The notes below the pieces were generated by a model, which saw only the letters and a list, made by a program, of their open reading frames with translations, did not search any database and was not told where the DNA came from. Position numbers and translations under genes: made by a program. Shown here in pieces: positions 1 through 64,000 of a stretch of 64,000 bases of DNA. The stretch's first letter is position 1. Every line of letters starts with the position of its first letter. Source of the DNA: an uncultured Carboxylicivirga sp. (GTDB taxonomy: Bacteria; Bacteroidota; Bacteroidia; Bacteroidales; Marinilabiliaceae); NCBI GenBank assembly GCA_947503525.1, contig CANNEA010000009.1, forward strand, positions 1 through 64,000, given 5' to 3'.

Positions 1-338
1 GGAGTGCCGTTTACATCAACAGTGACTGTGGCGCCCTGAATCGCAAATAATCCATCGGTTGGTATTATTCCAAAGTTCACTTGAGTGGCTGCATTCATTG
101 TAATAAAAGCTACTTCACCGGTTCCTGAAACGACGCTTACCGTGCCAGTATGTGTTGACCAGCCGTATGCTTCAATTTCTACATTATAATCACCTTCGAA
201 TAACATGATGGAATACTGGCTTAGTCCTCCATCCCATGTTGCCTGCGTTGGAGTGCCGTTTACATCTACGGTCACCGTAGCACCCTGGATTGCAAATAAT
301 CCATCGGTTGGTATTATTCCAAAGTTAACTTGAGTGGA
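1..338. repeat. 249-bp tandem repeat inside the truncated secreted-protein gene
   Basis: Positions 1-88 and 250-337 are near-identical with an offset of exactly 249 bp, which is 83 codons and so in frame. Most differences are silent third-position changes. The second copy is cut by the window edge, so the total copy number is unknown. Confidence 0.8.
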
Positions 339-644
339 TTCGATTAATGTTACTGGTTCATTTTTATCAGTTCCATCAACAACAACCATTGCATCAACGA
401 TATCATCAAAACCATAAGCGTCAATCGAATAATTACAATTCGTTGATGTTACTGAATATGTAAACGAAACTTCACCATTTACATCAGTGGTTCCTGTTTG
501 TGTTTGAGTATCATCCGTAACGGAAACTGTTGCACCTTCAATTGGATCTGTTCCATCAGATATTGTAAAAGTTAAGGTTTGTCCAACCATACTTCCAATA
601 GCAAGAATGGCTGCAATCATAAACATTGTAAATCTCTTTTTCAT
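1..644 (-). CDS. Secreted tandem-repeat protein, C-terminal part beyond the window edge
   Basis: An open frame runs leftward from an ATG at 644 to the window edge without a stop, giving at least 214 residues. It begins with a signal peptide (MKKRFTMFMIAAILAIGSMVGQ region, cleavage near residue 22). Residues 23-100 look like an Ig-like or carboxypeptidase-regulatory-like beta-sandwich (the phrase DGTDPIEGATVSVTD is typical). An 83-residue unit with the phrase TQVNFGIIPTDGLFAIQGAT then follows and starts again before the edge. It lies downstream of two T9SS cargo genes on the same strand, so it is probably also an exported surface or adhesion protein. Its sorting tail, if any, is outside the window. 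The exact function is not recognisable. Confidence 0.75.
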   Translation of the reverse strand, partial: MKKRFTMFMIAAILAIGSMVGQTLTFTISDGTDPIEGATVSVTDDTQTQTGTTDVNGEVSFTYSVTSTNCNYSIDAYGFDDIVDAMVVVDGTDKNEPVTLIESTQVNFGIIPTDGLFAIQGATVTVDVNGTPTQATWDGGLSQYSIMLFEGDYNVEIEAYGWSTHTGTVSVVSGTGEVAFITMNAATQVNFGIIPTDGLFAIQGATVTVDVNGT

Positions 645-760
645 AGATATTTATTTAAATTAATAAATGATGATAAGGTTAGTGACTTGAGGTAATGGTG
701 GACAGAACCTAAACGATTCCATCCCTCCATTCCCTTTATCACCATTAAACTCTTTGTCTC

Positions 761-2716
761 TTAATTCTTAGTTATCTTAACCGTACTTACCTGCTTTTTA
801 GAATTGCTGACCATAAGCATGTAGATCCCTTTAGGTAAATCTGAAATATTAAGTTGAGTAATATTGTCTCCTTTTACAGATCTTAAGAGTCCACCAGCAA
901 TACTATAAACCTGCACCATCTCTACTGGATTTATCGATTCAACATAGATCAATCCATTGCTTGGATTGGGATATATATGTAAGAATGCATTCTCATTCCC
1001 AGCAATATTTGTAGCATCATCAGTTTCCATAGTTAAACTTTTTTCACTGGCACCAGCTCCCATCCAAATTCTACCATCATCAATGCTTAAATAGCCATCA
1101 GCCATCAGGACGTAATCGTACCAACCTTGCGGAATATCAAGTATGACAGCCTGGCCCGAAACATTAGTGGATAAGTCATAACTTTCTAAGCCATTATTAA
1201 GTGTTAATGATGCTCCCACAATAACATTTCCTGTCGCCTCATCGGTAATGGTAAACTGTACACTACTTGTTGCAAACTCAGGGGAGTTTAAATCATGACT
1301 CCAAATGTTAACATCGGTTCCATTGTCATCTTCTTCAATAACAAAAAGAGTGTTACCATTTACCACCATATCACTTACCTTCCCCCATGAAAAGTTTTCA
1401 TTTTCAGAACCTCTGTGCAACCAATAGTCAGCATCTGTAAAACCTTGAGAAATAATAACATTACCAGAAGGATCGCCACTTGCAATTGGCTCATCCCAAA
1501 CAGCATAAGCTATACCCTCAGGTACTCCAATCATACTCCTTAGTTCTTTTCCTCCTAAATCATCAACCAGAACAAATTCAGGGTTTTCAATATCGGTGCG
1601 AATGGCATAGATTCCTTGTGTTCCTCCAGTTGGGGTGGCCGTAAAGAATAACTTATTCCCACTTAACACCAAATTGTCAATCTCATCAGACACATCCTCT
1701 GCATTCATATTCATTACCAAAACATCATTTAAGCCTTTGATAACCGTAAGTTTTCTTAAGTCCATTTTAGATCCATTAATAATAGGATCGCCAATAGCAT
1801 AAATGCGATTATTACTCTGAAGAGGTGTTTCGTTATGAAAATTAGGTTCTGAAATTGAATTAATTACTGAGGTATTTGACTTAGAAATAACATCAAGGGG
1901 TAAAGACTCCCCACCAATGGCAACTTTGGTTACAAAGTAATTATCGTCCGTTACCATTAGGTTTCCCCATGCATACGTCTCACCTCCACTATTAACTACT
2001 AATGTAGCCGTTCCACCTCCAGCATTATAATCTACCTTAAAGATACTGGAGTAGTTACCTGATCCTCCGCCTTCCATATCGGCAATAAAATATAAGCTTT
2101 CGCCATAAACAGTACCCTCAAGCAGACCTTGATCATTACTATTACTCACTCTAATTCTTTTTAAAAAACCAACTTCTTGTCCTGTTTCATAAAACAATCC
2201 TCCATCTGTTGGTAAAGATTCATAGATTAAGGCTTCGCGACCTTTAAGATCATCCCATGCACCATATCCCATGTAGTAATACGATTCTTTATTCGCTCCA
2301 TAATCGGCACGAAGTACGTTTGTAATGGCAGGATTGTCAGCAGAGTGGCCACCGTCTAATACAAGTTCTGCTACTCCGCTATTGATTACTCGTAAATCAA
2401 CAGAACCGGCATCGCTAGTATTATTTCCGTAATAAAATCCCTTTTCTACGCCCTCCCAGGCAGCCAATTTAGAAGAGTTACCGTTTTCGAGAGTTTCAGC
2501 ATTTACAAACGTTGTTCCATCTAATGAATAGGAGATCACATCATTGGTTCCATTATTTAAGATATAGATTAAACCTCCTGAATAAGGTTTAACCTCAATC
2601 ACAGAACCGCTTTGAGTATGCAGCAAATCACTATTTTGTGTTGGCATCGTGACCTGTGCCATACCCATGCCATGCATAGTGATTATTAACAAGAGTGTGA
2701 ATAAAAGTTTTTTCAT
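761..2716 (-). CDS. T9SS type A sorting-domain protein, 651 aa
   Basis: This is a secreted protein with an N-terminal signal peptide (residues 1-20, ending GMGMAQ). The central region (about 25-485) is beta-rich and reads like a propeller-type repeat fold, with recurring phrases about every 50 residues, but no catalytic motif was recognised. Residues 486-570 form a carboxypeptidase-regulatory-like domain (VQFTITDEATGNVIVGASLTL). Residues 578-651 are a type A T9SS tail, with the YPNPSNG start, the PKGIYMLMV core and the basic KITKN end. It should cross the outer membrane by the type IX system and be attached to or released from the surface. It lies 64 bp downstream of the giant protease on the same strand, separated by a strong hairpin, and may be differentially expressed from it. 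The substrate is unknown. Confidence 0.85.
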   Translation of the reverse strand: MKKLLFTLLLIITMHGMGMAQVTMPTQNSDLLHTQSGSVIEVKPYSGGLIYILNNGTNDVISYSLDGTTFVNAETLENGNSSKLAAWEGVEKGFYYGNNTSDAGSVDLRVINSGVAELVLDGGHSADNPAITNVLRADYGANKESYYYMGYGAWDDLKGREALIYESLPTDGGLFYETGQEVGFLKRIRVSNSNDQGLLEGTVYGESLYFIADMEGGGSGNYSSIFKVDYNAGGGTATLVVNSGGETYAWGNLMVTDDNYFVTKVAIGGESLPLDVISKSNTSVINSISEPNFHNETPLQSNNRIYAIGDPIINGSKMDLRKLTVIKGLNDVLVMNMNAEDVSDEIDNLVLSGNKLFFTATPTGGTQGIYAIRTDIENPEFVLVDDLGGKELRSMIGVPEGIAYAVWDEPIASGDPSGNVIISQGFTDADYWLHRGSENENFSWGKVSDMVVNGNTLFVIEEDDNGTDVNIWSHDLNSPEFATSSVQFTITDEATGNVIVGASLTLNNGLESYDLSTNVSGQAVILDIPQGWYDYVLMADGYLSIDDGRIWMGAGASEKSLTMETDDATNIAGNENAFLHIYPNPSNGLIYVESINPVEMVQVYSIAGGLLRSVKGDNITQLNISDLPKGIYMLMVSNSKKQVSTVKITKN

Positions 2717-2747
2717 AATAAAAGTTTTAATGGTGAATAATTATTGT

Positions 2748-2773
2748 CCCCTTGCACCTAGCAGTGCAAGGGG
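2748..2773 (-). terminator. Strong hairpin between the protease and the 651-aa gene
   Basis: A perfect 10-bp stem (CCCCTTGCAC / GTGCAAGGGG) closes a 6-nt loop 8 bp after the protease stop codon. No run of T follows on the minus strand (ACAATAATTATT), so it may be a partial terminator, an RNA-processing site or a 3'-end stabiliser rather than a full intrinsic terminator. Confidence 0.55.
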
Positions 2774-2780
2774 CAAGTTT

Positions 2781-5700
2781 TTATTGTTTTGTTATTTTTT
2801 TAACTAAGATCTCATCTCCTGAATAGATTTTTAGTAAATACATCCCAGCATTATATTCAGACATGTTGATCGAGATCTCTCTCAGATCATTAATATTTGA
2901 ATTACTTCTAAGCATGTTTCCACTTATATCCAATAGTTGATATTTCGAAACCTCCACATCATTCACTTTTATGTGAAGCACGTCAATTACAGGGTTAGGA
3001 AATGTTCGAATTGCATTAGCTAACTCTTCGTTTATACCCGTACGATGCTCCACAAATACAGGGAAGCCCGTTTCTAATTTAGCCCCTTCTTCATCCTCAG
3101 CAGTCACACTTACATAGGTATAGCCAAGGTTTTTAGGAATAAATACCAAGGTATTGTCTGTATGCAGCATCTCCATCATTTCAGGATGTTGATAACTTAC
3201 TTTGTAGGTTAATGCTCCTCCATCAGGATTACTGATGTAATCATCTAAATCGATGATATATCCATCTTCGTTTTCAAGTGCAAATATTTGCTCACCTATT
3301 TCAGGTGCTTCTACAGGTGTCTGATTTACATTTATAACGTCCACAGTTAATTTAAACTGAGTAACATTACCGAAACTATCTTCACCTTCCACTATCATAC
3401 TGTGCTGTCCTGCAGCATCAAAATCAGGCGTAAATACAAATGCTATTTCGCTATCTTTTTGCTCGTAAGTAAAGTGAGGTTTATCCTCCAATACTTTAAG
3501 TGTAAAAACATCTCCTTCTTCATCCGAAGCAACAAGCGTATATAACAGTGTATCATTTTCCAGCATACTCTTGTTCACATCAAAACCATCAGCATATTGA
3601 GGACCTTTATTACGAGTTAATGATACAGGCAACTTCGTCTCTGGACTATATGGATCATTGGTTTTAAATACCACTGAAGCCAGGTTTAAGCCTTGCTGGG
3701 CAAATGCAGAATTAAAATCCAGAACCAGCTCTAGTTCTTCACCATGTGCAATACTTCCAGTGCTATTAGTATCTAAAATGCTCCATGGATTGCCCCCTGC
3801 CTCAATTTCTGCAGCTCGTGTTATCCAACCCATAGTGCCATAACCTTGCTCAGTAGTTTCGAACATATCACTGCCACTGCCAAAGTAATAGCGTTGATAA
3901 ACTTCCTCATTTCCACTATGAGTACCTTGTGGGTAGCCAATAAACTCATCAAATTGAAACTGCACGAAGAATTTCTCACCTGAAAAGAAGTATAGGTTTT
4001 CATCCAGTTCTATTGTAATGAGTTCTCCATTCGAAGAGGCAACATCAGCTATGTGATGATAACGTTGGGTGTACAACACTTCACATTCTAAGTAATCTTC
4101 TGAACCACCCAAGATGCTTACTTCAACATAAGAATCCAATACATCACCCCATGCATACCATGTCATCACATGAGATAGATTAAAACCCTCGGATGGCGCA
4201 AAGAAACCTGTTGCAGAAGTAAAGCTAATGGCACTACCTCCAAAACCAACATTACCGTTTGATGAAGTTACATTTTCATATTGCAGTACTTGATTAAAAT
4301 CATCATTATTGCTAGACACAGATTGCTTCAGAGAACTAACGTTTGTGTACTCCAGCTTACTTGCGTTTACCGAAGGCATAGATTGGGTAGTAACAGCAGC
4401 CTGTTTAGCCATATTTTCCATTGGACTTACATTACGCTCAAAGACTAAACTCACTTCGTAATCAAGTTGGGTTGATCCATTGTTATTATCTACAACAAAA
4501 GACCTACTCTCTTCATGCTCGTTGGTATCAGCATAAACATGCACTCCTTCCGATTGGATATTGAAAACAGGAGGTAATGTGAATATAGCCGACACCGGAA
4601 TTTTAATTGGACTGTCATCCAAATCACAATACACCAAAATGGTATCATTGATAAGCCCCTCCTCCATAGGTATTACTCTAAGGTTGAAGGTCTCTCTACT
4701 TAAAGGTTTTAGGGTGTAATTTATGCGCTTACGCGAAATATCTACCCATCCATCTTCAGCTGAGCCAGAACCAAATTTGGTATCATCACCCATTACGATA
4801 CCACTATTAAATCCATTCATCATCTTTACATTGTTGATAAAAAGATTTCGGGTACCCTGATTATTGAGCGTAAATTCAAAGTCATAACGTTTATAAGGAG
4901 ATATATACCCTTCATTGTCATGATCAATCATCATTAACTCACCAAGACTTAATGTATCAGTAACAACAATACTATCCTGTCCTATCACCTCAAGTGTAAC
5001 AGGTATGCTAAACTCAGGAGCATCTGGCGTATTATTCGAAAAGATCAACTGATCGGTATAAGTACCGCTGTAGATGGATTTAGCACTTAAGTGTACATCA
5101 AAATCTTGAGAACTTTGAGCGGCTACACTATAAGTTTCAAAAGGAATGAAGGTTATAACGGTTCCTTGCCTAATTACCCCGGTTGTACGGGCAGATACCT
5201 GAATACCCTTGGTTCCATCCTGATTTTCAATCCCAACCAAAGAACCATTGAGTATTATATAGGATAGTAGCTCATCTTCAAGCTCATAAAAATATTTGAT
5301 GGTTCCATTCTTAAGGATCCACACCTCTACAGAAAGCGGTTTACCACCTCCGTTGGAGCCCATGTCCTGATATCTCAGCACGAACTTATCATCATAAGCT
5401 TTGGTATAAATCCCTGACAAAGGGTAATAATCTGTATTTGATGGTCCATTAAACCCAAACATTGGGGCCAAATAACCATTGATACCAGCTTCATTTGGTA
5501 TAAAAAAACCTGGTCCCCACTCTCGTGTTAGCTGATCAGGCAGAAAAGTAATGACACCTGTAACTCCAACGTATAAAGTATCATACTTCTCACCGTAATA
5601 ACTAACTTCATAAGGCATTGGAACCGTCATCCAGAAAGTAGACGGATCTAAAACATTGCTTGGTGTTTCTAGTTTCGATCCTGTTTCAACTACGTCAGTT

Positions 5701-8700
5701 CTGGTATAATAAGTCGACTCCAGGCCGTGCTCAATGGTATATGTATAATCTACAGCGGCACTTTGAGATTCATATCCATTTGGTAATACCTGCATCCACT
5801 CATTACCACCAGGAGTTACTATCATATCATTTAACCCGGTATTATTAATGGTCACGTTTACAATTTCTGATTGACCTTGCTGTATAGTGCTGATTATTTC
5901 ATTTTGATCAGCAGAAATAATAGGTGCTTCTACCACATTACATTTCACATCAATCTGATAGGTATCTCCGCCATCCGTGGTAAATGTGAGGATGTCATTT
6001 TTTTCACCCAGCTCTTCTGCAACAACTGTAATGGTATAATCAGCAAAGGTGCCCGGTCTCAACTCTACCGGCATATAGCCTTCTACAGTAAACAGCTCAT
6101 TGTTAAAAGACATTGATTCGAATCGGCCAATGGCCTTACCATCATTTCCTATTCGTAAGTCGATAGTTTGAACTGCGCCTTGAAATACATCACCGAAATC
6201 CAACTCTGGTTGGTTAAAAGTAAATTCTGCTAAGCCACCCTGAGTGATGTTCATTGCTATGGTATGTGTCACCGGATTATTAATCGGATCATTACTAACA
6301 ATATTAATTCGCTCTTCAAAGTCAGCCACATAAAGTTCTTCGGTACTTCCGGTATAGCTAATAGTAACAGATTCACCAACACTAACCGTACCATAAGGAT
6401 TTGTAATTTCAGCTATTACTCCAAATCCTGGATTTTTGAAAAAGATCTGCTTGCCCGTTGCAGGGAAAATACCTTCAATAAATGGATGTATACCTTTAGT
6501 ACCATAACCATTCAATACTAAGCGATCATCAACATCATTATCTTCAATCATGATTAGTGTACTGGCACGATTAAAACCCGGAGGACGTGTGCCTAAGATT
6601 TCGCCCAAATCTTTATAATTTAAGTCAATATCTCCATTCTGGTGTAGTACAATCTGGAAGGTGATGTTCTCATCCAGCCAGCCAATACCTCCAGGAATAT
6701 TATTATCATAGAAGTAGCTACCGTGAATAACATCCTGATATTGAATAATAAATTTCCCTGGAAACTTTTGATAAAGTATCTTACCTCCATCATTTAAGTT
6801 AAATGGCATACCCCAGGCTGAAATCAGCTTGCTGGGCTGAGCTGGATTTTTATATCCTGCAGGCCTAGCATTAAACCACCCGTTTTTAGCCATTGAAACA
6901 GCACCTTGAGTTGTTATATAGCAGGTATCGTACTCGCTACCAAAATATGGAAATGAAAACCCAAGTAGTACATCTTTAAAAATAACGCTACCGTCCAAGC
7001 GAAAATGATCAGTTATATCTACACCTGTATTTTGAATATCAATCCATTCAAAAGCCTCTTGACCATTTGCTGCCTCTTTGTGATTACCGATATAACCAAA
7101 CTTATGAATTGAATTCGGATCGAAATCAGGCATATTAGATCCATCAGCAAATTTTGGAATATAATAACGTAGAGGGTAATCACCTTCATTTGTTAAAGTG
7201 AACTCCCCAGAAAAGCCATCACCTAAAACCAAATCAGAAAATTGACCAATTGGTGGAGTAACCAAAGCTTTGGCTGGCTTAGTACCTGCACCGTACAGAT
7301 AAAAGACATGTTGATCACCGTCTGAATTTAGTATGGTGACTTTTGAATTAATAGGCCCTACCTTACTCGGTGTAAAATAAAACTCCAAAATTGAAGACCG
7401 CTCACCAGGAATAACTCTTGGCATAGCTCCTATTAGACTGAAATCTTCATCTTCAATGATAATTTCCAATGGTCCGCTGTCATCACCAAAAGCTCCTAAA
7501 CCATTATTAAAAATAGTAATCTGCTCAGTTTTATTTTCGCCAATGAAAACATTACCAAAGTTTACTATATCAGTACTTTCAATTTGATGCGTCTGCCCTG
7601 TTACTGAAAAATCCAATTCAAGCGTTTTCCAATTCTCAGCGTACCCTTCACCAAAGATATCCACATCACTTCGGTAATCACCATTAATGAGTTGACTGGC
7701 ATTAATCGTTAGGTCTATCACTGTACTTTCATCCGGTTTTAAGTAACCCGAACTTGGCGATAATTTGAGGTAAGTATCCAACTCAACTAATTCATTCAAG
7801 GCTATTACATCCCAAACTTTTGTATAATCGTAATACACATCTCTAAGCAGGTCCCATGTTTCACCCTGATCATTACTAATGTACTGATGATCAGTAGAAC
7901 CCATAGTCAAACCTTGTGATCCAAGGAAAGGATATTTGTTGCCCGGTGGAACATGAAATACGATAAAAAATTCATCGCCCTGCTCAAAAAACATTTGCTT
8001 ATCAAAATCAATGGCTTGGAAAAATGGTCCTGAACTTTCAGCGTAAAATGTTTGGGTATGTATTAAGCGAGCTGACTTAATATCTCCTCCTTCATATACT
8101 TCAACATATAAATGCTCATCAGGAGCTTCATCAAAGAAAAGACCTACCTCAACTCCTGTTAGGTTCCAACCCACTGGATTAAAAATCTCAAAATGAACGG
8201 CAGACGAATTAGGAAGATCCTTATTAGTTTCACCTATTGCAGCCAAGGTCTGTGTTAACAAAGCAGCATCAAAATAATGCATGTAGCGATTCTCAGGCCT
8301 TTGAGCATAAAGTGAAATATCTGCCTCACCCTCTACTTTATAATCTTCAATAGCTGGAATGGTTACATTGTTCACATTGAGCTTATAAGGCGCTCTTGTC
8401 TCCAATGTAGAATAAATATCAACATTACCCACATGGTGTGCTTTTGTATCCCATTTAAGTAAGCCCTCGCCTGTATTTGTAATCGTAAAACTCTGGTTCG
8501 AAATCGTATCAACCTGCACATCAATATCAAACTCAAGTCTTTCCGGAGAAATCTGAATCTGAGGTCCATTATTTGTTTGGACCTCTATAATGGTTGATAA
8601 ATCCGATTCATTCCCCCAACGATCGATTGCAGTGACAGCAACATAATATTTGATACTTGGCGAAATATCGCGTAATTCATAATTAAAGGTATCTCCTGCA

Positions 8701-10421
8701 TTTAGGTTGGAGTTGAAGCGCTTGCTTTCAACTTCACCAACATTTGAGGCATCAAATAAGTGCTTAGAATAATAGATTTTGAAATATCTCGGCTGATCAT
8801 CATCTTCATCAACTGGTACCGTCCATGAAAAATAGGCGAAGGTACTTGAGGCTCCTTCATTTGTAAAATCAGTAATTACATCCGGGGCAATTCCGTTATC
8901 TTGTTGTAAGGCCAAATAGGCGTCAACTCCCCCCAATCCAACTTTTCCATCGTAGTCCAGATTAACAGCCATAGTGTCTAGCACATTAACCCCACTTAAA
9001 AGACGCGACCAAAGCATCTCTTTATCAAATTCAGCCCCTTTATATTCAGAAACAATCAAGCCGGCAACCCCGGACACATGCGGACAGGCCATTGATGTAC
9101 CATCGTAAAATCCATACTTATTATCCGGCAAAGTGCTTAGTACGCCATAATTCTGCGAATTGTCAACATTACCACCCGGAGCACTTATATCTATCCAATC
9201 GCCATAATTGGTATAAGGCACCACTTCATTATCCTTGCCTGTTGCTGCAACGGCTATAACATTTTCGTAACAACCTGGCCAATATTTGGCTTCGTGTCCA
9301 TTATTACCTGAAGCAAACAATACTACTCCACCTTTCATTGGGCTATTTTCGAATTGTCCCGCTTCCTCAATAAAATAGTCAATGGCATCTAAAATGGATT
9401 GCTCATAAATATCTGGTTCATTCCAGCCCCAACTATTCTGCGCTATTACCGCACCATTATCAGCGGCATATACAAAAGCTGCTTCAGCGCTACCTCCAGC
9501 ACTTTCTGACATGATCATACACGACATGATGCGTACACCATCATCATTTCCAGAACCTCCTGCAACACCCGCTACTCCAATACCATTATTATTAACGGCA
9601 GCAACTGTTCCTGCAACATGCGTTCCATGCGGTAAGGCTTTGACATCCCCTTCCATATTCACAAAATCAAAACCATAGATATCATCTATATAGCCGTTTC
9701 CATCACTATCCTCACCAGGCGTGCCATTTAATTCAGCTTCATTCACCCACATATTGGCCGCTAAATCTTCGTGTTTATAATCCACTCCCTGGTCAATTAC
9801 TGCAACGATGACATCAGGATGACCTACTTGTTTTTCCCATGCCTTTAGCAAATTAATGTCAGCACCGGAAGTACCTGGATTGTCTTCCGTATTGTGGTAG
9901 TGCCACTGCTCATCAAAACGAGGGTCATTATAAGGAGATGTAGTTGTATTTTTCAAAGCGCTACTTGCCTCACTATTCACCTCTTTAATTGAATAGGGTA
10001 CTAAACTTTTTTCGTAAAATGGCTCGGCCAAGTCTATTTCCTGAATATTGCCATAGGCCTTAACTATCTTTTGTATATCTTCTTCTGATTCAACCTTAAT
10101 AGTGTACCACAAATGCAAGCCATGCTTACGATGACGTGCATCAAACTTTGGAGAATATGGGAAAAGGCGCTCCATTTGAACAGCCTGATATTGGAAATTA
10201 AGCATATCTATTTTTTCAATACCTACGCTTGAATAACCACTAACTGTTGATGATTTTAAACCTCCAGAAGAGACTACTAATTCAGGTTTGAGCTTAACTT
10301 TTAAGGCACCTTTCAACACACCATTATTGTATGTCTGTATATCCTGAGCTAATATATTAGAACCAAGTAAACTTAGTACTAGTAATAATAAATAGGCTTT
10401 AAGTTGTATAGCTTTATTCAT
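2781..10421 (-). CDS. Giant S8 (subtilisin-like) serine protease with T9SS sorting domain
   Basis: This is a 2546-aa exported protease. The signal peptide is residues 1-25 (ending ILAQ), and a propeptide-like region runs to about 195. The S8 catalytic domain (about 200-510) has all triad residues: Asp210 in VIVAVIDQGVD, His265 in HGTHVAG and Ser443 in GTSMACPHVSG. The oxyanion Asn373 is in ASGNNG. A D-rich metal-binding-type loop (DSDGNGYIDD, 238-247) precedes the His, as in many subtilases. A fibronectin-III-like module (about 515-620) and a long series of choice-of-anchor and ASPM/Hydin-like beta-sandwich modules follow. Cadherin-like segments lie near 2300-2440, and the T9SS tail is from about 2472 (RTFPNPV to KKITKQ). 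Likely role: extracellular or cell-surface protein degradation. A 46-codon ORF ends 16 bp upstream. Confidence 0.93.
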   Translation of the reverse strand: MNKAIQLKAYLLLLVLSLLGSNILAQDIQTYNNGVLKGALKVKLKPELVVSSGGLKSSTVSGYSSVGIEKIDMLNFQYQAVQMERLFPYSPKFDARHRKHGLHLWYTIKVESEEDIQKIVKAYGNIQEIDLAEPFYEKSLVPYSIKEVNSEASSALKNTTTSPYNDPRFDEQWHYHNTEDNPGTSGADINLLKAWEKQVGHPDVIVAVIDQGVDYKHEDLAANMWVNEAELNGTPGEDSDGNGYIDDIYGFDFVNMEGDVKALPHGTHVAGTVAAVNNNGIGVAGVAGGSGNDDGVRIMSCMIMSESAGGSAEAAFVYAADNGAVIAQNSWGWNEPDIYEQSILDAIDYFIEEAGQFENSPMKGGVVLFASGNNGHEAKYWPGCYENVIAVAATGKDNEVVPYTNYGDWIDISAPGGNVDNSQNYGVLSTLPDNKYGFYDGTSMACPHVSGVAGLIVSEYKGAEFDKEMLWSRLLSGVNVLDTMAVNLDYDGKVGLGGVDAYLALQQDNGIAPDVITDFTNEGASSTFAYFSWTVPVDEDDDQPRYFKIYYSKHLFDASNVGEVESKRFNSNLNAGDTFNYELRDISPSIKYYVAVTAIDRWGNESDLSTIIEVQTNNGPQIQISPERLEFDIDVQVDTISNQSFTITNTGEGLLKWDTKAHHVGNVDIYSTLETRAPYKLNVNNVTIPAIEDYKVEGEADISLYAQRPENRYMHYFDAALLTQTLAAIGETNKDLPNSSAVHFEIFNPVGWNLTGVEVGLFFDEAPDEHLYVEVYEGGDIKSARLIHTQTFYAESSGPFFQAIDFDKQMFFEQGDEFFIVFHVPPGNKYPFLGSQGLTMGSTDHQYISNDQGETWDLLRDVYYDYTKVWDVIALNELVELDTYLKLSPSSGYLKPDESTVIDLTINASQLINGDYRSDVDIFGEGYAENWKTLELDFSVTGQTHQIESTDIVNFGNVFIGENKTEQITIFNNGLGAFGDDSGPLEIIIEDEDFSLIGAMPRVIPGERSSILEFYFTPSKVGPINSKVTILNSDGDQHVFYLYGAGTKPAKALVTPPIGQFSDLVLGDGFSGEFTLTNEGDYPLRYYIPKFADGSNMPDFDPNSIHKFGYIGNHKEAANGQEAFEWIDIQNTGVDITDHFRLDGSVIFKDVLLGFSFPYFGSEYDTCYITTQGAVSMAKNGWFNARPAGYKNPAQPSKLISAWGMPFNLNDGGKILYQKFPGKFIIQYQDVIHGSYFYDNNIPGGIGWLDENITFQIVLHQNGDIDLNYKDLGEILGTRPPGFNRASTLIMIEDNDVDDRLVLNGYGTKGIHPFIEGIFPATGKQIFFKNPGFGVIAEITNPYGTVSVGESVTISYTGSTEELYVADFEERINIVSNDPINNPVTHTIAMNITQGGLAEFTFNQPELDFGDVFQGAVQTIDLRIGNDGKAIGRFESMSFNNELFTVEGYMPVELRPGTFADYTITVVAEELGEKNDILTFTTDGGDTYQIDVKCNVVEAPIISADQNEIISTIQQGQSEIVNVTINNTGLNDMIVTPGGNEWMQVLPNGYESQSAAVDYTYTIEHGLESTYYTRTDVVETGSKLETPSNVLDPSTFWMTVPMPYEVSYYGEKYDTLYVGVTGVITFLPDQLTREWGPGFFIPNEAGINGYLAPMFGFNGPSNTDYYPLSGIYTKAYDDKFVLRYQDMGSNGGGKPLSVEVWILKNGTIKYFYELEDELLSYIILNGSLVGIENQDGTKGIQVSARTTGVIRQGTVITFIPFETYSVAAQSSQDFDVHLSAKSIYSGTYTDQLIFSNNTPDAPEFSIPVTLEVIGQDSIVVTDTLSLGELMMIDHDNEGYISPYKRYDFEFTLNNQGTRNLFINNVKMMNGFNSGIVMGDDTKFGSGSAEDGWVDISRKRINYTLKPLSRETFNLRVIPMEEGLINDTILVYCDLDDSPIKIPVSAIFTLPPVFNIQSEGVHVYADTNEHEESRSFVVDNNNGSTQLDYEVSLVFERNVSPMENMAKQAAVTTQSMPSVNASKLEYTNVSSLKQSVSSNNDDFNQVLQYENVTSSNGNVGFGGSAISFTSATGFFAPSEGFNLSHVMTWYAWGDVLDSYVEVSILGGSEDYLECEVLYTQRYHHIADVASSNGELITIELDENLYFFSGEKFFVQFQFDEFIGYPQGTHSGNEEVYQRYYFGSGSDMFETTEQGYGTMGWITRAAEIEAGGNPWSILDTNSTGSIAHGEELELVLDFNSAFAQQGLNLASVVFKTNDPYSPETKLPVSLTRNKGPQYADGFDVNKSMLENDTLLYTLVASDEEGDVFTLKVLEDKPHFTYEQKDSEIAFVFTPDFDAAGQHSMIVEGEDSFGNVTQFKLTVDVINVNQTPVEAPEIGEQIFALENEDGYIIDLDDYISNPDGGALTYKVSYQHPEMMEMLHTDNTLVFIPKNLGYTYVSVTAEDEEGAKLETGFPVFVEHRTGINEELANAIRTFPNPVIDVLHIKVNDVEVSKYQLLDISGNMLRSNSNINDLREISINMSEYNAGMYLLKIYSGDEILVKKITKQ

Positions 10422-10437
10422 GTTAATTGGGATTTGT

Positions 10438-10578
10438 CTAACGTACTTTTTTGCTTTTATCTTTAGTTTTCCTATTCGATTCTTCTAAGCGAATTAGAAG
10501 TTTCTTGAAAACCTCGTTTTCCTCTTCACGCTTTTTAATAAGCCGCCTGATCTCGTTCTCTGTTGTATTTTCTTTCAT
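10438..10578 (-). CDS. Small highly charged hypothetical protein, 46 aa
   Basis: A short ORF from ATG at 10576-10578 to TAG at 10438-10440 encodes 46 residues starting MKENTTENEIRRLIKK. It is extremely rich in Lys, Glu and Arg, has no hydrophobic segment, and is predicted by eye to be one amphipathic, possibly coiled-coil helix. The stop lies only 16 bp before the start codon of the 2546-aa protease, so the two could be co-transcribed and translationally coupled. It may be a leader peptide or a small cytosolic protein. The function is unknown, and without homologues it remains a candidate only. Confidence 0.5.
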   Translation of the reverse strand: MKENTTENEIRRLIKKREEENEVFKKLLIRLEESNRKTKDKSKKVR

Positions 10579-10912
10579 TCTTGATTTTTAACTCGGATAA
10601 AATTTGGTGTAGCCTTTTGGAAAAAAGCATGCAACAAAGCAGTTTAAAAAAGCTTAAGAATTGAAAAAAAGTACTGCAACCTGACTTCTCATCATTGAAA
10701 TAAAACCTCAGCACTCGAATTATATATGACTAATTAGAATATTTAACAACCTCTCACAAAAGCACACTTAGCACTGATATTCTGACCAATAGCACCTCTC
10801 ACACACGATAACATGTTTGTTTGCTTCTAACGTTTGTAATTATTTATGCATCCAGCTTGAATAATTATTGACTAGCTTAGCACCTGATTTAGCTCGATAT
10901 TAAATCTCTGTT
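10579..10912. other. Divergent intergenic region, no gene seen
   Basis: 334 bp separate the minus-strand 46-aa ORF/protease unit from the plus-strand TPR gene. The DNA is AT-rich and must carry both promoters. A near-match to the Bacteroidota -7 element (AACGTTTG, near 10829) faces the TPR gene, but no convincing -33 partner was found. No hairpin, tRNA or ORF above about 30 codons was supported. Confidence 0.5.
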
Positions 10913-12544
10913 ATGAAGTCAAGCTCACACATATTTCGCCATATTACTGTTCTTATTTTATGCCTATACTCAAGTTTTATATGGGCGCAAAACTCAAATA
11001 AGGAGGATAGCCTGGTTAACCAACTCAATCAAACGAGAGTTTATGAGGAGAAAACCAAATTACTACTGGAGCTGGTTAAAGTGACCAGGCAGTTGGATTT
11101 TAAGCAGGCCATACTTTATAGTAATCAAGGTGAAGAATTGGCATTAGATAAACAAGATCAATTGATGTTTGCTAAATTCCAATTGGAAACCGGACTATCA
11201 AACTATTATCTTGGCAATTACGATGAGACTTTTAAGGATTATTTTTCTGCTCTGAAAACTTTTGAGGAGAAGAATGATTTTATTGGAGTGATACGAACAA
11301 CAAATAATATAGGTGCTGTATACGATCGTTTGGAAAACTATCAAAAGGCATCAGAATATTATCTGCGTTGTATTCAATTTTATGACAATGCAAGTGAAGA
11401 TGACAAGCAAAACAACTTGCGTTACCTGTCGCAGATTTACAATAACATGGCCAGTGCATATGAGAAACTGGGAAGAGACCGTGAAGCCATTGTTTATTTT
11501 GAGAAATCATTAACGGTAGCAGAACAAATCAACTTTAGGCATATCATTGGTTCCATCTATAATAATCTGGGTAAGATTGAAGTAAGAAATAAACAATTCG
11601 ATAAAGCTCGACAATACCTTTACCAAGCCATTGATATAAGAACTGAAGATAATGAGCCCGAAGGATTAGCCAAATCACTTTACTTCCTTTCAGATTATTA
11701 TTCTGCCATTAACAAACTGGATAGTGCTGAATGGGCTGCCAAAGAATCCTTAGAAATATCTGAAAAACTAGGACAAATAGAGCACCAACAAGTTGCTCAG
11801 ATGATGTTATACGAAATTTACGAAAAGCAAGGCAAGCTGGCTCAGGCATTGGATGCACACATTAATTATAAAAACCTAAGCGACAGTCTTCTCAACGAGA
11901 ATAAAATGAACCAATTGGCTCAACTTCAAATATCATACGAAATTGATAAAATAGAGCATGAAGCCATCCAGGAAAAAGAAAAGATAAGAACTCAATACAC
12001 CATTTTAATCATTATTCTTTCTGCAGGTTTAGTACTGGCATTCTTACTTATGCACTTATATCGCAATCAAAAAAAGCGTGTAGAACTTGAGAATAAAAAC
12101 CTTGAATTGGAAATTGACACAAAAAATAAAGAACTGACGACAAATGTGATGTACTTGGTTCAAAAGAACGAGTTGATTAATAGTGTCGCCAAAAATCTGC
12201 TTAGCCTTAAAGAAAATATCAAGGAAGAGAATAAGAGAGCCATTCAGGATATTATTTATAATCTGAATTCGGAGTCGGATAACGAAATCTGGCAGGAGTT
12301 TGAATATCGCTTCCAAATGGTACACACCGATTTCTACCATAAATTAAGACAGAAGCATAAGGACATTACACCATCTGAAGAACGTTTGGCTGCATTGCTT
12401 CGCTTAAACCTGAGTTCGAAAGAAATATCAACCATCACACATCAAACTGTGCGCAGTGTGGAAGTGGCAAGAGGTCGCTTGCGTAAGAAATTAAACCTTA
12501 CGGGTACTGACATTAATCTTGTGTCTTATTTGGCTAACTTATAA
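10913..12544 (+). CDS. TPR-containing membrane protein with C-terminal LuxR-like HTH
   Basis: This is a 543-aa signalling protein of a kind common in Bacteroidota. A signal peptide or N-terminal anchor (1-25, ending FIWAQ) precedes tetratricopeptide repeats over about 45-330 (for example NNIGAVYDRLENYQKASEYY at 131-150 and YNNLGKIEVRNKQFDKARQY at 216-235). A transmembrane helix follows at 361-384 (YTILIIILSAGLVLAFLLM), then a coiled coil at 385-440. A helix-turn-helix of LuxR/GerE type lies at about 485-540 (LSSKEISTITHQTVRSVEVA). The topology puts the TPR sensor outside and the DNA-binding domain in the cytosol. It is divergent from the secreted-protease cluster, so it could regulate it (inference). 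It has no receiver or kinase domain. Confidence 0.85.
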   Translation: MKSSSHIFRHITVLILCLYSSFIWAQNSNKEDSLVNQLNQTRVYEEKTKLLLELVKVTRQLDFKQAILYSNQGEELALDKQDQLMFAKFQLETGLSNYYLGNYDETFKDYFSALKTFEEKNDFIGVIRTTNNIGAVYDRLENYQKASEYYLRCIQFYDNASEDDKQNNLRYLSQIYNNMASAYEKLGRDREAIVYFEKSLTVAEQINFRHIIGSIYNNLGKIEVRNKQFDKARQYLYQAIDIRTEDNEPEGLAKSLYFLSDYYSAINKLDSAEWAAKESLEISEKLGQIEHQQVAQMMLYEIYEKQGKLAQALDAHINYKNLSDSLLNENKMNQLAQLQISYEIDKIEHEAIQEKEKIRTQYTILIIILSAGLVLAFLLMHLYRNQKKRVELENKNLELEIDTKNKELTTNVMYLVQKNELINSVAKNLLSLKENIKEENKRAIQDIIYNLNSESDNEIWQEFEYRFQMVHTDFYHKLRQKHKDITPSEERLAALLRLNLSSKEISTITHQTVRSVEVARGRLRKKLNLTGTDINLVSYLANL

Positions 12545-12591
12545 GTCTGCTTTATTTCTTTGGGTTCTTCAGTTTTCTCCATTTCTAAACT

Positions 12592-12599
12592 TACATTTG
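12592..12599 (+). promoter_or_regulatory. Candidate -7 promoter element for the U32 gene
   Basis: TACATTTG matches the Bacteroidota -7 consensus TAnnTTTG exactly and sits 18 bp before the ATG at 12618. No good -33 element was found at the usual 19-21 bp spacing, so support is partial. Confidence 0.4.
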
Positions 12600-12617
12600 C
12601 ATCGTAATACATAAGAA

Positions 12618-14828
12618 ATGAAAAGGGAGATTGAGCTATTAGCTCCAGGTGGAGATTTAGATGCGATAAAAGCAGCAATTATTGCAGGAGCAAATGCAGT
12701 ATATTGTGGTCTGGATAAATTCAATGCCCGAAATCGAGCAAGCAATATTAGCTTCGACAATCTGCAAGGCATACTAGTTTTAGCTCACGAAAATAATTGT
12801 CAGGTCTTTCTAACACTTAATATTCTTATTACAGATAGTGAATTGAATTTGTTGTTTAATTTGCTTAATAAATTAGTGAATACAGGTATTGATGGTATCA
12901 TCATTCAGGATCTTGGTTTATTCTACCTACTGAACAAGTATTTCCCCTCTCTTAAAATACATGCCTCCACCCAACTAACGACTCATAATAAAGGCCAAAT
13001 AAAGTTTTTAAAGCAACTAAAGGCAACACGGGTTAACCTGTCTCGTGAACTTAACATTAATGAGATAAAAGACTTAAACAATTTAAATCATCAATTGGGC
13101 TTATTAACTGAAGTGTTTGTTCATGGCTCGAATTGTATTTCATTCTCAGGACAATGTTATATGAGTTCGGTACAGAGTGGCAACTCTGGCAACAGAGGAC
13201 GATGCAGTCAGCCTTGTCGCGATAAATATTCAAGTACTAATTCAGAAATAGACTATCCTCTTAACCTGAAAGACAATTCTGCTTTTTATAATCTGGATGA
13301 GTTAAGCGCTGCCGGTATTGATTCATTAAAAATTGAAGGTCGCATTAAAAAGTACGATTATGTCTATACTGTTGTTAAAACATGGAGTGAACAATTAAAG
13401 CGAATAAGTAAGAAAGAGCCTTTGAGAAATGATATTAGTGATCTATACAAGGTATTCAATCGCGATTTCAGCAATGGCTTTCTTATAGGTAACATAGGTA
13501 AAAATGCTTTTATTGATGATCCCAGAGATTATTCTTTAAAGCGGCTTTCTTTAGCCAAGGAATCTGAAACTGAATTTCTGGATAAGAAAGAAATATTTGC
13601 TGCCAAACTAAAACTCAGACTTGATGCTATAAGTATTAACAAAAATCCTATTGATATTCGGTTAACAGGAAAAGAAGGCCAGGTACTGACAATAGAAGTT
13701 CAAAGTACGGATCAAATTCTACGTTTTCAATCCAATTCAAAGCTTTCAACTAATGGAAAAGAAGCCTTAAGTGAGAATTTAATTCAGGAAAAATTTCGAT
13801 CCTTAAATGATACCGAACACAGTATTAAATCAATTAACTGTGATGCACTGGAAGGAATAGTCTTTCTTCCTTTTAAAGAACTCAACCTTTTAAGGAAACA
13901 AATTTTCAAGCTTTTAAACCATGGACAAGATGCCATTAATGCTGTTAAGCTGCCTAAGCTAAATGGATCAAGGGAATCCACAAAACCTGGGATTTCCGTT
14001 CTGATATCCTCAGTTAAAGAAATGGAACAATGCTCGAAATGTGACTTGATTTACTATCAAATACGCAATGCCATCAAGGCTAATTTATCCGAGCTAGTAC
14101 AAGTGTTTAGTGAACACACCAATTTAATTCCATGGTTTCCAGCTGTCATTATTGGTGAGGATTTTGATGCTGCAATTGATTTTATTGATAGAGTCAAACC
14201 AAAAATACTGGTGAGTAATAATACCGGAATAGGCTATGAAGCCAATCATCGCGGAATACAATGGATAGCAGGTCCACAATTAAATATTAGCAACTCCTAC
14301 GCTTTACTTTGTTTGAAGCAGGACTTTAACTGTTCAGGTGCATTTATCTCCAACGAACTCAGTCAGATGCAAATCCGAGGCATTAAAAAACCGGATAACT
14401 TCGATCTTTACTTCAGCATATATCACCCTAATATTCTAATGACGAGCAGGCTATGTTTGAATCATCAAATTAATAAATGTCCAAAAACAAATATGGATGC
14501 TCAATGTCTTCCAAATTGTAAAACATTTTCTTCAATTACGAATGTAAAGGGTCAAACTTCATTAATCCAAAAGACCAAGGGTAACTTTCACGAAATGTAT
14601 GATGAGAAAGATTATTTAAATCTTGATATTGTTACTGACCTACCGGATAAATTTGCTTCGTATATGATGGATCTAAGACGATTTGACAATTTCAGGAAAA
14701 CAGATGTTGAGAATTCTGAACTCATCAATTTATTTCAGAATCACATCAATGGAAGCCCGGAAGCAAAACAACAATTACAAATGAAACTACCTGCAACCAG
14801 CTGTCAACAATATAAAAAAGGCATATAA
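12618..14828 (+). CDS. U32 family peptidase-like RNA hydroxylation enzyme (RlhA-type)
   Basis: This 736-aa U32-family protein most resembles the long RlhA/YdcP branch, which in E. coli adds ho5C2501 to 23S rRNA. The shorter TrhP branch makes ho5U34 in tRNA. Residues 1-260 form the U32 barrel with the start IELLAPGGDLDAIKAAI. The family signature over 173-200 holds Cys173, Cys180, Cys196 and Cys200 (GRCSQPCR), probable Fe-S ligands. It is followed by DSLKIEGRIKKYDYV, typical of the family. The C-terminal half (about 300-735) matches the collagenase-like/DUF3656 extension by order and length. A late Cys cluster (CLNHQINKCPK, CLPNC) is seen near 615-640. It is a single gene, convergent with the LytTR regulator 29 bp away. 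The rRNA target is inferred from family membership, and a tRNA target cannot be excluded. Confidence 0.85.
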   Translation: MKREIELLAPGGDLDAIKAAIIAGANAVYCGLDKFNARNRASNISFDNLQGILVLAHENNCQVFLTLNILITDSELNLLFNLLNKLVNTGIDGIIIQDLGLFYLLNKYFPSLKIHASTQLTTHNKGQIKFLKQLKATRVNLSRELNINEIKDLNNLNHQLGLLTEVFVHGSNCISFSGQCYMSSVQSGNSGNRGRCSQPCRDKYSSTNSEIDYPLNLKDNSAFYNLDELSAAGIDSLKIEGRIKKYDYVYTVVKTWSEQLKRISKKEPLRNDISDLYKVFNRDFSNGFLIGNIGKNAFIDDPRDYSLKRLSLAKESETEFLDKKEIFAAKLKLRLDAISINKNPIDIRLTGKEGQVLTIEVQSTDQILRFQSNSKLSTNGKEALSENLIQEKFRSLNDTEHSIKSINCDALEGIVFLPFKELNLLRKQIFKLLNHGQDAINAVKLPKLNGSRESTKPGISVLISSVKEMEQCSKCDLIYYQIRNAIKANLSELVQVFSEHTNLIPWFPAVIIGEDFDAAIDFIDRVKPKILVSNNTGIGYEANHRGIQWIAGPQLNISNSYALLCLKQDFNCSGAFISNELSQMQIRGIKKPDNFDLYFSIYHPNILMTSRLCLNHQINKCPKTNMDAQCLPNCKTFSSITNVKGQTSLIQKTKGNFHEMYDEKDYLNLDIVTDLPDKFASYMMDLRRFDNFRKTDVENSELINLFQNHINGSPEAKQQLQMKLPATSCQQYKKGI

Positions 14829-14857
14829 GATCTAAATTAGCATGCAGAAGGTTGATG

Positions 14858-15640
14858 TTATTGATTCATCCAGTCTTTAAATTGTGAGGCCTTGGCTCTA
14901 CTTATCATTATTTTATCACCCAGATTATTCTGAAGTTTAACAACTAATTTTCCGCTAAAGTAAGTTTCAAAATGATCAATCGCTGCTTCATTAATTATTG
15001 TCTGTCTGTTGGCGCGAAAAAAATCCTGAGGATCCAGCTCCTCGTCTAATTTATCCAATGGCTGATTAATAACATGTTGACGTCCATCAAACCCAACCGC
15101 AAAAGTAACACGCGATTCAAAATAAAAATAAGCAATTTCCTCCACAGGCAGTTTAAAAAAGGCATCTCGTTTAGCTATCAAAAAACGCTTACGGTAACCT
15201 CCTTTTGAAGCCATAATTGAGTTGGCCAATTTTTGATAATTGATTTGGCTTTCCTTGTTGGATTCCATTTCAATTAGCTCCAATGCCCTTTCAAATTTAT
15301 CAATGGCTTTAAGCAAATCCACTTCCTTTACAGGTTTAAGGATGTAATCAATACTATTCAACTCAAATGCCTTAAGGGCAAATTCGTTATAAGCCGTTGT
15401 AAAAACGACGGGGCTCTCAACTTTCACCTGTTCAAAAATCGAAAAGCAATTACCATCAGCCAACTCTATATCAAGAAATATCAGGAAAGGCTCCTCATTA
15501 TTTTCTAACCAAAGTACCGTTTCCTTGATACTTTGAAGTATAGCAACAACATGCCATTCAGGACGTAATTCCTGAACCATATCCCGTAACATTTTAGCAG
15601 TATGAAGCTCGTCTTCAACAATGATAATATCTCTTTTCAT
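14858..15640 (-). CDS. LytTR-family response regulator (RND cassette 1)
   Basis: This is a 260-aa response regulator. The receiver domain (1-120) has the acidic pair Glu9/Asp10 and phospho-acceptor Asp57 in FLIFLDIELADG, with the conserved Thr and Lys in VVFTTAYNEFAL and YILKPV. The LytTR DNA-binding domain lies at about 150-258 (KRFLIAKRDAFFKLPVEEIAY, RANRQTIINEAAI). It starts 5 bp downstream of the partner kinase stop, so the two are surely co-transcribed. It is the last gene of a same-strand block that begins with an RND adaptor. The block therefore suggests that it controls the pump or an adjacent envelope regulon (inference). The paralogue at 48734-49504 has the same architecture. Confidence 0.93.
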   Translation of the reverse strand: MKRDIIIVEDELHTAKMLRDMVQELRPEWHVVAILQSIKETVLWLENNEEPFLIFLDIELADGNCFSIFEQVKVESPVVFTTAYNEFALKAFELNSIDYILKPVKEVDLLKAIDKFERALELIEMESNKESQINYQKLANSIMASKGGYRKRFLIAKRDAFFKLPVEEIAYFYFESRVTFAVGFDGRQHVINQPLDKLDEELDPQDFFRANRQTIINEAAIDHFETYFSGKLVVKLQNNLGDKIMISRAKASQFKDWMNQ

Positions 15641-15645
15641 CCCAC

Positions 15646-16668
15646 TTAAATTAAAGGTAATTCAACACTAAATTTATTCTCCGATTGCTTTATCTCAACT
15701 TTTCGATCAGTAAGAAAGCTCATACGTTGCTTTAAGTTTGATAATCCGGTATTGGTTGAATAGGTCGATTTCTTTAAGTTGATAGTGTTGGTCACATTTA
15801 AAGAATCATTATGCCCTACTATCTCCAACACTAATGGTCTCTCTTCTGTGGCAATATTGTGCTTTATGGCATTTTCCACCAAAAATTGCAAACTTAATGG
15901 CGGTAAGTGTTTGGAATATAATGCTTCACTTACATCCAAAACTAAATCTAGTCCTTTTCCAAGCCGCTCTTTATGCAATGCCAAATACGAATTAATAAAA
16001 ATCAATTCATCATGTAGTTTTATGGAAACATTGTTTTTGCTTTCCAATACATAGCGGTAAACATCTGAAAAATTCTCAGCAAATCGAATAGCTGCCTTTT
16101 GATCCTGACGAATAATGGCAATTAATGTACTTAAATTATTAAATAGAAAATGTGGATTTACCTGATCCTGAAGCGCCCTATAATCTGCTTTTAGCTTCTC
16201 TTGCTTTAACCGTTCATTCTCAATTCTGAATGCCCCCAAGCTCTGATGATAATTATGAGCAATAAGTAATACAACATACATGGCAATAAACAAAAGAGCC
16301 ATCACTAAACTTAAAGCAAAATTAGCTTCATTCAATTCTGCTTTTTTTTCAAATAGGGGTTTAAATTGGTAAGCCAAAAAGGCTACAAATGAGAACCAAA
16401 ATGCAGAAAATCCAATTAACAAGATAAATCGAAGGGGGCTTTCATCATGCCATGAATACTTACGACTAAGTAATTTATTAAATGCAAAAATACCCTCAGA
16501 TATAGAAACAAAAATACAAATTGTAAATATTAAGGCTTCCCAAACATATGGCTTATCTGCATATAAAGTAAACGAAAAAAGCGAATAAAAAATTACTCCA
16601 ATTAATATTTCAAATAATAGGCGACTTCTGTCATTATAAAAAAATAGTGGAGTTGTTGCTTTAAGCAT
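15646..16668 (-). CDS. LytS-type sensor histidine kinase (RND cassette 1)
   Basis: This membrane histidine kinase is 340 aa from the ATG at 16668. A longer form starting at a GTG at 16701 adds 11 residues but is less likely. About four transmembrane helices fill residues 15-145, followed by a short coiled coil. The His_kinase domain has the canonical motif VNPHFLFNNLSTL (His173), and the HATPase domain has QFLVENAIKHN and TGLSNLKQRM. It lacks a periplasmic sensor domain, so it probably senses through its membrane helices, for example membrane stress or pump substrate (inference). The stop lies 5 bp before the response regulator, and the TolC-like gene ends 43 bp upstream of the alternative start. 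Confidence 0.9.
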   Translation of the reverse strand: MLKATTPLFFYNDRSRLLFEILIGVIFYSLFSFTLYADKPYVWEALIFTICIFVSISEGIFAFNKLLSRKYSWHDESPLRFILLIGFSAFWFSFVAFLAYQFKPLFEKKAELNEANFALSLVMALLFIAMYVVLLIAHNYHQSLGAFRIENERLKQEKLKADYRALQDQVNPHFLFNNLSTLIAIIRQDQKAAIRFAENFSDVYRYVLESKNNVSIKLHDELIFINSYLALHKERLGKGLDLVLDVSEALYSKHLPPLSLQFLVENAIKHNIATEERPLVLEIVGHNDSLNVTNTINLKKSTYSTNTGLSNLKQRMSFLTDRKVEIKQSENKFSVELPLI

Positions 16669-16744
16669 AATTAATCGTTTTATCAATCTAAAGGTAAGCA
16701 CTTATATTTCATTTTCAAGATACCTTCTTCAAATCTTCTATACA

Positions 16745-18100
16745 TCAGGTATCACTACGCAATAGACCTACGCCTTTGTAGTAGGTTGTTTTAGCAATTT
16801 CGTAATTGGCTAATGCTTCCAATAAACCAGCCTGAGCTCTTTGCCAACTGGCTTGTGCATTAAGTAAATCCGTCGTTGTATTTAAACCATTCTCATAACT
16901 TAAAACAACTTCCGACAAACTTTCTTCTGCTTCAACTTTACCTTTTTTTGCCAATACTATAGCATCATAAGATTCTGTTAGTTGGAGCATATATTGTTGT
17001 ACTTCAAGCTGCACCAACTCACTGGTTTCATCCAATTTAATTTGTGCCTGCTGCTGCTGGTAACGTGCGGCATCCATTTTATGTTTTTTTTCACCCCAGT
17101 GTATAATTGGGATAGACAGTCGAGCGGAGGCCGTAGTTTGATAACTACCGCTGATTAGATTTGGAACCTCGGTATAACCATATGCCACCTGGGCACCTAA
17201 ACTCGGACGATATTGAGCAGCAACTGTTTTTTTCTGAAGTTCAGATATGGCAACCTGTCCGTTTAAAATATGTAATTCATTACGATTGTTAAGAGCCATA
17301 TTTAAGGCATTATTTAAGTTTATCATTTCCGGATCATTGTTCAAATCTTCCACAACATTAAGCTCAGTATTTAAAGGCAAACCAATCGTTTGACACAAAT
17401 TCATTTGCATAAGTGTATATCCATTTTTTGCACGAACCAGATTGAGTTCGGCTTCATTTTTTTGAACGCTAACCTTGAGTTGCTCACTCTTGGGTACTAA
17501 GCCAATGTCATACATAACTTTTAATTGCTGTTCTAAAGAATCAAGCATCTCGACATACTTATTGGCAACCTTAATATTTTCCTTTAGTGCTACCACTTGC
17601 CAATAAACAACATCGGTGTTTAAAACAACCTGATCTGATTCCAACTGGTATGCGTTGGTAGCAATTTCCAGTCCTTTATCTGCCATTTTATTAGCATACC
17701 TAATTTGTCCTCCCGCGTAAATCGGTATTTGCATACCAAGCTGTGCCTGAAAAATTCTTAGGCGCTCAGTCTCCAATTTCATACCAGGAAAATAAACATC
17801 ACTTACACCAGTGATATTGCCATCTGTATCAGCAGTTGGCAAATGAAATCCCGGAACTTCAACATCATCCAACTGAGGTAAAAACATTGCGGTACCCGTT
17901 CCATCAATCATAGGTAAATAAGCCGTTCGCGCTTGCTTTCGATTGGCTTCGGCTTCCTTCAACTGAAGATCTGAAATCTTTAAAGTCTTATTGTATTCCA
18001 ATGCCATGGTTCGACATTGCTCTAAGGATAACTGTTCCTGTCCACGAGAACTAACTGTGAGTAGCAAAAGCCCTGTAATAATTATATATGATAATCGCAT
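16745..18100 (-). CDS. TolC-family outer-membrane efflux channel (RND cassette 1)
   Basis: This 451-aa outer-membrane efflux protein has a signal peptide at 1-20 (ending SSRGQ) and begins with the typical LSLEQCRTMALEYNKTLKISD. Two duplicated OEP halves of long coiled-coil helices and short beta strands follow (about 25-235 and 240-448). TolC landmarks include AYLPMIDG at 58-65, YRPSLGAQVAYGY near 300 and NGLNTTTDLLNAQASWQRA near 405-425. It forms the outer-membrane trimer of the tripartite pump. It follows the RND permease gene by 38 bp on the same strand and is itself followed by the LytS/LytTR pair. Confidence 0.92.
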   Translation of the reverse strand: MRLSYIIITGLLLLTVSSRGQEQLSLEQCRTMALEYNKTLKISDLQLKEAEANRKQARTAYLPMIDGTGTAMFLPQLDDVEVPGFHLPTADTDGNITGVSDVYFPGMKLETERLRIFQAQLGMQIPIYAGGQIRYANKMADKGLEIATNAYQLESDQVVLNTDVVYWQVVALKENIKVANKYVEMLDSLEQQLKVMYDIGLVPKSEQLKVSVQKNEAELNLVRAKNGYTLMQMNLCQTIGLPLNTELNVVEDLNNDPEMINLNNALNMALNNRNELHILNGQVAISELQKKTVAAQYRPSLGAQVAYGYTEVPNLISGSYQTTASARLSIPIIHWGEKKHKMDAARYQQQQAQIKLDETSELVQLEVQQYMLQLTESYDAIVLAKKGKVEAEESLSEVVLSYENGLNTTTDLLNAQASWQRAQAGLLEALANYEIAKTTYYKGVGLLRSDT

Positions 18101-18138
18101 TGTATTATTTCTTTGATTTGTAATAAATGATGAACTCC

Positions 18139-21100
18139 TTACTCTACTGAGGTCGTATTATCAACATGAGGTTCACTTTCCTGACCATGAAGTGATTTTG
18201 TCTCCACTTTATAAAACATGGCGTACAGAACAGGCACAATTATTAAAGTAATTACTGAACCTATAAGTAATCCAAACATTATGGCCACCGCCAAACTTGC
18301 AAACATCCTGTCCCAAAGTAGTGGTAACATTCCTAATATGGTTGTTAAGGAAGCCATCATAACCGGACGTACCCTGGATATGGTTGAATCTATGATTGCA
18401 TTTAGTTTATCTTTTCCGCTTTTTATTTGAATGTTGATTTCGTCGAGCAGAACAACAGCATTTTTAATCATCATACCCATTAAACCTAATGAACCAACCA
18501 TAGCAAAGAAGGTGAAATAGGTACCTGTGAAAAGAAAGCCAAATATGACTCCAATAAAAGCCAAAGGCACCAACATGAATATTATAATGGGTTGTTTGAA
18601 ATTATTAAACAACCCAATGATGATGATCAGCATCAATAATACAGCTAGTGGGAAATTTTGCATTAAGCCCTCATTGGCTTCATTGCTACTCTTGTATTCA
18701 CCCAACCATTCCAACTCATATCCTTCAGGTAAAGGAATCGCTTCAACCTTGTTTTTTAGCAACGGAAATAATTCACTTCCAGAATACCCTGGCGCCGGAT
18801 CACATTGCACTTTTATTGCACGCTGTCCATTGTAGTGCATTATTCTGTTATTTGCCCATTGCACCTCGATAGAATCAACCAACTGAACAAGAGGAACACT
18901 CGTTGGCAAACCTGACCATACAGGTATTGAATTTAACTGAGTGACATCATTATCCAATGTAGTATTTAATTTAAGCATGACAGGCAATTGGTATTCGCCA
19001 TCATAAAACACACCAACAGGAGCTCCATTTGAAGCTATTGCTAATGCCTGTGCAACATCCTGTCGGTTAACCATTAGTTCACGCGCACGAACCTTAGAAT
19101 ACAATGGTGTTAAAACTTTTACATCATTTTTCCAATTATCTGTTACAAATCGGGCCATTGGTTCCGCCCTCATAATTGCTTTGGCCTCTTCAGCTAAATG
19201 CTTAAGTACCTTTTCATCTTTACCCGTAAACTTAGCTTCAACTATAAACTCACCGCCTACTGCCAAATACTCCTTTACCCTGGCAAAGGCCTGTGGGTAA
19301 TTTTCATCAACAAGAGTCTGCAATTGCTCCATGGTTTCGGGCAAACGTTCTCTATCCTTAACACTTATAATTAGTTCGCCATAACTTAAGCTTAAGCCAT
19401 TCACCGGACGCAGCAAAGTGTAACGCGCAGGTGTACTGCCTAATCCGGTTACCACAAAATTAATATTGTCCCATTGTTCCACTTTCTTTTGCAGTTCATC
19501 CAGATCCATCTCCACCTGCTTCATATCAGCTCCTTCAGGTAAACGATACTCCAGTATAAACTGATCGTAATTGGCAGCCGGGAAGAAATTTTGTTTCACC
19601 TGACCAAAGAGCATAAATGAAAGTATCAATACAATAATTGTTGAAATGGTAAACAAAGACTTATGCCACAATGAAAATTGTAATAGCTTTTTGAAAAGGC
19701 GATAAAACCCTCCCGAATATGGATCTTTATTCTCCTCATTGTTTTGTTTAGCTTTTCCTTTAGTATAAAAATACTGCGCCATAAAAGGCGTTTGAACCAT
19801 AGCCAGCAGCCAACTCACAAATAAGGAAATAGCCAATACAAAAAACAAGGATTTTAAGAATTCACCTGCCATTGTATTATTAAAGCCAAGCGGCATAAAT
19901 GCCAGAATAGCAACAAAGGTTGCTGCCAACAACGGCATTGCCGATTTCTTTGCTGTACTGACAAAAGCCTTACTTCGCTTAACGCCTTTTTTTAAGTCAA
20001 TTAATATACCATCGGCTACTACAATTGCATTATCCACCAGCATACCCATGGCAATAATAATGGCTGCCAGTGATACACGGTGTAACTCAATATCCATGGC
20101 ACTCATCACAATAAAAGTTCCCAGAATAGTAAATACCAAACCACTGGCGATAAGCAAACCTGCTTTGGCTCCCATAAAAACCAATAATACTGCTATTACG
20201 ATAATAACCGACATTGCCAGGTTGACCATAAAATCACTAATGGCTTCATCTACTTTTTCATGCTGGTAAAAAATAGGATGGTAATCTATACCTGCCGGTA
20301 AATCTTGCTGCAATTCATCCAATCGCTTCTCAAGACTTTCACCCAACTCAATAATGTTACCACCTTTCTCCATTGAAATAGCCAAACTAATCGCTTCTTG
20401 GCCATTAAACTTCAGTTTTTGCATTTCCGGTTCATAAAATGCTCTTTCAACTTTAGCTATTTCTCCCAAACGGTATCTACCTCCGTTAGGTAGAAGCACC
20501 TCAAAATCCTTTATCTCATCTAAATCCTGAAACTTATTTCCAATATCAAGTCGGATACGCTCGCTTCCGGAAACAAAACTCCCTGGATTAACGGTTACAC
20601 CCTGATCATTAAATAACTGAAAAATCATTAAAGGATTGATGCCAAGAGAAGCGAAATATTCGTTGTCGAAACTGATATTTATAACTTCCGTTTTTTTACC
20701 AAACACTTCTATTCGCTTCACTCCATCCACAATCAGCAACTCCTCCTTCACGAAATCAACGTAATGTTGGAATTCATTATAAGAATAACCGTCATTACTA
20801 ATGGCTAGAAATATACCTGACACATCACCAAAATCATCATTGACAATTGGCTCTCCAGCTCCCTGAGGCAGATTACCCTTCACATCATTAACTTTTCTGC
20901 GCAGGTGATCCCAAAGCTGTGGCATCTCATCCGTAGTAACATGTGTCTTAATATTAATTGTGATTTCCGACATCCCGGCAATAGATCTGGACTCAATAAA
21001 ATCTATATTCTCCAATCGCTGCACGGCTTTTTCTAATACCTCAGTCACTTCATGTTCCACCTCTTCAGCTGAAGCACCAGGATAAGGTGTAATTATCATT

Positions 21101-21228
21101 GCACTTTTAATCGGAATTTCCGGGTCTTCCAGTTTACCCATCCCATTAAAAGAATATAATCCTCCCAACACCAGAGCAACAAAGAAAAAGCTTAAAAAGG
21201 CTTTTTGATTTAAAATTTTATCTAACAT
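18139..21228 (-). CDS. RND efflux transporter permease (RND cassette 1)
   Basis: This 1029-aa inner-membrane pump of the HAE1/AcrB superfamily has the usual length and layout: TM1 at 10-28, a first periplasmic loop (about 35-335), TM2-7 (336-530), a second loop (about 545-850) and TM8-12 (855-1010). The TM4 motif is GMLVDNAIVVAD (395-406). Here Asp399 occupies the first position of the AcrB Asp-Asp pair and Asn400 the second, a variant seen in many RND pumps and likely still proton-coupled. The substrate cannot be read from sequence. It lies between the adaptor (11 bp upstream) and the TolC-like gene (38 bp downstream). The C-terminal tail (about 20 residues) is polar and probably cytosolic. 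Confidence 0.95.
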   Translation of the reverse strand: MLDKILNQKAFLSFFFVALVLGGLYSFNGMGKLEDPEIPIKSAMIITPYPGASAEEVEHEVTEVLEKAVQRLENIDFIESRSIAGMSEITINIKTHVTTDEMPQLWDHLRRKVNDVKGNLPQGAGEPIVNDDFGDVSGIFLAISNDGYSYNEFQHYVDFVKEELLIVDGVKRIEVFGKKTEVINISFDNEYFASLGINPLMIFQLFNDQGVTVNPGSFVSGSERIRLDIGNKFQDLDEIKDFEVLLPNGGRYRLGEIAKVERAFYEPEMQKLKFNGQEAISLAISMEKGGNIIELGESLEKRLDELQQDLPAGIDYHPIFYQHEKVDEAISDFMVNLAMSVIIVIAVLLVFMGAKAGLLIASGLVFTILGTFIVMSAMDIELHRVSLAAIIIAMGMLVDNAIVVADGILIDLKKGVKRSKAFVSTAKKSAMPLLAATFVAILAFMPLGFNNTMAGEFLKSLFFVLAISLFVSWLLAMVQTPFMAQYFYTKGKAKQNNEENKDPYSGGFYRLFKKLLQFSLWHKSLFTISTIIVLILSFMLFGQVKQNFFPAANYDQFILEYRLPEGADMKQVEMDLDELQKKVEQWDNINFVVTGLGSTPARYTLLRPVNGLSLSYGELIISVKDRERLPETMEQLQTLVDENYPQAFARVKEYLAVGGEFIVEAKFTGKDEKVLKHLAEEAKAIMRAEPMARFVTDNWKNDVKVLTPLYSKVRARELMVNRQDVAQALAIASNGAPVGVFYDGEYQLPVMLKLNTTLDNDVTQLNSIPVWSGLPTSVPLVQLVDSIEVQWANNRIMHYNGQRAIKVQCDPAPGYSGSELFPLLKNKVEAIPLPEGYELEWLGEYKSSNEANEGLMQNFPLAVLLMLIIIIGLFNNFKQPIIIFMLVPLAFIGVIFGFLFTGTYFTFFAMVGSLGLMGMMIKNAVVLLDEINIQIKSGKDKLNAIIDSTISRVRPVMMASLTTILGMLPLLWDRMFASLAVAIMFGLLIGSVITLIIVPVLYAMFYKVETKSLHGQESEPHVDNTTSVE

Positions 21229-21239
21229 GTTCTACTCGC

Positions 21240-22289
21240 TTAAAGATTATTCTTTTCCAAAATTCTTACTTCCTGATTGTCCTGAAGGCTATTGACACCG
21301 GCACTTACAATCCACTCATCTCCATTCAAGCCTTTCGACACTAACATTTGTCCCTCGTTAGAAAAAGAATCGATATTAATCTCTCGCTTTTGAACTACCG
21401 AATTACTTTGATTATAAATCCAAACATATGTTTTACCATCCTTATTAAAAATGGCTTCGAGAGGCACTGTAGCATTGTTTTCATTGCCTTTTGGCAATTC
21501 AACTTTAACCTTAACAGACATCCCAGGTTTAATACTGTTAATATTCATATTATCAATCTGCAATCGAACATCAAACATATCATTGCCATTGGCTTTTTCA
21601 TTGACTGAAATGAGTTGGGCAGGAATATTCTCAAGTCCGACGTTTGGAACATCACAGCTGATGCTTTTGTAGGTATTAACTATATCCAATTGGCGCTCGG
21701 ACAAACTAAAGTGTACTTCTAGCTGGCTAACATCCAGTAGAGAAATAATAGCTTGACCAGGCCCAACGTTTTCAAATTTTTGAACCTCTCGTTTGTACAC
21801 ATATCCAGAGAAAGGAGCTCTTAGTTCGGTATCGTTTAAAGCATTATTTGCTCTTTCGTACCCACTCTCAGCTGACAAATATCCAGCTTCTAACTTCTCA
21901 AGCGTATTAGCAGGTAGTTTCTTTTGCGCATACAACTCTTTATATCGCTTATATTCACCTTCAATTTGTTTGAACTGCGCCTCAGCCGATTGTAATTGAA
22001 TGATATAATCGCGCTTATCAATTTGAGCGATAACATCACCTTTTTTAACAAAATCACCCTCATCTACCAACAGTTCCATCACCTGGCCTCCAACTTTAAA
22101 AGCCACTTTTACATCTCGCTTTTCGCTAAGTTGGCCATTAAATAGATTTGTTTCATTATTAGTTGATGCTTTGGGTTGCACAACTTTTACGAAGCGCTTT
22201 TTATGCTCCATTTTTTGATTTTCATTGCTACATGCAGAAAAAAGAACTGCTATCACAAGAAGTATTGTAGAGGTTAATTTTGTTTTCAT
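21240..22289 (-). CDS. RND periplasmic adaptor lipoprotein (RND cassette 1)
   Basis: This is a membrane-fusion protein. Counting from the ATG at 22289 it has 349 residues and a lipoprotein signal ending in LFSAC, with Cys20. In-frame alternatives are the ATG at 22295 and a GTG at 22313. The 22289 start is chosen because it gives the standard basic n-region MKTK. A biotinyl-lipoyl half (KVGGQVMELLVDEGDFVKKG), a short alpha-hairpin (about 95-150), the second lipoyl half (DTELRAPFSGYVYKREV) and beta-barrel/MP domains follow. It links the inner-membrane RND pump to the TolC-like channel and heads the block that ends with the LytTR pair. Confidence 0.9.
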   Translation of the reverse strand: MKTKLTSTILLVIAVLFSACSNENQKMEHKKRFVKVVQPKASTNNETNLFNGQLSEKRDVKVAFKVGGQVMELLVDEGDFVKKGDVIAQIDKRDYIIQLQSAEAQFKQIEGEYKRYKELYAQKKLPANTLEKLEAGYLSAESGYERANNALNDTELRAPFSGYVYKREVQKFENVGPGQAIISLLDVSQLEVHFSLSERQLDIVNTYKSISCDVPNVGLENIPAQLISVNEKANGNDMFDVRLQIDNMNINSIKPGMSVKVKVELPKGNENNATVPLEAIFNKDGKTYVWIYNQSNSVVQKREINIDSFSNEGQMLVSKGLNGDEWIVSAGVNSLQDNQEVRILEKNNL

Positions 22290-22463
22290 GATCATTTTTT
22301 TGATGTATTCCACGTTATATTTTAAGCAAATCTAGCTGTATGTGTGAGGTCAAATTGAATAAAATGCAGGAAGCGGCAGATATGATGCACCAAGCAGTTG
22401 AAATTTGGTTTGAGTGAGCTATTTATTCATGAATTGAACGAGCTAAAAGCTGTTTTTTAGGCA

Positions 22464-23366
22464 TTAATAAAAGTTTCGCATCTGTGGTTTGATACAAATT
22501 CCAACACGAACCATCGAACTGTATTGTGAATAGTCTTTCATACTTTCACCATAGCCACTATACCATTGCAAAAACAAATATTGATTTGGTTTTATATTTG
22601 GCCTGAAATTGACTTCAACAGTTGTGTTAAGCGATTTAAACTTTTCGCTTGGATTAAGCACAACACTTGCCCAAAATCTATCGTCTCGACTTCTGTAATT
22701 CAATGCCACCAACCCATGTCCTCGATATTTTAACAAATCCTTATTCTCATCCCCAAGCCATCCCGCCCATAGTTTGGTCTGAATCGAAAAATTAGCATTA
22801 TAAAAATAGACACCGGAAATTGTAATGTAGTTCCAGCTTCGCGAATCAAGAGAATCCAATCCATTTGATTCATGTTCGACTGAAATTGAAGCAATACCTT
22901 TCAGTAAGTCATTTCTTATGATAGGACGCATAATGGTTAATCCTGGATTATAGTTATTATCAGCAAATGGTGAAGAGTTTTTATAAATATCCCAGAAGGA
23001 TTTTTGAGTATACGTTAAAAATAAGGTTGATTTAAAAGGAAGTACAGACTTTGTTAATCGCTGACTTATACTAATCTGAAATTTAGCATCAGCTGTATTC
23101 TCCGAAATCTCCTTATTAGTAGGGATACCACTAACGAAGTAATTATCATGAAACATGTTAAAACTCGGTTGATTATCCAGAAGTTCAAATAATTCCTCGT
23201 TTGTTATTTTCAGGAAAGTCCGCTTTTTAAAATCAAGAGAATCTGAACCTTTCTGACTTTCCCACATTGATTTTAATTCCTTAGTTTGTCCAATAGACTG
23301 TATTGAACTCAGAGTAAAAAGTACCAACATTGGCAGTGATAACCTTTTTTGATAATTCTTTTTCAT
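22464..23366 (-). CDS. pldA: Outer-membrane phospholipase A (OMPLA)
   Basis: This 300-aa protein has a signal peptide (about 1-26) and the catalytic signature of OMPLA. His165 and Ser167 lie in VEHESNGL, and Asn179 in SRSWNY completes the His-Ser-Asn triad. The C-terminal strand motif YSGYGESMKDY matches the E. coli enzyme closely (YSGYGESLIDY). It forms a 12-stranded barrel that dimerises with Ca2+ and removes acyl chains from phospholipids mislocalised to the outer leaflet. It lies 127 bp downstream of the AsmA-like gene on the same strand, consistent with a joint role in outer-membrane lipid balance (inference). It ends about 175 bp before the adaptor gene of RND cassette 1. Confidence 0.93.
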   Translation of the reverse strand: MKKNYQKRLSLPMLVLFTLSSIQSIGQTKELKSMWESQKGSDSLDFKKRTFLKITNEELFELLDNQPSFNMFHDNYFVSGIPTNKEISENTADAKFQISISQRLTKSVLPFKSTLFLTYTQKSFWDIYKNSSPFADNNYNPGLTIMRPIIRNDLLKGIASISVEHESNGLDSLDSRSWNYITISGVYFYNANFSIQTKLWAGWLGDENKDLLKYRGHGLVALNYRSRDDRFWASVVLNPSEKFKSLNTTVEVNFRPNIKPNQYLFLQWYSGYGESMKDYSQYSSMVRVGICIKPQMRNFY

Positions 23367-23493
23367 AGTTCCTTTGCATTAAATTCTTTGCAAAGAAATA
23401 GGAGTGTAATAGTAGATTAATGGAGAAATGTATCAAACAGGAAAAAATATGGTTTCAAGCAGTAAAGATCCGAATCCAATTTATTGTTATATC

Positions 23494-26400
23494 TTATTTC
23501 GTTTCTGTTGGATGCTTTACTTTGCCATTATAAAATGGGTCACACTTGGAAAAGGTAGCATCATCCAATAAATTTTTAACCGGTGCCAAAATAGTTTGTA
23601 TAATATTCATACCACTGAGTTCCGGATTAAGAATTGTTCCTTCAACATCCTGAGATGCAACGATACAACCATCTTTATCAATTAATGCAATTCGAGTATT
23701 AATACTATCCGTTTTAAAATCGTAAATGCCATGTGCAGCAATACGATTGTTTTCAGTCGCAAAGGCCACATCTTTCATAGTAATCCTACCGTCCTCAAAT
23801 TCCCAATCGGAATTAAGGTGAGGAATATTGGTATACTCACCGTTATTGCCAAGTAATAAGCGTGTATAATCACTTCCCTTTGTTACCGCTATTCCAATAG
23901 GACCGGTTAACACTAGCGCACCCACATCAACCAGATTGAAAGTTTGGCTTCGTTTGAATTTTTTTATCAGTGGATCGAGTTCTGTTCCATACAATCGTAA
24001 ATTCCTGCTTTCAACGGCAAGATCACCATCAAGCGATGACACCATTTCCTTAAAGGAGTTACCACTCATTTCAACATTTAGTCTCAAATCAACAGGACCT
24101 GACATAAGTGTATCTTGCTTAAGAAACATAAATATTCGCTGTAATTTTAACTGCCTGATTTCAGAGTTTAAGGAAAAACGTGGAATTGAAAATTGCGTGT
24201 TATAACTAAAATTAATCCCATTACTTTTTCCTAGCTCAGCGAACCAAATATTCTTCCCTTCAAGCAGTCCGTTATTAAGATTAACAGTTCCTGTAAGTTT
24301 CGGAAATTGCCCATTACCAGATAAAAAAGAATGTACCTCAAATCTCCCGGATAATACGGACGCTGATTGAAACCTCTTACTACTATTTCCAACTCCAATA
24401 GATTCAGCTGACATGGTCAACTTTTCAGCTTTAATTGTATCAGCTGGAGTATGAATCAACAAATTATAAACCTGAATATTAGATGCTGAAAAAGTAGAAT
24501 TAGAATCTTCCGCTTGCAGAGCCTCGAATGAAAAGTCTCCATTTAAAAACATCTTGCTTGTATCTTGACTGGCTATATATCCTTCCTTCAACTCCATTAA
24601 ATTAAAATCGGAAAACTGCCCCTGAATATCATAGTTAATAATTCTATCTTCTTCCCATCCTAATTTAACATCAGCGTTTACTTTACTTCCTGCCATATCA
24701 ATATCAAAATGCTCAAATATTAATTGGTTAAAATCATTCTTTTTAAACAAGTCAAAATGTCCATTTTTTATCTTAACAAATGGAAGAAAGCCTTTTGGCA
24801 AGGCATGTAATTTCTCAATATCAAATACCATATGAGGTGAAGCAGAAGTATCGGTTAATGCTGTCCACTCCGTCTTCATCTTTACTTTTAGATCCAGATC
24901 GTCTACAGGGTAAGGAAAAGACTCTCCTATACGTGGATCAAAAGCAAGGGCAACCGGTAGGTTAAACCGTTTACCTATTATGGCCAGATCAGCATATAAA
25001 ACACTATCGCCCGGAGCCAATAAATAAGAACCACCCTTTACAAAGCCATTAATAGTTAAATCTGTTTCATCACTCAAAACGTGCAAGGCATTGAAAGAAA
25101 CAGAGTCCAAAAAACCAGATAGTTCACCATTAACACTTTGCACATTAATTATTTCAGGAATAGAAAATGAAACATCCTGAAATTGCATAAATAGTTCTTT
25201 GTTACTCAAGTCAAACCAATGTCTATTGGAATTGAACCTGCCCGCATAAGAATCAGTAATCTCAATATAGCCGTCCAGATTATCGATAATTTCTAGTTGC
25301 AAAATATCATCCATCCCTTTCAAATGACTCTTAACATCAATAGCATACCTCACAAATGGAGTTTGAAAGTCAGTTAGCTCCAGGCACGCATTTATTAATC
25401 CACCCGGCAAATTACCATAAATGGTATCTATTTGTAATTTGGCATCTGATAGGTTTTGCTTTCGACCGGAATTGAAATATCCGGAAAGATGTAAATTACT
25501 AATTGAAGCATCATGATCAGGAATCTTTACATTTAAATTATCTATTCCGAACCGACATCTAACTACTGGAATTTGCTCGATAAAACTTCCTTTCGCATGA
25601 GCAACAAAGGTTATATTACCTTGAGTAATATTTGATATACCCATATCACTAAGAAATAACGAAGTCAGCCCAAGGCTTTTATCCTTACCCCTTAATTCCA
25701 TATCAACGGTTTGATTACTTGAATAATCAAAATCACCGCTTAAAGCAAATTCTGCCTTTCCGATTGTTGCCTCTCCGCTTCGAATATGTAAAACTGAATC
25801 TAATACATTAACTGACAAGTTTGTTTTTAACGAGATGTCTTCGTTAGTTATTGGCAATCCACTATATTCTGCCTCAAGTATTGAGAGTTGAGTTTCCAAA
25901 GTTCCTACTATGCTATCTGAATTGGTGAGGTATGAGGCAAATAAATCATCTACCACAATATGACTTGTTTTGTTACTCAGCTTTCCATAAAATTTTAATC
26001 CAACATTTTTTAGCCTGAACTTCTCAATCGAGAAGTTAATCTTATTCTTCTTTTTTAGAGAATCCGGCACCTCCATCTCCTCCTCTTCCCTCACACTTTC
26101 TGATAATATACTTTCATTTCTTCTGAAGGTACGAATCAGATTTAAGCGTCTATCCTCATCAGTTGCCAAATGAACAAAACCATCCTCCAGAATAAAACCT
26201 TCAATATCAATACTATTGGCCAAAAGCTCTTTGATATTAATGCCTAAATGTAATTTCTTAAGTTGAATTATGGGATCAGATAATAAGCTGTCAGTTTGTT
26301 TTTCAGCAACAACTAAATCGTTTAGTGTAATTGATAAAAGAGGAAAATTTGTTAATGGACTAATATGAATTGATGTGAATTCAATATTGGCATTTGTTCG

Positions 26401-26556
26401 CTGATTAACCGACTCTATTATAGTCGCACTTATTTCATCCTTATGATATACGGCATATATTGTAACTCCTGCCAATGCAATTACAAGAATTAGTAAACTA
26501 ACAAATATTATCCGAAGTATTAACTTAAATGAATTGGATCCAGGCTTACCCGACAT
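23494..26556 (-). CDS. AsmA-family protein (large, inner-membrane anchored)
   Basis: This 1020-aa protein has one N-terminal transmembrane helix (about 13-35, IIFVSLLILVIALAGVTIYAV) and then a very long beta-rich periplasmic region. The start (ISATIIESVNQRTNANIEFTSI region) and the C-terminal AsmA_2-like segment (about 800-1000, with DGDLAVESRNLRL and GIAVTKGSDY) match the AsmA family. Members of the AsmA/TamB/YhdP superfamily are thought to form bridge-like grooves that move phospholipid between the two membranes. It has no catalytic motif. Co-orientation with the OMPLA gene downstream supports an envelope-lipid role. Confidence 0.85.
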   Translation of the reverse strand: MSGKPGSNSFKLILRIIFVSLLILVIALAGVTIYAVYHKDEISATIIESVNQRTNANIEFTSIHISPLTNFPLLSITLNDLVVAEKQTDSLLSDPIIQLKKLHLGINIKELLANSIDIEGFILEDGFVHLATDEDRRLNLIRTFRRNESILSESVREEEEMEVPDSLKKKNKINFSIEKFRLKNVGLKFYGKLSNKTSHIVVDDLFASYLTNSDSIVGTLETQLSILEAEYSGLPITNEDISLKTNLSVNVLDSVLHIRSGEATIGKAEFALSGDFDYSSNQTVDMELRGKDKSLGLTSLFLSDMGISNITQGNITFVAHAKGSFIEQIPVVRCRFGIDNLNVKIPDHDASISNLHLSGYFNSGRKQNLSDAKLQIDTIYGNLPGGLINACLELTDFQTPFVRYAIDVKSHLKGMDDILQLEIIDNLDGYIEITDSYAGRFNSNRHWFDLSNKELFMQFQDVSFSIPEIINVQSVNGELSGFLDSVSFNALHVLSDETDLTINGFVKGGSYLLAPGDSVLYADLAIIGKRFNLPVALAFDPRIGESFPYPVDDLDLKVKMKTEWTALTDTSASPHMVFDIEKLHALPKGFLPFVKIKNGHFDLFKKNDFNQLIFEHFDIDMAGSKVNADVKLGWEEDRIINYDIQGQFSDFNLMELKEGYIASQDTSKMFLNGDFSFEALQAEDSNSTFSASNIQVYNLLIHTPADTIKAEKLTMSAESIGVGNSSKRFQSASVLSGRFEVHSFLSGNGQFPKLTGTVNLNNGLLEGKNIWFAELGKSNGINFSYNTQFSIPRFSLNSEIRQLKLQRIFMFLKQDTLMSGPVDLRLNVEMSGNSFKEMVSSLDGDLAVESRNLRLYGTELDPLIKKFKRSQTFNLVDVGALVLTGPIGIAVTKGSDYTRLLLGNNGEYTNIPHLNSDWEFEDGRITMKDVAFATENNRIAAHGIYDFKTDSINTRIALIDKDGCIVASQDVEGTILNPELSGMNIIQTILAPVKNLLDDATFSKCDPFYNGKVKHPTETK

Positions 26557-26725
26557 TTAATGGCATTTTTTATTATATCACATCATTCTGCATTAAAGAT
26601 ATAAATTTATCCATAGCACTGTTGAATATACATATTATTAGTAGTATGCTTTGTGTGACAAAACAAATCAGTGATTTATTGGTTATTTATGCGTTACAAT
26701 AAACAATTCTCCTAAAACATACAGA

Positions 26726-27579
26726 ATGCGTATAACACTTCTTACCATCGCCCTTTTAGCACTAAACCTAACATCTTTTGCTCAGAAAAAGAAAGCTTAT
26801 CAGATATTTAATAGCAAGGGTAAGAAAGTGAGTTATGGAAAGATGATTAAACAAAGTAGTTCATCTGACATACTGTTTTTCGGAGAATTACACAATAATG
26901 CCATCGCCCATTGGTTGCAGTACGAATTAACACAGGACCTGCAAAAAAGCAGAGATTTGGTTGGGGTGCTGAGATGTTTGAGGCGGATAATCAGCTAAGC
27001 CTAAACCAATATCTATCGAAAGAAATTGATATTAAAGCCTTTCAAGAAGAAGCACGACTTTGGCCAAATTATAAAACCGATTACGCTCCTTTAGTAAATT
27101 TAGCTCGGGATAACAATCATAGTTTTATAGCTACCAATGTCCCCCGACGCTACGCAAGCATGGTCTATAAAAATGGAGTTGAATCTTTAGATACCCTTAG
27201 CAATGAAGAAAAGGGATGGATGGCTCCTCTTCCATTTGCTTACGATCCGGAATTGTCATGTTATAAAAAGATGATGAGTATGGGTGCCGGGCATGGAGGT
27301 CATAATTTTCCAAAAGCTCAAGCCATTAAGGATGCCACAATGGCGCATTTTATACTTCAAAACCATCAGGATGGAGAATTATTCATTCATTACAACGGTG
27401 CATACCACAGTGATTTTTATGAAGGTATAATATGGCACATTCAACAAAAACGAAATGATTTAAATATCCTAAGCATTTCAACGGTTACTCAAACTCAATT
27501 AAAGAAACTGGAAGAGGAAAATAAAGGTAAAGCTGACTTTATTATCTGCGTAGATGAAGACATGACCAATACGTATTAA
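26726..27579 (+). pseudogene. ChaN-like lipoprotein gene broken by a single-base frameshift
   Basis: Two overlapping frames together encode one ChaN-family (haem-iron uptake associated) protein. The first frame starts at 26726 with a signal peptide (to residue 19, SFAQ) and contains ILFFGELHNNAIAHWLQYEL, the family's N-terminal motif. It then runs into a stop at 26996-26998. The second frame continues the homology from GAEMFEADNQLSLNQYL (about 26965) to 27579, including RRYASMVY, GHGGHNFPKAQAIKDATMA and HYNGAYHSD. The switch fits loss of one base at or near the GGGG run at 26963-26966, since DLV(x)GAEMFE is the expected join. The A6 run at 26943-26948 is a less likely site. It may be a true pseudogene or a sequencing or assembly error, because both halves are otherwise intact. 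Confidence 0.75.
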
Positions 27580-27590
27580 CAATATATTAG

Positions 27591-27645
27591 TTGATGATGG
27601 AAAAATCGACAGAGCACTAATTTCCATCATCAAAATATTATTTTT
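27591..27645 (+). terminator. Intrinsic terminator after the ChaN-like gene
   Basis: A perfect 13-bp stem (TTGATGATGGAAA / TTTCCATCATCAA) at 27591-27603 and 27621-27633 is followed by AATATTATTTTTT. It ends transcription of the ChaN-like gene and may also work for the converging zinc-ribbon gene. Confidence 0.75.
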
Positions 27646-28066
27646 TGAACCAATTTATAAATCGCTCTGCAATTGTATTTTTATGATCTTCGTTAGGATC
27701 GCTAATTACATAGTCGCATATCATGCATGTTAATGACTCTACGAAATCAGCTCTACCGGCAATTCCATCCAATGCTTCTCGACTAATACTATGCCCTGTC
27801 TTAACTCTGGTATTCCAAAGTTCTGAGCGTTCATTAAGAATCTTGTTGGAAAAACATCTCGGACAGCGAAGTTCTTTATCTTTATAATCCTCCGCTGTTA
27901 AATTCGTACGTAATTCCTCTAATCGCGACTGTGTTAGTCCTCTGGAATTTAATTCTTCCGTAATAAGTTTTTGTGACTTCGGCATATACGATTCGAACTT
28001 ATACATCATTAAAAATGCCAATTCAGTATCGGTATATTCCTTTAATATTTTATCAAGTTCTATCAT
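27638..28066 (-). CDS. Hypothetical zinc-ribbon protein, 142 aa
   Basis: This 142-aa cytosolic protein has two CxxC knuckles, Cys68/Cys71 (CPRC) and Cys114/Cys117 (CMIC), separated by 42 residues, as in a zinc-ribbon. The N-terminal 60 residues are helical and acidic and resemble no family I can name. There is no signal peptide or membrane segment. Its start codon lies 6 bp downstream of the racemase stop, so the two are probably an operon. A role in nucleic-acid or protein binding is only inferred from the zinc knuckles. Confidence 0.7.
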   Translation of the reverse strand: MIELDKILKEYTDTELAFLMMYKFESYMPKSQKLITEELNSRGLTQSRLEELRTNLTAEDYKDKELRCPRCFSNKILNERSELWNTRVKTGHSISREALDGIAGRADFVESLTCMICDYVISDPNEDHKNTIAERFINWFKK

Positions 28067-28072
28067 AGCAAT

Positions 28073-28759
28073 TTACATTAAGGCAAACTCAACTGCTTTT
28101 GCGCAGTGAATTTCAACAGTATTTAATAATGGTTTATTGCAATCCTCTGGTTGAATTAGTACTGGAAGTTCAGTGCAACCCAAAACCACTGCATCAAAAT
28201 TATATTTTGCAATAATTTCAATAACACGCTGTTTTGACTCCGGTTTACAAATGTCCTTTACCAGCTCATTCATAATAATTGAATGAATTTCTTCTCGTTC
28301 TTGTAGTTGCGGTACAATGACCTTAATATTGTATTCTTCTTTTAGTTTATTGCTATAAAAGCCATCTTCCATTGTAAATTGTGTCCCCAGCAACAGTAGT
28401 TTACTATAAGCTAATGATCTAGCTCTTTCGCCTAAACAATCAACTATATGAAACAAAGGCACTTTTAAATCCAATTGTGGCATAAGCATATCTACAGCCT
28501 TGTGCAAAGTATTATTACAAACAAATATTGCATCAACACCACATTCAGATATTTTAAGGAGTTCACGTTGCATAACATGAGCAATGCCTTCCCAATCTTT
28601 ATTATTAAACTGCTTGATTTCCTGAAAATCGATGCTATTAATTACAATTTTAGCTGAATGGCGAAGACCTAAAATATCATTAACTGATACATTGATTTTT
28701 CGATAATAATCAATTGTGGATACATAAGTTAATCCACCTAGTAATCCAATGGTTTTCAT
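28073..28759 (-). CDS. Aspartate/glutamate racemase family protein
   Basis: This is a 228-aa cofactor-independent racemase of the Asp/Glu/hydantoin family. The ATG at 28759 is chosen because MKTIGLLGG is the canonical N-terminus. A longer frame from a TTG at 28786 adds nine residues. The two catalytic cysteines are visible: Cys81 in VCNNTLHKA and Cys195 in VVLGCTELP. The length fits aspartate racemase (YgeA/RacX-like) rather than the longer MurI. The likely product is a D-amino acid for the cell wall or signalling. It is co-transcribed with the zinc-ribbon gene 6 bp downstream and is divergent from the TlpA-like gene. Confidence 0.88.
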   Translation of the reverse strand: MKTIGLLGGLTYVSTIDYYRKINVSVNDILGLRHSAKIVINSIDFQEIKQFNNKDWEGIAHVMQRELLKISECGVDAIFVCNNTLHKAVDMLMPQLDLKVPLFHIVDCLGERARSLAYSKLLLLGTQFTMEDGFYSNKLKEEYNIKVIVPQLQEREEIHSIIMNELVKDICKPESKQRVIEIIAKYNFDAVVLGCTELPVLIQPEDCNKPLLNTVEIHCAKAVEFALM

Positions 28760-28928
28760 TTTACTTGTGCTTTCAATTAAACTCAAGCCTAAAGGTAATA
28801 AATACTTAAACAGATAGTTATGAAAATAGAATAATTGATTTAATCAATTCTAGTATCAAATAAAAAATTATATTTACACCTATAACTATAAACACATCAT
28901 TACTTTACACTTTAAAATCACCCAAATC

Positions 28929-30329
28929 ATGAAAACAGTTCTTTTTGTAATGTCAATAGTTCTATTGGCTTCATGTACACCCAGCAACACTGTAACCCTT
29001 AGTGGGAAGATATCCAATCCGCAAAGCGATGTCTTAACCGTAAGAGTTCCTTACCTTGACTTAAACGATACCATTGCCACTCTTGGCGAAGATGGAACCT
29101 TTACAGGAACACTTATCTCTGAAGCTGCACATCTGGGTTATATCATTAATGGGCAAGCTGCTATTCGAGTAAATTTGAAACCAGGATCAAACTTGCATCT
29201 TGAATTCGACTGTGAGGAGTTAAAAGAAGGCAAGATGGAAAATGTAGTCATTTCAGGTGAAGGATCTGAAAGTACAAAGTTTCTTGTAGAACTGGCTCAG
29301 ATTAAACCTGAAGATGATATGCGAACTCTGTTATCGCATCCTGCTCCGAAATTTGATGAAATTGTAAGTTCAAATGCCAAGGCTATCAATGAAAAAATTG
29401 CTGAATATGAGGAAGCTTATCCAAAGGATAAAGAGTTTATTGAAAAAGTAAGGTTGAATGAAAAAGTAAACTTAGCACAAGACTACGAGTACTTCACAAT
29501 GTACCATGCACGACTGGCACCTGGAGATACAATTCCAATACCGGAAGACTATAAAACATACGGCGATGCCATTCCGCTGGATAAATACGAAGCCTTTAAA
29601 GAAATTAATGCCTACAAGTCATTTGTGGTGAACAAACACATGACTGCCATTGAAGATGGGCTTAAAGCAGACAATATTAAAAAGCGAACTGTAGCTTTCA
29701 CCTCAGCACAAGTTGATGCCATTGTTGCACTTGAAGTTCCTCAGGAAGTAAAAGATGAATTGGGTAATCGAATGTTAGGCTCATACACCTACGAAGACGA
29801 TAGTGTAAAAACTGTTCTTAAAACGCGTTATAAGGAAATAATTAGTAACGAAAAATATACTTCAACATTTGAAGAACTATTGGCTAAACTGGAAAAACTC
29901 CAGCCCGGATCAATAGCTCCTGCATTTGCCTATGCCGATATTAATGGCAAAATGGTTAAATCAGAAGAGTTAAAAGGCAAAGTGATTTATATTGATGTAT
30001 GGGCAACCTGGTGTGGGCCATGTAAAGGTGAAATTCCGCATTTAAAGAAAATGGAAGCTGAATTGCATGAAGAAGACATTGCATTCGTTAGCATTTCAAT
30101 CGATAATGATAAAGAGGCCTGGGAGAAAATGGTAGTTGAGAAAGACCTAGGTGGATATCAATTATTTGCTCCTACAGCATGGGAATCAAATATTGTTAAG
30201 GATTATGCCATTCGCGGCATTCCTCGATTTATTATTATTGATAAAGAAGGGAAATTGGTGAATTCAAATGCCAGTCGTCCATCTAATGCTGAAACTAAAA
30301 CCAAATTATTGGACCTTGCGAAAAGCTAG
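28929..30329 (+). CDS. TlpA-like thioredoxin-domain lipoprotein
   Basis: This 466-aa lipoprotein has lipobox LLASC and Cys16. The N-terminal part (20-110) is a beta-rich domain like the DUF4369 found in Bacteroidota TlpA-type proteins, and 115-320 is helical. The C-terminal thioredoxin fold (about 327-466) carries the redox motif Cys362-Gly-Pro-Cys365 in DVWATWCGPCKGE and the cis-Pro loop RGIPRFIIID. It should act in the periplasm as a thiol-disulfide reductase, for example in cytochrome maturation or extracytoplasmic protein repair. It appears to be a single gene with its own terminator. Its partner DsbD/CcdA is not in the window. Confidence 0.9.
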   Translation: MKTVLFVMSIVLLASCTPSNTVTLSGKISNPQSDVLTVRVPYLDLNDTIATLGEDGTFTGTLISEAAHLGYIINGQAAIRVNLKPGSNLHLEFDCEELKEGKMENVVISGEGSESTKFLVELAQIKPEDDMRTLLSHPAPKFDEIVSSNAKAINEKIAEYEEAYPKDKEFIEKVRLNEKVNLAQDYEYFTMYHARLAPGDTIPIPEDYKTYGDAIPLDKYEAFKEINAYKSFVVNKHMTAIEDGLKADNIKKRTVAFTSAQVDAIVALEVPQEVKDELGNRMLGSYTYEDDSVKTVLKTRYKEIISNEKYTSTFEELLAKLEKLQPGSIAPAFAYADINGKMVKSEELKGKVIYIDVWATWCGPCKGEIPHLKKMEAELHEEDIAFVSISIDNDKEAWEKMVVEKDLGGYQLFAPTAWESNIVKDYAIRGIPRFIIIDKEGKLVNSNASRPSNAETKTKLLDLAKS

Positions 30330-30422
30330 ATAATTAATCTGAGGATGAAATGAATAAGGATTAGTGATTATGGAGTAAGATTTGTCGATAATCGCTTCTG
30401 CTTAATAAAACTATAGAATACA

Positions 30423-30470
30423 AAGAGCGGCTCTTTATTTGCAGATATGCAATAAAGAGCCACTCTTCTA
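30423..30470 (+). terminator. Hairpin terminator between TlpA-like and GH16 genes
   Basis: AGAGCGGCTCTTTATTTGCA pairs with TGCAATAAAGAGCCACTCT (one mismatch and one bulge) around a short loop. It sits between two convergent genes and probably serves both. Confidence 0.7.
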
Positions 30471-30479
30471 TATATTGAT

Positions 30480-32666
30480 TTATTCCTTTATAAACCTTGT
30501 GGTATAAACCGAAACTTCGGTTGTCACTTTTAATAAATACATACCCTTAAACAAATCTGATACATTCACTACAGGAACAGCTTTGGCATTATCTAAAGGA
30601 ATGGCCTTCATTAACCTTCCATTCATACTTAATACTTCAACCTTTTGGATTTCATTGTTATTCTTTTCCAAAACGATATTCATTGTTCCTTTAACCGGAT
30701 TAGGATATACCTTTAAAGCTTTGTTTCTTGCCCTTAGTTCATTAATACCAATATCTTGTTCGTTAACTTTAATGTTATAAACGGTATCTCTAAGATTCTC
30801 AAAACTTTTGTTTTCAGGTATAAATTCAATCGCAATTTTATAGTCATCACTAGCCATCAGGTCGTTTTCAATAGCTATGGTCCGAGTAAGCGATCTACTT
30901 CCAATTCGTTCAGTACGTGTTTCATTGGCAACAATAGTGTTATCCTTATCCAATAACTCAATATGCAATAGTCCATTCTCATAAGTTGCATATTCAAACT
31001 CAACATCTACACTACTTGCATCACCTTCAATCTCTGCAGGAGTATTCAAAATTTCAATAGCCGGCACTATTGGATTCTCCACATTAAAATAAATAGTCGG
31101 TGTAATTGAAACAGCCAATGGATCTCTCCAATCGTAGCCCTGACGATGCATATATACCTTGTAAAAATAGTTATTGCCAATTGTGGTGGCTGATGAAGTG
31201 GTAACATTAATGCTGGCAACACTATTTCCTGCTCCAACATCTGTATTACCGCTACCAAACCAACTTCCATCAGGTTTGCGTATTTCAATATTTATTCTGC
31301 AATCTTCATCGGCCTCATATTTTACATCAATCGTATACGAAGTCTCACCAGGTGTCAATGAAGTAGGTATACCATCACTCCATAGTTTTTTTTCCAAGGG
31401 TTTCTCTTGAACATTAACTACCGTTGTGCTAGTAGCTAAAACTGAACTAGCATCCTTAATTTCATATACCACCTTATATCCATCAGCAATACTTAATTCG
31501 GTATCTAAATTAAACTCAGCAAATATTGACTTAACACCCTGTGTTACATCATATGTTTTAGCAGCCAACTCATTGTTTGATGGATCATATAAAGTAGCCA
31601 CTACAGTTCTTGCTTCTGATGCTGAATAAATAAAAGTAGAAGAAAAGTCAAATGATGGATAAGCTGTTATGCTTTGTTCAAGGCCTGCAATATTATCCTT
31701 GGTGTTATTAAAATCTGCTTCATCTACATCAACCAATTTCCAAACTCTAACCCAATCATACATCACTGCACGTTGCTCCTTCGTTCGAAAATCATCCTCG
31801 AACATCCATTCCTCCGGTTTAGGATTGGTGGCATTATTCTCATCACTTCCCCAACCATAGGTTTCCATTACTATGATAACCGGCATAGGTAAATAAAAGT
31901 CGCGCTTTGGCGTAATTGTGCCGAAATATGTATCATCGTTATAGAACATCGCTGTTTTTTCATCCTTCCACCACATTCCAACCGTATTCCAACCTAGTGG
32001 CTCAGCTAGCTTAGGCGCTTTTACCCCACTATTTTCCGATTCATAAGGTAAGCGTTCACACGATCCACCAGAATCGCTAAAGGGTTTTGCATGTGAATTA
32101 ACGTGTTGATAATTATTAAATGAACCGTCGCCATGTTCATTAAACGGACCAGTATAGCCCATGTTTTCAATCACATCCAGCTCGGTTGCATATTTTTTAT
32201 TGCAGTCTTCATTGGTAGTCCCTCGTGAATTCATAAATACGCCCGATCCCATTGGAAAGTCTGATGGTTTTATTCGAACTTCAAAATAGCCATAGGTCTG
32301 TAATACGCGGGTGTCCATACCTCCGCCGGCAAAATAATAATCCAAACCATTACCACGCGGAAAACGTTCGTCTTCGTAATACCACATCGGATTCATGGTA
32401 AGAAAATAATTATCCGAGTCAGGATCTTTTAATGGTTCTAGGGTTCGCTTATCAAAAGAAGCTGTACGTCCCCACGAATCAGCCTTATCAAATATTTTCC
32501 ACTTGTCAGTATTGGGACTGTTCGCATCAAACTCATCACTCATTTCATGATTTAAAACCCATACCTTGCCTGCAGGAGGATCTGGTGGCCCAGCCATTAG
32601 CATTGTATTGCAAATACATAAAAACAAGGTGATGTTTGCAATTTTTTTGAAAGTAGATTTTTGCAC
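30480..32666 (-). CDS. GH16 family glycoside hydrolase with T9SS sorting domain
   Basis: This 728-aa secreted polysaccharidase has a signal peptide at 1-25 (ending MLMAG). The GH16 catalytic domain lies at about 35-315, with the beta-bulge signature ELDVIENMG in which Glu162 (nucleophile), Asp164 and Glu167 (acid/base) are intact. The ExDxxE form is that of laminarinases, agarases and carrageenases, not of lichenases. Three Ig-like modules (about 325-420, 425-530, 540-640) follow, then a T9SS tail from about 650 (KVYPNPVKG, LFKGMYLLKV). The start is a GTG at 32666, with no in-frame ATG just upstream. The polysaccharide cannot be decided by eye, though a marine algal beta-glucan or galactan is plausible. 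No SusC/SusD pair or other CAZyme lies beside it. Confidence 0.9.
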   Translation of the reverse strand: MQKSTFKKIANITLFLCICNTMLMAGPPDPPAGKVWVLNHEMSDEFDANSPNTDKWKIFDKADSWGRTASFDKRTLEPLKDPDSDNYFLTMNPMWYYEDERFPRGNGLDYYFAGGGMDTRVLQTYGYFEVRIKPSDFPMGSGVFMNSRGTTNEDCNKKYATELDVIENMGYTGPFNEHGDGSFNNYQHVNSHAKPFSDSGGSCERLPYESENSGVKAPKLAEPLGWNTVGMWWKDEKTAMFYNDDTYFGTITPKRDFYLPMPVIIVMETYGWGSDENNATNPKPEEWMFEDDFRTKEQRAVMYDWVRVWKLVDVDEADFNNTKDNIAGLEQSITAYPSFDFSSTFIYSASEARTVVATLYDPSNNELAAKTYDVTQGVKSIFAEFNLDTELSIADGYKVVYEIKDASSVLATSTTVVNVQEKPLEKKLWSDGIPTSLTPGETSYTIDVKYEADEDCRINIEIRKPDGSWFGSGNTDVGAGNSVASINVTTSSATTIGNNYFYKVYMHRQGYDWRDPLAVSITPTIYFNVENPIVPAIEILNTPAEIEGDASSVDVEFEYATYENGLLHIELLDKDNTIVANETRTERIGSRSLTRTIAIENDLMASDDYKIAIEFIPENKSFENLRDTVYNIKVNEQDIGINELRARNKALKVYPNPVKGTMNIVLEKNNNEIQKVEVLSMNGRLMKAIPLDNAKAVPVVNVSDLFKGMYLLKVTTEVSVYTTRFIKE

Positions 32667-33126
32667 GATAATTGATTTAAGAATTTATTGCTTTTGACAT
32701 AAAGAAAGAAGATTCCGGATCCATTTAAAAACTTTATCAAGATGAAATGAGCTTCGTTTAAATACCCCCCTGTATTTATTATAACTTACCCTTCAACTCT
32801 CGATTTTCAACACATCAAGCCCTAACGAATTTAGAAAGAACCTTTGTGCTTTTTGATAGCTAATGGGGATTATCAAAGTTCAGTTGAAACCCTCACTTGT
32901 ATACTCATCCATTGAAATATCATATTAAGAATACGAGTACATTGAAGCATTCTGATTCCCGATAGACCGAATGTTAAACTATTCCGGAAGGATTGGAGTT
33001 GAAAAGAAGTATTATATAAATATTCTGACTACTCCCCTCCTACACAGTATCACTTATTCTCTATTACTTAAATACAATTCCAATCCAACTAAATAAAAAA
33101 TTAACAAGAATTAAACGGACTAATAA

Positions 33127-33156
33127 TTGGAGATAAAAAATATTTATTTACTTTTG
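33127..33156 (+). promoter_or_regulatory. Bacteroidota-type promoter of the TetR operon
   Basis: A -33-like TTG at 33127-33129 and a perfect -7 element TACTTTTG at 33149-33156 (consensus TAnnTTTG) are separated by 19 bp, the normal spacing. The -7 element runs into the operator palindrome, which begins at 33155. Confidence 0.7.
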
Positions 33157-33172
33157 ACTGAACGTTCAGTCA
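33155..33172. promoter_or_regulatory. 18-bp perfect palindrome, probable TetR operator
   Basis: TGACTGAACGTTCAGTCA is a perfect 9+9 inverted repeat, of the kind bound by TetR-family dimers. It overlaps the last two bases of the -7 element and ends 16 bp before the TetR start codon, so binding should block transcription of the regulator and the transport genes behind it. Confidence 0.85.
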
Positions 33173-33188
33173 TTTTAAAAACATACTA

Positions 33189-33791
33189 ATGTCTCCCAGA
33201 AGCGATATTCAAAACGAAAAGATCAGAGAAGAACGTAAGAAGCAAATCCTCAATGTAGCACTTGAAGTATTTGCTGATAATGGATTCGCAAGTACTTCTA
33301 TTGCCAAAATTGCTCAAAATGCTGGCATGTCAAAAGGCTTAATGTATAACTACTTCGAAAGTAAAGAGGACTTGGTCACACAAATAATGGTACAAGGCCT
33401 TGAGGTAATGACCGAATCCTTTGACAAAAACAAAGATGGAGTACTCACCGAGAATGAATTGCATTACTTCATTGATAATTCATTTTCCACCCTCGAATCG
33501 AATCTTCCTTTTTGGCGCATGTATTTTATGGTCCTTCTACAACCCGAAGTTTACAAAATAATAATGCCTCATTTGCACAAAACACTCGCCCCCTTTATGC
33601 AAACCGCCATGACCTATTTTGCCAATAGTGGCTATGAAGATCCTGAAGCTGAAATGCGTTTTTTCTCAGCCATAATGGATGGTGTTGGTCTGCATTTCAT
33701 ACTCGATCCGGAAAACTTTCCTCTGGAAGGGGTTAAAAAACGAATTCACATATTATTTCAAACACAATCAAACACACAACAGAGTGTATAA
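33189..33791 (+). CDS. TetR/AcrR-family regulator with an EF-hand loop
   Basis: This 200-aa regulator has the N-terminal TetR HTH at about 15-62 (FASTSIAKIAQNAGMSKGLM, YNYFESKEDL). The effector domain (63-195) contains a complete canonical EF-hand loop, DKNKDGVLTENE (residues 79-90), with Asp1, Asn3, Asp5, Gly6, Leu8 and Glu12 and flanking helices. This suggests Ca2+ binding in the ligand domain (inference). The gene heads a same-strand block: LolA-like protein 10 bp downstream, two FtsX-like permeases, an ATPase and a barrel. A palindromic operator overlaps its promoter, so it is expected to be an autorepressor of this operon. Confidence 0.92.
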   Translation: MSPRSDIQNEKIREERKKQILNVALEVFADNGFASTSIAKIAQNAGMSKGLMYNYFESKEDLVTQIMVQGLEVMTESFDKNKDGVLTENELHYFIDNSFSTLESNLPFWRMYFMVLLQPEVYKIIMPHLHKTLAPFMQTAMTYFANSGYEDPEAEMRFFSAIMDGVGLHFILDPENFPLEGVKKRIHILFQTQSNTQQSV

Positions 33792-33801
33792 ATATAAAGC
33801 T

Positions 33802-34545
33802 ATGAAAACACTACTAATAAGCCTGTTCTTTGCAATCTCACTTAGTTCAAGTGCTCAGGATGCCAAAGCCATTGTTAAAAAGGCAGATGATAAAATGCAG
33901 GGTGAAACATCCAGTATCTCGGTAATGTCGATGATTATAAAGCGACCAACATACGAACGTAATCTGGCCTTTAAAACCTGGACCAAAGGCACTAAATATT
34001 CAATGACATTAGTAACTGATCCTGTTCAGGAAAAAGGTCAAACCTTCTTAAAGCGCGAACGTGAAATGTGGAACTGGAATCCGCGAATTTCACGAATGAT
34101 TAAACTGCCACCATCAATGATGTCGCAAGGATGGATGGGATCCGACTTTACCAATGATGATGCACTTAAAAAGTCATCGATTGTGGAAGACTATAATCAT
34201 ACTCTATTAGGTAGTGCAAGTATTGATGATATTGATTGCCACCATATCCAGCTGATTCCAACCGAAGAAGCTGCAGTGGTATGGGGTAAAGTAATGATGT
34301 GGATCAGTAAAGATGAATACATCCAAATGAAGGTGGAGTATTATGATGAAGATGAATTTTTAGTTAAAACCGAACTGGCTCATAATATTACAACTATGGG
34401 AGGACGTGTTATTCCGTCTCAATTTGAAATAATACCAGCTGATAAGCCCAATCAGAGAACGATTGTTAACATTGAGAGCATTGAATTTAATACGCCCATC
34501 GACGATAAATTCTTCTCACAACAAAGCATGAAACGCATTCGCTAA
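33802..34545 (+). CDS. LolA-like outer-membrane lipoprotein-sorting family protein
   Basis: This 247-aa periplasmic protein starts at the ATG at 33802, which gives a clean signal peptide (1-19, SLSSSAQ). A longer in-frame ORF overlaps the TetR gene and is rejected. The fold is the LolA/LolB-like incomplete barrel of the family annotated as outer-membrane lipoprotein-sorting proteins. Landmarks are KAIVKKADDKMQGETSSISV, the strand FLKREREMWNWNPRISRMIK and MMSQGWMGSDFTNDDALK. It probably carries a lipid or lipoprotein across the periplasm for the ABC permeases encoded next to it. It is not the housekeeping LolA, judging by its length and context. Confidence 0.88.
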   Translation: MKTLLISLFFAISLSSSAQDAKAIVKKADDKMQGETSSISVMSMIIKRPTYERNLAFKTWTKGTKYSMTLVTDPVQEKGQTFLKREREMWNWNPRISRMIKLPPSMMSQGWMGSDFTNDDALKKSSIVEDYNHTLLGSASIDDIDCHHIQLIPTEEAAVVWGKVMMWISKDEYIQMKVEYYDEDEFLVKTELAHNITTMGGRVIPSQFEIIPADKPNQRTIVNIESIEFNTPIDDKFFSQQSMKRIR

Positions 34546-34562
34546 CCTATAAAAGCTCAAGC

Positions 34563-35786
34563 ATGGCGACTAGTGAATTAAAATTAGCCTGGCGTAATAT
34601 TTGGAGAAATAAACGCCGTACATTAATTACCGTAGCATCCATATTTTTTGGGGTGATATTAAGCACCTTGATGAGTTCGATGCAGGACGGCACCTACTCT
34701 AAGATGATTGATAATGTAGTCAGTTTCTATTCCGGCTACATACAAATCCATCATCCTGACTATTGGGAAAGTAAATCCATTGATGATTTATTTGTTCCCA
34801 GCGATTCTCTGTTAAATAAAGTAGCTGCCAATAAAGATGTTGATCTTATTGTACCCCGCATGGAATCTTTTGCATTAATGTCGTTTGGCGAAGCTACCAA
34901 AGGCGGCATGCTGGTTGGCATTGAACCCATTGAGGAAAATGAATTAACCAAACTGGAACAATGGGTCAGTAAAGGTAGGTATTTGAAAGAAGGTGATGAC
35001 GGCATATTAATGGCCATTAATTTAGCCAAGAATCTGGATGTGCAGTTGGGAGATACAGTAGCTTTAATCAGTCAGGGTTACCATGGCTATAGTGCCAGCG
35101 GTTTATTCCCGATTGTGGGCATCCTTGAATTTCCTTTTCCGGCCATGAATAATTTTGGAACCTATATATCCATTGATAAAGCAAGGGAATTCTTCTCTGC
35201 ACCTGATATGGTCACCAGTTTAGTCCTCACTGTTGACGATTACGATGATGTATATCCCGTCAAAACCCACTTAATGTCGCAATTAGGTGAGCAATATTCA
35301 GTAATGACCTGGGATGAAATGGATCCGGTTACCAAGCAGATGATTGAGGGTGATAAAGGTCAGGGTATAATAATGAAAGGTATACTCTATATCCTGATTG
35401 GTTTTGGTGTTTTTTCAACAGTGATTATGATGATCGCAGAACGTCGTAAAGAACTGGGTGTGATGATTGCCGTTGGCATGAATAAGTTGAAACTTGCTTT
35501 GGTGCTTTTTTATGAAACCATGCTAATTGGCTTTGTGGGCGTTATTGCAGGTTTTGCAGTAAGTGTTCCCTTAGTTTGGTGGATGGTGAACAACCCCATC
35601 CCTTTAACTGGAGAAGTGGCCGCCGTTTATGAAGAATTTGGAATGGAACCGGCCATTTATTTTGGCTCGGATGCCATGGTTTTTTGGGCTCAGGCTCTGA
35701 TTATCTTCGGCATCACTTTTTTGGTGTCCTTTTATCCGCTCAATAAAATACTACGACTAAAAGTGACCAAAGCATTACGCTCTTAA
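34563..35786 (+). CDS. FtsX/LolE-type ABC transporter permease 1
   Basis: This 407-aa inner-membrane permease of the MacB/LolCE/FtsX class has TM1 at about 20-40 (TLITVASIFFGVILSTLMSS), a large periplasmic MacB-PCD-type domain (45-260) and three more TM helices (about 272-295, 315-345, 370-395). The coupling helix ERRKELGVMIAVGMNKLKL matches the family signature. It starts 17 bp after the LolA-like gene. With the second permease and the ATPase it should form a heterodimeric mechanotransmission-type transporter that extracts a substrate from the inner membrane or periplasm. Confidence 0.9.
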   Translation: MATSELKLAWRNIWRNKRRTLITVASIFFGVILSTLMSSMQDGTYSKMIDNVVSFYSGYIQIHHPDYWESKSIDDLFVPSDSLLNKVAANKDVDLIVPRMESFALMSFGEATKGGMLVGIEPIEENELTKLEQWVSKGRYLKEGDDGILMAINLAKNLDVQLGDTVALISQGYHGYSASGLFPIVGILEFPFPAMNNFGTYISIDKAREFFSAPDMVTSLVLTVDDYDDVYPVKTHLMSQLGEQYSVMTWDEMDPVTKQMIEGDKGQGIIMKGILYILIGFGVFSTVIMMIAERRKELGVMIAVGMNKLKLALVLFYETMLIGFVGVIAGFAVSVPLVWWMVNNPIPLTGEVAAVYEEFGMEPAIYFGSDAMVFWAQALIIFGITFLVSFYPLNKILRLKVTKALRS

Positions 35787-35817
35787 CCCATTTAGTTTAA
35801 AGATTAAAACACATACT

Positions 35818-37038
35818 ATGATACTTTCAATCTCATGGCGAAATGTATGGCGAAGTAAAACCAGAAGTCTGGTTATACTCCTGGCCATTGCCTTAGGTAT
35901 ATTTACAGGCGTGTTTAATTATGCCTTCTATAATGGCATGGCTATTCAGCGTATCAACTCCGCCATTTCAACCGAGGCCTCTCATATTCAATTGCACCCC
36001 AAAGGTTATCTGGAAGAACCGGATGAAAAAAATTTCATCACTGATGCCAAAGCTATAGCTACTCACATTATGGCGATGGACTCTGTAAAAGCAGCCAGTT
36101 CTCGTTTTATAGTGCAAGGCATGATTCAATCGCCCTCCACCTCATCCGGCATTAAAGTTTTCGGCATTAACCCTGAAGAGGAAATGCAAGTGACCAACCT
36201 TTACACAAAGATTATCGATGGTGCTTACTTTGAAGGCATCAAACGAAATCCGGTTATAATTGGTCAGAAACTGGCTGACAAACTTAAACTAAAAGTAAGG
36301 TCAAAGGTGGTCATCACTTTTGCTGATGCATCAGGTTATATTTCGGGAGCCTCATTTCGGGTGGCCGGCATTTACCAAACCTCGAATACCATGTATGACA
36401 ACATGAATATTTTTGTTAGAACAGAGGATTTGACCTCTTTATATGGTGCTGATGCCAAATCGGGTCATGAAGTGGCCGTATTACTCAATCATTCCGATCA
36501 TGTGCCTCAAATGAACGAAACCATAAAATCGGAATACGGTAATCTGGATGTTAAAGAGTGGCGAGAAGTAATGCCACAAGTTTCTATGCTGGAATCCAGC
36601 CTTGATATCTCCATGTACATCTTTATGATTATTATTCTGCTAGCTTTAATATTCGGCATCATCAACACTATGCTAATGGCTGTATTGGAGCGTACCAAAG
36701 AGTTGGGTATGCTAATGTCGATAGGTATGAATAAAAGTCGAGTCTTCCGGATGATCATGGTGGAAACCGTATTCCTATCCCTTATTGGCGGAGTAGTTGG
36801 TATTCTGATGGGTATTGCCGTTACTTTTGCCACAGCTAATTCGGGCATCGACATATCCATTGTAGCCGAAGGCTTTGGTGCCATGGGCTATGATTCCATA
36901 GTATATCCGGTACTAAAAATTAAAAACGTGATTGACGTGGTGGTAATGGTATTTATCACCGGAATGCTGGCTGCCATTTATCCGGCCATGAAAGCTCTTA
37001 AATTAAAACCAGCCGAAGCCATCCGCATCGACATGTAA
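35818..37038 (+). CDS. FtsX/LolC-type ABC transporter permease 2
   Basis: This 406-aa permease has the same topology as the preceding gene: TM1 at about 15-35 (RSLVILLAIALGIFTGVFNYA), a periplasmic domain (40-255) and three C-terminal TM helices from about 262. The coupling helix is ERTKELGMLMSIGMNKSRV. It is only distantly similar to its neighbour, so the pair is a true heterodimer and not a recent duplication. It lies 31 bp downstream of permease 1 and 33 bp upstream of the ATPase. Confidence 0.9.
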   Translation: MILSISWRNVWRSKTRSLVILLAIALGIFTGVFNYAFYNGMAIQRINSAISTEASHIQLHPKGYLEEPDEKNFITDAKAIATHIMAMDSVKAASSRFIVQGMIQSPSTSSGIKVFGINPEEEMQVTNLYTKIIDGAYFEGIKRNPVIIGQKLADKLKLKVRSKVVITFADASGYISGASFRVAGIYQTSNTMYDNMNIFVRTEDLTSLYGADAKSGHEVAVLLNHSDHVPQMNETIKSEYGNLDVKEWREVMPQVSMLESSLDISMYIFMIIILLALIFGIINTMLMAVLERTKELGMLMSIGMNKSRVFRMIMVETVFLSLIGGVVGILMGIAVTFATANSGIDISIVAEGFGAMGYDSIVYPVLKIKNVIDVVVMVFITGMLAAIYPAMKALKLKPAEAIRIDM

Positions 37039-37071
37039 TCACTCGAATACTAAAACATTAAAACTCATATT

Positions 37072-37761
37072 ATGAATGTCATAGAAGTTAACAAACTGAC
37101 CAAAACATATAACGACTCAGAGGTACTAGTACACGCCGTTCAAGGCATTGATTTAGAAATTAAAGAAGGAGAATTTACAGCCATCGTTGGGCCGTCGGGC
37201 TGTGGTAAAACCACCTTTCTGAATATGTTAGGAGGTTTGGATCAACCCTCCGCAGGAACCATACGCATTGGTGATACTATGGTAAATGACTTAAAGCCCA
37301 CTGAGCTGATTGATTTTAGATTACACAATATAGGCTTTGTATTTCAGGCCTATAATTTGATACCAGTTTTAACAGCCAAGGAGAATGTGGAATTTATTAT
37401 GCAGCTTCAGGGCAAGAGCAAAGCTGAGCGTGACAAACGTGCTATTGGCCTTTTAACTGAAGTTGGTCTTGGAGATAGAATTGACAGCCGACCGTCTCGC
37501 TTATCGGGTGGACAACAACAACGTGTAGCTGTTGCCCGTGCATTGGCTTCAAAACCCAAATTTGTATTGGCCGATGAGCCTACTGCCAACTTAGATTCCA
37601 AGTCGACCGAAACTTTACTGGATATCATGGAACAATTGAATAAAGAGGAGAACATTACCTTTATTTTTAGCACCCATGATACGCGTGTGGTCAACAAAGC
37701 TCGACGGGTTATTAAGCTGGAAGATGGTAAAATAATTAGTGATGAACGAAAAGCGGACTAA
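37072..37761 (+). CDS. LolD/MacB-type ABC transporter ATP-binding protein
   Basis: This 229-aa ATPase has every catalytic motif: Walker A GPSGCGKT (40-47), Q-loop near Gln92, signature LSGGQQQR (144-151), Walker B FVLADEP with Glu169, and the H-loop in STHDTRV. The length and sequence fit the LolD/FtsE/MacB-NBD group. It powers the two adjacent FtsX-type permeases. The next gene, a beta-barrel, begins 5 bp after its stop. Confidence 0.93.
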   Translation: MNVIEVNKLTKTYNDSEVLVHAVQGIDLEIKEGEFTAIVGPSGCGKTTFLNMLGGLDQPSAGTIRIGDTMVNDLKPTELIDFRLHNIGFVFQAYNLIPVLTAKENVEFIMQLQGKSKAERDKRAIGLLTEVGLGDRIDSRPSRLSGGQQQRVAVARALASKPKFVLADEPTANLDSKSTETLLDIMEQLNKEENITFIFSTHDTRVVNKARRVIKLEDGKIISDERKAD

Positions 37762-37766
37762 GTAAA

Positions 37767-39008
37767 ATGAAATCAATTATAAAATTAGTTGTAATAGCTT
37801 TAGTATTGCTTTTACCTGTACCAACTAATGCCCAATTTGGTGACGCAGATAAAAAGTTTGTGCTTAATGGTTATCTGGTTAATATGCAGTCGGTGTCTAT
37901 TTCAGAAAATCCATTTGACGTACCCGATTCACTGGCCTATCTCACCAAAGGCGACAACAATATCTATAACGTTAATACCTACTTTCAAAACAGATTAAAT
38001 CTATTTTGGTATGCGAGCGATAAACTCACCATCTCTGCTCAAATGCGTAACAGGCTAGTAATAGGAGATCAGGTCAGGCTTGACTTTGATGGTCAGGTGG
38101 AGAAAAGTTATGAGAATGCGGGTAACTTTTTTAATCCATCCTGGAATGTGGCTGTGGGCAATAGTTATATTTTAAATCTGGCTTTCGATCGGCTCTATGC
38201 CGAATATTCAACTGGTGATTTGGATGTCACCATTGGAAAGCAACGCATAAATTGGGGTAAAACCTTTGCCTTTAATCCCAACGACATGTTTAATACCTAC
38301 TCCTATTTTGACTTTGATTATGAAGAAAAACCAGGAACTGATGCTGTAAGAGCCATGTACTACACGGGCGCTGCTTCATCCATTGAATTGGCAGCTAATA
38401 TTGATAGCGCTTCACATGTATCTGCCGCTCTTAAATGGAATGCCAACCTTTGGAATTACGATTTCCAGTTTATAGGCGGAACTTTAAACGAAGAAGATTT
38501 AGCCCTGGGACTAGGATGGTCGGGATACATTAAAGGAGCCAGTTGGCGCGGAGAGTTTGCTTGGTACCAACCTTTTGAGAACTTCGCCGACACCTCAGGA
38601 GTAATGATGCTATCCACTGGATTTGATTATACAATTAAAGCTAAATGGACAGTACAAGCCGAAGTTATGCTAGCAAAATTACCTGAGGGGAAAAAGATTG
38701 CTTTCTTTGATGCCTACGCGCCACCTCAATCAGTAAAGGATTTGGCAACTTCGCCCTTTCAACTACTAGGAAGTGTGATGTATCAGGCCAGCCCCTTATC
38801 TACTCTTTCGTTGGCCAGCATCTGGTATCCTCATCCAGATATAAAAGGCATTTTTATTGGTCCTTCCTGGACATACAGTGTAGCCGATAATTTTTCTGCC
38901 TCATTTTACTGGCAATACTTTCATGGGAATTTTCCTGATAGTTTAAGCAATGAAGTTAGGGAGCAAAGTGTAAACTCCGGTTTTATGCGATTAAAATACA
39001 GCTTTTAA
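37767..39008 (+). CDS. Outer-membrane beta-barrel protein of the TetR/ABC cassette
   Basis: This 413-aa protein has a signal peptide (1-23, ending PTNAQ) and strand-rich sequence to a C-terminal Phe (RLKYSF), as expected for an outer-membrane barrel. The phrase VTIGKQRINWGKTFAFNPNDM (about 153-173) resembles the porin-like/DUF1302 type, but the family assignment is tentative. It is the last gene of the operon, 5 bp after the ATPase. Gene order suggests it is the outer-membrane partner or receiver for whatever the LolA-like protein and ABC transporter move. Confidence 0.8.
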   Translation: MKSIIKLVVIALVLLLPVPTNAQFGDADKKFVLNGYLVNMQSVSISENPFDVPDSLAYLTKGDNNIYNVNTYFQNRLNLFWYASDKLTISAQMRNRLVIGDQVRLDFDGQVEKSYENAGNFFNPSWNVAVGNSYILNLAFDRLYAEYSTGDLDVTIGKQRINWGKTFAFNPNDMFNTYSYFDFDYEEKPGTDAVRAMYYTGAASSIELAANIDSASHVSAALKWNANLWNYDFQFIGGTLNEEDLALGLGWSGYIKGASWRGEFAWYQPFENFADTSGVMMLSTGFDYTIKAKWTVQAEVMLAKLPEGKKIAFFDAYAPPQSVKDLATSPFQLLGSVMYQASPLSTLSLASIWYPHPDIKGIFIGPSWTYSVADNFSASFYWQYFHGNFPDSLSNEVREQSVNSGFMRLKYSF

Positions 39009-39046
39009 AAGTTGAAGACCACTTTTTCTTTTAAGGAAAAAACACA

Positions 39047-40867
39047 TTAATCTTTGGTCTCAATACAAGGAATCTCAAATGAAAAACGTGTCCCTTTAAC
39101 TGTTGAGAAATCAAGTTTTAACTGCCCTCCAAGCATTTCTGCCAGGTTCTGACTAATTGCTAATCCAAGTCCTGTACCGGGTATATTGAAGGTTTTTTTA
39201 TCCTTAACACGAACAAATCGTTCAAATATTTTGGCATGAAATTTTGAAGGTATTCCTACACCAGTATCACTAACATAGAAATTCAATTGATCAGGAAGAG
39301 GTCGTTCCAAGCCAAGAGTTATTGTTCCCCTTTTCGTAAACTTAACAGCATTATTCATTAAATTAGAAAGTATCTGCCTTAGCTTCACTTCATCTGTTTC
39401 TATGATACAATTATCAATGTTCGCTGCAATTAATATCTGCACTTGAATATGCTCCTTATCATAGTTGCGTAATAGCGATTTTGTGGTCATTTGCAGGTTT
39501 TCCATAAGCGCCTTGGTATTCACAGCACTCTTATTAATTGTAACCTGACCTGACTCTATCTTTGAGAAATCAACAATGTCATTAATAAGGTTTAAAAGGT
39601 GTACCCCATTATTTAGGATAATATTAGTAAAATCCTGAATTTCTGAAGCTACCAATCCTCCATGCTGTAGTATTTCAGCAAAACCCAATATGGCATTCAT
39701 CGGAGTACGAATTTCATGACTCATATTTGCTAAAAAGGAGGATTTAAGCATATCCGATTCTTCAGCTTTTTCTTTAGCTTTAATTAATGCTTCTTCAATT
39801 CTTTTACGTTCAGTTATATCATGAGTTATAGATAACACAACCTCTTTATCATTCAAGGTAAACTGGTGTGCATTAACTTCTACCGGAAAAACGCTTCCAT
39901 CCTTGCGTTGATGAAACACTTCAAAAGTTATTGTCTTTTTAAAATCAATATCCTTGAGTAAGCTCTTTTCCTGTTTTTTATAATCATTAGCCATTAGCTT
40001 ACCAGGAGTCATTGAACTTAAATCTTCAAGAGTATATCCGGTCATATTTGTGGCAGCCTGATTAGCCTCAATACAACCTCTTACTTTACCATTTGCATCC
40101 AATTCCCAAAGATAAATAGCCGCATTAGCCTGGTTAAAAAGCTGATGAAACTTTTCCTTCTCGATCTTTAACTCAATATTTATAGCCTGTTTATCCTGGA
40201 TTTCATTAAATAATAATTCGTTTATGCGTGTGAGTTCCGAGGTACGTTGCTTTACTTTATTTTCAAGGTTTCTATTTAATTTTGTTAATTGGTTAAGTAG
40301 GTCAAGCCTCTCCCACTTATCTCCAACCATCTTAACGAACTGATGAAATATCAACAAATCATTCCCAAAATTAGAATCGCTTCCCTCTTCATTAATAAAA
40401 ATAAAAAACCCCTTATCAATGCCATGATTCTCGAAAGAGAGTATTAGCACCTCATTGGGTTGTAATCTCTCCTCACTTATATGAAGTGTAATCCATTCTG
40501 GGTGATCAGCATATTTATACCTTAAGAAAGATTCATTGTGTATTGCGGATTGAAATTCTCGACTTAAGGTAAACAGAGGTTTTCCATGTTCAGAGGAATA
40601 AACAGAGCAATAACTTCCTAAAGTCTTATAGCTCTTTTTCTTTAAATGAATAGAAAAACATAATGGAATGCTTTTAAGGATGGATATTTTTTCAAGAAGG
40701 CCTCGCATTAACTCCACCGGTTGCGAAACAGTATCAAAACTTTCCGAAATTAAACCAAATAAAATTGTATCCTCAACTTGATTCGAAAGCGCATCATTTT
40801 CTTCCTCAAGTAGTTTGAGGCGTTCTTTCAACTCCTCCACACTTTTCTCTTCACCCTTAATATTCAT
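39047..40867 (-). CDS. PAS-domain sensor histidine kinase
   Basis: This is a 606-aa cytosolic kinase with no membrane helix. An N-terminal coiled coil (10-35) and a GAF-like region (about 36-190) precede a second coiled coil and a PAS domain at about 237-357 (ANQAATNMTGYTLEDL, VVLSITHDITERK). HisKA has His384 in NMSHEIRTPMNAILGF, and HATPase_c has N-box LMNNAVKFT, G1 DTGVGIP and G2 GTGLGLA. It has no receiver domain and no adjacent response regulator, so its partner is unknown. Its ATG lies directly after the stop of the alpha/beta hydrolase gene, implying translational coupling. Confidence 0.92.
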   Translation of the reverse strand: MNIKGEEKSVEELKERLKLLEEENDALSNQVEDTILFGLISESFDTVSQPVELMRGLLEKISILKSIPLCFSIHLKKKSYKTLGSYCSVYSSEHGKPLFTLSREFQSAIHNESFLRYKYADHPEWITLHISEERLQPNEVLILSFENHGIDKGFFIFINEEGSDSNFGNDLLIFHQFVKMVGDKWERLDLLNQLTKLNRNLENKVKQRTSELTRINELLFNEIQDKQAINIELKIEKEKFHQLFNQANAAIYLWELDANGKVRGCIEANQAATNMTGYTLEDLSSMTPGKLMANDYKKQEKSLLKDIDFKKTITFEVFHQRKDGSVFPVEVNAHQFTLNDKEVVLSITHDITERKRIEEALIKAKEKAEESDMLKSSFLANMSHEIRTPMNAILGFAEILQHGGLVASEIQDFTNIILNNGVHLLNLINDIVDFSKIESGQVTINKSAVNTKALMENLQMTTKSLLRNYDKEHIQVQILIAANIDNCIIETDEVKLRQILSNLMNNAVKFTKRGTITLGLERPLPDQLNFYVSDTGVGIPSKFHAKIFERFVRVKDKKTFNIPGTGLGLAISQNLAEMLGGQLKLDFSTVKGTRFSFEIPCIETKD

Positions 40868-41710
40868 TTATTTGCCTATGAATTCTAATATTAAATTTGC
40901 CAATAGTTTTGGTTCATCTTCCTGTATAAAATGTCCTCCGGTCCGTATTGATACTAATTTTGATCCATTTATGTTCTCATGTAACTTTTCACTTATTTTT
41001 CGACTTAAAAATATATCGGCTTCACCTCTTATTATCAAAACCGGCATTTTTAAAGCATGTATATCATCAATGATTTCCAATAGGTCATTATTATTTAAAC
41101 AATGGGCAAAATACAAGAAAGCCTTTCTACCTTCGGTGGTTTTCATGGGTTTCCAAAAATAATCCATGAGTTTATCATTGACATTACCTCTATTATAGAC
41201 TCCCCGGCTTACGATAAACTTGAAAACTCCTAAATCAAGTGAAGCCATTGCAAGTTGCCTTATTACAGGCGTACGCATTGAAATAATGGGCTGAACCGGC
41301 CAAAAATCATAAGCCACTGCGTTTATTAAAGTCAAACTTAGAATCTGATCAGGTCGATGAACTGCCATTATCTGTCCTATTCCACCACCAACATCGTGAC
41401 AAACCAAATGAATCTTTGTAAGCTCAAGCTTATCTATAAGTTCTAAAAGCATCCTGGAATGATTCTTAAGGGAATATGAATCATCAATATTTTTGCTCGA
41501 ATCTCCACATCCTGCCAAATCAACAGTGATTACATCATAATTTTCAATAAAACCTGGAATTACATTTCGCCAAATAAATGAATACGTGGTTATGCCATGT
41601 ATGAATAAGATGGGTTCGCCTTCTCCCATTCTATAATACACCAACTCTTGATGCTCAATAGCAATGGTATTTCTTTGTTCTGTGAGATCCATAAAGTCCT
41701 GTTGATGCAT
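40868..41710 (-). CDS. Alpha/beta hydrolase with an Asp nucleophile (HDxGG type)
   Basis: This 280-aa alpha/beta hydrolase has the oxyanion motif HG at 38-39 (LFIHGITTYSFIW) and a nucleophile elbow CHDVGGGIG with Asp106. The usual Ser is replaced by Asp, as in haloalkane dehalogenases and epoxide hydrolases. The catalytic His is in GGHFIQEDEP near 265. The residue after Asp106 is Val instead of the Trp of haloalkane dehalogenases, so dehalogenation is uncertain. There is no signal peptide, so it is cytosolic. It abuts the PAS kinase gene and is divergent from RND cassette 2. Confidence 0.88.
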   Translation of the reverse strand: MHQQDFMDLTEQRNTIAIEHQELVYYRMGEGEPILFIHGITTYSFIWRNVIPGFIENYDVITVDLAGCGDSSKNIDDSYSLKNHSRMLLELIDKLELTKIHLVCHDVGGGIGQIMAVHRPDQILSLTLINAVAYDFWPVQPIISMRTPVIRQLAMASLDLGVFKFIVSRGVYNRGNVNDKLMDYFWKPMKTTEGRKAFLYFAHCLNNNDLLEIIDDIHALKMPVLIIRGEADIFLSRKISEKLHENINGSKLVSIRTGGHFIQEDEPKLLANLILEFIGK

Positions 41711-41745
41711 ATGAATTTAGTGATTTTTTTCTTAAAACAGCAATC

Positions 41746-41763
41746 GCTCAACATGAGCGCTCA
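41746..41763. promoter_or_regulatory. Three clustered GCTCA/TGAGC half-sites
   Basis: GCTCA (41746-41750), TGAGC (41754-41758) and GCTCA (41759-41763) form two overlapping inverted repeats. One is the 12-bp palindrome ATGAGCGCTCAT at 41753-41764. They lie between the divergent hydrolase and RND adaptor genes and are a possible operator. No matching regulator is identified. Confidence 0.4.
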
Positions 41764-41949
41764 TTAATGATAATTCCACTACCAATTCATAAGATAGATC
41801 AAAGCATTTTAGAGCAGAATCGCATCGTTTATTTTTCAGGTTTCATCCATCCATTTTTCGGCTTCATCCTCTTTTTGTTTAGCAATAAAATATAAGCTGC
41901 AATTTTTGGAGTATCGTTTAGTTGAACAAGAAAAACATAACATAAAACC

Positions 41950-43056
41950 ATGAAAAAACTTATCATTATCGCAGTTAGTTTGGCAGTTGTTTTTGGCGGG
42001 GTATTCGCCGTTAAAGCGTTTACTCCTGAAAAGAAAACACAAGACAAAGAGATCGTAAAAAAAGGAATGCTTGTTGATGTGATGTACCCCGAGATTGGTG
42101 ACATTGAATATACTTATAGCGCCACTGGAAAAATAAGGGCAGTTGATCGTTTCGAAATATTCGCTCAGGTTGAAGGTCAACTTCTTCCAACCAGCACACG
42201 ATTTAAAGAAGGAATTACTTATAAGAAAGGCGAAATAATTCTTGAAGTTGACCAAAGGGAATATAACATGAGTTTATTAGCTCAGAAAAGTGACTTCATT
42301 ACACTTATTACATCAATTCTTCCTGATATCAAATCAGATTATCCTGATTCATATTCTACATGGAAAAACTATGTGCTTGAGTTAGACGTCAATGAATCAC
42401 TGGTTGATATCCCGGAGCCAAAGAGTGAACAAGAGAAGTTTTACTTGTATGGCAAAGGCATATATAAAAACTATTATAATGTGCGATCGGGAGAAGAAAA
42501 ACTACTAAAGTACACAATCAGAGCTCCTTTTAACGGAGTTGTATCTTCGGTTAGTGCTGAAGCGGGTACGGCAGTTCGCTCAGGATCGGAACTCGGCACA
42601 TTACTTAGTAATGAAGCTTATGATCTTGAAATTACGATCCCCCTCTCTTCCATGGGTAAAATTAGCGTTGGCACTCAGGCCAAACTGCACTCCACAGAAA
42701 TAGATACTGAATGGACCGGTAAAATAGTTCGCATTGGCGGAGATATAGATGAGCAATCACAAAGTGTAAAATTGTTTATCCGCACCAGTGGAAAAGAACT
42801 AAAGGAAGGCATGTATTTAACTGCCGACATTCAACAAGCTCCATTTTTGGGTACAATGAGTTTACCGCGCAAAATGATAAATGATCAGGACCAGCTTTAT
42901 ACAGTAGATAACAATCAACTTAAACAAATACAGGTTGAAGTATTGGCTCGCCAGGGCGATATAGCAATCATTAAAGGAATTGATGAAGGCACCGCTGTAC
43001 TTTCAACAGTTGTTAAAAGTGCTTATGATGGCATGCCGGTTAGATTAAATCAGTAG
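41950..43056 (+). CDS. RND periplasmic adaptor (RND cassette 2)
   Basis: This 368-aa membrane-fusion protein has an uncleaved N-terminal helix or signal (1-24, LIIIAVSLAVVFGGVFAV) but no lipobox, unlike the lipoprotein adaptor of cassette 1. The first lipoyl half is near 62-100 (FAQVEGQLLPTSTRFKEG), an alpha-hairpin at about 100-175 is helix-rich, and the second lipoyl half (YTIRAPFNGVVSSVSAEAGT) is near 192-211. Beta-barrel and MP domains follow to the end. It is the first gene of the plus-strand block of adaptor, pump, channel, kinase and regulator. Confidence 0.9.
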   Translation: MKKLIIIAVSLAVVFGGVFAVKAFTPEKKTQDKEIVKKGMLVDVMYPEIGDIEYTYSATGKIRAVDRFEIFAQVEGQLLPTSTRFKEGITYKKGEIILEVDQREYNMSLLAQKSDFITLITSILPDIKSDYPDSYSTWKNYVLELDVNESLVDIPEPKSEQEKFYLYGKGIYKNYYNVRSGEEKLLKYTIRAPFNGVVSSVSAEAGTAVRSGSELGTLLSNEAYDLEITIPLSSMGKISVGTQAKLHSTEIDTEWTGKIVRIGGDIDEQSQSVKLFIRTSGKELKEGMYLTADIQQAPFLGTMSLPRKMINDQDQLYTVDNNQLKQIQVEVLARQGDIAIIKGIDEGTAVLSTVVKSAYDGMPVRLNQ

Positions 43057-43128
43057 TCCAAATATATTATTTACAAGCTGCAATGAATTACGGATTGGCT
43101 GAAGATGGCCAACTTCAAAACAACAGTA

Positions 43129-46100
43129 ATGAAAAAACTTATTAGCTACTTTATAAAATTCCCCTTAGCGGTTAACCTGGTTATGGTTATGGCTTTTTTA
43201 CTTGGCCTATTATCACTAAATGGAATACAGAAAAACTTCTTCCCCAATGTAGGAAAACGCTTCATTTATGTAGACATACTTTATCCCGGTGCATCTCCTG
43301 AAGAAATTGAAGAAGGCGCCATTCTAAAAATTGAAGAGAACGTAAAAGGTCTTGAAGGCATGGAGCGTATCACTTCTGTTTCGAGAGAAAACAGTGGTTC
43401 TGTTTCAATTGAAATGCTGAAAGGCACCGATATGGATGAAGCCTTGATTAAGGTAAAGAACGAGGTTGAAAAAATTGCTTCTTTTCCGGTGGGAATTGAA
43501 TCGGTAACCACTTATAAGCATGACGATGTAAACTTTGCAATGAATTTTGTAGTTACTGCACGTGATGGTAAAACGGTTGATTTAAAAACTTTAAAGGAAA
43601 CAGCCAGAGAAATTGAGCATGATTTACTGCGCTTAGATGGCGTATCTAAAATAGAAATAGGTGGTTACCCCGACGAAGAAATTGCTGTACTACTAAAAGA
43701 GAACGCTATGGAGGCCTACCAAATGACCTTCAATGAAGTGGCTCAGGCGGTGGCGTCCAGCAATATAATAATGACTGGTGGAAGCATAAAAGATGGTAGT
43801 GAAGAATTTTTCATTAGGGTACGTAACAAGGCCTATCAGAGCGAAGGATTAGAAGACATTGTCATCCGTCAAACAGAAAGTGGCGGGATCATTCGTTTAA
43901 AAGATGTTGCTACTCTTAGCGACCGCTGGGCCGACACGCCTTCTGAGGTCAGATACAATGATGAAAAAGCAGTAGTGATAACAATTAGCAATACGTTTAG
44001 TGAAGATATTGTTAAAGCCACCGATGCAGTTAAAGCTTATATTTCAGATTTTAATTCCAGTCAAGATTATCTCGAAGCAGAGGTAATTCGAGACATGAGT
44101 AAGACACTGAACCAACGTATTGATCTGCTTCTGAATAATGGTATCGTAGGTATTTTGTTAGTCTTGCTATTTCTATCCTTATTCTTAAATCCCCGTGTAG
44201 CATTTTGGGTAGCGGTAGGTATTCCTTTCTCCTTCTTAGGCATGTTTATTTTCCTACCGGGCACAGTGGTTACGATAAATATGCTGTCGCTATTTGGCCT
44301 TATTCTCGTACTGGGAATATTAGTTGATGATGCCATTGTTGTAGCCGAGAATATATACCGACATCGCCAGTTGGGTAAAAATCCAATTAAAGCGGCTGTT
44401 GACGGCACTTTAGAGGTTACTCCTGCGGTACTCTCTGGTGTATTAACCACCATGTTGGCTTTTTCTACCTTCATTTTTCTTGATGGAAGTATGGGCGATA
44501 TGTTTAAGGAAATATCTATTGTGGTCATCTTAATTCTTTTTGTATCACTAATTGAAGGCTTAATTATATTGCCTGCACACATGGCTCACTCCAAAGCTTT
44601 AACTCCCGACAGTGGTAGTCAATGGAAAAAATACATGGGTTGGGCGGAAGCAGGATTATTGAAGTTCAGAAGCATCGTTTATAAACCTTTATTACGAACG
44701 GCTATAAACCATAAAGTCACAACCGTCTTTGTGTTTGTTGGGATGTTTGTTTTATCCATTAGCATGCTTAGAACCGGTATTGTAGGAAGTACATTTTTTC
44801 CGGAAGTTGAGGGCGATGATTTTACAATTTCATTAACTATGCCATCGGGTACAGATGAGTCGGTAACTCAGCGACAATTAGATAAAATATCAGCGGCTAT
44901 ATGGTCTGTTAATGAGGATATGCGAGAGTTTCAACCCAATAAAGCCGATATCATTGATCAAACCTTTCAACAGTTTATGGGTAGCGGAAGTAGTGCAACT
45001 ATGCAAGTTACTTTGTTAGATTCTGAAATACGCGATACACCAACCTCTGAAGTCATAAGCAATATTCGTAAAAAACTGGGAGATATTCCCGGTGCTGAAG
45101 GATTGGAGTTTGCCGCTTTTAATCCATTTGGAAAAGCTTTAAAAATATCACTTTTAGGTGATGATAATGATGTTCTTCAAAAAGCTAAAGAAGAACTCAA
45201 ATTGGAGCTACAAAACATGCCTGAGTTAAGTGATGTAACCGATAATTCGCCAATTGGTTATCGTGAAATAGAAGTTGAACTAAAGCCTAAAGCACATCAC
45301 CTTGATGTTACACTTCAAGACGTAATATCGCAAGTGCGTGAAGCCTTCTTCGGAAATGAAGTACAGCGTTTGCAGCGTGGAAAAGATGAAGTAAAAGTAT
45401 GGGTAAAATATAGTGATGACAACAGAACTTCAATCGGACAGTTGGAAAACATGAAGATTCGCCTGAATAATGGAATTGCTTATCCTCTTTCAGAACTGGC
45501 TACTTTAAAAACGGTTAATGGCGTTGCAAATATAAGTCATCTTGATTTTGACCGCGAAGTACAGCTCGAAGCCAACCAAACTGATCCTACCTCTTCACTG
45601 CCTTTAATATTAGGGAAGATTGAAAAGGAGGTTCTGGTTGATTTATATGCCAAATACCCCGGAATAGTAGCGTCATATGATGGTCAAAAACGCGAAAGTG
45701 ATAAGGTGTTGAACTCAGCTTCAACAGTCATTCCAATCATTTTATTACTCATGTTTGCAATTGTTATTTTCACGCTTCGATCGGTTAGTCAATCTGCATT
45801 GGTTTACCTAATGATACCATTGAGTTTAGTTGGTGTTATTATAGGCCATTGGATTCACGGAATGAGTTTTAGTTTGATGTCAGCCATGGGTGTCATTGCT
45901 CTGGTTGGTGTAATGATCAATGATGGTTTGGTTTTAATTAATGGTTTTAACATCAACCTCAAAGAAGGCATGCCTTTAAAAGAAGCCTTATTCGAGGCTG
46001 GCATATCGCGTTTTCGTCCTATTCTTTTAACCACCTTAACAACCATAGCCGGAATGGCGCCAATGCTTTTAGAAACCAGTATGCAGGCTAAATTCCTAAT

Positions 46101-46293
46101 TCCTATGGCCATCTCGTTATGTTATGGTATGGCAATGGCGACAACCACAACCTTATTTCTTCTTCCTGTATTACTGTTATCAGTTAATAGTTTTAAGGTG
46201 AAGTTTAACACATTAATCCTAGGTAAAAAAGTGAGCAGAGAAGAAGTTGAATCTGCAATTAAAGAAATGAAATATCAGTATGAAGACAATTAA
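43129..46293 (+). CDS. RND efflux transporter permease (RND cassette 2)
   Basis: This is an inner-membrane RND pump of 1054 aa from the ATG at 43129. An in-frame ATG at 43105 adds eight residues. Topology is standard: TM1 (about 14-35), large periplasmic loops, and TM4 with GILVDDAIVVAEN in which the proton-relay Asp pair (Asp400/Asp401) is intact, unlike the Asp-Asn of cassette 1. The second half ends in a polar tail (VESAIKEMKYQYEDN). Its 3' end overlaps the TolC-like gene by 14 bp, so the two are translationally coupled. Confidence 0.95.
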   Translation: MKKLISYFIKFPLAVNLVMVMAFLLGLLSLNGIQKNFFPNVGKRFIYVDILYPGASPEEIEEGAILKIEENVKGLEGMERITSVSRENSGSVSIEMLKGTDMDEALIKVKNEVEKIASFPVGIESVTTYKHDDVNFAMNFVVTARDGKTVDLKTLKETAREIEHDLLRLDGVSKIEIGGYPDEEIAVLLKENAMEAYQMTFNEVAQAVASSNIIMTGGSIKDGSEEFFIRVRNKAYQSEGLEDIVIRQTESGGIIRLKDVATLSDRWADTPSEVRYNDEKAVVITISNTFSEDIVKATDAVKAYISDFNSSQDYLEAEVIRDMSKTLNQRIDLLLNNGIVGILLVLLFLSLFLNPRVAFWVAVGIPFSFLGMFIFLPGTVVTINMLSLFGLILVLGILVDDAIVVAENIYRHRQLGKNPIKAAVDGTLEVTPAVLSGVLTTMLAFSTFIFLDGSMGDMFKEISIVVILILFVSLIEGLIILPAHMAHSKALTPDSGSQWKKYMGWAEAGLLKFRSIVYKPLLRTAINHKVTTVFVFVGMFVLSISMLRTGIVGSTFFPEVEGDDFTISLTMPSGTDESVTQRQLDKISAAIWSVNEDMREFQPNKADIIDQTFQQFMGSGSSATMQVTLLDSEIRDTPTSEVISNIRKKLGDIPGAEGLEFAAFNPFGKALKISLLGDDNDVLQKAKEELKLELQNMPELSDVTDNSPIGYREIEVELKPKAHHLDVTLQDVISQVREAFFGNEVQRLQRGKDEVKVWVKYSDDNRTSIGQLENMKIRLNNGIAYPLSELATLKTVNGVANISHLDFDREVQLEANQTDPTSSLPLILGKIEKEVLVDLYAKYPGIVASYDGQKRESDKVLNSASTVIPIILLLMFAIVIFTLRSVSQSALVYLMIPLSLVGVIIGHWIHGMSFSLMSAMGVIALVGVMINDGLVLINGFNINLKEGMPLKEALFEAGISRFRPILLTTLTTIAGMAPMLLETSMQAKFLIPMAISLCYGMAMATTTTLFLLPVLLLSVNSFKVKFNTLILGKKVSREEVESAIKEMKYQYEDN

Positions 46294-47611
46294 ATATATT
46301 CTAAGCATTAGCCTAATGCTCGCTCTTGCAAAGCTAAATGCCCAGGAACAAATTGAGCCAACAGATAAAATATCTTTATCAAGAGCCGTTGAGATAGCAA
46401 TGCTAAATAACTATGATTTAAAAATTGCTACCAACGAGTTAAAAAAGGCAGATAACAGCAATTCAATTGGTAATGCGGGTTTGCTGCCTTCACTGACGCT
46501 CAATGGTGGATTCGATTATGGCTTTAACGACACTGAAATGGAATTTGCAGGAGGAGATTCCGAAGTCATCAAGATAGATAATGCAGAATCATTTACTTAT
46601 AGTGGAAATGTACGAATGGACTATACACTGTTTGATGGTTTTGGCAATGTGTATACTTACAAAAAATTGCAAGGACAAAATGAGCGACAGCAAACACTTT
46701 TCCGACAGCAAACCGAACAAACCATTGTTGAGGTGGCAGAAAAATATTACGAAGTTTGCCGTGCTCAACAAAACCTGAATTTGGCGAAAAAATCAATGGA
46801 AATTTCTCGTGAAAGAGTTCAAAAAGCCATCCATAAAAAAGCCTATGGGCAAGCCAATCAATTGGATGTTTTAAATGCTGAAGTGGACATGAATTCAGAT
46901 AGCACCATCATCTTACAAACGGAACAAGCATTTCTGCGTTCCATTAAGGACCTGAATGTGGTACTTGGCGTTGATGTTCAAACCGAATACCAAGTGGATG
47001 ATGCCATTAACTTTAGAGATGATTTTACAGCTGACGCGGTAATAAGTGGAGCCATGCTTAATAATTCGGGAATGATTGCTCAAGAGCAACAAGAAGACAT
47101 TTCTAATTTGGATCTTAAAATTACCAATGCTCAAAAATACCCGACGCTTTCAGCCTATGGTCAGTATGGTTATAACAGGCAAAACAGTGATGCCGGACAA
47201 GTTTTATACAATCAAAATTTAGGTACATCGGCAGGTCTATCTCTTAAATTTAACGTATTTAACGGCAGGCAGCAGCGTACAAAAGAAAAAAATGCGATGT
47301 TGGATTTAAACTCACAACAAGAGCGTAGTCTTCAGTTAAAATCTGAGCTGGAACGTGATGCAACCAATGCCTATACCGATTACATTTATAAACGTCGTAT
47401 CGCTGAATTACAAGAAACAAGTGTAAAACAAGCTCAACTTAATTTTGAACAAACACAAGAAATGTATGAACTCGGAAGAGTGACTTCAATTGAGTTTCGT
47501 ACGGCACAACAAAACTTGTTGGATGTTGCTGCTAATTTTAATGATGCAAGATTTACGGCCAAAGTTGCTGAGTTTTACCTCATGCAATTAACAGGTGAAT
47601 TGATCAACTAA
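46280..47611 (+). CDS. TolC-family outer-membrane efflux channel (RND cassette 2)
   Basis: This 443-aa outer-membrane channel has a signal peptide at 1-21 (ALAKLNAQ). The first OEP half begins at KISLSRAVEIAMLNNYDLKI and the second includes YPTLSAYGQYGYNRQ (near 290) and ELGRVTSIEFRTAQQNLLDV (about 397-416). It starts 14 bp inside the RND permease gene and is followed, after an 86-bp gap with a palindrome, by the LytS/LytTR pair. Confidence 0.92.
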   Translation: MKTIKYILSISLMLALAKLNAQEQIEPTDKISLSRAVEIAMLNNYDLKIATNELKKADNSNSIGNAGLLPSLTLNGGFDYGFNDTEMEFAGGDSEVIKIDNAESFTYSGNVRMDYTLFDGFGNVYTYKKLQGQNERQQTLFRQQTEQTIVEVAEKYYEVCRAQQNLNLAKKSMEISRERVQKAIHKKAYGQANQLDVLNAEVDMNSDSTIILQTEQAFLRSIKDLNVVLGVDVQTEYQVDDAINFRDDFTADAVISGAMLNNSGMIAQEQQEDISNLDLKITNAQKYPTLSAYGQYGYNRQNSDAGQVLYNQNLGTSAGLSLKFNVFNGRQQRTKEKNAMLDLNSQQERSLQLKSELERDATNAYTDYIYKRRIAELQETSVKQAQLNFEQTQEMYELGRVTSIEFRTAQQNLLDVAANFNDARFTAKVAEFYLMQLTGELIN

Positions 47612-47619
47612 ATGTAATG

Positions 47620-47635
47620 TCATATCTAGATATGA
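47620..47635. promoter_or_regulatory. 16-bp perfect palindrome between TolC-like and kinase genes
   Basis: TCATATCTAGATATGA is a perfect inverted repeat 9 bp after the TolC-like stop and 62 bp before the kinase start. It has no T-run, so it looks like a protein-binding site or small hairpin and not a terminator. Confidence 0.4.
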
Positions 47636-47697
47636 ATGCCAAGAAAGAGCTTAATAAAACATTTTGCGTAATTTGCAATGTCGACTAAAACAGCAAT

Positions 47698-48741
47698 ATG
47701 ATCAACTTAAAAACCAAATATAAATTTTTACTGGTACCGTTTATTACCTTCTTGCTGGCATTCATATCTATCATGTTAATGATTTTATTTGAATACCGTA
47801 GTTTTGAAGATTTTAATCAAATGCCGTTTGATCGAATGATTGTATCATTCTTTGAAACTCTGATATTGGTATTTATTTATAATTTCTTTGTTCGCAAGTT
47901 TAACCGCTTTATGCCCTGGAAAAAGAGCTGGCTACTTAGATTCTTACTTGATTTATTGCTGGTTGTATCCTTTACTTCAATAGTTATTTTTACTGTTAAT
48001 ACTGCTCTTAAATTAGGCTTCATACCAGAACATGATGGTCATCAACAAAAACACTTTTTACTCTATATCATACCACTATTTGTTAGTTCTCTTTTCCTGC
48101 TTATTGTTGAAATGATTATCGAATTGGAAGAACGCAACGCAATGGAACATAAGATCTCAGCATTGGAGAAAGAACAATTAAACACCAAGTACAGTGCCCT
48201 AAAAGAGCAACTTGATCATCATTTCTTATTTAATAATCTAAGTGTACTATCATCACTTATATACGAAAGCACCGAAAAAGCAGATAAATTCATACAAGAC
48301 TTTGCTGCCATATATAGGTATGTTCTTTCAATTAACAAACAAGATTTGGTAACGCTTCAGGAAGAGTTGGATTTTATTAAAACCTATTTAAACTTATATA
48401 AATTTAGATTTGAAGAAGGACTTTCATACAGGCTAGTAAACATTGATACGAACAGTAAACACAGATTGCCTCCTCTAACACTTCAACTATTGGTAGAAAA
48501 TGCAATTAAACACAATATAATGTCACGCAATGAGCCGCTCAATATTGAAATTTACATAGATGAAAATGCACTAATTGTAGCTAACAATTTGCAAATTAAA
48601 AGTGATGTTCCGTCTACAACAACCGGACAAAGTAATCTGGTTGAGAAATACCTGCTACTGGGGCAAAAGGCTCCTGAATTTAAAATTGAGAACGACTATT
48701 ATTCTGCACGTATTCCACTAATTGAACCCACCAATGATTAA
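47698..48741 (+). CDS. LytS-type sensor histidine kinase with altered H-box (RND cassette 2)
   Basis: This 347-aa membrane kinase has about four TM helices over 10-142, a linker coiled coil (145-170) and the His_kinase/HATPase region (170-345; QLLVENAIKHN near 262). The usual NPHFLFN box is changed to LDHHFLFNNL: the acceptor His175 is present, but the preceding Asn-Pro is Asp-His. The cassette 1 kinase keeps the canonical NPHFLFN. The C-terminal G-box is also short (STTTGQSNLVEKYLLL). The protein may still signal, but it is a divergent member. It overlaps the response regulator gene by 8 bp. Confidence 0.88.
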   Translation: MINLKTKYKFLLVPFITFLLAFISIMLMILFEYRSFEDFNQMPFDRMIVSFFETLILVFIYNFFVRKFNRFMPWKKSWLLRFLLDLLLVVSFTSIVIFTVNTALKLGFIPEHDGHQQKHFLLYIIPLFVSSLFLLIVEMIIELEERNAMEHKISALEKEQLNTKYSALKEQLDHHFLFNNLSVLSSLIYESTEKADKFIQDFAAIYRYVLSINKQDLVTLQEELDFIKTYLNLYKFRFEEGLSYRLVNIDTNSKHRLPPLTLQLLVENAIKHNIMSRNEPLNIEIYIDENALIVANNLQIKSDVPSTTTGQSNLVEKYLLLGQKAPEFKIENDYYSARIPLIEPTND

Positions 48742-49504
48742 AGTATTAATTGTAGAAGATGAAATGCCATCTGCACGTAAGCTGAAGGCTTTTCTTGCGC
48801 AAATAGCACCTGATTTTGAAGTGGTTGAAATACTCGATTCGATTGAGCAAACCGTATCATATCTTGAAACAAATAAGGTTGATTTGATATTTTTAGATAT
48901 TCATTTATCTGATGGAAACAGCTTCTCCATTTTTGAAAAAACTGAAGTTAATACACCAATTATATTTACAACTGCATTCGATCAATATGCTATTCAAGCC
49001 TTTGAGCAAAACAGCATTGGCTATCTCCTTAAACCTATTGGAATAGATAAACTTAAAGGAGCTATTGAAAAATTCAGAGGCGGTATAGAAAAAAGAGCAG
49101 ATTCAGTCCAGGGAATTGATTACAACGTGTTAGGCCAAATTATTGCTCAACAGCAGAAACCCGAATATCGCGAGCGATTTATGGTGCACTTCAGAGGTAT
49201 GATAAAATCAATTGACATAAGTGAAGTGGCCTACTTCTTTGCAGAAAACCGTGCTGTATTTATTGTACTTTTTGATGGAAAAACCTATGATTTAAGCATG
49301 ACATTAGAACAGTTGGAATCAGAACTTAATCCGAAAATATTTTACAGGGCAAACCGAAAATTTATTGTTTCTATCAAAGCCATTAAAGAGGCAGTTGTTT
49401 ATTCTAAAAATAAACTCAAATTACATCTTAAACCTGAATCAACTAGTGATGTAATTATTTCCACCGAGAAAGCTTCAAAGTTTAAGCATTGGCTGGCTGG
49501 GTAA
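48734..49504 (+). CDS. LytTR-family response regulator (RND cassette 2)
   Basis: This response regulator has 256 aa from the ATG at 48734. The frame extends to a TTG at 48722, but MIKVLIVEDE is the proper receiver start. The acidic pair is Glu8/Asp9 and the phospho-acceptor is Asp55 in LIFLDIHLSDG, with Thr in IIFTTAFDQYAI and Lys in YLLKPIG. The LytTR DNA-binding domain is at about 150-255 (YRERFMVHFRGMIKSIDISE, YRANRKFIVSIKAI). It overlaps the kinase gene and ends the five-gene block. It is clearly paralogous to the cassette 1 regulator over its full length. Confidence 0.93.
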   Translation: MIKVLIVEDEMPSARKLKAFLAQIAPDFEVVEILDSIEQTVSYLETNKVDLIFLDIHLSDGNSFSIFEKTEVNTPIIFTTAFDQYAIQAFEQNSIGYLLKPIGIDKLKGAIEKFRGGIEKRADSVQGIDYNVLGQIIAQQQKPEYRERFMVHFRGMIKSIDISEVAYFFAENRAVFIVLFDGKTYDLSMTLEQLESELNPKIFYRANRKFIVSIKAIKEAVVYSKNKLKLHLKPESTSDVIISTEKASKFKHWLAG

Positions 49505-49603
49505 TTAAGACTGATTACCTGACTATTGGGAATAGTTGAGAAGAACTGGATTTTAATAAATTATTAGTTTATCTTTTTTCTTTCTTACTAAAACCCAAAT
49601 ATC

Positions 49604-51181
49604 ATGACTTTACTTTACAAAAAGAGACCTTGTCTCTCACTGTGTCTAAGCGCGATGTTTTTATTGGCGTTTTTTTTAATGGCTTTCGATGGCATAGCTC
49701 AAGAAAAGCAAAATGACAAGAAGCAAAATTCAGAATCCTACTGGCAAATTATCACCGAGCATGCTGATTGGTCTGCAAGAGCCGGCCTTCAAGTGGTAAG
49801 AGTTAAAAACAAGCTTTACCTTATGGGAGGACGAACGCCTATCGAATCTGATATTTTCGGAGATAGTGAAATATGGAGCGATGTGTGGAAGAGTTCTTTG
49901 AAAGGAAAAAAATGGCGCAATATTCTGGAGTCAGGTGGTGAAAACCATTGGCCTGCCCGAGCCTACTTTCAAGCTGTATCAAAAGGTAAGTACATGTACG
50001 TTATGGGTGGTCAGAACTTTAATGTAATTCCCAACCCAAATCCATTTCCTCAAGAAGGAGAACCAGCCTTCATTTCAGTTTCTGAGTTCTTCAATGATGT
50101 ATGGCGAAGCAGAGATGGTGTACATTGGAAACAAATGACAGATGAAGCTCCGTGGGACAAACGAGCTGGTTTAAGTTGTGTTATACATCGAAATGAACTA
50201 TATGTCATGGCGGGATCGGTTAATGATGATGCCGCTGTAATAGAAGGACAACCTAAACGCATTTATTATAATGATGTGTGGAAATCAAAAGATGGGAGAA
50301 AATGGATTAAAGTTTGTGATTCCGCTCCATGGACACCGCGAGCAGGCGCAATTACTGTAACGAAAAATGGATATATTTATTTAATTGGTGGCGAAGATAA
50401 TTTTACCTGCGAAGAAGACGGCCGTTGTCCACCATATTACAACGACGTTTGGAGATCAAAAAATGGTAAACACTGGGAGTTAGTTACAGCCGAAGCTTCT
50501 TGGGCAGCCAGACCTGGACATCAAGTTGTGGTTTACAAAAATCAATTCGTATTATTTGGGGGTTTTGGATTAAGCTTTGACCCTTCAGATCCATTTAAAC
50601 CATCAAATCCTATGGATATTTGGACTAGTAAAAATGGTAAAGACTGGAAAATACTTGAAGGTGCGCCCTGGAATGCTGAAACAGCAGCTGACATAAAATA
50701 CGACTTTGACGCTATCTGGGTGCCCGGAAAAAGAAAAGGCAGTCCTCCGGCCATTTTAACTTTTGGCGGCGATAGAGAAACGTTTAACCCATTTGACCCC
50801 TTTAATTATCTAAACGTTGATAATGATGTTTGGCGATTTACTCCGTTCCATAAACCAAAAACATGGGACGATAAGAATGACAAATGGGATAAGGATGATG
50901 ATGGTACGAAGATGGAATTTAAAGCTTACCCTAGTCCATTTAAACACATGACCACCATTAAATATTATCTGGACGAAAAAGATGAAGAAGTAATAATCAA
51001 CATCTATAATTCAGATGGTCGCCTAGTTAAACATCTGTATAATGGAAAAGCTGATCAAGGCTGGCTGATTAAACAGTGGGATGGAAAAAACGATAAAAAC
51101 CAAAGATTACATAAAGGCATTTACTATGTTAAAATAATAACCAATAAGAAAATAAGAACATTACGAATTGTAAAGAAATAA
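49604..51181 (+). CDS. Secreted kelch-repeat-like protein with T9SS tail
   Basis: This 525-aa protein has a long signal peptide (about 1-32, ending FDGIAQ). A series of kelch/beta-propeller blades follows, each with the cue YNDVWKSKDG...W then RAG..V..N.LY..GG (for example NDVWRSRDGVHWKQM, YNDVWKSKDGRKWIKV, YNDVWRSKNGKHWELV). The C-terminal domain (about 439-525) has the FlgD-like/type A T9SS features AYPSPF, IYNSDGRLV and HKGIYYVKI, ending in VKK. It is probably surface-exposed, binding a protein or glycan. It is a single gene with a terminator behind it, just downstream of the LytTR regulator of cassette 2. Confidence 0.85.
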   Translation: MTLLYKKRPCLSLCLSAMFLLAFFLMAFDGIAQEKQNDKKQNSESYWQIITEHADWSARAGLQVVRVKNKLYLMGGRTPIESDIFGDSEIWSDVWKSSLKGKKWRNILESGGENHWPARAYFQAVSKGKYMYVMGGQNFNVIPNPNPFPQEGEPAFISVSEFFNDVWRSRDGVHWKQMTDEAPWDKRAGLSCVIHRNELYVMAGSVNDDAAVIEGQPKRIYYNDVWKSKDGRKWIKVCDSAPWTPRAGAITVTKNGYIYLIGGEDNFTCEEDGRCPPYYNDVWRSKNGKHWELVTAEASWAARPGHQVVVYKNQFVLFGGFGLSFDPSDPFKPSNPMDIWTSKNGKDWKILEGAPWNAETAADIKYDFDAIWVPGKRKGSPPAILTFGGDRETFNPFDPFNYLNVDNDVWRFTPFHKPKTWDDKNDKWDKDDDGTKMEFKAYPSPFKHMTTIKYYLDEKDEEVIINIYNSDGRLVKHLYNGKADQGWLIKQWDGKNDKNQRLHKGIYYVKIITNKKIRTLRIVKK

Positions 51182-51200
51182 AATTACTCTTATAAGTTTG

Positions 51201-51240
51201 AAGCCCTATATGATTATTTAATCGCATAGGGCTTTAATTA
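51201..51240 (+). terminator. Terminator after the kelch-like gene
   Basis: A 9-bp stem AAGCCCTAT / ATAGGGCTT (51201-51209 and 51226-51234) is followed by a short T/A-rich tail, 19 bp after the stop codon. Confidence 0.65.
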
Positions 51241-51250
51241 TATTATCATC

Positions 51251-51282
51251 TTGACAATCACAAAATAAAGATCGTAACTTTA
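51251..51282 (+). promoter_or_regulatory. Candidate promoter for the NTF2-like lipoprotein gene
   Basis: A TTG at 51251 and a near-consensus -7 element TAACTTTA (7 of 8 positions match TAnnTTTG) at 51275-51282 are 21 bp apart, 27 bp before the start codon. Confidence 0.35.
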
Positions 51283-51309
51283 ATTCATTAACTTGTAAAA
51301 ACACTCAAA

Positions 51310-51795
51310 ATGAAACGCTCATTTATTATTTCCCTGGCATTTTTAGCACTAATACTAATGGCCTGCCCAACGCCTAATGACAAACCACTTACTCATGAAG
51401 AAAAACATGCCATTGGTTTAGAAGTTAATAAGGTACTGGATAACTGGTTTAGGGCCCCTAAAGAAAACTTTATCAAACACATTATGGATGGAATTCATTT
51501 TGATAGTAATACGGCAATGGTAGCCGATGGCTTAATAACAATTGGTGGAGAAGCTATGCGAAAATATATGCATGAAGGGCTTAAGGATGTAGAATATATT
51601 TCGGATGTACAAACCCCTACAAGATATACTCATGTGCTAACACGAGATGTTGTTGTGATCACTTTAAATTATGAAGAAAAAATTCATTTAAAAACTGGTG
51701 AAATCTTTCCTAACAAAGGAGGTTTTCAATATGTATTTAAGAAAATTGATGACAATTGGAAAGTTGTGAATATGGCTGGAACTCATACCAAATAA
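51310..51795 (+). CDS. SnoaL/DUF4440-like (NTF2-fold) lipoprotein
   Basis: This 161-aa lipoprotein has lipobox LILMAC and Cys19. The mature part resembles the SnoaL/DUF4440 branch of the NTF2 superfamily: helix EVNKVLDNWFRA, then strands with VADGLITIGGEAMRKYM, VVVITLNYEEKIHLKTGE, and the closing strand DDNWKVVNMAGTHT. Such folds bind small molecules, and no catalytic residue is evident here. It is convergent with the propeller kinase, only 13 bp away. Confidence 0.75.
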   Translation: MKRSFIISLAFLALILMACPTPNDKPLTHEEKHAIGLEVNKVLDNWFRAPKENFIKHIMDGIHFDSNTAMVADGLITIGGEAMRKYMHEGLKDVEYISDVQTPTRYTHVLTRDVVVITLNYEEKIHLKTGEIFPNKGGFQYVFKKIDDNWKVVNMAGTHTK

Positions 51796-51808
51796 ACAAC
51801 AAAGCCTA

Positions 51809-54800
51809 TTAATTAGTTTGGGGCAATGTAAACCAAAAGGTTGCACCTTGCCCCTCTTGACTTTCAACCCCAATTTCTCCTCCATTTTTCTCAACAAACT
51901 CTTTGCAAATAATCAATCCTAAACCTGTTCCTTTTTCACCATGTGTACCTTCCTTTTTTAGTTTTTGATCAATCCGAAAGAGCTTTTTCTGATTTTCAGC
52001 AGATATCCCTATTCCATCATCCATAACCTTAATAAAGTGTAGATGATCCTCTGACGATACATTCACCTCGATCGTTCCACCATCTTTAGTAAATTTCATT
52101 GCATTACCCAAGAGATTACGCAGTACAGTATTAATACTATTTCTATCACCATAGGCCTGCCATTGATTAGAAATATATTTTAACTGAATAGCTTTTTTAT
52201 CAGCTGAAAGACGATAAAGGTTTATATTCTCTTGAATCAACATATTCAAGTCAAATGCTTTGGCTTTAAAGTCAATTTTGCCACGCTGAGACCTTGACCA
52301 GGTCAATAGGTTTTCGAGCAATGCGTATATCTGCTTTATTGACCCATGCATTTTTGTTACACACTCTTTCCTATCTTCTTTATCATAAGCATCATAATTA
52401 TCTGTAAACACATCGCTTATCGACATTAAACTGGCAAAAGGATTTTTTAAGTCGTGTGAGATTATGGAGAAAAACTTGTCTTTGGTTGCGTTCATGGCCA
52501 TCAAATTCTGCTCCGAAAACATGAGTTGCTCATTTGCTTTACTTATTTCAAGGTTTTGTTTTCGAAGCAAATGATTTGTTTTTCGACGAAGCAAATAGCG
52601 ATAGACAAATACTACAACCATAGTGAAAATCAGTAACACCAGGAGAATAAACCAAAATTTCATCCAAAATGGTGGCAAAACCTGAATATTTAATTCGCTT
52701 GGATTTTCACTCCAACTTCCATCCTCGTTTGTACATTTTACTTTAAAAATATACTTGCCCGGATCGACATTAGCATATGAAACAAAATTACGATTGCCTG
52801 CCATATGCCATTCTTTATCTAATGGGTCCAATTGGAAAGCATACTGAGTTTTTGAAGGGAACAAATGATTCATTCCTGAAAACTCAAGAGAAAAAAAGCG
52901 ATTGGAATATGGCAGAATTATTTCATTGAGATATGAAATATGCCGAGCTAAGAAATATTCATCCTCAACAACATTTAGTTTATTAGATGCCTCTTCATTC
53001 ACATCTGTAGCCACCTTATTACCCATCACATCCAGATGTGTAAAAATGGCCTTGGTTTCTGTTTCACTTTTTATAAGCTGTTTGCTTCTAATGATATTTA
53101 GCCCATATACCCCGCCAAAATACAGTGTACCACTGTTTCCTTTATGATATGCGCCTCCGTTAAATTCATTACTCTGGAGCCCATCATTCACATCAAAATT
53201 TCGAGTGTCTTTCGTATTAGGATCAAAACAGCAAATTCCTTTATTCGTGCTTAACCACAAGGCTCCATCTTCATCAGTAAGGATGCTATAAATAACCTCA
53301 TTGGGTAAACCGTCATCAACTCCATAATACTGAATTGAGTCTTCTTGAAGATTCAGATAATTTAAACCACTATTGGTTCCAAGCCAAAAGTTGTTGTCTT
53401 CATCCTCTAAAATTGAAAATACGATATCGTTTGACAATGCCGGATTAGTTTGGGTAGTATAATGTTTAAAAGTGTAGGTGTTAGGATTTAAGCGATTTAC
53501 ACCACCACCATATGTTCCAATCCAAATATAGCCTTCCTTATCTTCAACAATAGACGAATACACAAAATTATGAGATATTGATTGTGGATTTTCATCATCA
53601 TGCATGAATCGTCTGAAAGTGTTCGTATTATGATCGAATAAATTCAGACCATTCCGTGTTCCTATCCATAGTTGTCCTTTGCTGTCTTCAAATACCACCC
53701 TAACGGAATTATCTGATATACTATTAGCCAGATTTGGATCATGAACATAGGCTGTAAACTTTTTAGTATTGGGATCAAATCGATTCAATCCGCCGCCATC
53801 CGTTCCCATCCAAATTATACCATTGCTATCTTCAAACACATCCCGCACTGACGAATTGGAGAGAGAGTTGGAATTATTGTCATCTGTATCATAAAATTGA
53901 TAAGAATCATCGCCGGTGTCAATGCAACAAACACCTTTATCATTTGTACCAATCCAAATCGTTCCATCAGATGCTTCCCATATCGACCAAATAAAATTAC
54001 TTGATAAACTATTTTCTGAAAGTGGATTGTGCTGATACAACTCAAACTTATTTGTACTTCTATTATAGATATTTAAGCCGGCTCCATAGGTTCCTATCCA
54101 AACATTTCCGCTAATAGTGTCTTCATATATACAATTTATATGGTTCTGACTTAGACTTGAATTATCCAAAGTACTATGAACCAAATTAGTAATCTTACCA
54201 CCAGAATGAATTATAGATACTCCATCACCATGCGTTCCATACCATATATCACCATTGCTTAGTTTAACAAGAGCTTTACTCGAATTAATGGCCAAACTAT
54301 TACTTTGTTGAAAGGCATCAACCTTTTTCAACAAGTGTCGGGAAGTATAATTGTAACTGTATAAACCCGTATTTGTACTAATCCACAAAAGTTGATCATC
54401 AGCAACTTCAATTGATTCAATTTGAATACCACCATCTAAACCAAAGATATTATGGCTTATCCATTTGCCAGTTAAGGGGTTTCGAAAGAACAGATCAAAA
54501 TTACTGGAGGCAAACAGATTAATATCCATCTCACACAGACTAACGATTTTGGTATTTTCTATTTCATTTACCCAATCTGCATTTTTATTATTGCGCTTGA
54601 ATAATCCATTGTTGGAGGCAACGTAAATTTCGCCCTCTTTAGTTGCTATTATTTCATTGATTCTTGACGCAATCGACGCTTCATTTTGCGCCTGTAAAGT
54701 TTTGGTATCAACTTGATTTAAGCCTCGCGCTGTACCAACATAAACTATTTTTTCATAATGATATAAACAAGTAATGGTATCGCTACTTAAGTGTCTGTAC

Positions 54801-55165
54801 GGATCTTCATTGGAAAAATTGGCAAATACTTCCTTAACCGGATTATAATGGGATAAGCCTTGACTGGAACCAAACCAAAAATGTCCCCGCTCATCCTCCA
54901 CAATGCTTTCAATCCATTTATGACAAATACTATTAGAATTCTCAATATCCGTTCGAAACACCTCAAAATGATAACCGTCGTAACGATTTAATCCATCTTC
55001 GGTACCAAACCACATATAGCCTTTCGAATCACGAAATACGCTATATACTGAACTAAGTGACAATCCATCGTTGATGTCTATATGCTGAAATCGTATAGGT
55101 GGGGATTGAGCATTGGTTACAACATACACCAATACCATTAATAGGATGAGATAGGGATTTTTCAT
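51809..55165 (-). CDS. Two-component-regulator-propeller sensor histidine kinase
   Basis: This is a 1118-aa membrane kinase. The signal peptide (1-19) is followed by about 14 seven-bladed-propeller-type repeats, two sensor propellers over about 25-710, each repeat with the cue WIGT..GLN.......F. A Y_Y_Y domain follows at about 765-830 (NPSELNIQV end), then a TM helix at 837-859 (WFILLVLLIFTMVVVFVYRY). HisKA has His904 in FFSIISHDLKNPF, and HATPase_c has NLLGNAMKFTKDGG, DDGIGI and GEKGTGLGL. It resembles the hybrid systems that sense polysaccharide breakdown products in Bacteroidota but lacks the C-terminal receiver and AraC domains. It must therefore pass its signal to a separate regulator not seen here. 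Confidence 0.92.
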   Translation of the reverse strand: MKNPYLILLMVLVYVVTNAQSPPIRFQHIDINDGLSLSSVYSVFRDSKGYMWFGTEDGLNRYDGYHFEVFRTDIENSNSICHKWIESIVEDERGHFWFGSSQGLSHYNPVKEVFANFSNEDPYRHLSSDTITCLYHYEKIVYVGTARGLNQVDTKTLQAQNEASIASRINEIIATKEGEIYVASNNGLFKRNNKNADWVNEIENTKIVSLCEMDINLFASSNFDLFFRNPLTGKWISHNIFGLDGGIQIESIEVADDQLLWISTNTGLYSYNYTSRHLLKKVDAFQQSNSLAINSSKALVKLSNGDIWYGTHGDGVSIIHSGGKITNLVHSTLDNSSLSQNHINCIYEDTISGNVWIGTYGAGLNIYNRSTNKFELYQHNPLSENSLSSNFIWSIWEASDGTIWIGTNDKGVCCIDTGDDSYQFYDTDDNNSNSLSNSSVRDVFEDSNGIIWMGTDGGGLNRFDPNTKKFTAYVHDPNLANSISDNSVRVVFEDSKGQLWIGTRNGLNLFDHNTNTFRRFMHDDENPQSISHNFVYSSIVEDKEGYIWIGTYGGGVNRLNPNTYTFKHYTTQTNPALSNDIVFSILEDEDNNFWLGTNSGLNYLNLQEDSIQYYGVDDGLPNEVIYSILTDEDGALWLSTNKGICCFDPNTKDTRNFDVNDGLQSNEFNGGAYHKGNSGTLYFGGVYGLNIIRSKQLIKSETETKAIFTHLDVMGNKVATDVNEEASNKLNVVEDEYFLARHISYLNEIILPYSNRFFSLEFSGMNHLFPSKTQYAFQLDPLDKEWHMAGNRNFVSYANVDPGKYIFKVKCTNEDGSWSENPSELNIQVLPPFWMKFWFILLVLLIFTMVVVFVYRYLLRRKTNHLLRKQNLEISKANEQLMFSEQNLMAMNATKDKFFSIISHDLKNPFASLMSISDVFTDNYDAYDKEDRKECVTKMHGSIKQIYALLENLLTWSRSQRGKIDFKAKAFDLNMLIQENINLYRLSADKKAIQLKYISNQWQAYGDRNSINTVLRNLLGNAMKFTKDGGTIEVNVSSEDHLHFIKVMDDGIGISAENQKKLFRIDQKLKKEGTHGEKGTGLGLIICKEFVEKNGGEIGVESQEGQGATFWFTLPQTN

Positions 55166-55260
55166 TTTAAGCTGGGTTGTTCATCTAAAAATAGTGATTT
55201 ACAACAGCTTTACCAAAAATCAGATACGTATATCAATCATAAAACTTTTAAATAATCGCC

Positions 55261-55977
55261 TTATTTTTTATCCTTTCTAAACTGGACCCGATACTCCTTG
55301 CTCATTTTCTCTGTTGCGTATTGAAAAATTAAACGAGGCGCATCGTTCTTCCATTTATGCAGAAACTTTTCAACTTTCTCCGGTTCCTTTTTCCAGCATT
55401 CTCTTAAGAACCATCCGAGGCCCTGATGCACCACTCTTTCAGTATCCATCATCATAGAATCAATAAAATCCAATAAGGTATCAACAGACATTCCATTTTT
55501 TAATGGCTTAATAAAACTCACCGGAACAGCGCGTCTTTGGAACTTATTAGAAGCGACTTTCCATGGCATAAAATCATTAAAGTCAACAATTTTATTATCG
55601 ATAAAATAGGGTATTATTTCACTGCTTATCACATCAGTATGTCCCCAGTTGATTATTCCAAGATGAAACCATTCTTCGATTGATGTGAATGTAAGCCGAT
55701 CAAACTTCTTTTTATGATGATTAGTTAAAAGGTATGCAAAACTTGTTTCTTCATATTTTCCAGTTGGAATAAGCAGACGCGAAACTTCCAAGGCTAAAGC
55801 AAGACTAAACTCTTCTCTGGCAATTATTTCAGAAGTTTTAGACATAATTAATTCAGAGGACAAACCATAGGAATCAAAACCTTCTTTAAAATATCGACTA
55901 TATTTTACAACCAGTTTCTCGTCTGCGTTAGTTTCGCAATATGTCCTAATTTCTTTGAATAATTCTTTTGCTGTCAT
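55261..55977 (-). CDS. AlkD-like DNA alkylation repair protein
   Basis: This 238-aa HEAT-like alpha-helical protein is of the AlkD/DNA_alkylation family. AlkD is a DNA glycosylase that excises bulky alkylated bases such as 3-methyladenine. Features include VKYSRYFKEGFDSYGLS, the long run of helices, the Trp/Arg-rich MPWKVASNKFQRRAVPVSF (about 143-163) and HQGLGWFLRECWKKEP (about 190-205), which matches the conserved second-half motif containing the functional Trp. There is no signal peptide. It is a single gene, with no operon partner evident. Confidence 0.85.
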   Translation of the reverse strand: MTAKELFKEIRTYCETNADEKLVVKYSRYFKEGFDSYGLSSELIMSKTSEIIAREEFSLALALEVSRLLIPTGKYEETSFAYLLTNHHKKKFDRLTFTSIEEWFHLGIINWGHTDVISSEIIPYFIDNKIVDFNDFMPWKVASNKFQRRAVPVSFIKPLKNGMSVDTLLDFIDSMMMDTERVVHQGLGWFLRECWKKEPEKVEKFLHKWKNDAPRLIFQYATEKMSKEYRVQFRKDKK

Positions 55978-56059
55978 GATAGAGATTTAAGTAGATTAAA
56001 AATACGAAATCATTGGCAGAAAAAAATCCATAGTAGAAATAATAAACTATTCAAATTGA

Positions 56060-56093
56060 AAAAAAGAACTCCGCCCAGGGGAGGGAGGAGTTC
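56060..56093 (-). terminator. Intrinsic terminator of the candidate small RNA
   Basis: On the minus strand GAACTCC...GGAGTTC (56066-56072 and 56087-56093) forms a strong stem, and the intervening region is also largely self-complementary. A run of T follows directly. No T-run exists on the plus strand, which fixes the orientation. Confidence 0.7.
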
Positions 56094-56260
56094 ACAACTA
56101 GAATACGCGAAAAATGTTTCGGGATAGAATCATTTTTCTAATGGAGATTTTAAAGCTTTCTTACTTTGTTGTAACTAACAACACTATTTAATTGCGATTA
56201 TAAAATAATTTCTTGTTGGCTTATCTAGACTCTCTTTGACTACAAATAAAGGATATATCA
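56060..56260 (-). ncRNA. Candidate small non-coding RNA with terminator
   Basis: The 366-bp gap 55978-56343 has no ORF that matches a family. On the minus strand a sequence of roughly 170-190 nt could begin near 56245, where a weak promoter-like TTTATTTG lies at about 56240-56250. It holds two hairpins, TGTTGT-tagtt-ACAACA near 56180 and an 8-bp stem GAAAAATG/CATTTTTC (56109-56116 and 56131-56138). It ends in a GC-rich intrinsic terminator followed by TTTTTTT. This could be a 6S-type or other small RNA of the Bacteroidota, but it is identified only by structure. Ends are approximate. It could also be the 3' tail of the 76-aa gene at 56344-56574. Confidence 0.4.
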
Positions 56261-56343
56261 CCACGCGAAATCAATAAAAAGGAACGAAACAGCAATAAAT
56301 GAGAATGAAACGGAAATTGGAAGAATGAACCTCCTTTAATAAA

Positions 56344-56574
56344 TTAAACAGGCTTTTTGGAATATACGATAGACGTTTTTCCGGCCTTATAGTTAACGAC
56401 CATAAAAATAAAGGAAGAATTCTGCAATGTTCCAATAAGTTGCAAACTCAATTGTTCCTGACTATAAACAACATTATCACCATTCTTATAGTGAACGGAT
56501 ATCGCATCTATAAAATATAATTCGGACTCATTTGTAAATAGCCCTTCATCCCAACATTTGTATTGAATCTGCAT
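56344..56574 (-). CDS. Hypothetical protein, 76 aa
   Basis: This 76-aa ORF with an ATG start encodes a mixed sequence without a signal peptide. Its middle (LSLQLIGTLQNSSFIFMVVN) is hydrophobic but too broken by polar residues to be a membrane helix. The amino-acid composition looks like real protein, and no shadow gene lies on the opposite strand. No family is recognised, and the 161-bp gap upstream shows no clear promoter. It lies between the candidate RNA and peptide deformylase on the same strand. Confidence 0.5.
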   Translation of the reverse strand: MQIQYKCWDEGLFTNESELYFIDAISVHYKNGDNVVYSQEQLSLQLIGTLQNSSFIFMVVNYKAGKTSIVYSKKPV

Positions 56575-56735
56575 TAGCCTTGAAAATCAAATTGATTTCA
56601 AAACTAATATCACCTGGTAGCAATATTAAAACTAATGTAATGGACTGGAATAATTTAAGTTTAAAGCATAAGAATCAAGTATTGAATGTTACAATACCTG
56701 ATTAACTAAAAACAACATTAAGCAATCTAATCGCC

Positions 56736-57317
56736 TTATTTGGCAAATCGCATTCTATATTTCGGATTAACCTTACCTTCAGCAATCTGATTTAATTTAT
56801 TTTTCATCAAACGCTTACTAATCCCTGACACGTGATCGATATATAGAACACCTTCCGTATGATCATATTCATGCTGTATTACACGTGCATTATATCCGGA
56901 AAAGGTTTTTGTGTGTTTCTTAAAATCTTTATCGTAATACTCCATCTCGATGGACCAGGGGCGCTCAACCTCACCATTTAAGTCAGGTAAACTCAGACAA
57001 CCCTCCTGATCAGCCCACCAATCTTCAGATTCACTAATTATCTGGGCGTTGATAAATACCTCCTTAATTCCTTCTTCATCTTCAAATAGGTCGGCTTTAT
57101 CTTCATCCTCCATTGTTTCAAACACTTGAGCAGTATCTACAATAAACAATCGAATGGCTTTATTGACCTGAGGCGCCGCCAATCCTACTCCACCTGCATC
57201 ATACATGGTTTCCCACATATTTTCAACCAGCTTATCAACTCCTTCATATTCAGCTGTGATATCATCACACACTTTTCTCAACACTTTACTACCGTAGGCT
57301 GTAACCGCTAATGCCAT
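56736..57317 (-). CDS. def: Peptide deformylase
   Basis: This 193-aa metalloenzyme removes the formyl group from the N-terminal Met of new proteins. All three motifs are present: GVGLAAPQV (43-51), EGCLSLP with the metal ligand Cys107, and QHEYDH with His149, Glu150 and His153. An acidic insert near 65-85 (ETMEDEDKADLFEDEEG) is longer than in E. coli but common in Bacteroidota. The start codon is chosen as the first ATG of the frame. It is divergent from the lipocalin-like lipoprotein gene. Confidence 0.96.
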   Translation of the reverse strand: MALAVTAYGSKVLRKVCDDITAEYEGVDKLVENMWETMYDAGGVGLAAPQVNKAIRLFIVDTAQVFETMEDEDKADLFEDEEGIKEVFINAQIISESEDWWADQEGCLSLPDLNGEVERPWSIEMEYYDKDFKKHTKTFSGYNARVIQHEYDHTEGVLYIDHVSGISKRLMKNKLNQIAEGKVNPKYRMRFAK

Positions 57318-57534
57318 CTTGTTACTCTATTTTCAATTAAGGATGCAAAATTAATATAAAACATTAACAAGACAATTAAGGATATGTTTGTTAACAAACA
57401 AAAGATGCTCACTGCTTTTAAAAAAGCATTCAAGAAATATTAAAACCCACACCAAAGGCTTACGTAAGATTACAATAACTTTCGTATCATTATTTATTAT
57501 TCTATTTTAGCTTCACAAAATTATAAAACCAACT

Positions 57535-57996
57535 ATGAAACATTTATTTATTCCCTTACTTATTATTTTAACGGCCTGTAATGTAGAAACAAGTAAAACT
57601 ATTAATCCATCTCAAATTGAAGGGACTTGGCAACTTATTTCGTCGGAATACCATCGAAAAGATAGTATAACATCAAACATGACTGTTGGTCAGGAAATGA
57701 TAAAAATTATAAGTCCCAGTCATTTCGCTTTTTTTCTTCACGATCTCAAAAAAGGCAAAGATTCTACTAACATAGCCTACATGTCAGGTGGAGGCAGTTA
57801 TAGTTTTATCAATGGCAAATACACGGAAAACTTACAGTTTTGTACAGCTCGCGATTGGGAAAACAATTCTTTTACTTTTGATATACAAATAATTGGCGAC
57901 ACCCTTATTCAGCAAGGTCTTGAAGAAATGGAAAGCTTAGGCTTAGGTACAGAAAACCTATTATTAATAGAAAAGTATGTTAGAATAGATAAATAG
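57535..57996 (+). CDS. Lipocalin-like lipoprotein
   Basis: This 153-aa lipoprotein has lipobox ILTAC and Cys15. The mature protein begins with IEGTWQLISSEYHR, the usual opening of lipocalin-like domains in Bacteroidota, and continues through about eight short strands (HFAFFLHD, GGGSYSFINGKYTE, SFTFDIQIIGDTL). It probably binds a small hydrophobic ligand or is a structural envelope protein. It is not part of an obvious operon, and PlsC starts 89 bp downstream. Confidence 0.7.
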   Translation: MKHLFIPLLIILTACNVETSKTINPSQIEGTWQLISSEYHRKDSITSNMTVGQEMIKIISPSHFAFFLHDLKKGKDSTNIAYMSGGGSYSFINGKYTENLQFCTARDWENNSFTFDIQIIGDTLIQQGLEEMESLGLGTENLLLIEKYVRIDK

Positions 57997-58085
57997 AAGT
58001 CAATTGCTGTTTCTTTTGAAAGTGACAATGCAATTATTAATAAATAATTTTTGTTTTTTTGTATTCGAGAATAAATTGAACAAAA

Positions 58086-58820
58086 ATGAAGAGTATACTT
58101 GGCTACCTATTAACCCCCATTTTCTATTTATATTACGGATTGGCTCTCGTAATTTATCATCCAATTCAAGTACTTGCACATAAACTATTTGGTGACTATG
58201 CCCGACGAAGAGTTGTTGACTCATTAAATTTCTGGTTGGTAAATGGTCTTTACCTTATGGGCTGCCGAATTAAGTATCATCGTTTGGAGAATCTACCGGT
58301 CGATCGTCCCATAATTATAGTTTCTAATCATCAAAGCTTATTCGATATCCCTGCTGTGGTGAATGGCTTTAAGCAATACTATACCAAGTTTATTTCAAAA
58401 ATTGAATTAAGTAAAAATTTACCAAGTATCTCCTATAATCTTATTCATGGTAAATCAGCCTTGATTGATAGAAATAATGGTGCTCAATCCGTTAAAGAAA
58501 TTTTTAAACTTGGTCGACTTATTCAGGAAAATAATTATGCAGCATGTATATATCCTGAAGGGACAAGAAGTAAAACCGGTAAGGTTAAAAAATTCATGAC
58601 AGCCGGAATCAATACTATGTTGAGAGCTGCGCCTGATGCCGTAATCATTCCTTTTGTTATCGATGGCCATAGCAAGATTATGAGAAGCGGCATGTTTCCT
58701 CTGCACTTCGGTGAAAAAATTACATACACCATGCTTGATCCTATTGAACCCAAAGGTAAAGATGTGGAAGAATTGGTTAGTTCTATACAACAGCGCATTA
58801 AGGATGAATTAGGACAATAA
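58086..58820 (+). CDS. plsC: 1-acyl-sn-glycerol-3-phosphate acyltransferase (PlsC family)
   Basis: This 244-aa membrane acyltransferase makes phosphatidic acid from lysophosphatidic acid. The catalytic motif NHQSLFD (His82 and Asp87) and the substrate motif YPEGTRSKTG (156-165) are intact, as is the VIPFVIDG motif near 195. A hydrophobic N-terminal region (5-28) anchors it to the inner membrane. A good terminator follows. Confidence 0.92.
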   Translation: MKSILGYLLTPIFYLYYGLALVIYHPIQVLAHKLFGDYARRRVVDSLNFWLVNGLYLMGCRIKYHRLENLPVDRPIIIVSNHQSLFDIPAVVNGFKQYYTKFISKIELSKNLPSISYNLIHGKSALIDRNNGAQSVKEIFKLGRLIQENNYAACIYPEGTRSKTGKVKKFMTAGINTMLRAAPDAVIIPFVIDGHSKIMRSGMFPLHFGEKITYTMLDPIEPKGKDVEELVSSIQQRIKDELGQ

Positions 58821-58869
58821 GCCATCGACTTTCCGTCATCATTAGTCTATAATACTGTAACTAAATATG

Positions 58870-58894
58870 AAACGACCTAAGGGTCGTTTTTTTT
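58870..58894 (+). terminator. Terminator after plsC
   Basis: An 8-bp stem (AACGACC/GGTCGTT with one flanking A-T pair) with a 4-nt loop is followed by eight T, a textbook intrinsic terminator 49 bp after the plsC stop. Confidence 0.9.
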
Positions 58895-58943
58895 GTATTC
58901 CTTTATAATGTACCTTTACATCTTACATTAATCATTTGTTATA

Positions 58944-60716
58944 ATGAATATTTTCGAACGACATAGTTTTCATATTCCTGTGTTAGGTCTGGGTTATACT
59001 TTAGATACTCCTATTAAAGTAGCGCCTTATGGTATCTCTTCCGTTATTTCTCTTGTTGATGACATGTTAATGGAGAGTTTAAGAGAGTTTTACAGCAAAA
59101 AATTCGATTTACCATTTCAGGCTATTTCTGATAAAGTTGAAGACTTTAGAGCCAAACGTATTACTTCTTACCTTAACATGGTAGACGATATTGTTGGTAA
59201 AAAAGTAACAGACCTTAAAAAAACCGCATTTGACAAAGGGAGTGACTTGGAGAAATATATTGATATGCTCCCAAAGGTTACTGCTATTAAAGATAAATTT
59301 AATCTGGCTGAAAAAAGCAAACAGGTTAAAGAGGAATTAGTATCCTGGATTAATGCTCATTTACCTATCGGCGATATTGATGTTAACATCATGACCAAGT
59401 TAGATAAGGTAAATAGCAAAAATGGTGAAGAGTTACCTATCGAATACAACGATGCTCATGCTGCTGTTCGTGGTTTTGCAGAAAGTAAGCTAACTTCATC
59501 ATTGGTACTTTCTGCCGGAATGAGCCCAAGGTTATATTCTTATTTGGAAAAGTTTAAAGACTTTTTCCCGGATGTAAACGGTGAGCTTAAAAAGAAAATC
59601 ATTCTTAAAGTTAGTGATTTTCGTTCTGCCTTGGTACAGGGGAAAATGCTTGCTGCCAAAGGAATATGGGTCTCTGAATATAGAATTGAATCGGGTGTAA
59701 ATTGTGGTGGACATGCATTCCCTACAAATGGTGTTTTATTTGGCCCTATTTTGGATGAATTCAGAAAGAACCGTGATAAATTAATCGATACTTGTAAAGG
59801 AGCATATGAAGCTGCTTTGTCTAAAAAAGAACTCAACCAACCCTCTACCGAACCGGAAATAAAAATTACGGCACAAGGCGGAGTTGGAACCCATGAAGAA
59901 CACAATTTCCTTATGGACCATTACAATATGGATGGTATTGGATGGGGTACTCCATTTATGTTGGTTCCGGAAGCAATTAGTATTGACAGGGAGACAATGC
60001 AATTATTAGCTGATGCCAAAGAGAAGGATCTTTATTATAGTGGTTTATCTCCGCTTGGTGTTCCTTTCAATAGTGTGTATGGTGCAAGCATGAGCAAACA
60101 ACGATTAGCTAAAGCTGAGGCTGGAAATCATGGGATGCCATGTACTAAACAGTTTTTAAAATACAATACTGAATATACCGAGAAACCTATTTGTACTTCT
60201 TCGCGTCAATATCAAAAACAAAAGCTTGAAGATCTTAAGGCCCTAAACCTGCCTCAGGATGAATATCAGGAAGCATACGACAACATCATCGAGAAGGAGT
60301 GTTTATGTGTTGGTCTTGGAGTTTCCTTATTGGAATCAAAAGGTATTGCAGTAAAACCAACGGATAAAGTTACGGTTTGTCCCGGACCAAATCTGGCTTA
60401 TTTCTCAAAAGAAATGAGTTTAAAGGAAATGGTTGACCATATCTATGGACGTACTAACGTATTAGATGATAGACCACGACCTCATATGTATTTGAAAGAA
60501 TTGGGCATGTATCTTGACATCTTCAAGAAACGCATGGACAAATTCTTAAAAAACACTGAAGACAAAAAGGAGCATAAACAATTAAAGGCTTTTCAGAAAA
60601 ATGTATTTGAAGGCGTTGCTTATTACCGTGAACTTTTCGCTGAAAAAAGTAAAGATATTATAAGCGAAATGGAAAGCATGTTGGCTAAATATCCTATTCT
60701 GAATAAGGAGTTGTAG
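58944..60716 (+). CDS. Conserved 590-aa protein, possible FMN/TIM-barrel enzyme, function unknown
   Basis: This large cytosolic protein has no signal peptide or TM helix. It starts with LGLGYTLDTPIKVAPYGISSVISLVDD, reminiscent of FMN-dependent TIM-barrel enzymes. The phrases QGGVGTHEEHNFLMDHYNMD, GTPFMLVPEA and SGLSPLGVPFNSVYGAS could be loop regions of such a barrel. Cysteines are conspicuous: Cys254 (SGVNCGGHAF), Cys400, Cys417, a Cys453-x-Cys455 pair and Cys479 (VCPGP), which could hold an Fe-S cluster or zinc. The C-terminal 90 residues are helical and charged. I recognise no named family. It is a single gene with its own terminator and, by its length and composition, a real, well-conserved protein. 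Confidence 0.8.
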   Translation: MNIFERHSFHIPVLGLGYTLDTPIKVAPYGISSVISLVDDMLMESLREFYSKKFDLPFQAISDKVEDFRAKRITSYLNMVDDIVGKKVTDLKKTAFDKGSDLEKYIDMLPKVTAIKDKFNLAEKSKQVKEELVSWINAHLPIGDIDVNIMTKLDKVNSKNGEELPIEYNDAHAAVRGFAESKLTSSLVLSAGMSPRLYSYLEKFKDFFPDVNGELKKKIILKVSDFRSALVQGKMLAAKGIWVSEYRIESGVNCGGHAFPTNGVLFGPILDEFRKNRDKLIDTCKGAYEAALSKKELNQPSTEPEIKITAQGGVGTHEEHNFLMDHYNMDGIGWGTPFMLVPEAISIDRETMQLLADAKEKDLYYSGLSPLGVPFNSVYGASMSKQRLAKAEAGNHGMPCTKQFLKYNTEYTEKPICTSSRQYQKQKLEDLKALNLPQDEYQEAYDNIIEKECLCVGLGVSLLESKGIAVKPTDKVTVCPGPNLAYFSKEMSLKEMVDHIYGRTNVLDDRPRPHMYLKELGMYLDIFKKRMDKFLKNTEDKKEHKQLKAFQKNVFEGVAYYRELFAEKSKDIISEMESMLAKYPILNKEL

Positions 60717-60741
60717 CTTATTGCCTTAGATGATATTATAC

Positions 60742-60773
60742 GAGAGTGTTCATTTAATGGACACTCTCTTTTA
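60742..60773 (+). terminator. Terminator after the 590-aa gene
   Basis: GAGAGTGT and ACACTCTC form a stem with further pairing CATT/AATG around a TT-rich loop, followed by TTTT, 26 bp after the stop codon. Confidence 0.85.
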
Positions 60774-60834
60774 CTTTCTAATATTATTCCGACTGATAAT
60801 GTTTAAATTGAGTCTAATTACAAATACCGGTAGT

Positions 60835-60842
60835 TATATTTG
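60835..60842 (+). promoter_or_regulatory. Candidate -7 element for the DUF1456 gene
   Basis: TATATTTG matches TAnnTTTG exactly, 19 bp before the ATG at 60862. A TTG at 60808 is 24 bp upstream, slightly more than the usual spacing. Confidence 0.45.
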
Positions 60843-60861
60843 CATTAAATAACACTTGATT

Positions 60862-61329
60862 ATGGAAAACAACGATGTTCTGCGACGTATTCGCTACACT
60901 TTTAATCTGAGTGATTCACAAATGATAAAGCTGTTTGAAACCGGTAATAAAGAAGTTACCAGAGCGGAAATCAGTTCATGGATGAAGCGTGAAGGGGATG
61001 AAGATTTTTCTGAATTAGAAGATCATGCGCTAGCCTCTTTTCTGAATGGATTCATTATTTCAAAGAGAGGTAAACAAGAAGGGAAAGAGCCAATTGCTGA
61101 AACAAAGCTCACAAACAATATCATATTCCGAAAATTAAAAATAGCCTTAAATCTAAAAAGTGAAGATATTGTGGAGTTATTTAAGCTTGCAGACAAACAG
61201 ATAAGCATAAGTGAGATTGGCTCATTTTTGCGCAACAAGCAACACAATAAATATCGAGATTTCAATGGCCAGTACATGCGCAACTTCATGAATGGATTAC
61301 AAGCCAAATTTCATAAAGAAGAAGAATAA
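60862..61329 (+). CDS. DUF1456 family protein (YehS-like)
   Basis: This 155-aa protein has two repeated DUF1456 modules, residues 1-68 and about 85-150. Each begins with a NDVLRRIRYTFNLSDSQMIKLF-type helix, contains EIxSWM or EIGSFL, and ends with a FLNGFI/FMNGLQ motif. The start is the ATG at 60862, and an in-frame TTG lies two codons upstream. E. coli YehS is of unknown function. The helical repeats suggest nucleic-acid or protein binding (inference). It is a single gene. Confidence 0.88.
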   Translation: MENNDVLRRIRYTFNLSDSQMIKLFETGNKEVTRAEISSWMKREGDEDFSELEDHALASFLNGFIISKRGKQEGKEPIAETKLTNNIIFRKLKIALNLKSEDIVELFKLADKQISISEIGSFLRNKQHNKYRDFNGQYMRNFMNGLQAKFHKEEE

Positions 61330-61588
61330 TCACAATCAAAAAAAGAGATGATTGGAAAAGAGTTCTTTACCTTCCAATAACAAACAACACCGCCCACTCC
61401 ACTAAAAACAACAAGTAGCGACTTTCTACTTTTTCGAGAAATAAAAGTATTAGTGCAAAACCAAGTTTGTATTGCAAGAACTACTTTAGAGTTCATACTG
61501 CACATGAATGCATATTTTTTTCCCACTCAGGCAACCATTCTGAATTCAATTGCATTTATATTAGCAGAACCTCAACTTATTGGTATTT

Positions 61589-62131
61589 GTGAAAAAGCTG
61601 ATTAAAGATCTAAAGAAAAAACGAAGCAAGGCTCAATACTTGATATTCGATACATACTCGAATTATCTGTATAAGATTGCTTACCGATATCTTAAGGATA
61701 ATCACCTTGTTGAGGAAGTTATTTCGCAAGCATTCCTAAATATCTTCGATAAAATAGCAGATACCACTATTGAAGATGAGGCATCATTTAAAGCATGGTG
61801 CCGAAGGATTACGATTAATCAATCTTTAATGGAGATTCGAAAACATGTTAGGTTTCAGGATAATTTGAGCCTAATCGAAAATATGGAAGAAGCACCAATA
61901 AGTACTGATCAACATCTGCACGAAGAAGATATAGTAAAATTGGTTCTGCAACTTCCTGATGGATACAGAACAATCTTTAACTTATATGCGATTGAAGGCT
62001 ATACACATAAAGAAATAAGCGAAAAACTATCTATCTCAGTAGGCACTTCAAAGTCACAACTAAGTAAAGCTCGTCAATTACTCAAACGTCAAATTGAAAA
62101 TACGGAGGATTACCATGCAGCAATTCGATGA
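61589..62131 (+). CDS. RNA polymerase sigma factor, ECF-like
   Basis: This sigma-70-family factor has about 180 aa. The best start is the GTG at 61589 (VKKLIKDLKKK); a TTG at 61580 is an alternative, and there is no ATG upstream. Region 2 lies at about 20-85 (YSNYLYKIAYRYLKDNHLVEEVISQAF) and region 4 at about 125-175 (LPDGYRTIFNLYAIEGYTHKEISEKLSISVGTSKSQLSKARQLL), the usual ECF layout. Its 3' end overlaps the start of a membrane protein by 17 bp, which is the normal arrangement of a sigma and its anti-sigma factor. Confidence 0.9.
   Translation: MKKLIKDLKKKRSKAQYLIFDTYSNYLYKIAYRYLKDNHLVEEVISQAFLNIFDKIADTTIEDEASFKAWCRRITINQSLMEIRKHVRFQDNLSLIENMEEAPISTDQHLHEEDIVKLVLQLPDGYRTIFNLYAIEGYTHKEISEKLSISVGTSKSQLSKARQLLKRQIENTEDYHAAIR
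62104..62108 (+). promoter_or_regulatory. Strong Shine-Dalgarno site of the anti-sigma gene
   Basis: GGAGG lies 6 bp before the ATG at 62115. Such a strong ribosome-binding site is unusual in this AT-rich Bacteroidota sequence. It is inside the sigma factor coding region and decides the start of the overlapping gene. Confidence 0.7.
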
Positions 62132-62825
62132 AAATAATATAAAAAAAGCCATTGACAATTGGGAGAATACACCTTCCGGTATTGGTTTTAATAAATCAAA
62201 ACTTCTGAATAAACTGGAGCTAAATAAAAAACCTTCGATAGCACTTACCTTATTGCGTATTGCTGCGGTAGTAGCGATACTCTTACTATCAGCAAGTGTT
62301 TATTCAAACTTGAAAATGAACAAGCAATTGGATAAAACAAACCGATTATTATTGAGTGCTCAGCAAGAAAATGAACTAAAAATCTCTCGTCTTACTGACT
62401 CCATTCTCATTTTATCGACTTCGAAGAAAGTGGAATACATTACACAAATTAAAGAGATCCCGGTAGAAACAACACCAGCAGATAACAATGCTGTACAGAA
62501 TGAACACTTTACACAACTTCAATTGGAAAATATGTCATTAAAAAAATCACTTGAAACTCTATCTCTGGCTACCACACATCTTAATGATAGTATTGAAAGT
62601 TTAATGAACAACATGAAATTGATTGAAGATGAATACCAACTTGTTATAAATGACCTACAGAAAAAGAAATCGTTCGAAATTAATTTTGATCAGGAATTAA
62701 TCGCCGCTAATACTACAAAACAAGCAGCTGCAAACCAAAATAACTCAGAAGAAAAACTAAAGGTTAAGCTAGGCAAAAGTGCATCACGCACAGCTCCCAT
62801 TAGAAGAAATTTTTCATTCAGATAG
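62115..62825 (+). CDS. Probable membrane anti-sigma factor with coiled coil
   Basis: This protein has 236 aa from the ATG at 62115, chosen because of the GGAGG site. A longer frame from 62094 is rejected. The N-terminal cytosolic part (1-40, NIKKAIDNWENTPSGIGFNK) resembles the start of Bacteroidota anti-sigma-type proteins. One TM helix lies at about 48-66 (LTLLRIAAVVAILLLSASVY), and an extracytoplasmic coiled coil (about 70-215) is rich in Leu and Asn. The C-terminus is basic. No catalytic motif is seen. Anti-sigma function is inferred from overlap with the ECF gene and from topology. Confidence 0.7.
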   Translation: MQQFDENNIKKAIDNWENTPSGIGFNKSKLLNKLELNKKPSIALTLLRIAAVVAILLLSASVYSNLKMNKQLDKTNRLLLSAQQENELKISRLTDSILILSTSKKVEYITQIKEIPVETTPADNNAVQNEHFTQLQLENMSLKKSLETLSLATTHLNDSIESLMNNMKLIEDEYQLVINDLQKKKSFEINFDQELIAANTTKQAAANQNNSEEKLKVKLGKSASRTAPIRRNFSFR

Positions 62826-62850
62826 AAACCTTGCCCATAAATAATAAATT

Positions 62851-63894
62851 ATGAAAACTCAACATTTCCTTTCAATAATTGTACTTCTTTCCGCTTGTTC
62901 ACAATTCATTCAAGCCAAAGAAAGTCATCAGGACACCTTAGTTTTAAAAATGCCAAACAATGTTTTAGTTGAACAGTTGGTATACTATCGTAGCCCTTCT
63001 GACGTAAAGCTATTCGATAATTTTAAAACTTATCTGGAGGCCTTTCTTGAGCAATTTGACAAACTTGAAACCGATGAACTAAGTGAGGATCATCCAATAC
63101 AAATCGTATTTACAAATGCTTCCAATAATCACTCAAATAAAGAATACAACATTACCGTTGAAGATTATAAGCCAAAGACCAAAGTGACTTTGGTTGAAAA
63201 AAATAGCTTATTACAGATTCATCAGCGCATACATTTATTAAAACTGAAAAGCCCTGACAAATTCAATGATTTTGAGGCTATCATTCATTTTTCAACCATC
63301 GATCAATTAAGAGAGATTGTTAATTTTGATTATGAGAAGATTAATGAAAATCTGCTAAGCATTTATGAAGGCAAAGAGAATAACTATTTAAAACGCAAAC
63401 CATTTTCATCCTGGATAAATGTTAACCCGAATTTTGAAACCGAATTGATTTACAATCAAATTCCAAATCACCCCACTGATCTAATTCAGCTATCAGCAGG
63501 AACAGGTCTTCAAAGTTTAAAAGGGGAATGGTTAGGGAGTTTTGACGCAAAAATGACTCTTATTTTCTCTCAAAAAATGGTTGACAAACACGCCATTACC
63601 ATTGCCTATCAATGGATGTATAACTTCACATCTCCAACAGAAAAGTACGTTAACGATTTTATCGACTTTGGTTATGCCTATAATTTCTCGTCAATTCCCA
63701 AAAAAGACAGATGGGCTGGAATTAACTTTGGAATGCTTGTAAACAGAAAAGGTGAATTCTTCGAGAAAAACACTTTACGTTTGGGACTATATACCAACCT
63801 AAGTAAATCCATAACCGTTGGTCCTCAAATGTACTTTCACGGCTTCTTTAAAAACGTATACCCTGGCATAAAACTTAATGTAACCATTCTATGA
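62851..63894 (+). CDS. Secreted or outer-membrane barrel-like protein, function unknown
   Basis: This 347-aa protein has an N-terminal signal that could be a lipoprotein signal (LLSAC, Cys16) or a conventional one (cleavage after FIQA, residue 22). Residues 25-190 are mixed, with acidic helices. The C-terminal half (about 195-347) is rich in aromatic alternating strands (for example WLGSFDAKMTLIFSQK, AITIAYQWMYNF, RWAGINFGMLVNR) and ends in a hydrophobic strand, as an outer-membrane barrel would. It starts 25 bp after the anti-sigma gene and is likely in the same operon. No family is recognised. Confidence 0.7.
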   Translation: MKTQHFLSIIVLLSACSQFIQAKESHQDTLVLKMPNNVLVEQLVYYRSPSDVKLFDNFKTYLEAFLEQFDKLETDELSEDHPIQIVFTNASNNHSNKEYNITVEDYKPKTKVTLVEKNSLLQIHQRIHLLKLKSPDKFNDFEAIIHFSTIDQLREIVNFDYEKINENLLSIYEGKENNYLKRKPFSSWINVNPNFETELIYNQIPNHPTDLIQLSAGTGLQSLKGEWLGSFDAKMTLIFSQKMVDKHAITIAYQWMYNFTSPTEKYVNDFIDFGYAYNFSSIPKKDRWAGINFGMLVNRKGEFFEKNTLRLGLYTNLSKSITVGPQMYFHGFFKNVYPGIKLNVTIL

Positions 63895-63972
63895 TAATGG
63901 CAGGTTTTTACAAGACTTAAACCCAATATCTCTTTATTATTGCTAGAATGTAAACTACTAAAGAAACTAGCA

Positions 63973-64000
63973 ATGAATATAACTTATCAAAAGTTAAAGT
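63973..64000 (+). CDS. Possible start of a gene cut by the window edge
   Basis: An ATG at 63973 opens a frame that stays open for nine codons to the edge (MNITYQKLK). It is too short to judge. Confidence 0.2.

Follow-up and report, generated by a model that had tools for sequence, protein, structure and literature searches.

Two look-alike RND–LytS–LytTR cassettes in an uncultured Carboxylicivirga sp., probably assembled separately

Gene content, order and genomic setting

The window, by which we mean the whole 64,000-nt stretch that was analysed and to which all numbering and strands refer, carries two five-gene cassettes, A and B, which share the gene order adaptor, RND permease, TolC-like channel, LytS kinase and LytTR regulator (Table 1). 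For both, open reading frames and Pfam matches agreed with the coordinates given earlier and bore out the first-pass annotation in its order and opposite orientations. Its claim of tight spacing also held, with gaps of 5–86 bp: 11, 38, 43 and 5 bp from adaptor to regulator in A, and 48 bp (adaptor/permease) and 86 bp (channel/kinase) in B, where the other two junctions overlap by 14 and 20 bp. The A adaptor starts at a GTG codon, and an in-frame ATG agrees with the earlier boundary at 22289.

Table 1 Features of cassettes A and B
Feature	Positions	Strand	Basis
Predicted LytTR operator A, half-sites TTGGTGCA and TTCCTGCA, period 21 bp	22365-22393	minus	conserved repeat, ortholog model
-7 box TAGATTTG of the A promoter, 59 bp past operator start	22327-22334	minus	TAnnTTTG consensus
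A periplasmic adaptor, probable lipoprotein	21240-22313	minus	ORF, Pfam, lipobox-like motif
A RND permease; TM4 Asp-Asn, TM10 Lys	18139-21228	minus	ORF, Pfam, nearest solved relatives MexK and TriC
A TolC-like outer-membrane channel	16745-18100	minus	ORF, Pfam
A LytS-type kinase; about four hydrophobic segments, H-box NPHFLFNN	15646-16701	minus	ORF, Pfam
A LytTR response regulator	14858-15640	minus	ORF, Pfam, alignment
Predicted LytTR operator B, half-sites TTCATCCA and TTCATCCT, period 21 bp	41842-41870	plus	conserved repeat, ortholog model
-7 box AATTTTTG of the B promoter, 59 bp past operator start	41901-41908	plus	conserved spacing
B periplasmic adaptor; N-terminal hydrophobic anchor	41950-43056	plus	ORF, Pfam
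B RND permease; TM4 Asp-Asp, TM10 Asn where A has Lys	43105-46293	plus	ORF, Pfam
B TolC-like channel; 14 bp overlap with permease gene	46280-47611	plus	ORF, Pfam
B LytS-type kinase; H-box DHHFLFNN	47698-48741	plus	ORF, Pfam
B LytTR response regulator; 20 bp overlap with kinase gene	48722-49504	plus	ORF, Pfam, alignment

Each cassette has the genes of a tripartite pump (PF00873, PF02321 and a HlyD-type adaptor match), and both adaptors exceed the TIGR01730 cut-off. Each also has a switch made of a PF06580 kinase and a receiver-LytTR regulator, with HFLFN in both kinases and the receiver residues D13, D59, T83 and K104 invariant in an alignment of 12 regulators. The kinases have about four membrane helices and leave no room for an extracytoplasmic domain. 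The differences between A and B that had been described earlier were all recovered: a lipobox-like FSAC motif in the A adaptor and no lipobox found in the B adaptor sequence, VDN versus VDD in TM4 of the permease, and distinct kinase H-boxes, in both of which the His before FLFN is retained.

A search for the gene order in relatives, which the first-pass annotation had suggested, found it intact at 16 of 17 loci of the A type and 10 of 12 of the B type; the order is therefore more than chance and supports a real module. The exceptions were interrupted by a contig end (G016 for A, G013 for B) or retained just a 77-aa permease fragment (G015, B); a B-type regulator running past its contig end (G022) was left out of this table. 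Under a strict threshold, a survey of 299 genomes of one genus gave a match in 39. The same genome holds a third cassette of this kind, L007, with the kinase and regulator order swapped, and related switch-free pumps (L006, L008 and L009).

Proximity of A to B is not a conserved feature. The two regulator genes lie 33 kb apart here and ~200 kb apart in G015, and in the other relatives carrying both cassettes A and B are on different contigs, with a separation of at least 40 kb in six of them (G003, G004, G007 and G010–G012; reckoned from contig ends). A conserved gene downstream of B was considered and rejected: the window has a kelch protein there, whereas the two relatives inspected have what reads from its sequence as a flavoprotein-like protein.

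Predicted operators and promoters

In the A and B orthologs, a direct repeat with a 21 bp period precedes the adaptor gene, 59–60 bp before a -7 box, for which the available part of one source gives the consensus TAnnTTTG (PMC7366714). Repeat sites were found at 15 A and 10 B loci, the sites within each ortholog set sharing descent. The box distance was 59 bp in 21 and 60 bp in 4 of these 25, under a script that permitted only those two values, and 23 of the 25 boxes read NAnnTTTG. An open listing from 30 to 90 bp returned 59 or 60 bp in nine of ten B loci, L124 being the exception, with no entry. Separate repeat and box patterns both matched in 11 A loci, and the distance was 59–60 bp in each.

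Models built from orthologs without the window sites ranked the A site and the B site each first in 466128 bp (both strands). As regards the cross-talk between kinases and regulators that had been thought possible, the predicted operators are related, the A model placing the B site second, but different, the B model placing the A site at best 41st. They share TTCAT-like half-sites and equal geometry. Other LytTR regulators are known to have direct repeats of ~21 bp period upstream of the promoter and to activate their own expression (PMC6193735). This trait of the operator class, a ~21 bp direct repeat just upstream of a promoter, is present at A and B, and we infer that LytTR regulators bind the repeats there. 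Sigma-70-type promoter scans were no richer than shuffles (26 versus 28.2 and 27 versus 28.4). Terminator-like sites, which were not used, numbered 9 versus 4.8 (sd 2.1) around A and 5 versus 5.4 around B.

We consider it probable that A and B are autoactivated operons assembled separately around kinase–regulator pairs of one subfamily. Each cassette would be one operon, presumably read as a single transcript, that encodes a tripartite RND efflux pump and its own switch. The LytS-type kinase would sense a signal in or at the membrane and phosphorylate the LytTR regulator, a phosphotransfer predicted for both cassettes, and the regulator would bind the direct repeat before the adaptor gene and activate the whole operon, its own genes included, giving positive feedback. 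Both pumps are predicted to export substrates in a proton-driven manner, and their substrates are plausibly different. A kinase–regulator pair of one subfamily would have joined each pump separately, or a duplicated pair would have moved to the second pump.

Descent of the switches

Outside their own genome, regulators scoring at least 135 bits were found at 102 places, of which the 100 top-scoring were retrieved, leaving out G012:C4 and the truncated G013:C728; the trees drew on subsets of these. In the LytTR regulator tree (77 sequences), B fell outside the A clade and with non-pump members (support 84/87), and the A and B regulators branched apart from seven other LytTR regulators of their genome. 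An A+B regulator clade was not rejected (P = 0.40), and the concatenated LytS+LytTR tree (66 pairs, eight long or outgroup rows dropped; the kinase tree had 74 sequences) weakly joined the A clade and B (support 75). Of these phylogenies, a kind of check on co-duplication proposed earlier, the regulator tree and the concatenated tree place B differently. Because the A+B regulators are unrejected and the concatenated tree joins them, if weakly, common descent of the two switches is possible.

On one alternative, only the kinase–regulator pair was duplicated, so that the A and B switches are sisters and one copy was set behind a second, unrelated pump. The concatenated tree and the unrejected regulator clade point this way, as do the half-sites and equal geometry common to both operators; the regulator tree taken alone points the other way, and the geometry is enriched in the wider subfamily and therefore does not single out A and B. 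We regard such a duplication as a genuine possibility, if a somewhat unlikely one.

The operator model at other loci

At pump loci, training sites included, the operator model gave 29 matches above 20 bits, whereas 32 wrong spacings averaged 0.03. In a held-out A ortholog, L095, it found a site of 29.2 bits inside the called adaptor ORF, the start of which was probably called too early, and in L157, a held-out cassette of another kind, sites of 25.1 and 21.7 bits. We also scored 80 loci outside training, from at least 591 confirmed loci, with 24 wrong spacings as controls. Matches above 16 bits numbered 26 on the regulator strand and 4 on the opposite strand (wrong spacings: mean 2.96, max 6), those above 18 bits 12 and 1 (mean 1.21, max 4) and those above 20 bits 4 and 0 (mean 0.5, max 2). 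Non-pump loci (n = 70) had 15 matches above 16 bits versus a mean of 5.6 and a maximum of 13.

Among 15 other RND cassettes, a strong repeat at the adaptor gene was found in L157 only. The adaptor-promoter repeat beat all 24 wrong-spacing controls in L107, L108, L157 and L305 and 23 of 24 in L319 and L338, so that only 6 of the 15 beat at least 23; L111 and L113 beat 22. It was no better than the 24 wrong spacings in L007, L105, L112, L288, L300, L313 and L328, nor was a repeat at the kinase promoter of three switch-first cassettes. With seven of 15 cassettes no better than controls, the modelled repeat characterizes the orthologs of A and B and part of the remaining cassettes, but not every one.

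These results bear on a second alternative, in which the direct repeat either acts as a repressor site or does not serve LytTR as an operator, and the switch acts on other genes. The operators are predicted sites, and at the adaptor gene a clear repeat is missing from L007 of the same genome and from six further cassettes. Against this alternative stand the strand and spacing controls in the 80 held-out loci, the constant box distance in A and B orthologs, and a period and place upstream of the -7 box that resemble proven LytTR activator sites, as far as the accessible portion of the source describes them (PMC6193735). We judge this alternative unlikely.

Two extensions of the operator model were dropped. 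A regulon search of the genome itself gave 25 matches with at most two mismatches versus 15 for the reversed control, and was abandoned because the operator has too few defined bases; the genome's own phospholipase gene was set aside as a co-target, its upstream repeat scoring only 1.3.

Descent of the pumps

The A and B permeases are 23% identical. MexK (532 bits) and the TriC-type entry 6vej (463 bits) are the best solved relatives of the A permease, the next scoring 246 bits; the nearest solved relative of the B permease is not MexK. We built trees for permeases (49 sequences, and a second tree of 45 for which eleven rows of the first set, mostly near-copies, were dropped; the split permease of L091 was omitted from both), channels (30) and adaptors (32). 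In all three kinds of tree B was sister to the switch-free pump L006 and A fell with other cassettes and pumps, and switch-free pumps adjoined both A and B. The co-duplication proposed in the first-pass annotation is not supported for these genes: A and B were never sister, and the AU test rejected an A+B permease clade (P = 1.5e-36). The two pumps probably come from different RND subfamilies, and on the trees a shared whole cassette is not possible as the ancestor of A and B. The earlier view, that one ancestral five-gene cassette was duplicated and its copies diverged into A and B, accounts for the identical gene order and for the identity of the regulators (41%) and kinase catalytic parts (43%), but is highly improbable given the separation of A from B in the pump trees with a switch-free pump beside B, the AU result, and an A permease far nearer to MexK than to B.

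A divergence of an ancestral pump-plus-switch module does, however, fit A and the third cassette: the closest cassette relative of A in the same genome is L007, not B. Inside the A clade the permease tree rejected an alternative grouping (P = 1.2e-6), and the kinase and regulator data left the permease grouping unrejected (P = 0.12). Joint descent of pump and switch therefore stands within this clade, and reshuffling between them was dropped.

MexK and TriC are the permeases of the Pseudomonas aeruginosa MexJK and TriABC pumps, and we take 6vej to be TriC. The TM4 motif was VDN in all 16 A permeases inspected, versus VDD in MexK and 6vej; lacking this Asp-Asp pair, for which A and its cassette relatives have Asp-Asn, the A permease is best described from its sequence as related to the MexK/TriC subfamily and not as a member. 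To our knowledge, the Pseudomonas MexJK and TriABC pumps are without a LytTR switch.

Relation to known systems

Separate assembly of A and B could be one case of something wider, which as a whole we consider doubtful. A LytS/LytTR subfamily found widely among Bacteroidota and their near relatives might serve as a plug-in control module. The module would consist of kinase, regulator and repeat-to-box geometry (21 bp period, 59–60 bp to the -7 box), and its half-sites would have drifted between one pump and the next. It would have been joined separately to several RND pumps that are unrelated to one another (the A clade, B, L157, Flavobacterium/Flectobacillus and L328) and perhaps to other transporters (L289 and L314). 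The signal itself may be the pump, or the pump's lipophilic substrate in the membrane, since the kinase is without an external sensor. The look-alike pair becomes a test case for convergent operon assembly, and the sequence rule may point to genes under the direct control of a regulator class that is common and little studied in Bacteroidota. At the level of titles and abstract openings, the open-access papers listed yielded no RND–LytS–LytTR cassette or such operator, which is no proof of being unpublished.

BaeSR-MdtABC, AdeRS-AdeABC and CusRS-CusCBA are RND pumps under two-component control, with OmpR-type regulators and HisKA kinases that have periplasmic sensors. They resemble A and B in having a kinase–regulator pair that adjoins or controls a tripartite RND pump; in contrast, A and B use LytTR and a LytS-type kinase with no room for a periplasmic sensor. 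The autoregulatory LytTR systems, namely HdrRM and the LRS-like operons of Bacteroides, are alike in their direct-repeat operators as far as the available text goes, which reports positive autoregulation as demonstrated for HdrRM (PMC6193735). These systems, however, pair the regulator with a membrane protein, whereas A and B pair it with a histidine kinase and a pump, and the half-site sequences differ.

In co-culture evolution of Flavobacterium johnsoniae, each of the five lines had a mutation in at least one of two genes, a LytTR gene and a histidine kinase gene, according to the available part of the report (PMC10197871). The LytTR gene at ~2.11 Mb in G136 carries the bases that the published substitutions require at nt 44 (C) and nt 46 (G), and the adjoining kinase gene has the required G at nt 496; the comparison covered the substitutions among the published mutations, which also include two indels. 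No pump gene was found in 11 kb around this LytTR gene, and the mutations therefore lend the cassettes no experimental support. In the Flavobacterium pump cassettes L288 and L313, the regulators do not fit the mutated positions.

BtsSR- and LytSR-type systems share with A and B the PF06580 kinase and receiver-LytTR regulator, but the A and B regulators score far below the NCBIfam cut-offs, at 90.9 and 91.8 versus 375 for LytR and at 68.3 and 89 versus 246 for BtsR.

Conservation of the two cassettes

Both five-gene cassettes described in the first-pass annotation, each comprising an adaptor, an RND permease, a TolC-like channel, a LytS kinase and a LytTR regulator (the last two forming the switch), were confirmed in the 64-kb, 36% GC window, including their open reading frames (ORFs), the expected Pfam families for all ten proteins and the motif differences between them. 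Short gaps and overlaps between their genes suggest a single transcript per cassette. By Pfam, the 6.56-Mb assembly of origin encodes 21 LytTR domains and, besides further weak, partial hits, 12 one-piece RND permeases and two more in pieces. Neighborhood inspection revealed a third cassette (L007; order adaptor, RND, TolC, LytTR, LytS), as well as switch-free pumps, two of them A-like (L008 and L009) and one B-like (L006).

Coordinates of features in the window and in other loci
Feature	Location	Strand
Cassette A	window 14858-22313	-
Phospholipase A1 gene (Pfam)	window 22464-23366	-
Cassette B	window 41950-49504	+
B-like repeat	window 56281-56309	-
Box of B-like repeat	window 56243-56250	
Phospholipase-like gene, G003	L089:537-1472	
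Operator-like site, G003	L089:166	
A-like permease, L223	G010:C61:31593-34607	
LytTR-domain fragment, L223	G010:C61:36870-37211	
Kinase-regulator unit, L014	L014:6189-6959	

We surveyed 40 genomes, including this one, and tabulated neighborhoods for 105 regulators of the single subfamily to which the A and B regulators belong. Full-length members scored at least 135 bits against A, compared to at most 96 bits for other LytTR regulators, except three fragments. The five-gene order proved to be conserved elsewhere: it was complete at 16 of 17 A-type regulators, the remaining one lying at a contig end, and at 10 of 12 B-type regulators. The remaining two B-type loci are one truncated by a contig end and G015, with a permease fragment. 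The 16 A loci include G002, although its permease spans two reading frames (L091; 1 of 14 genomes of the genus), and G015, where a small opposite-strand ORF lies inside. Every one of the 14 genomes examined from the genus has cassette A; a regulator search found no B ortholog in three of them (G001, G002 and G006). In G015, a B-type kinase (H-box DHHF) and regulator are retained beside a mere 77-aa permease fragment (L120).

Separate descent of the pumps

Permease, adaptor and channel trees agreed in pairing B with the switch-free L006 and A with L111 and L113, with L007-type cassettes further out, and A's pump clade also contained switch-free pumps. The earlier proposal that A and B descend from one duplicated module therefore fails for the whole cassette, as constraining their permeases together cost 585 log-likelihood units (p = 1.5e-36). 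In the regulator tree, an A clade including seven of the eight other cassettes sampled was well supported (100/99), with B outside it (84/87). Grouping the A and B regulators was not rejected (p = 0.40), a concatenated kinase and regulator tree joined them (support 75) and the kinase tree alone left the backbone open, the deep parts of these trees being limited by long branches and a quick method. Within the A clade, pump data were compatible with switch data (p = 0.12), so A and L007 appear to descend from a single ancestral unit.

When seven further cassettes from named genomes were added to the permease tree, linkage to this switch changed eight times (gains and losses together), at least seven changes being forced by supported branches; rows labeled switch-free had no subfamily regulator nearby, as checked by eye. 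One such row, L223, holds a permease that is A-like (44%), and a LytTR-domain fragment follows about 2.3 kb downstream of it; similar fragments occur in G002 and G004.

Among the permeases printed, all 16 of type A read VDN in TM4 and all 10 of type B read VDD, a difference that tracks RND clades with and without the switch alike; in TM10, A has Lys and B has Asn at the same place. Unlike A, its nearest solved relatives, MexK and 6vej, have Asp-Asp in TM4. All 12 B kinases share the H-box DHHFLFNN, indicating a fixed trait rather than decay.

Judged from sequence, cassettes A and B are real and conserved units but look-alikes, with separately assembled pump parts. The best explanation, which we consider probable, is that autoactivated operons were assembled separately around kinase-regulator pairs of one subfamily.

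A predicted operator

The most useful product of this analysis is a testable operator prediction. Upstream of the adaptor gene, A orthologs carry a direct repeat of roughly TTsaTrCA-N13-TTCnTrCA and B orthologs TTCAT-N16-TTCAT, both with a 21-bp period. The first half-site starts 59 bp upstream of the promoter's -7 box at 21 of 25 sites and 60 bp upstream at the other four. This box reads NAnnTTTG at 23 of 25 sites, and the -7 consensus published for Bacteroidota is TAnnTTTG (PMC7366714).

Controls comprised wrong periods, distances and spacings, the opposite strand and leave-own-out ranking. Across 80 loci outside training, 26 matches exceeded 16 bits on the regulator's strand versus 4 on the opposite strand and a mean of 2.96 at wrong spacings; above 20 bits the excess shrank (4 versus 0 and 0.5). 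Trained without the window and applied to 466128 bp of its own genome, the A model ranked the A site first (30.2 bits) and the B site second (18.6), and the B model ranked the B site first (30.7), with the A site (11.5) no higher than 41st among pooled top matches. Two operator-like sites were also found in L157, a different cassette kind with the channel gene first.

An operator at this position, in front of the adaptor gene, would let the regulator, encoded last in the operon, activate its own expression; such positive feedback is known from other LytTR systems (PMC6193735). By hydropathy, the nine kinases examined have about four hydrophobic stretches within their first 150 residues, immediately N-terminal of the H-box region; the kinase therefore likely perceives a signal within the membrane or one passed on by the pump.

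Among adaptor genes of 15 other cassettes (eight from relatives, seven from named genomes), compared with 24 wrong-spacing controls, only L157 had a strong repeat. Six, including L157, beat at least 23 controls and two beat 22; in seven, including L007, the repeat was no better than controls. By eye, TTCAG...TTcGGT with unchanged spacing to a TTTG box can be read in the weaker cassettes L108, L305 and L338, and also in L288 and L313, both of which fail the control. Operator-like repeats were only mildly enriched at non-pump loci.

The result for the 15 other cassettes slightly lowered our confidence in separately assembled autoactivated operons. It also weakened the reading, now rather doubtful, that the subfamily is a plug-in control module attached separately to several pumps, with half-sites that we infer to drift with the regulator. 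Somewhat strengthened, yet still improbable, is that the repeat is a repressor site or no LytTR operator, the switch controlling other genes: the seven failing cassettes favor this, but the A and B repeat geometry matches known LytTR activator sites (PMC6193735).

Neighboring sites and genes

The B-like repeat at 56281-56309, which scores 21.2 bits and is ranked second by the B-only model, sits in a gap where no gene of at least 80 aa is listed. It is followed by roughly 170 nt that close with a G+C-rich hairpin and T run; this stretch folds better than 200 shuffles (z = -3.5) and is a candidate small RNA under a LytTR promoter. Searches of 19 other genomes gave only two matches to it, both short and partial, and Rfam gave no match within the window.

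A phospholipase A1 gene lies directly upstream of cassette A. In G003, a similar-looking gene is preceded further upstream by an operator-like site (22.3 bits) before a 91-aa ORF; the counterpart of this site in the window reaches no more than 1.3. At seven further A loci (G004, G005, G007 and G009-G012) a 193-aa gene takes this place; the two sequences printed resemble a deformylase.

The switch in other settings

A wider search covered 80 loci of named records, of at least 591 confirmed. The A/B order recurred in Marinilabiliaceae JC017 (L300), Draconibacterium (L305) and Plebeiobacterium (L319), a switch-first order in Flavobacterium (L288 and L313) and Flectobacillus (L338), and an adaptor, permease, 72-aa ORF and switch in a Thermochlorobacteriaceae genome (L328). 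By regulator match, 39 of 299 Flavobacterium genomes examined contained a close relative of the L313 regulator. In L289 and L314, a TolC-like channel, an adaptor and proteins of 248-251 and 406 aa precede subfamily LytS and LytTR; this may be an ABC-type tripartite system carrying the same switch.

Fourteen loci (L014, L165, L168, L169, L171, L173, L179-L181, L183-L186 and L188) encode kinase-regulator units, and in most of them two LytS genes stand in tandem. Their regulator-adjacent kinase has NPQLLY, NPNLLY, NPDLLY or NPKLLY instead of NPHFLF and thus misses the phospho-acceptor His, making it an apparent conserved pseudokinase. Six further loci (L161, L163, L170, L175, L176 and L182) are a recurrent non-pump setting of the same regulator subfamily: a regulator, a kinase with an aberrant H-box (NSHFMFNSLG) and proteins of 934-943 and 1006-1024 aa, in that order, the former in L170 resembling an M16 peptidase by its motif.
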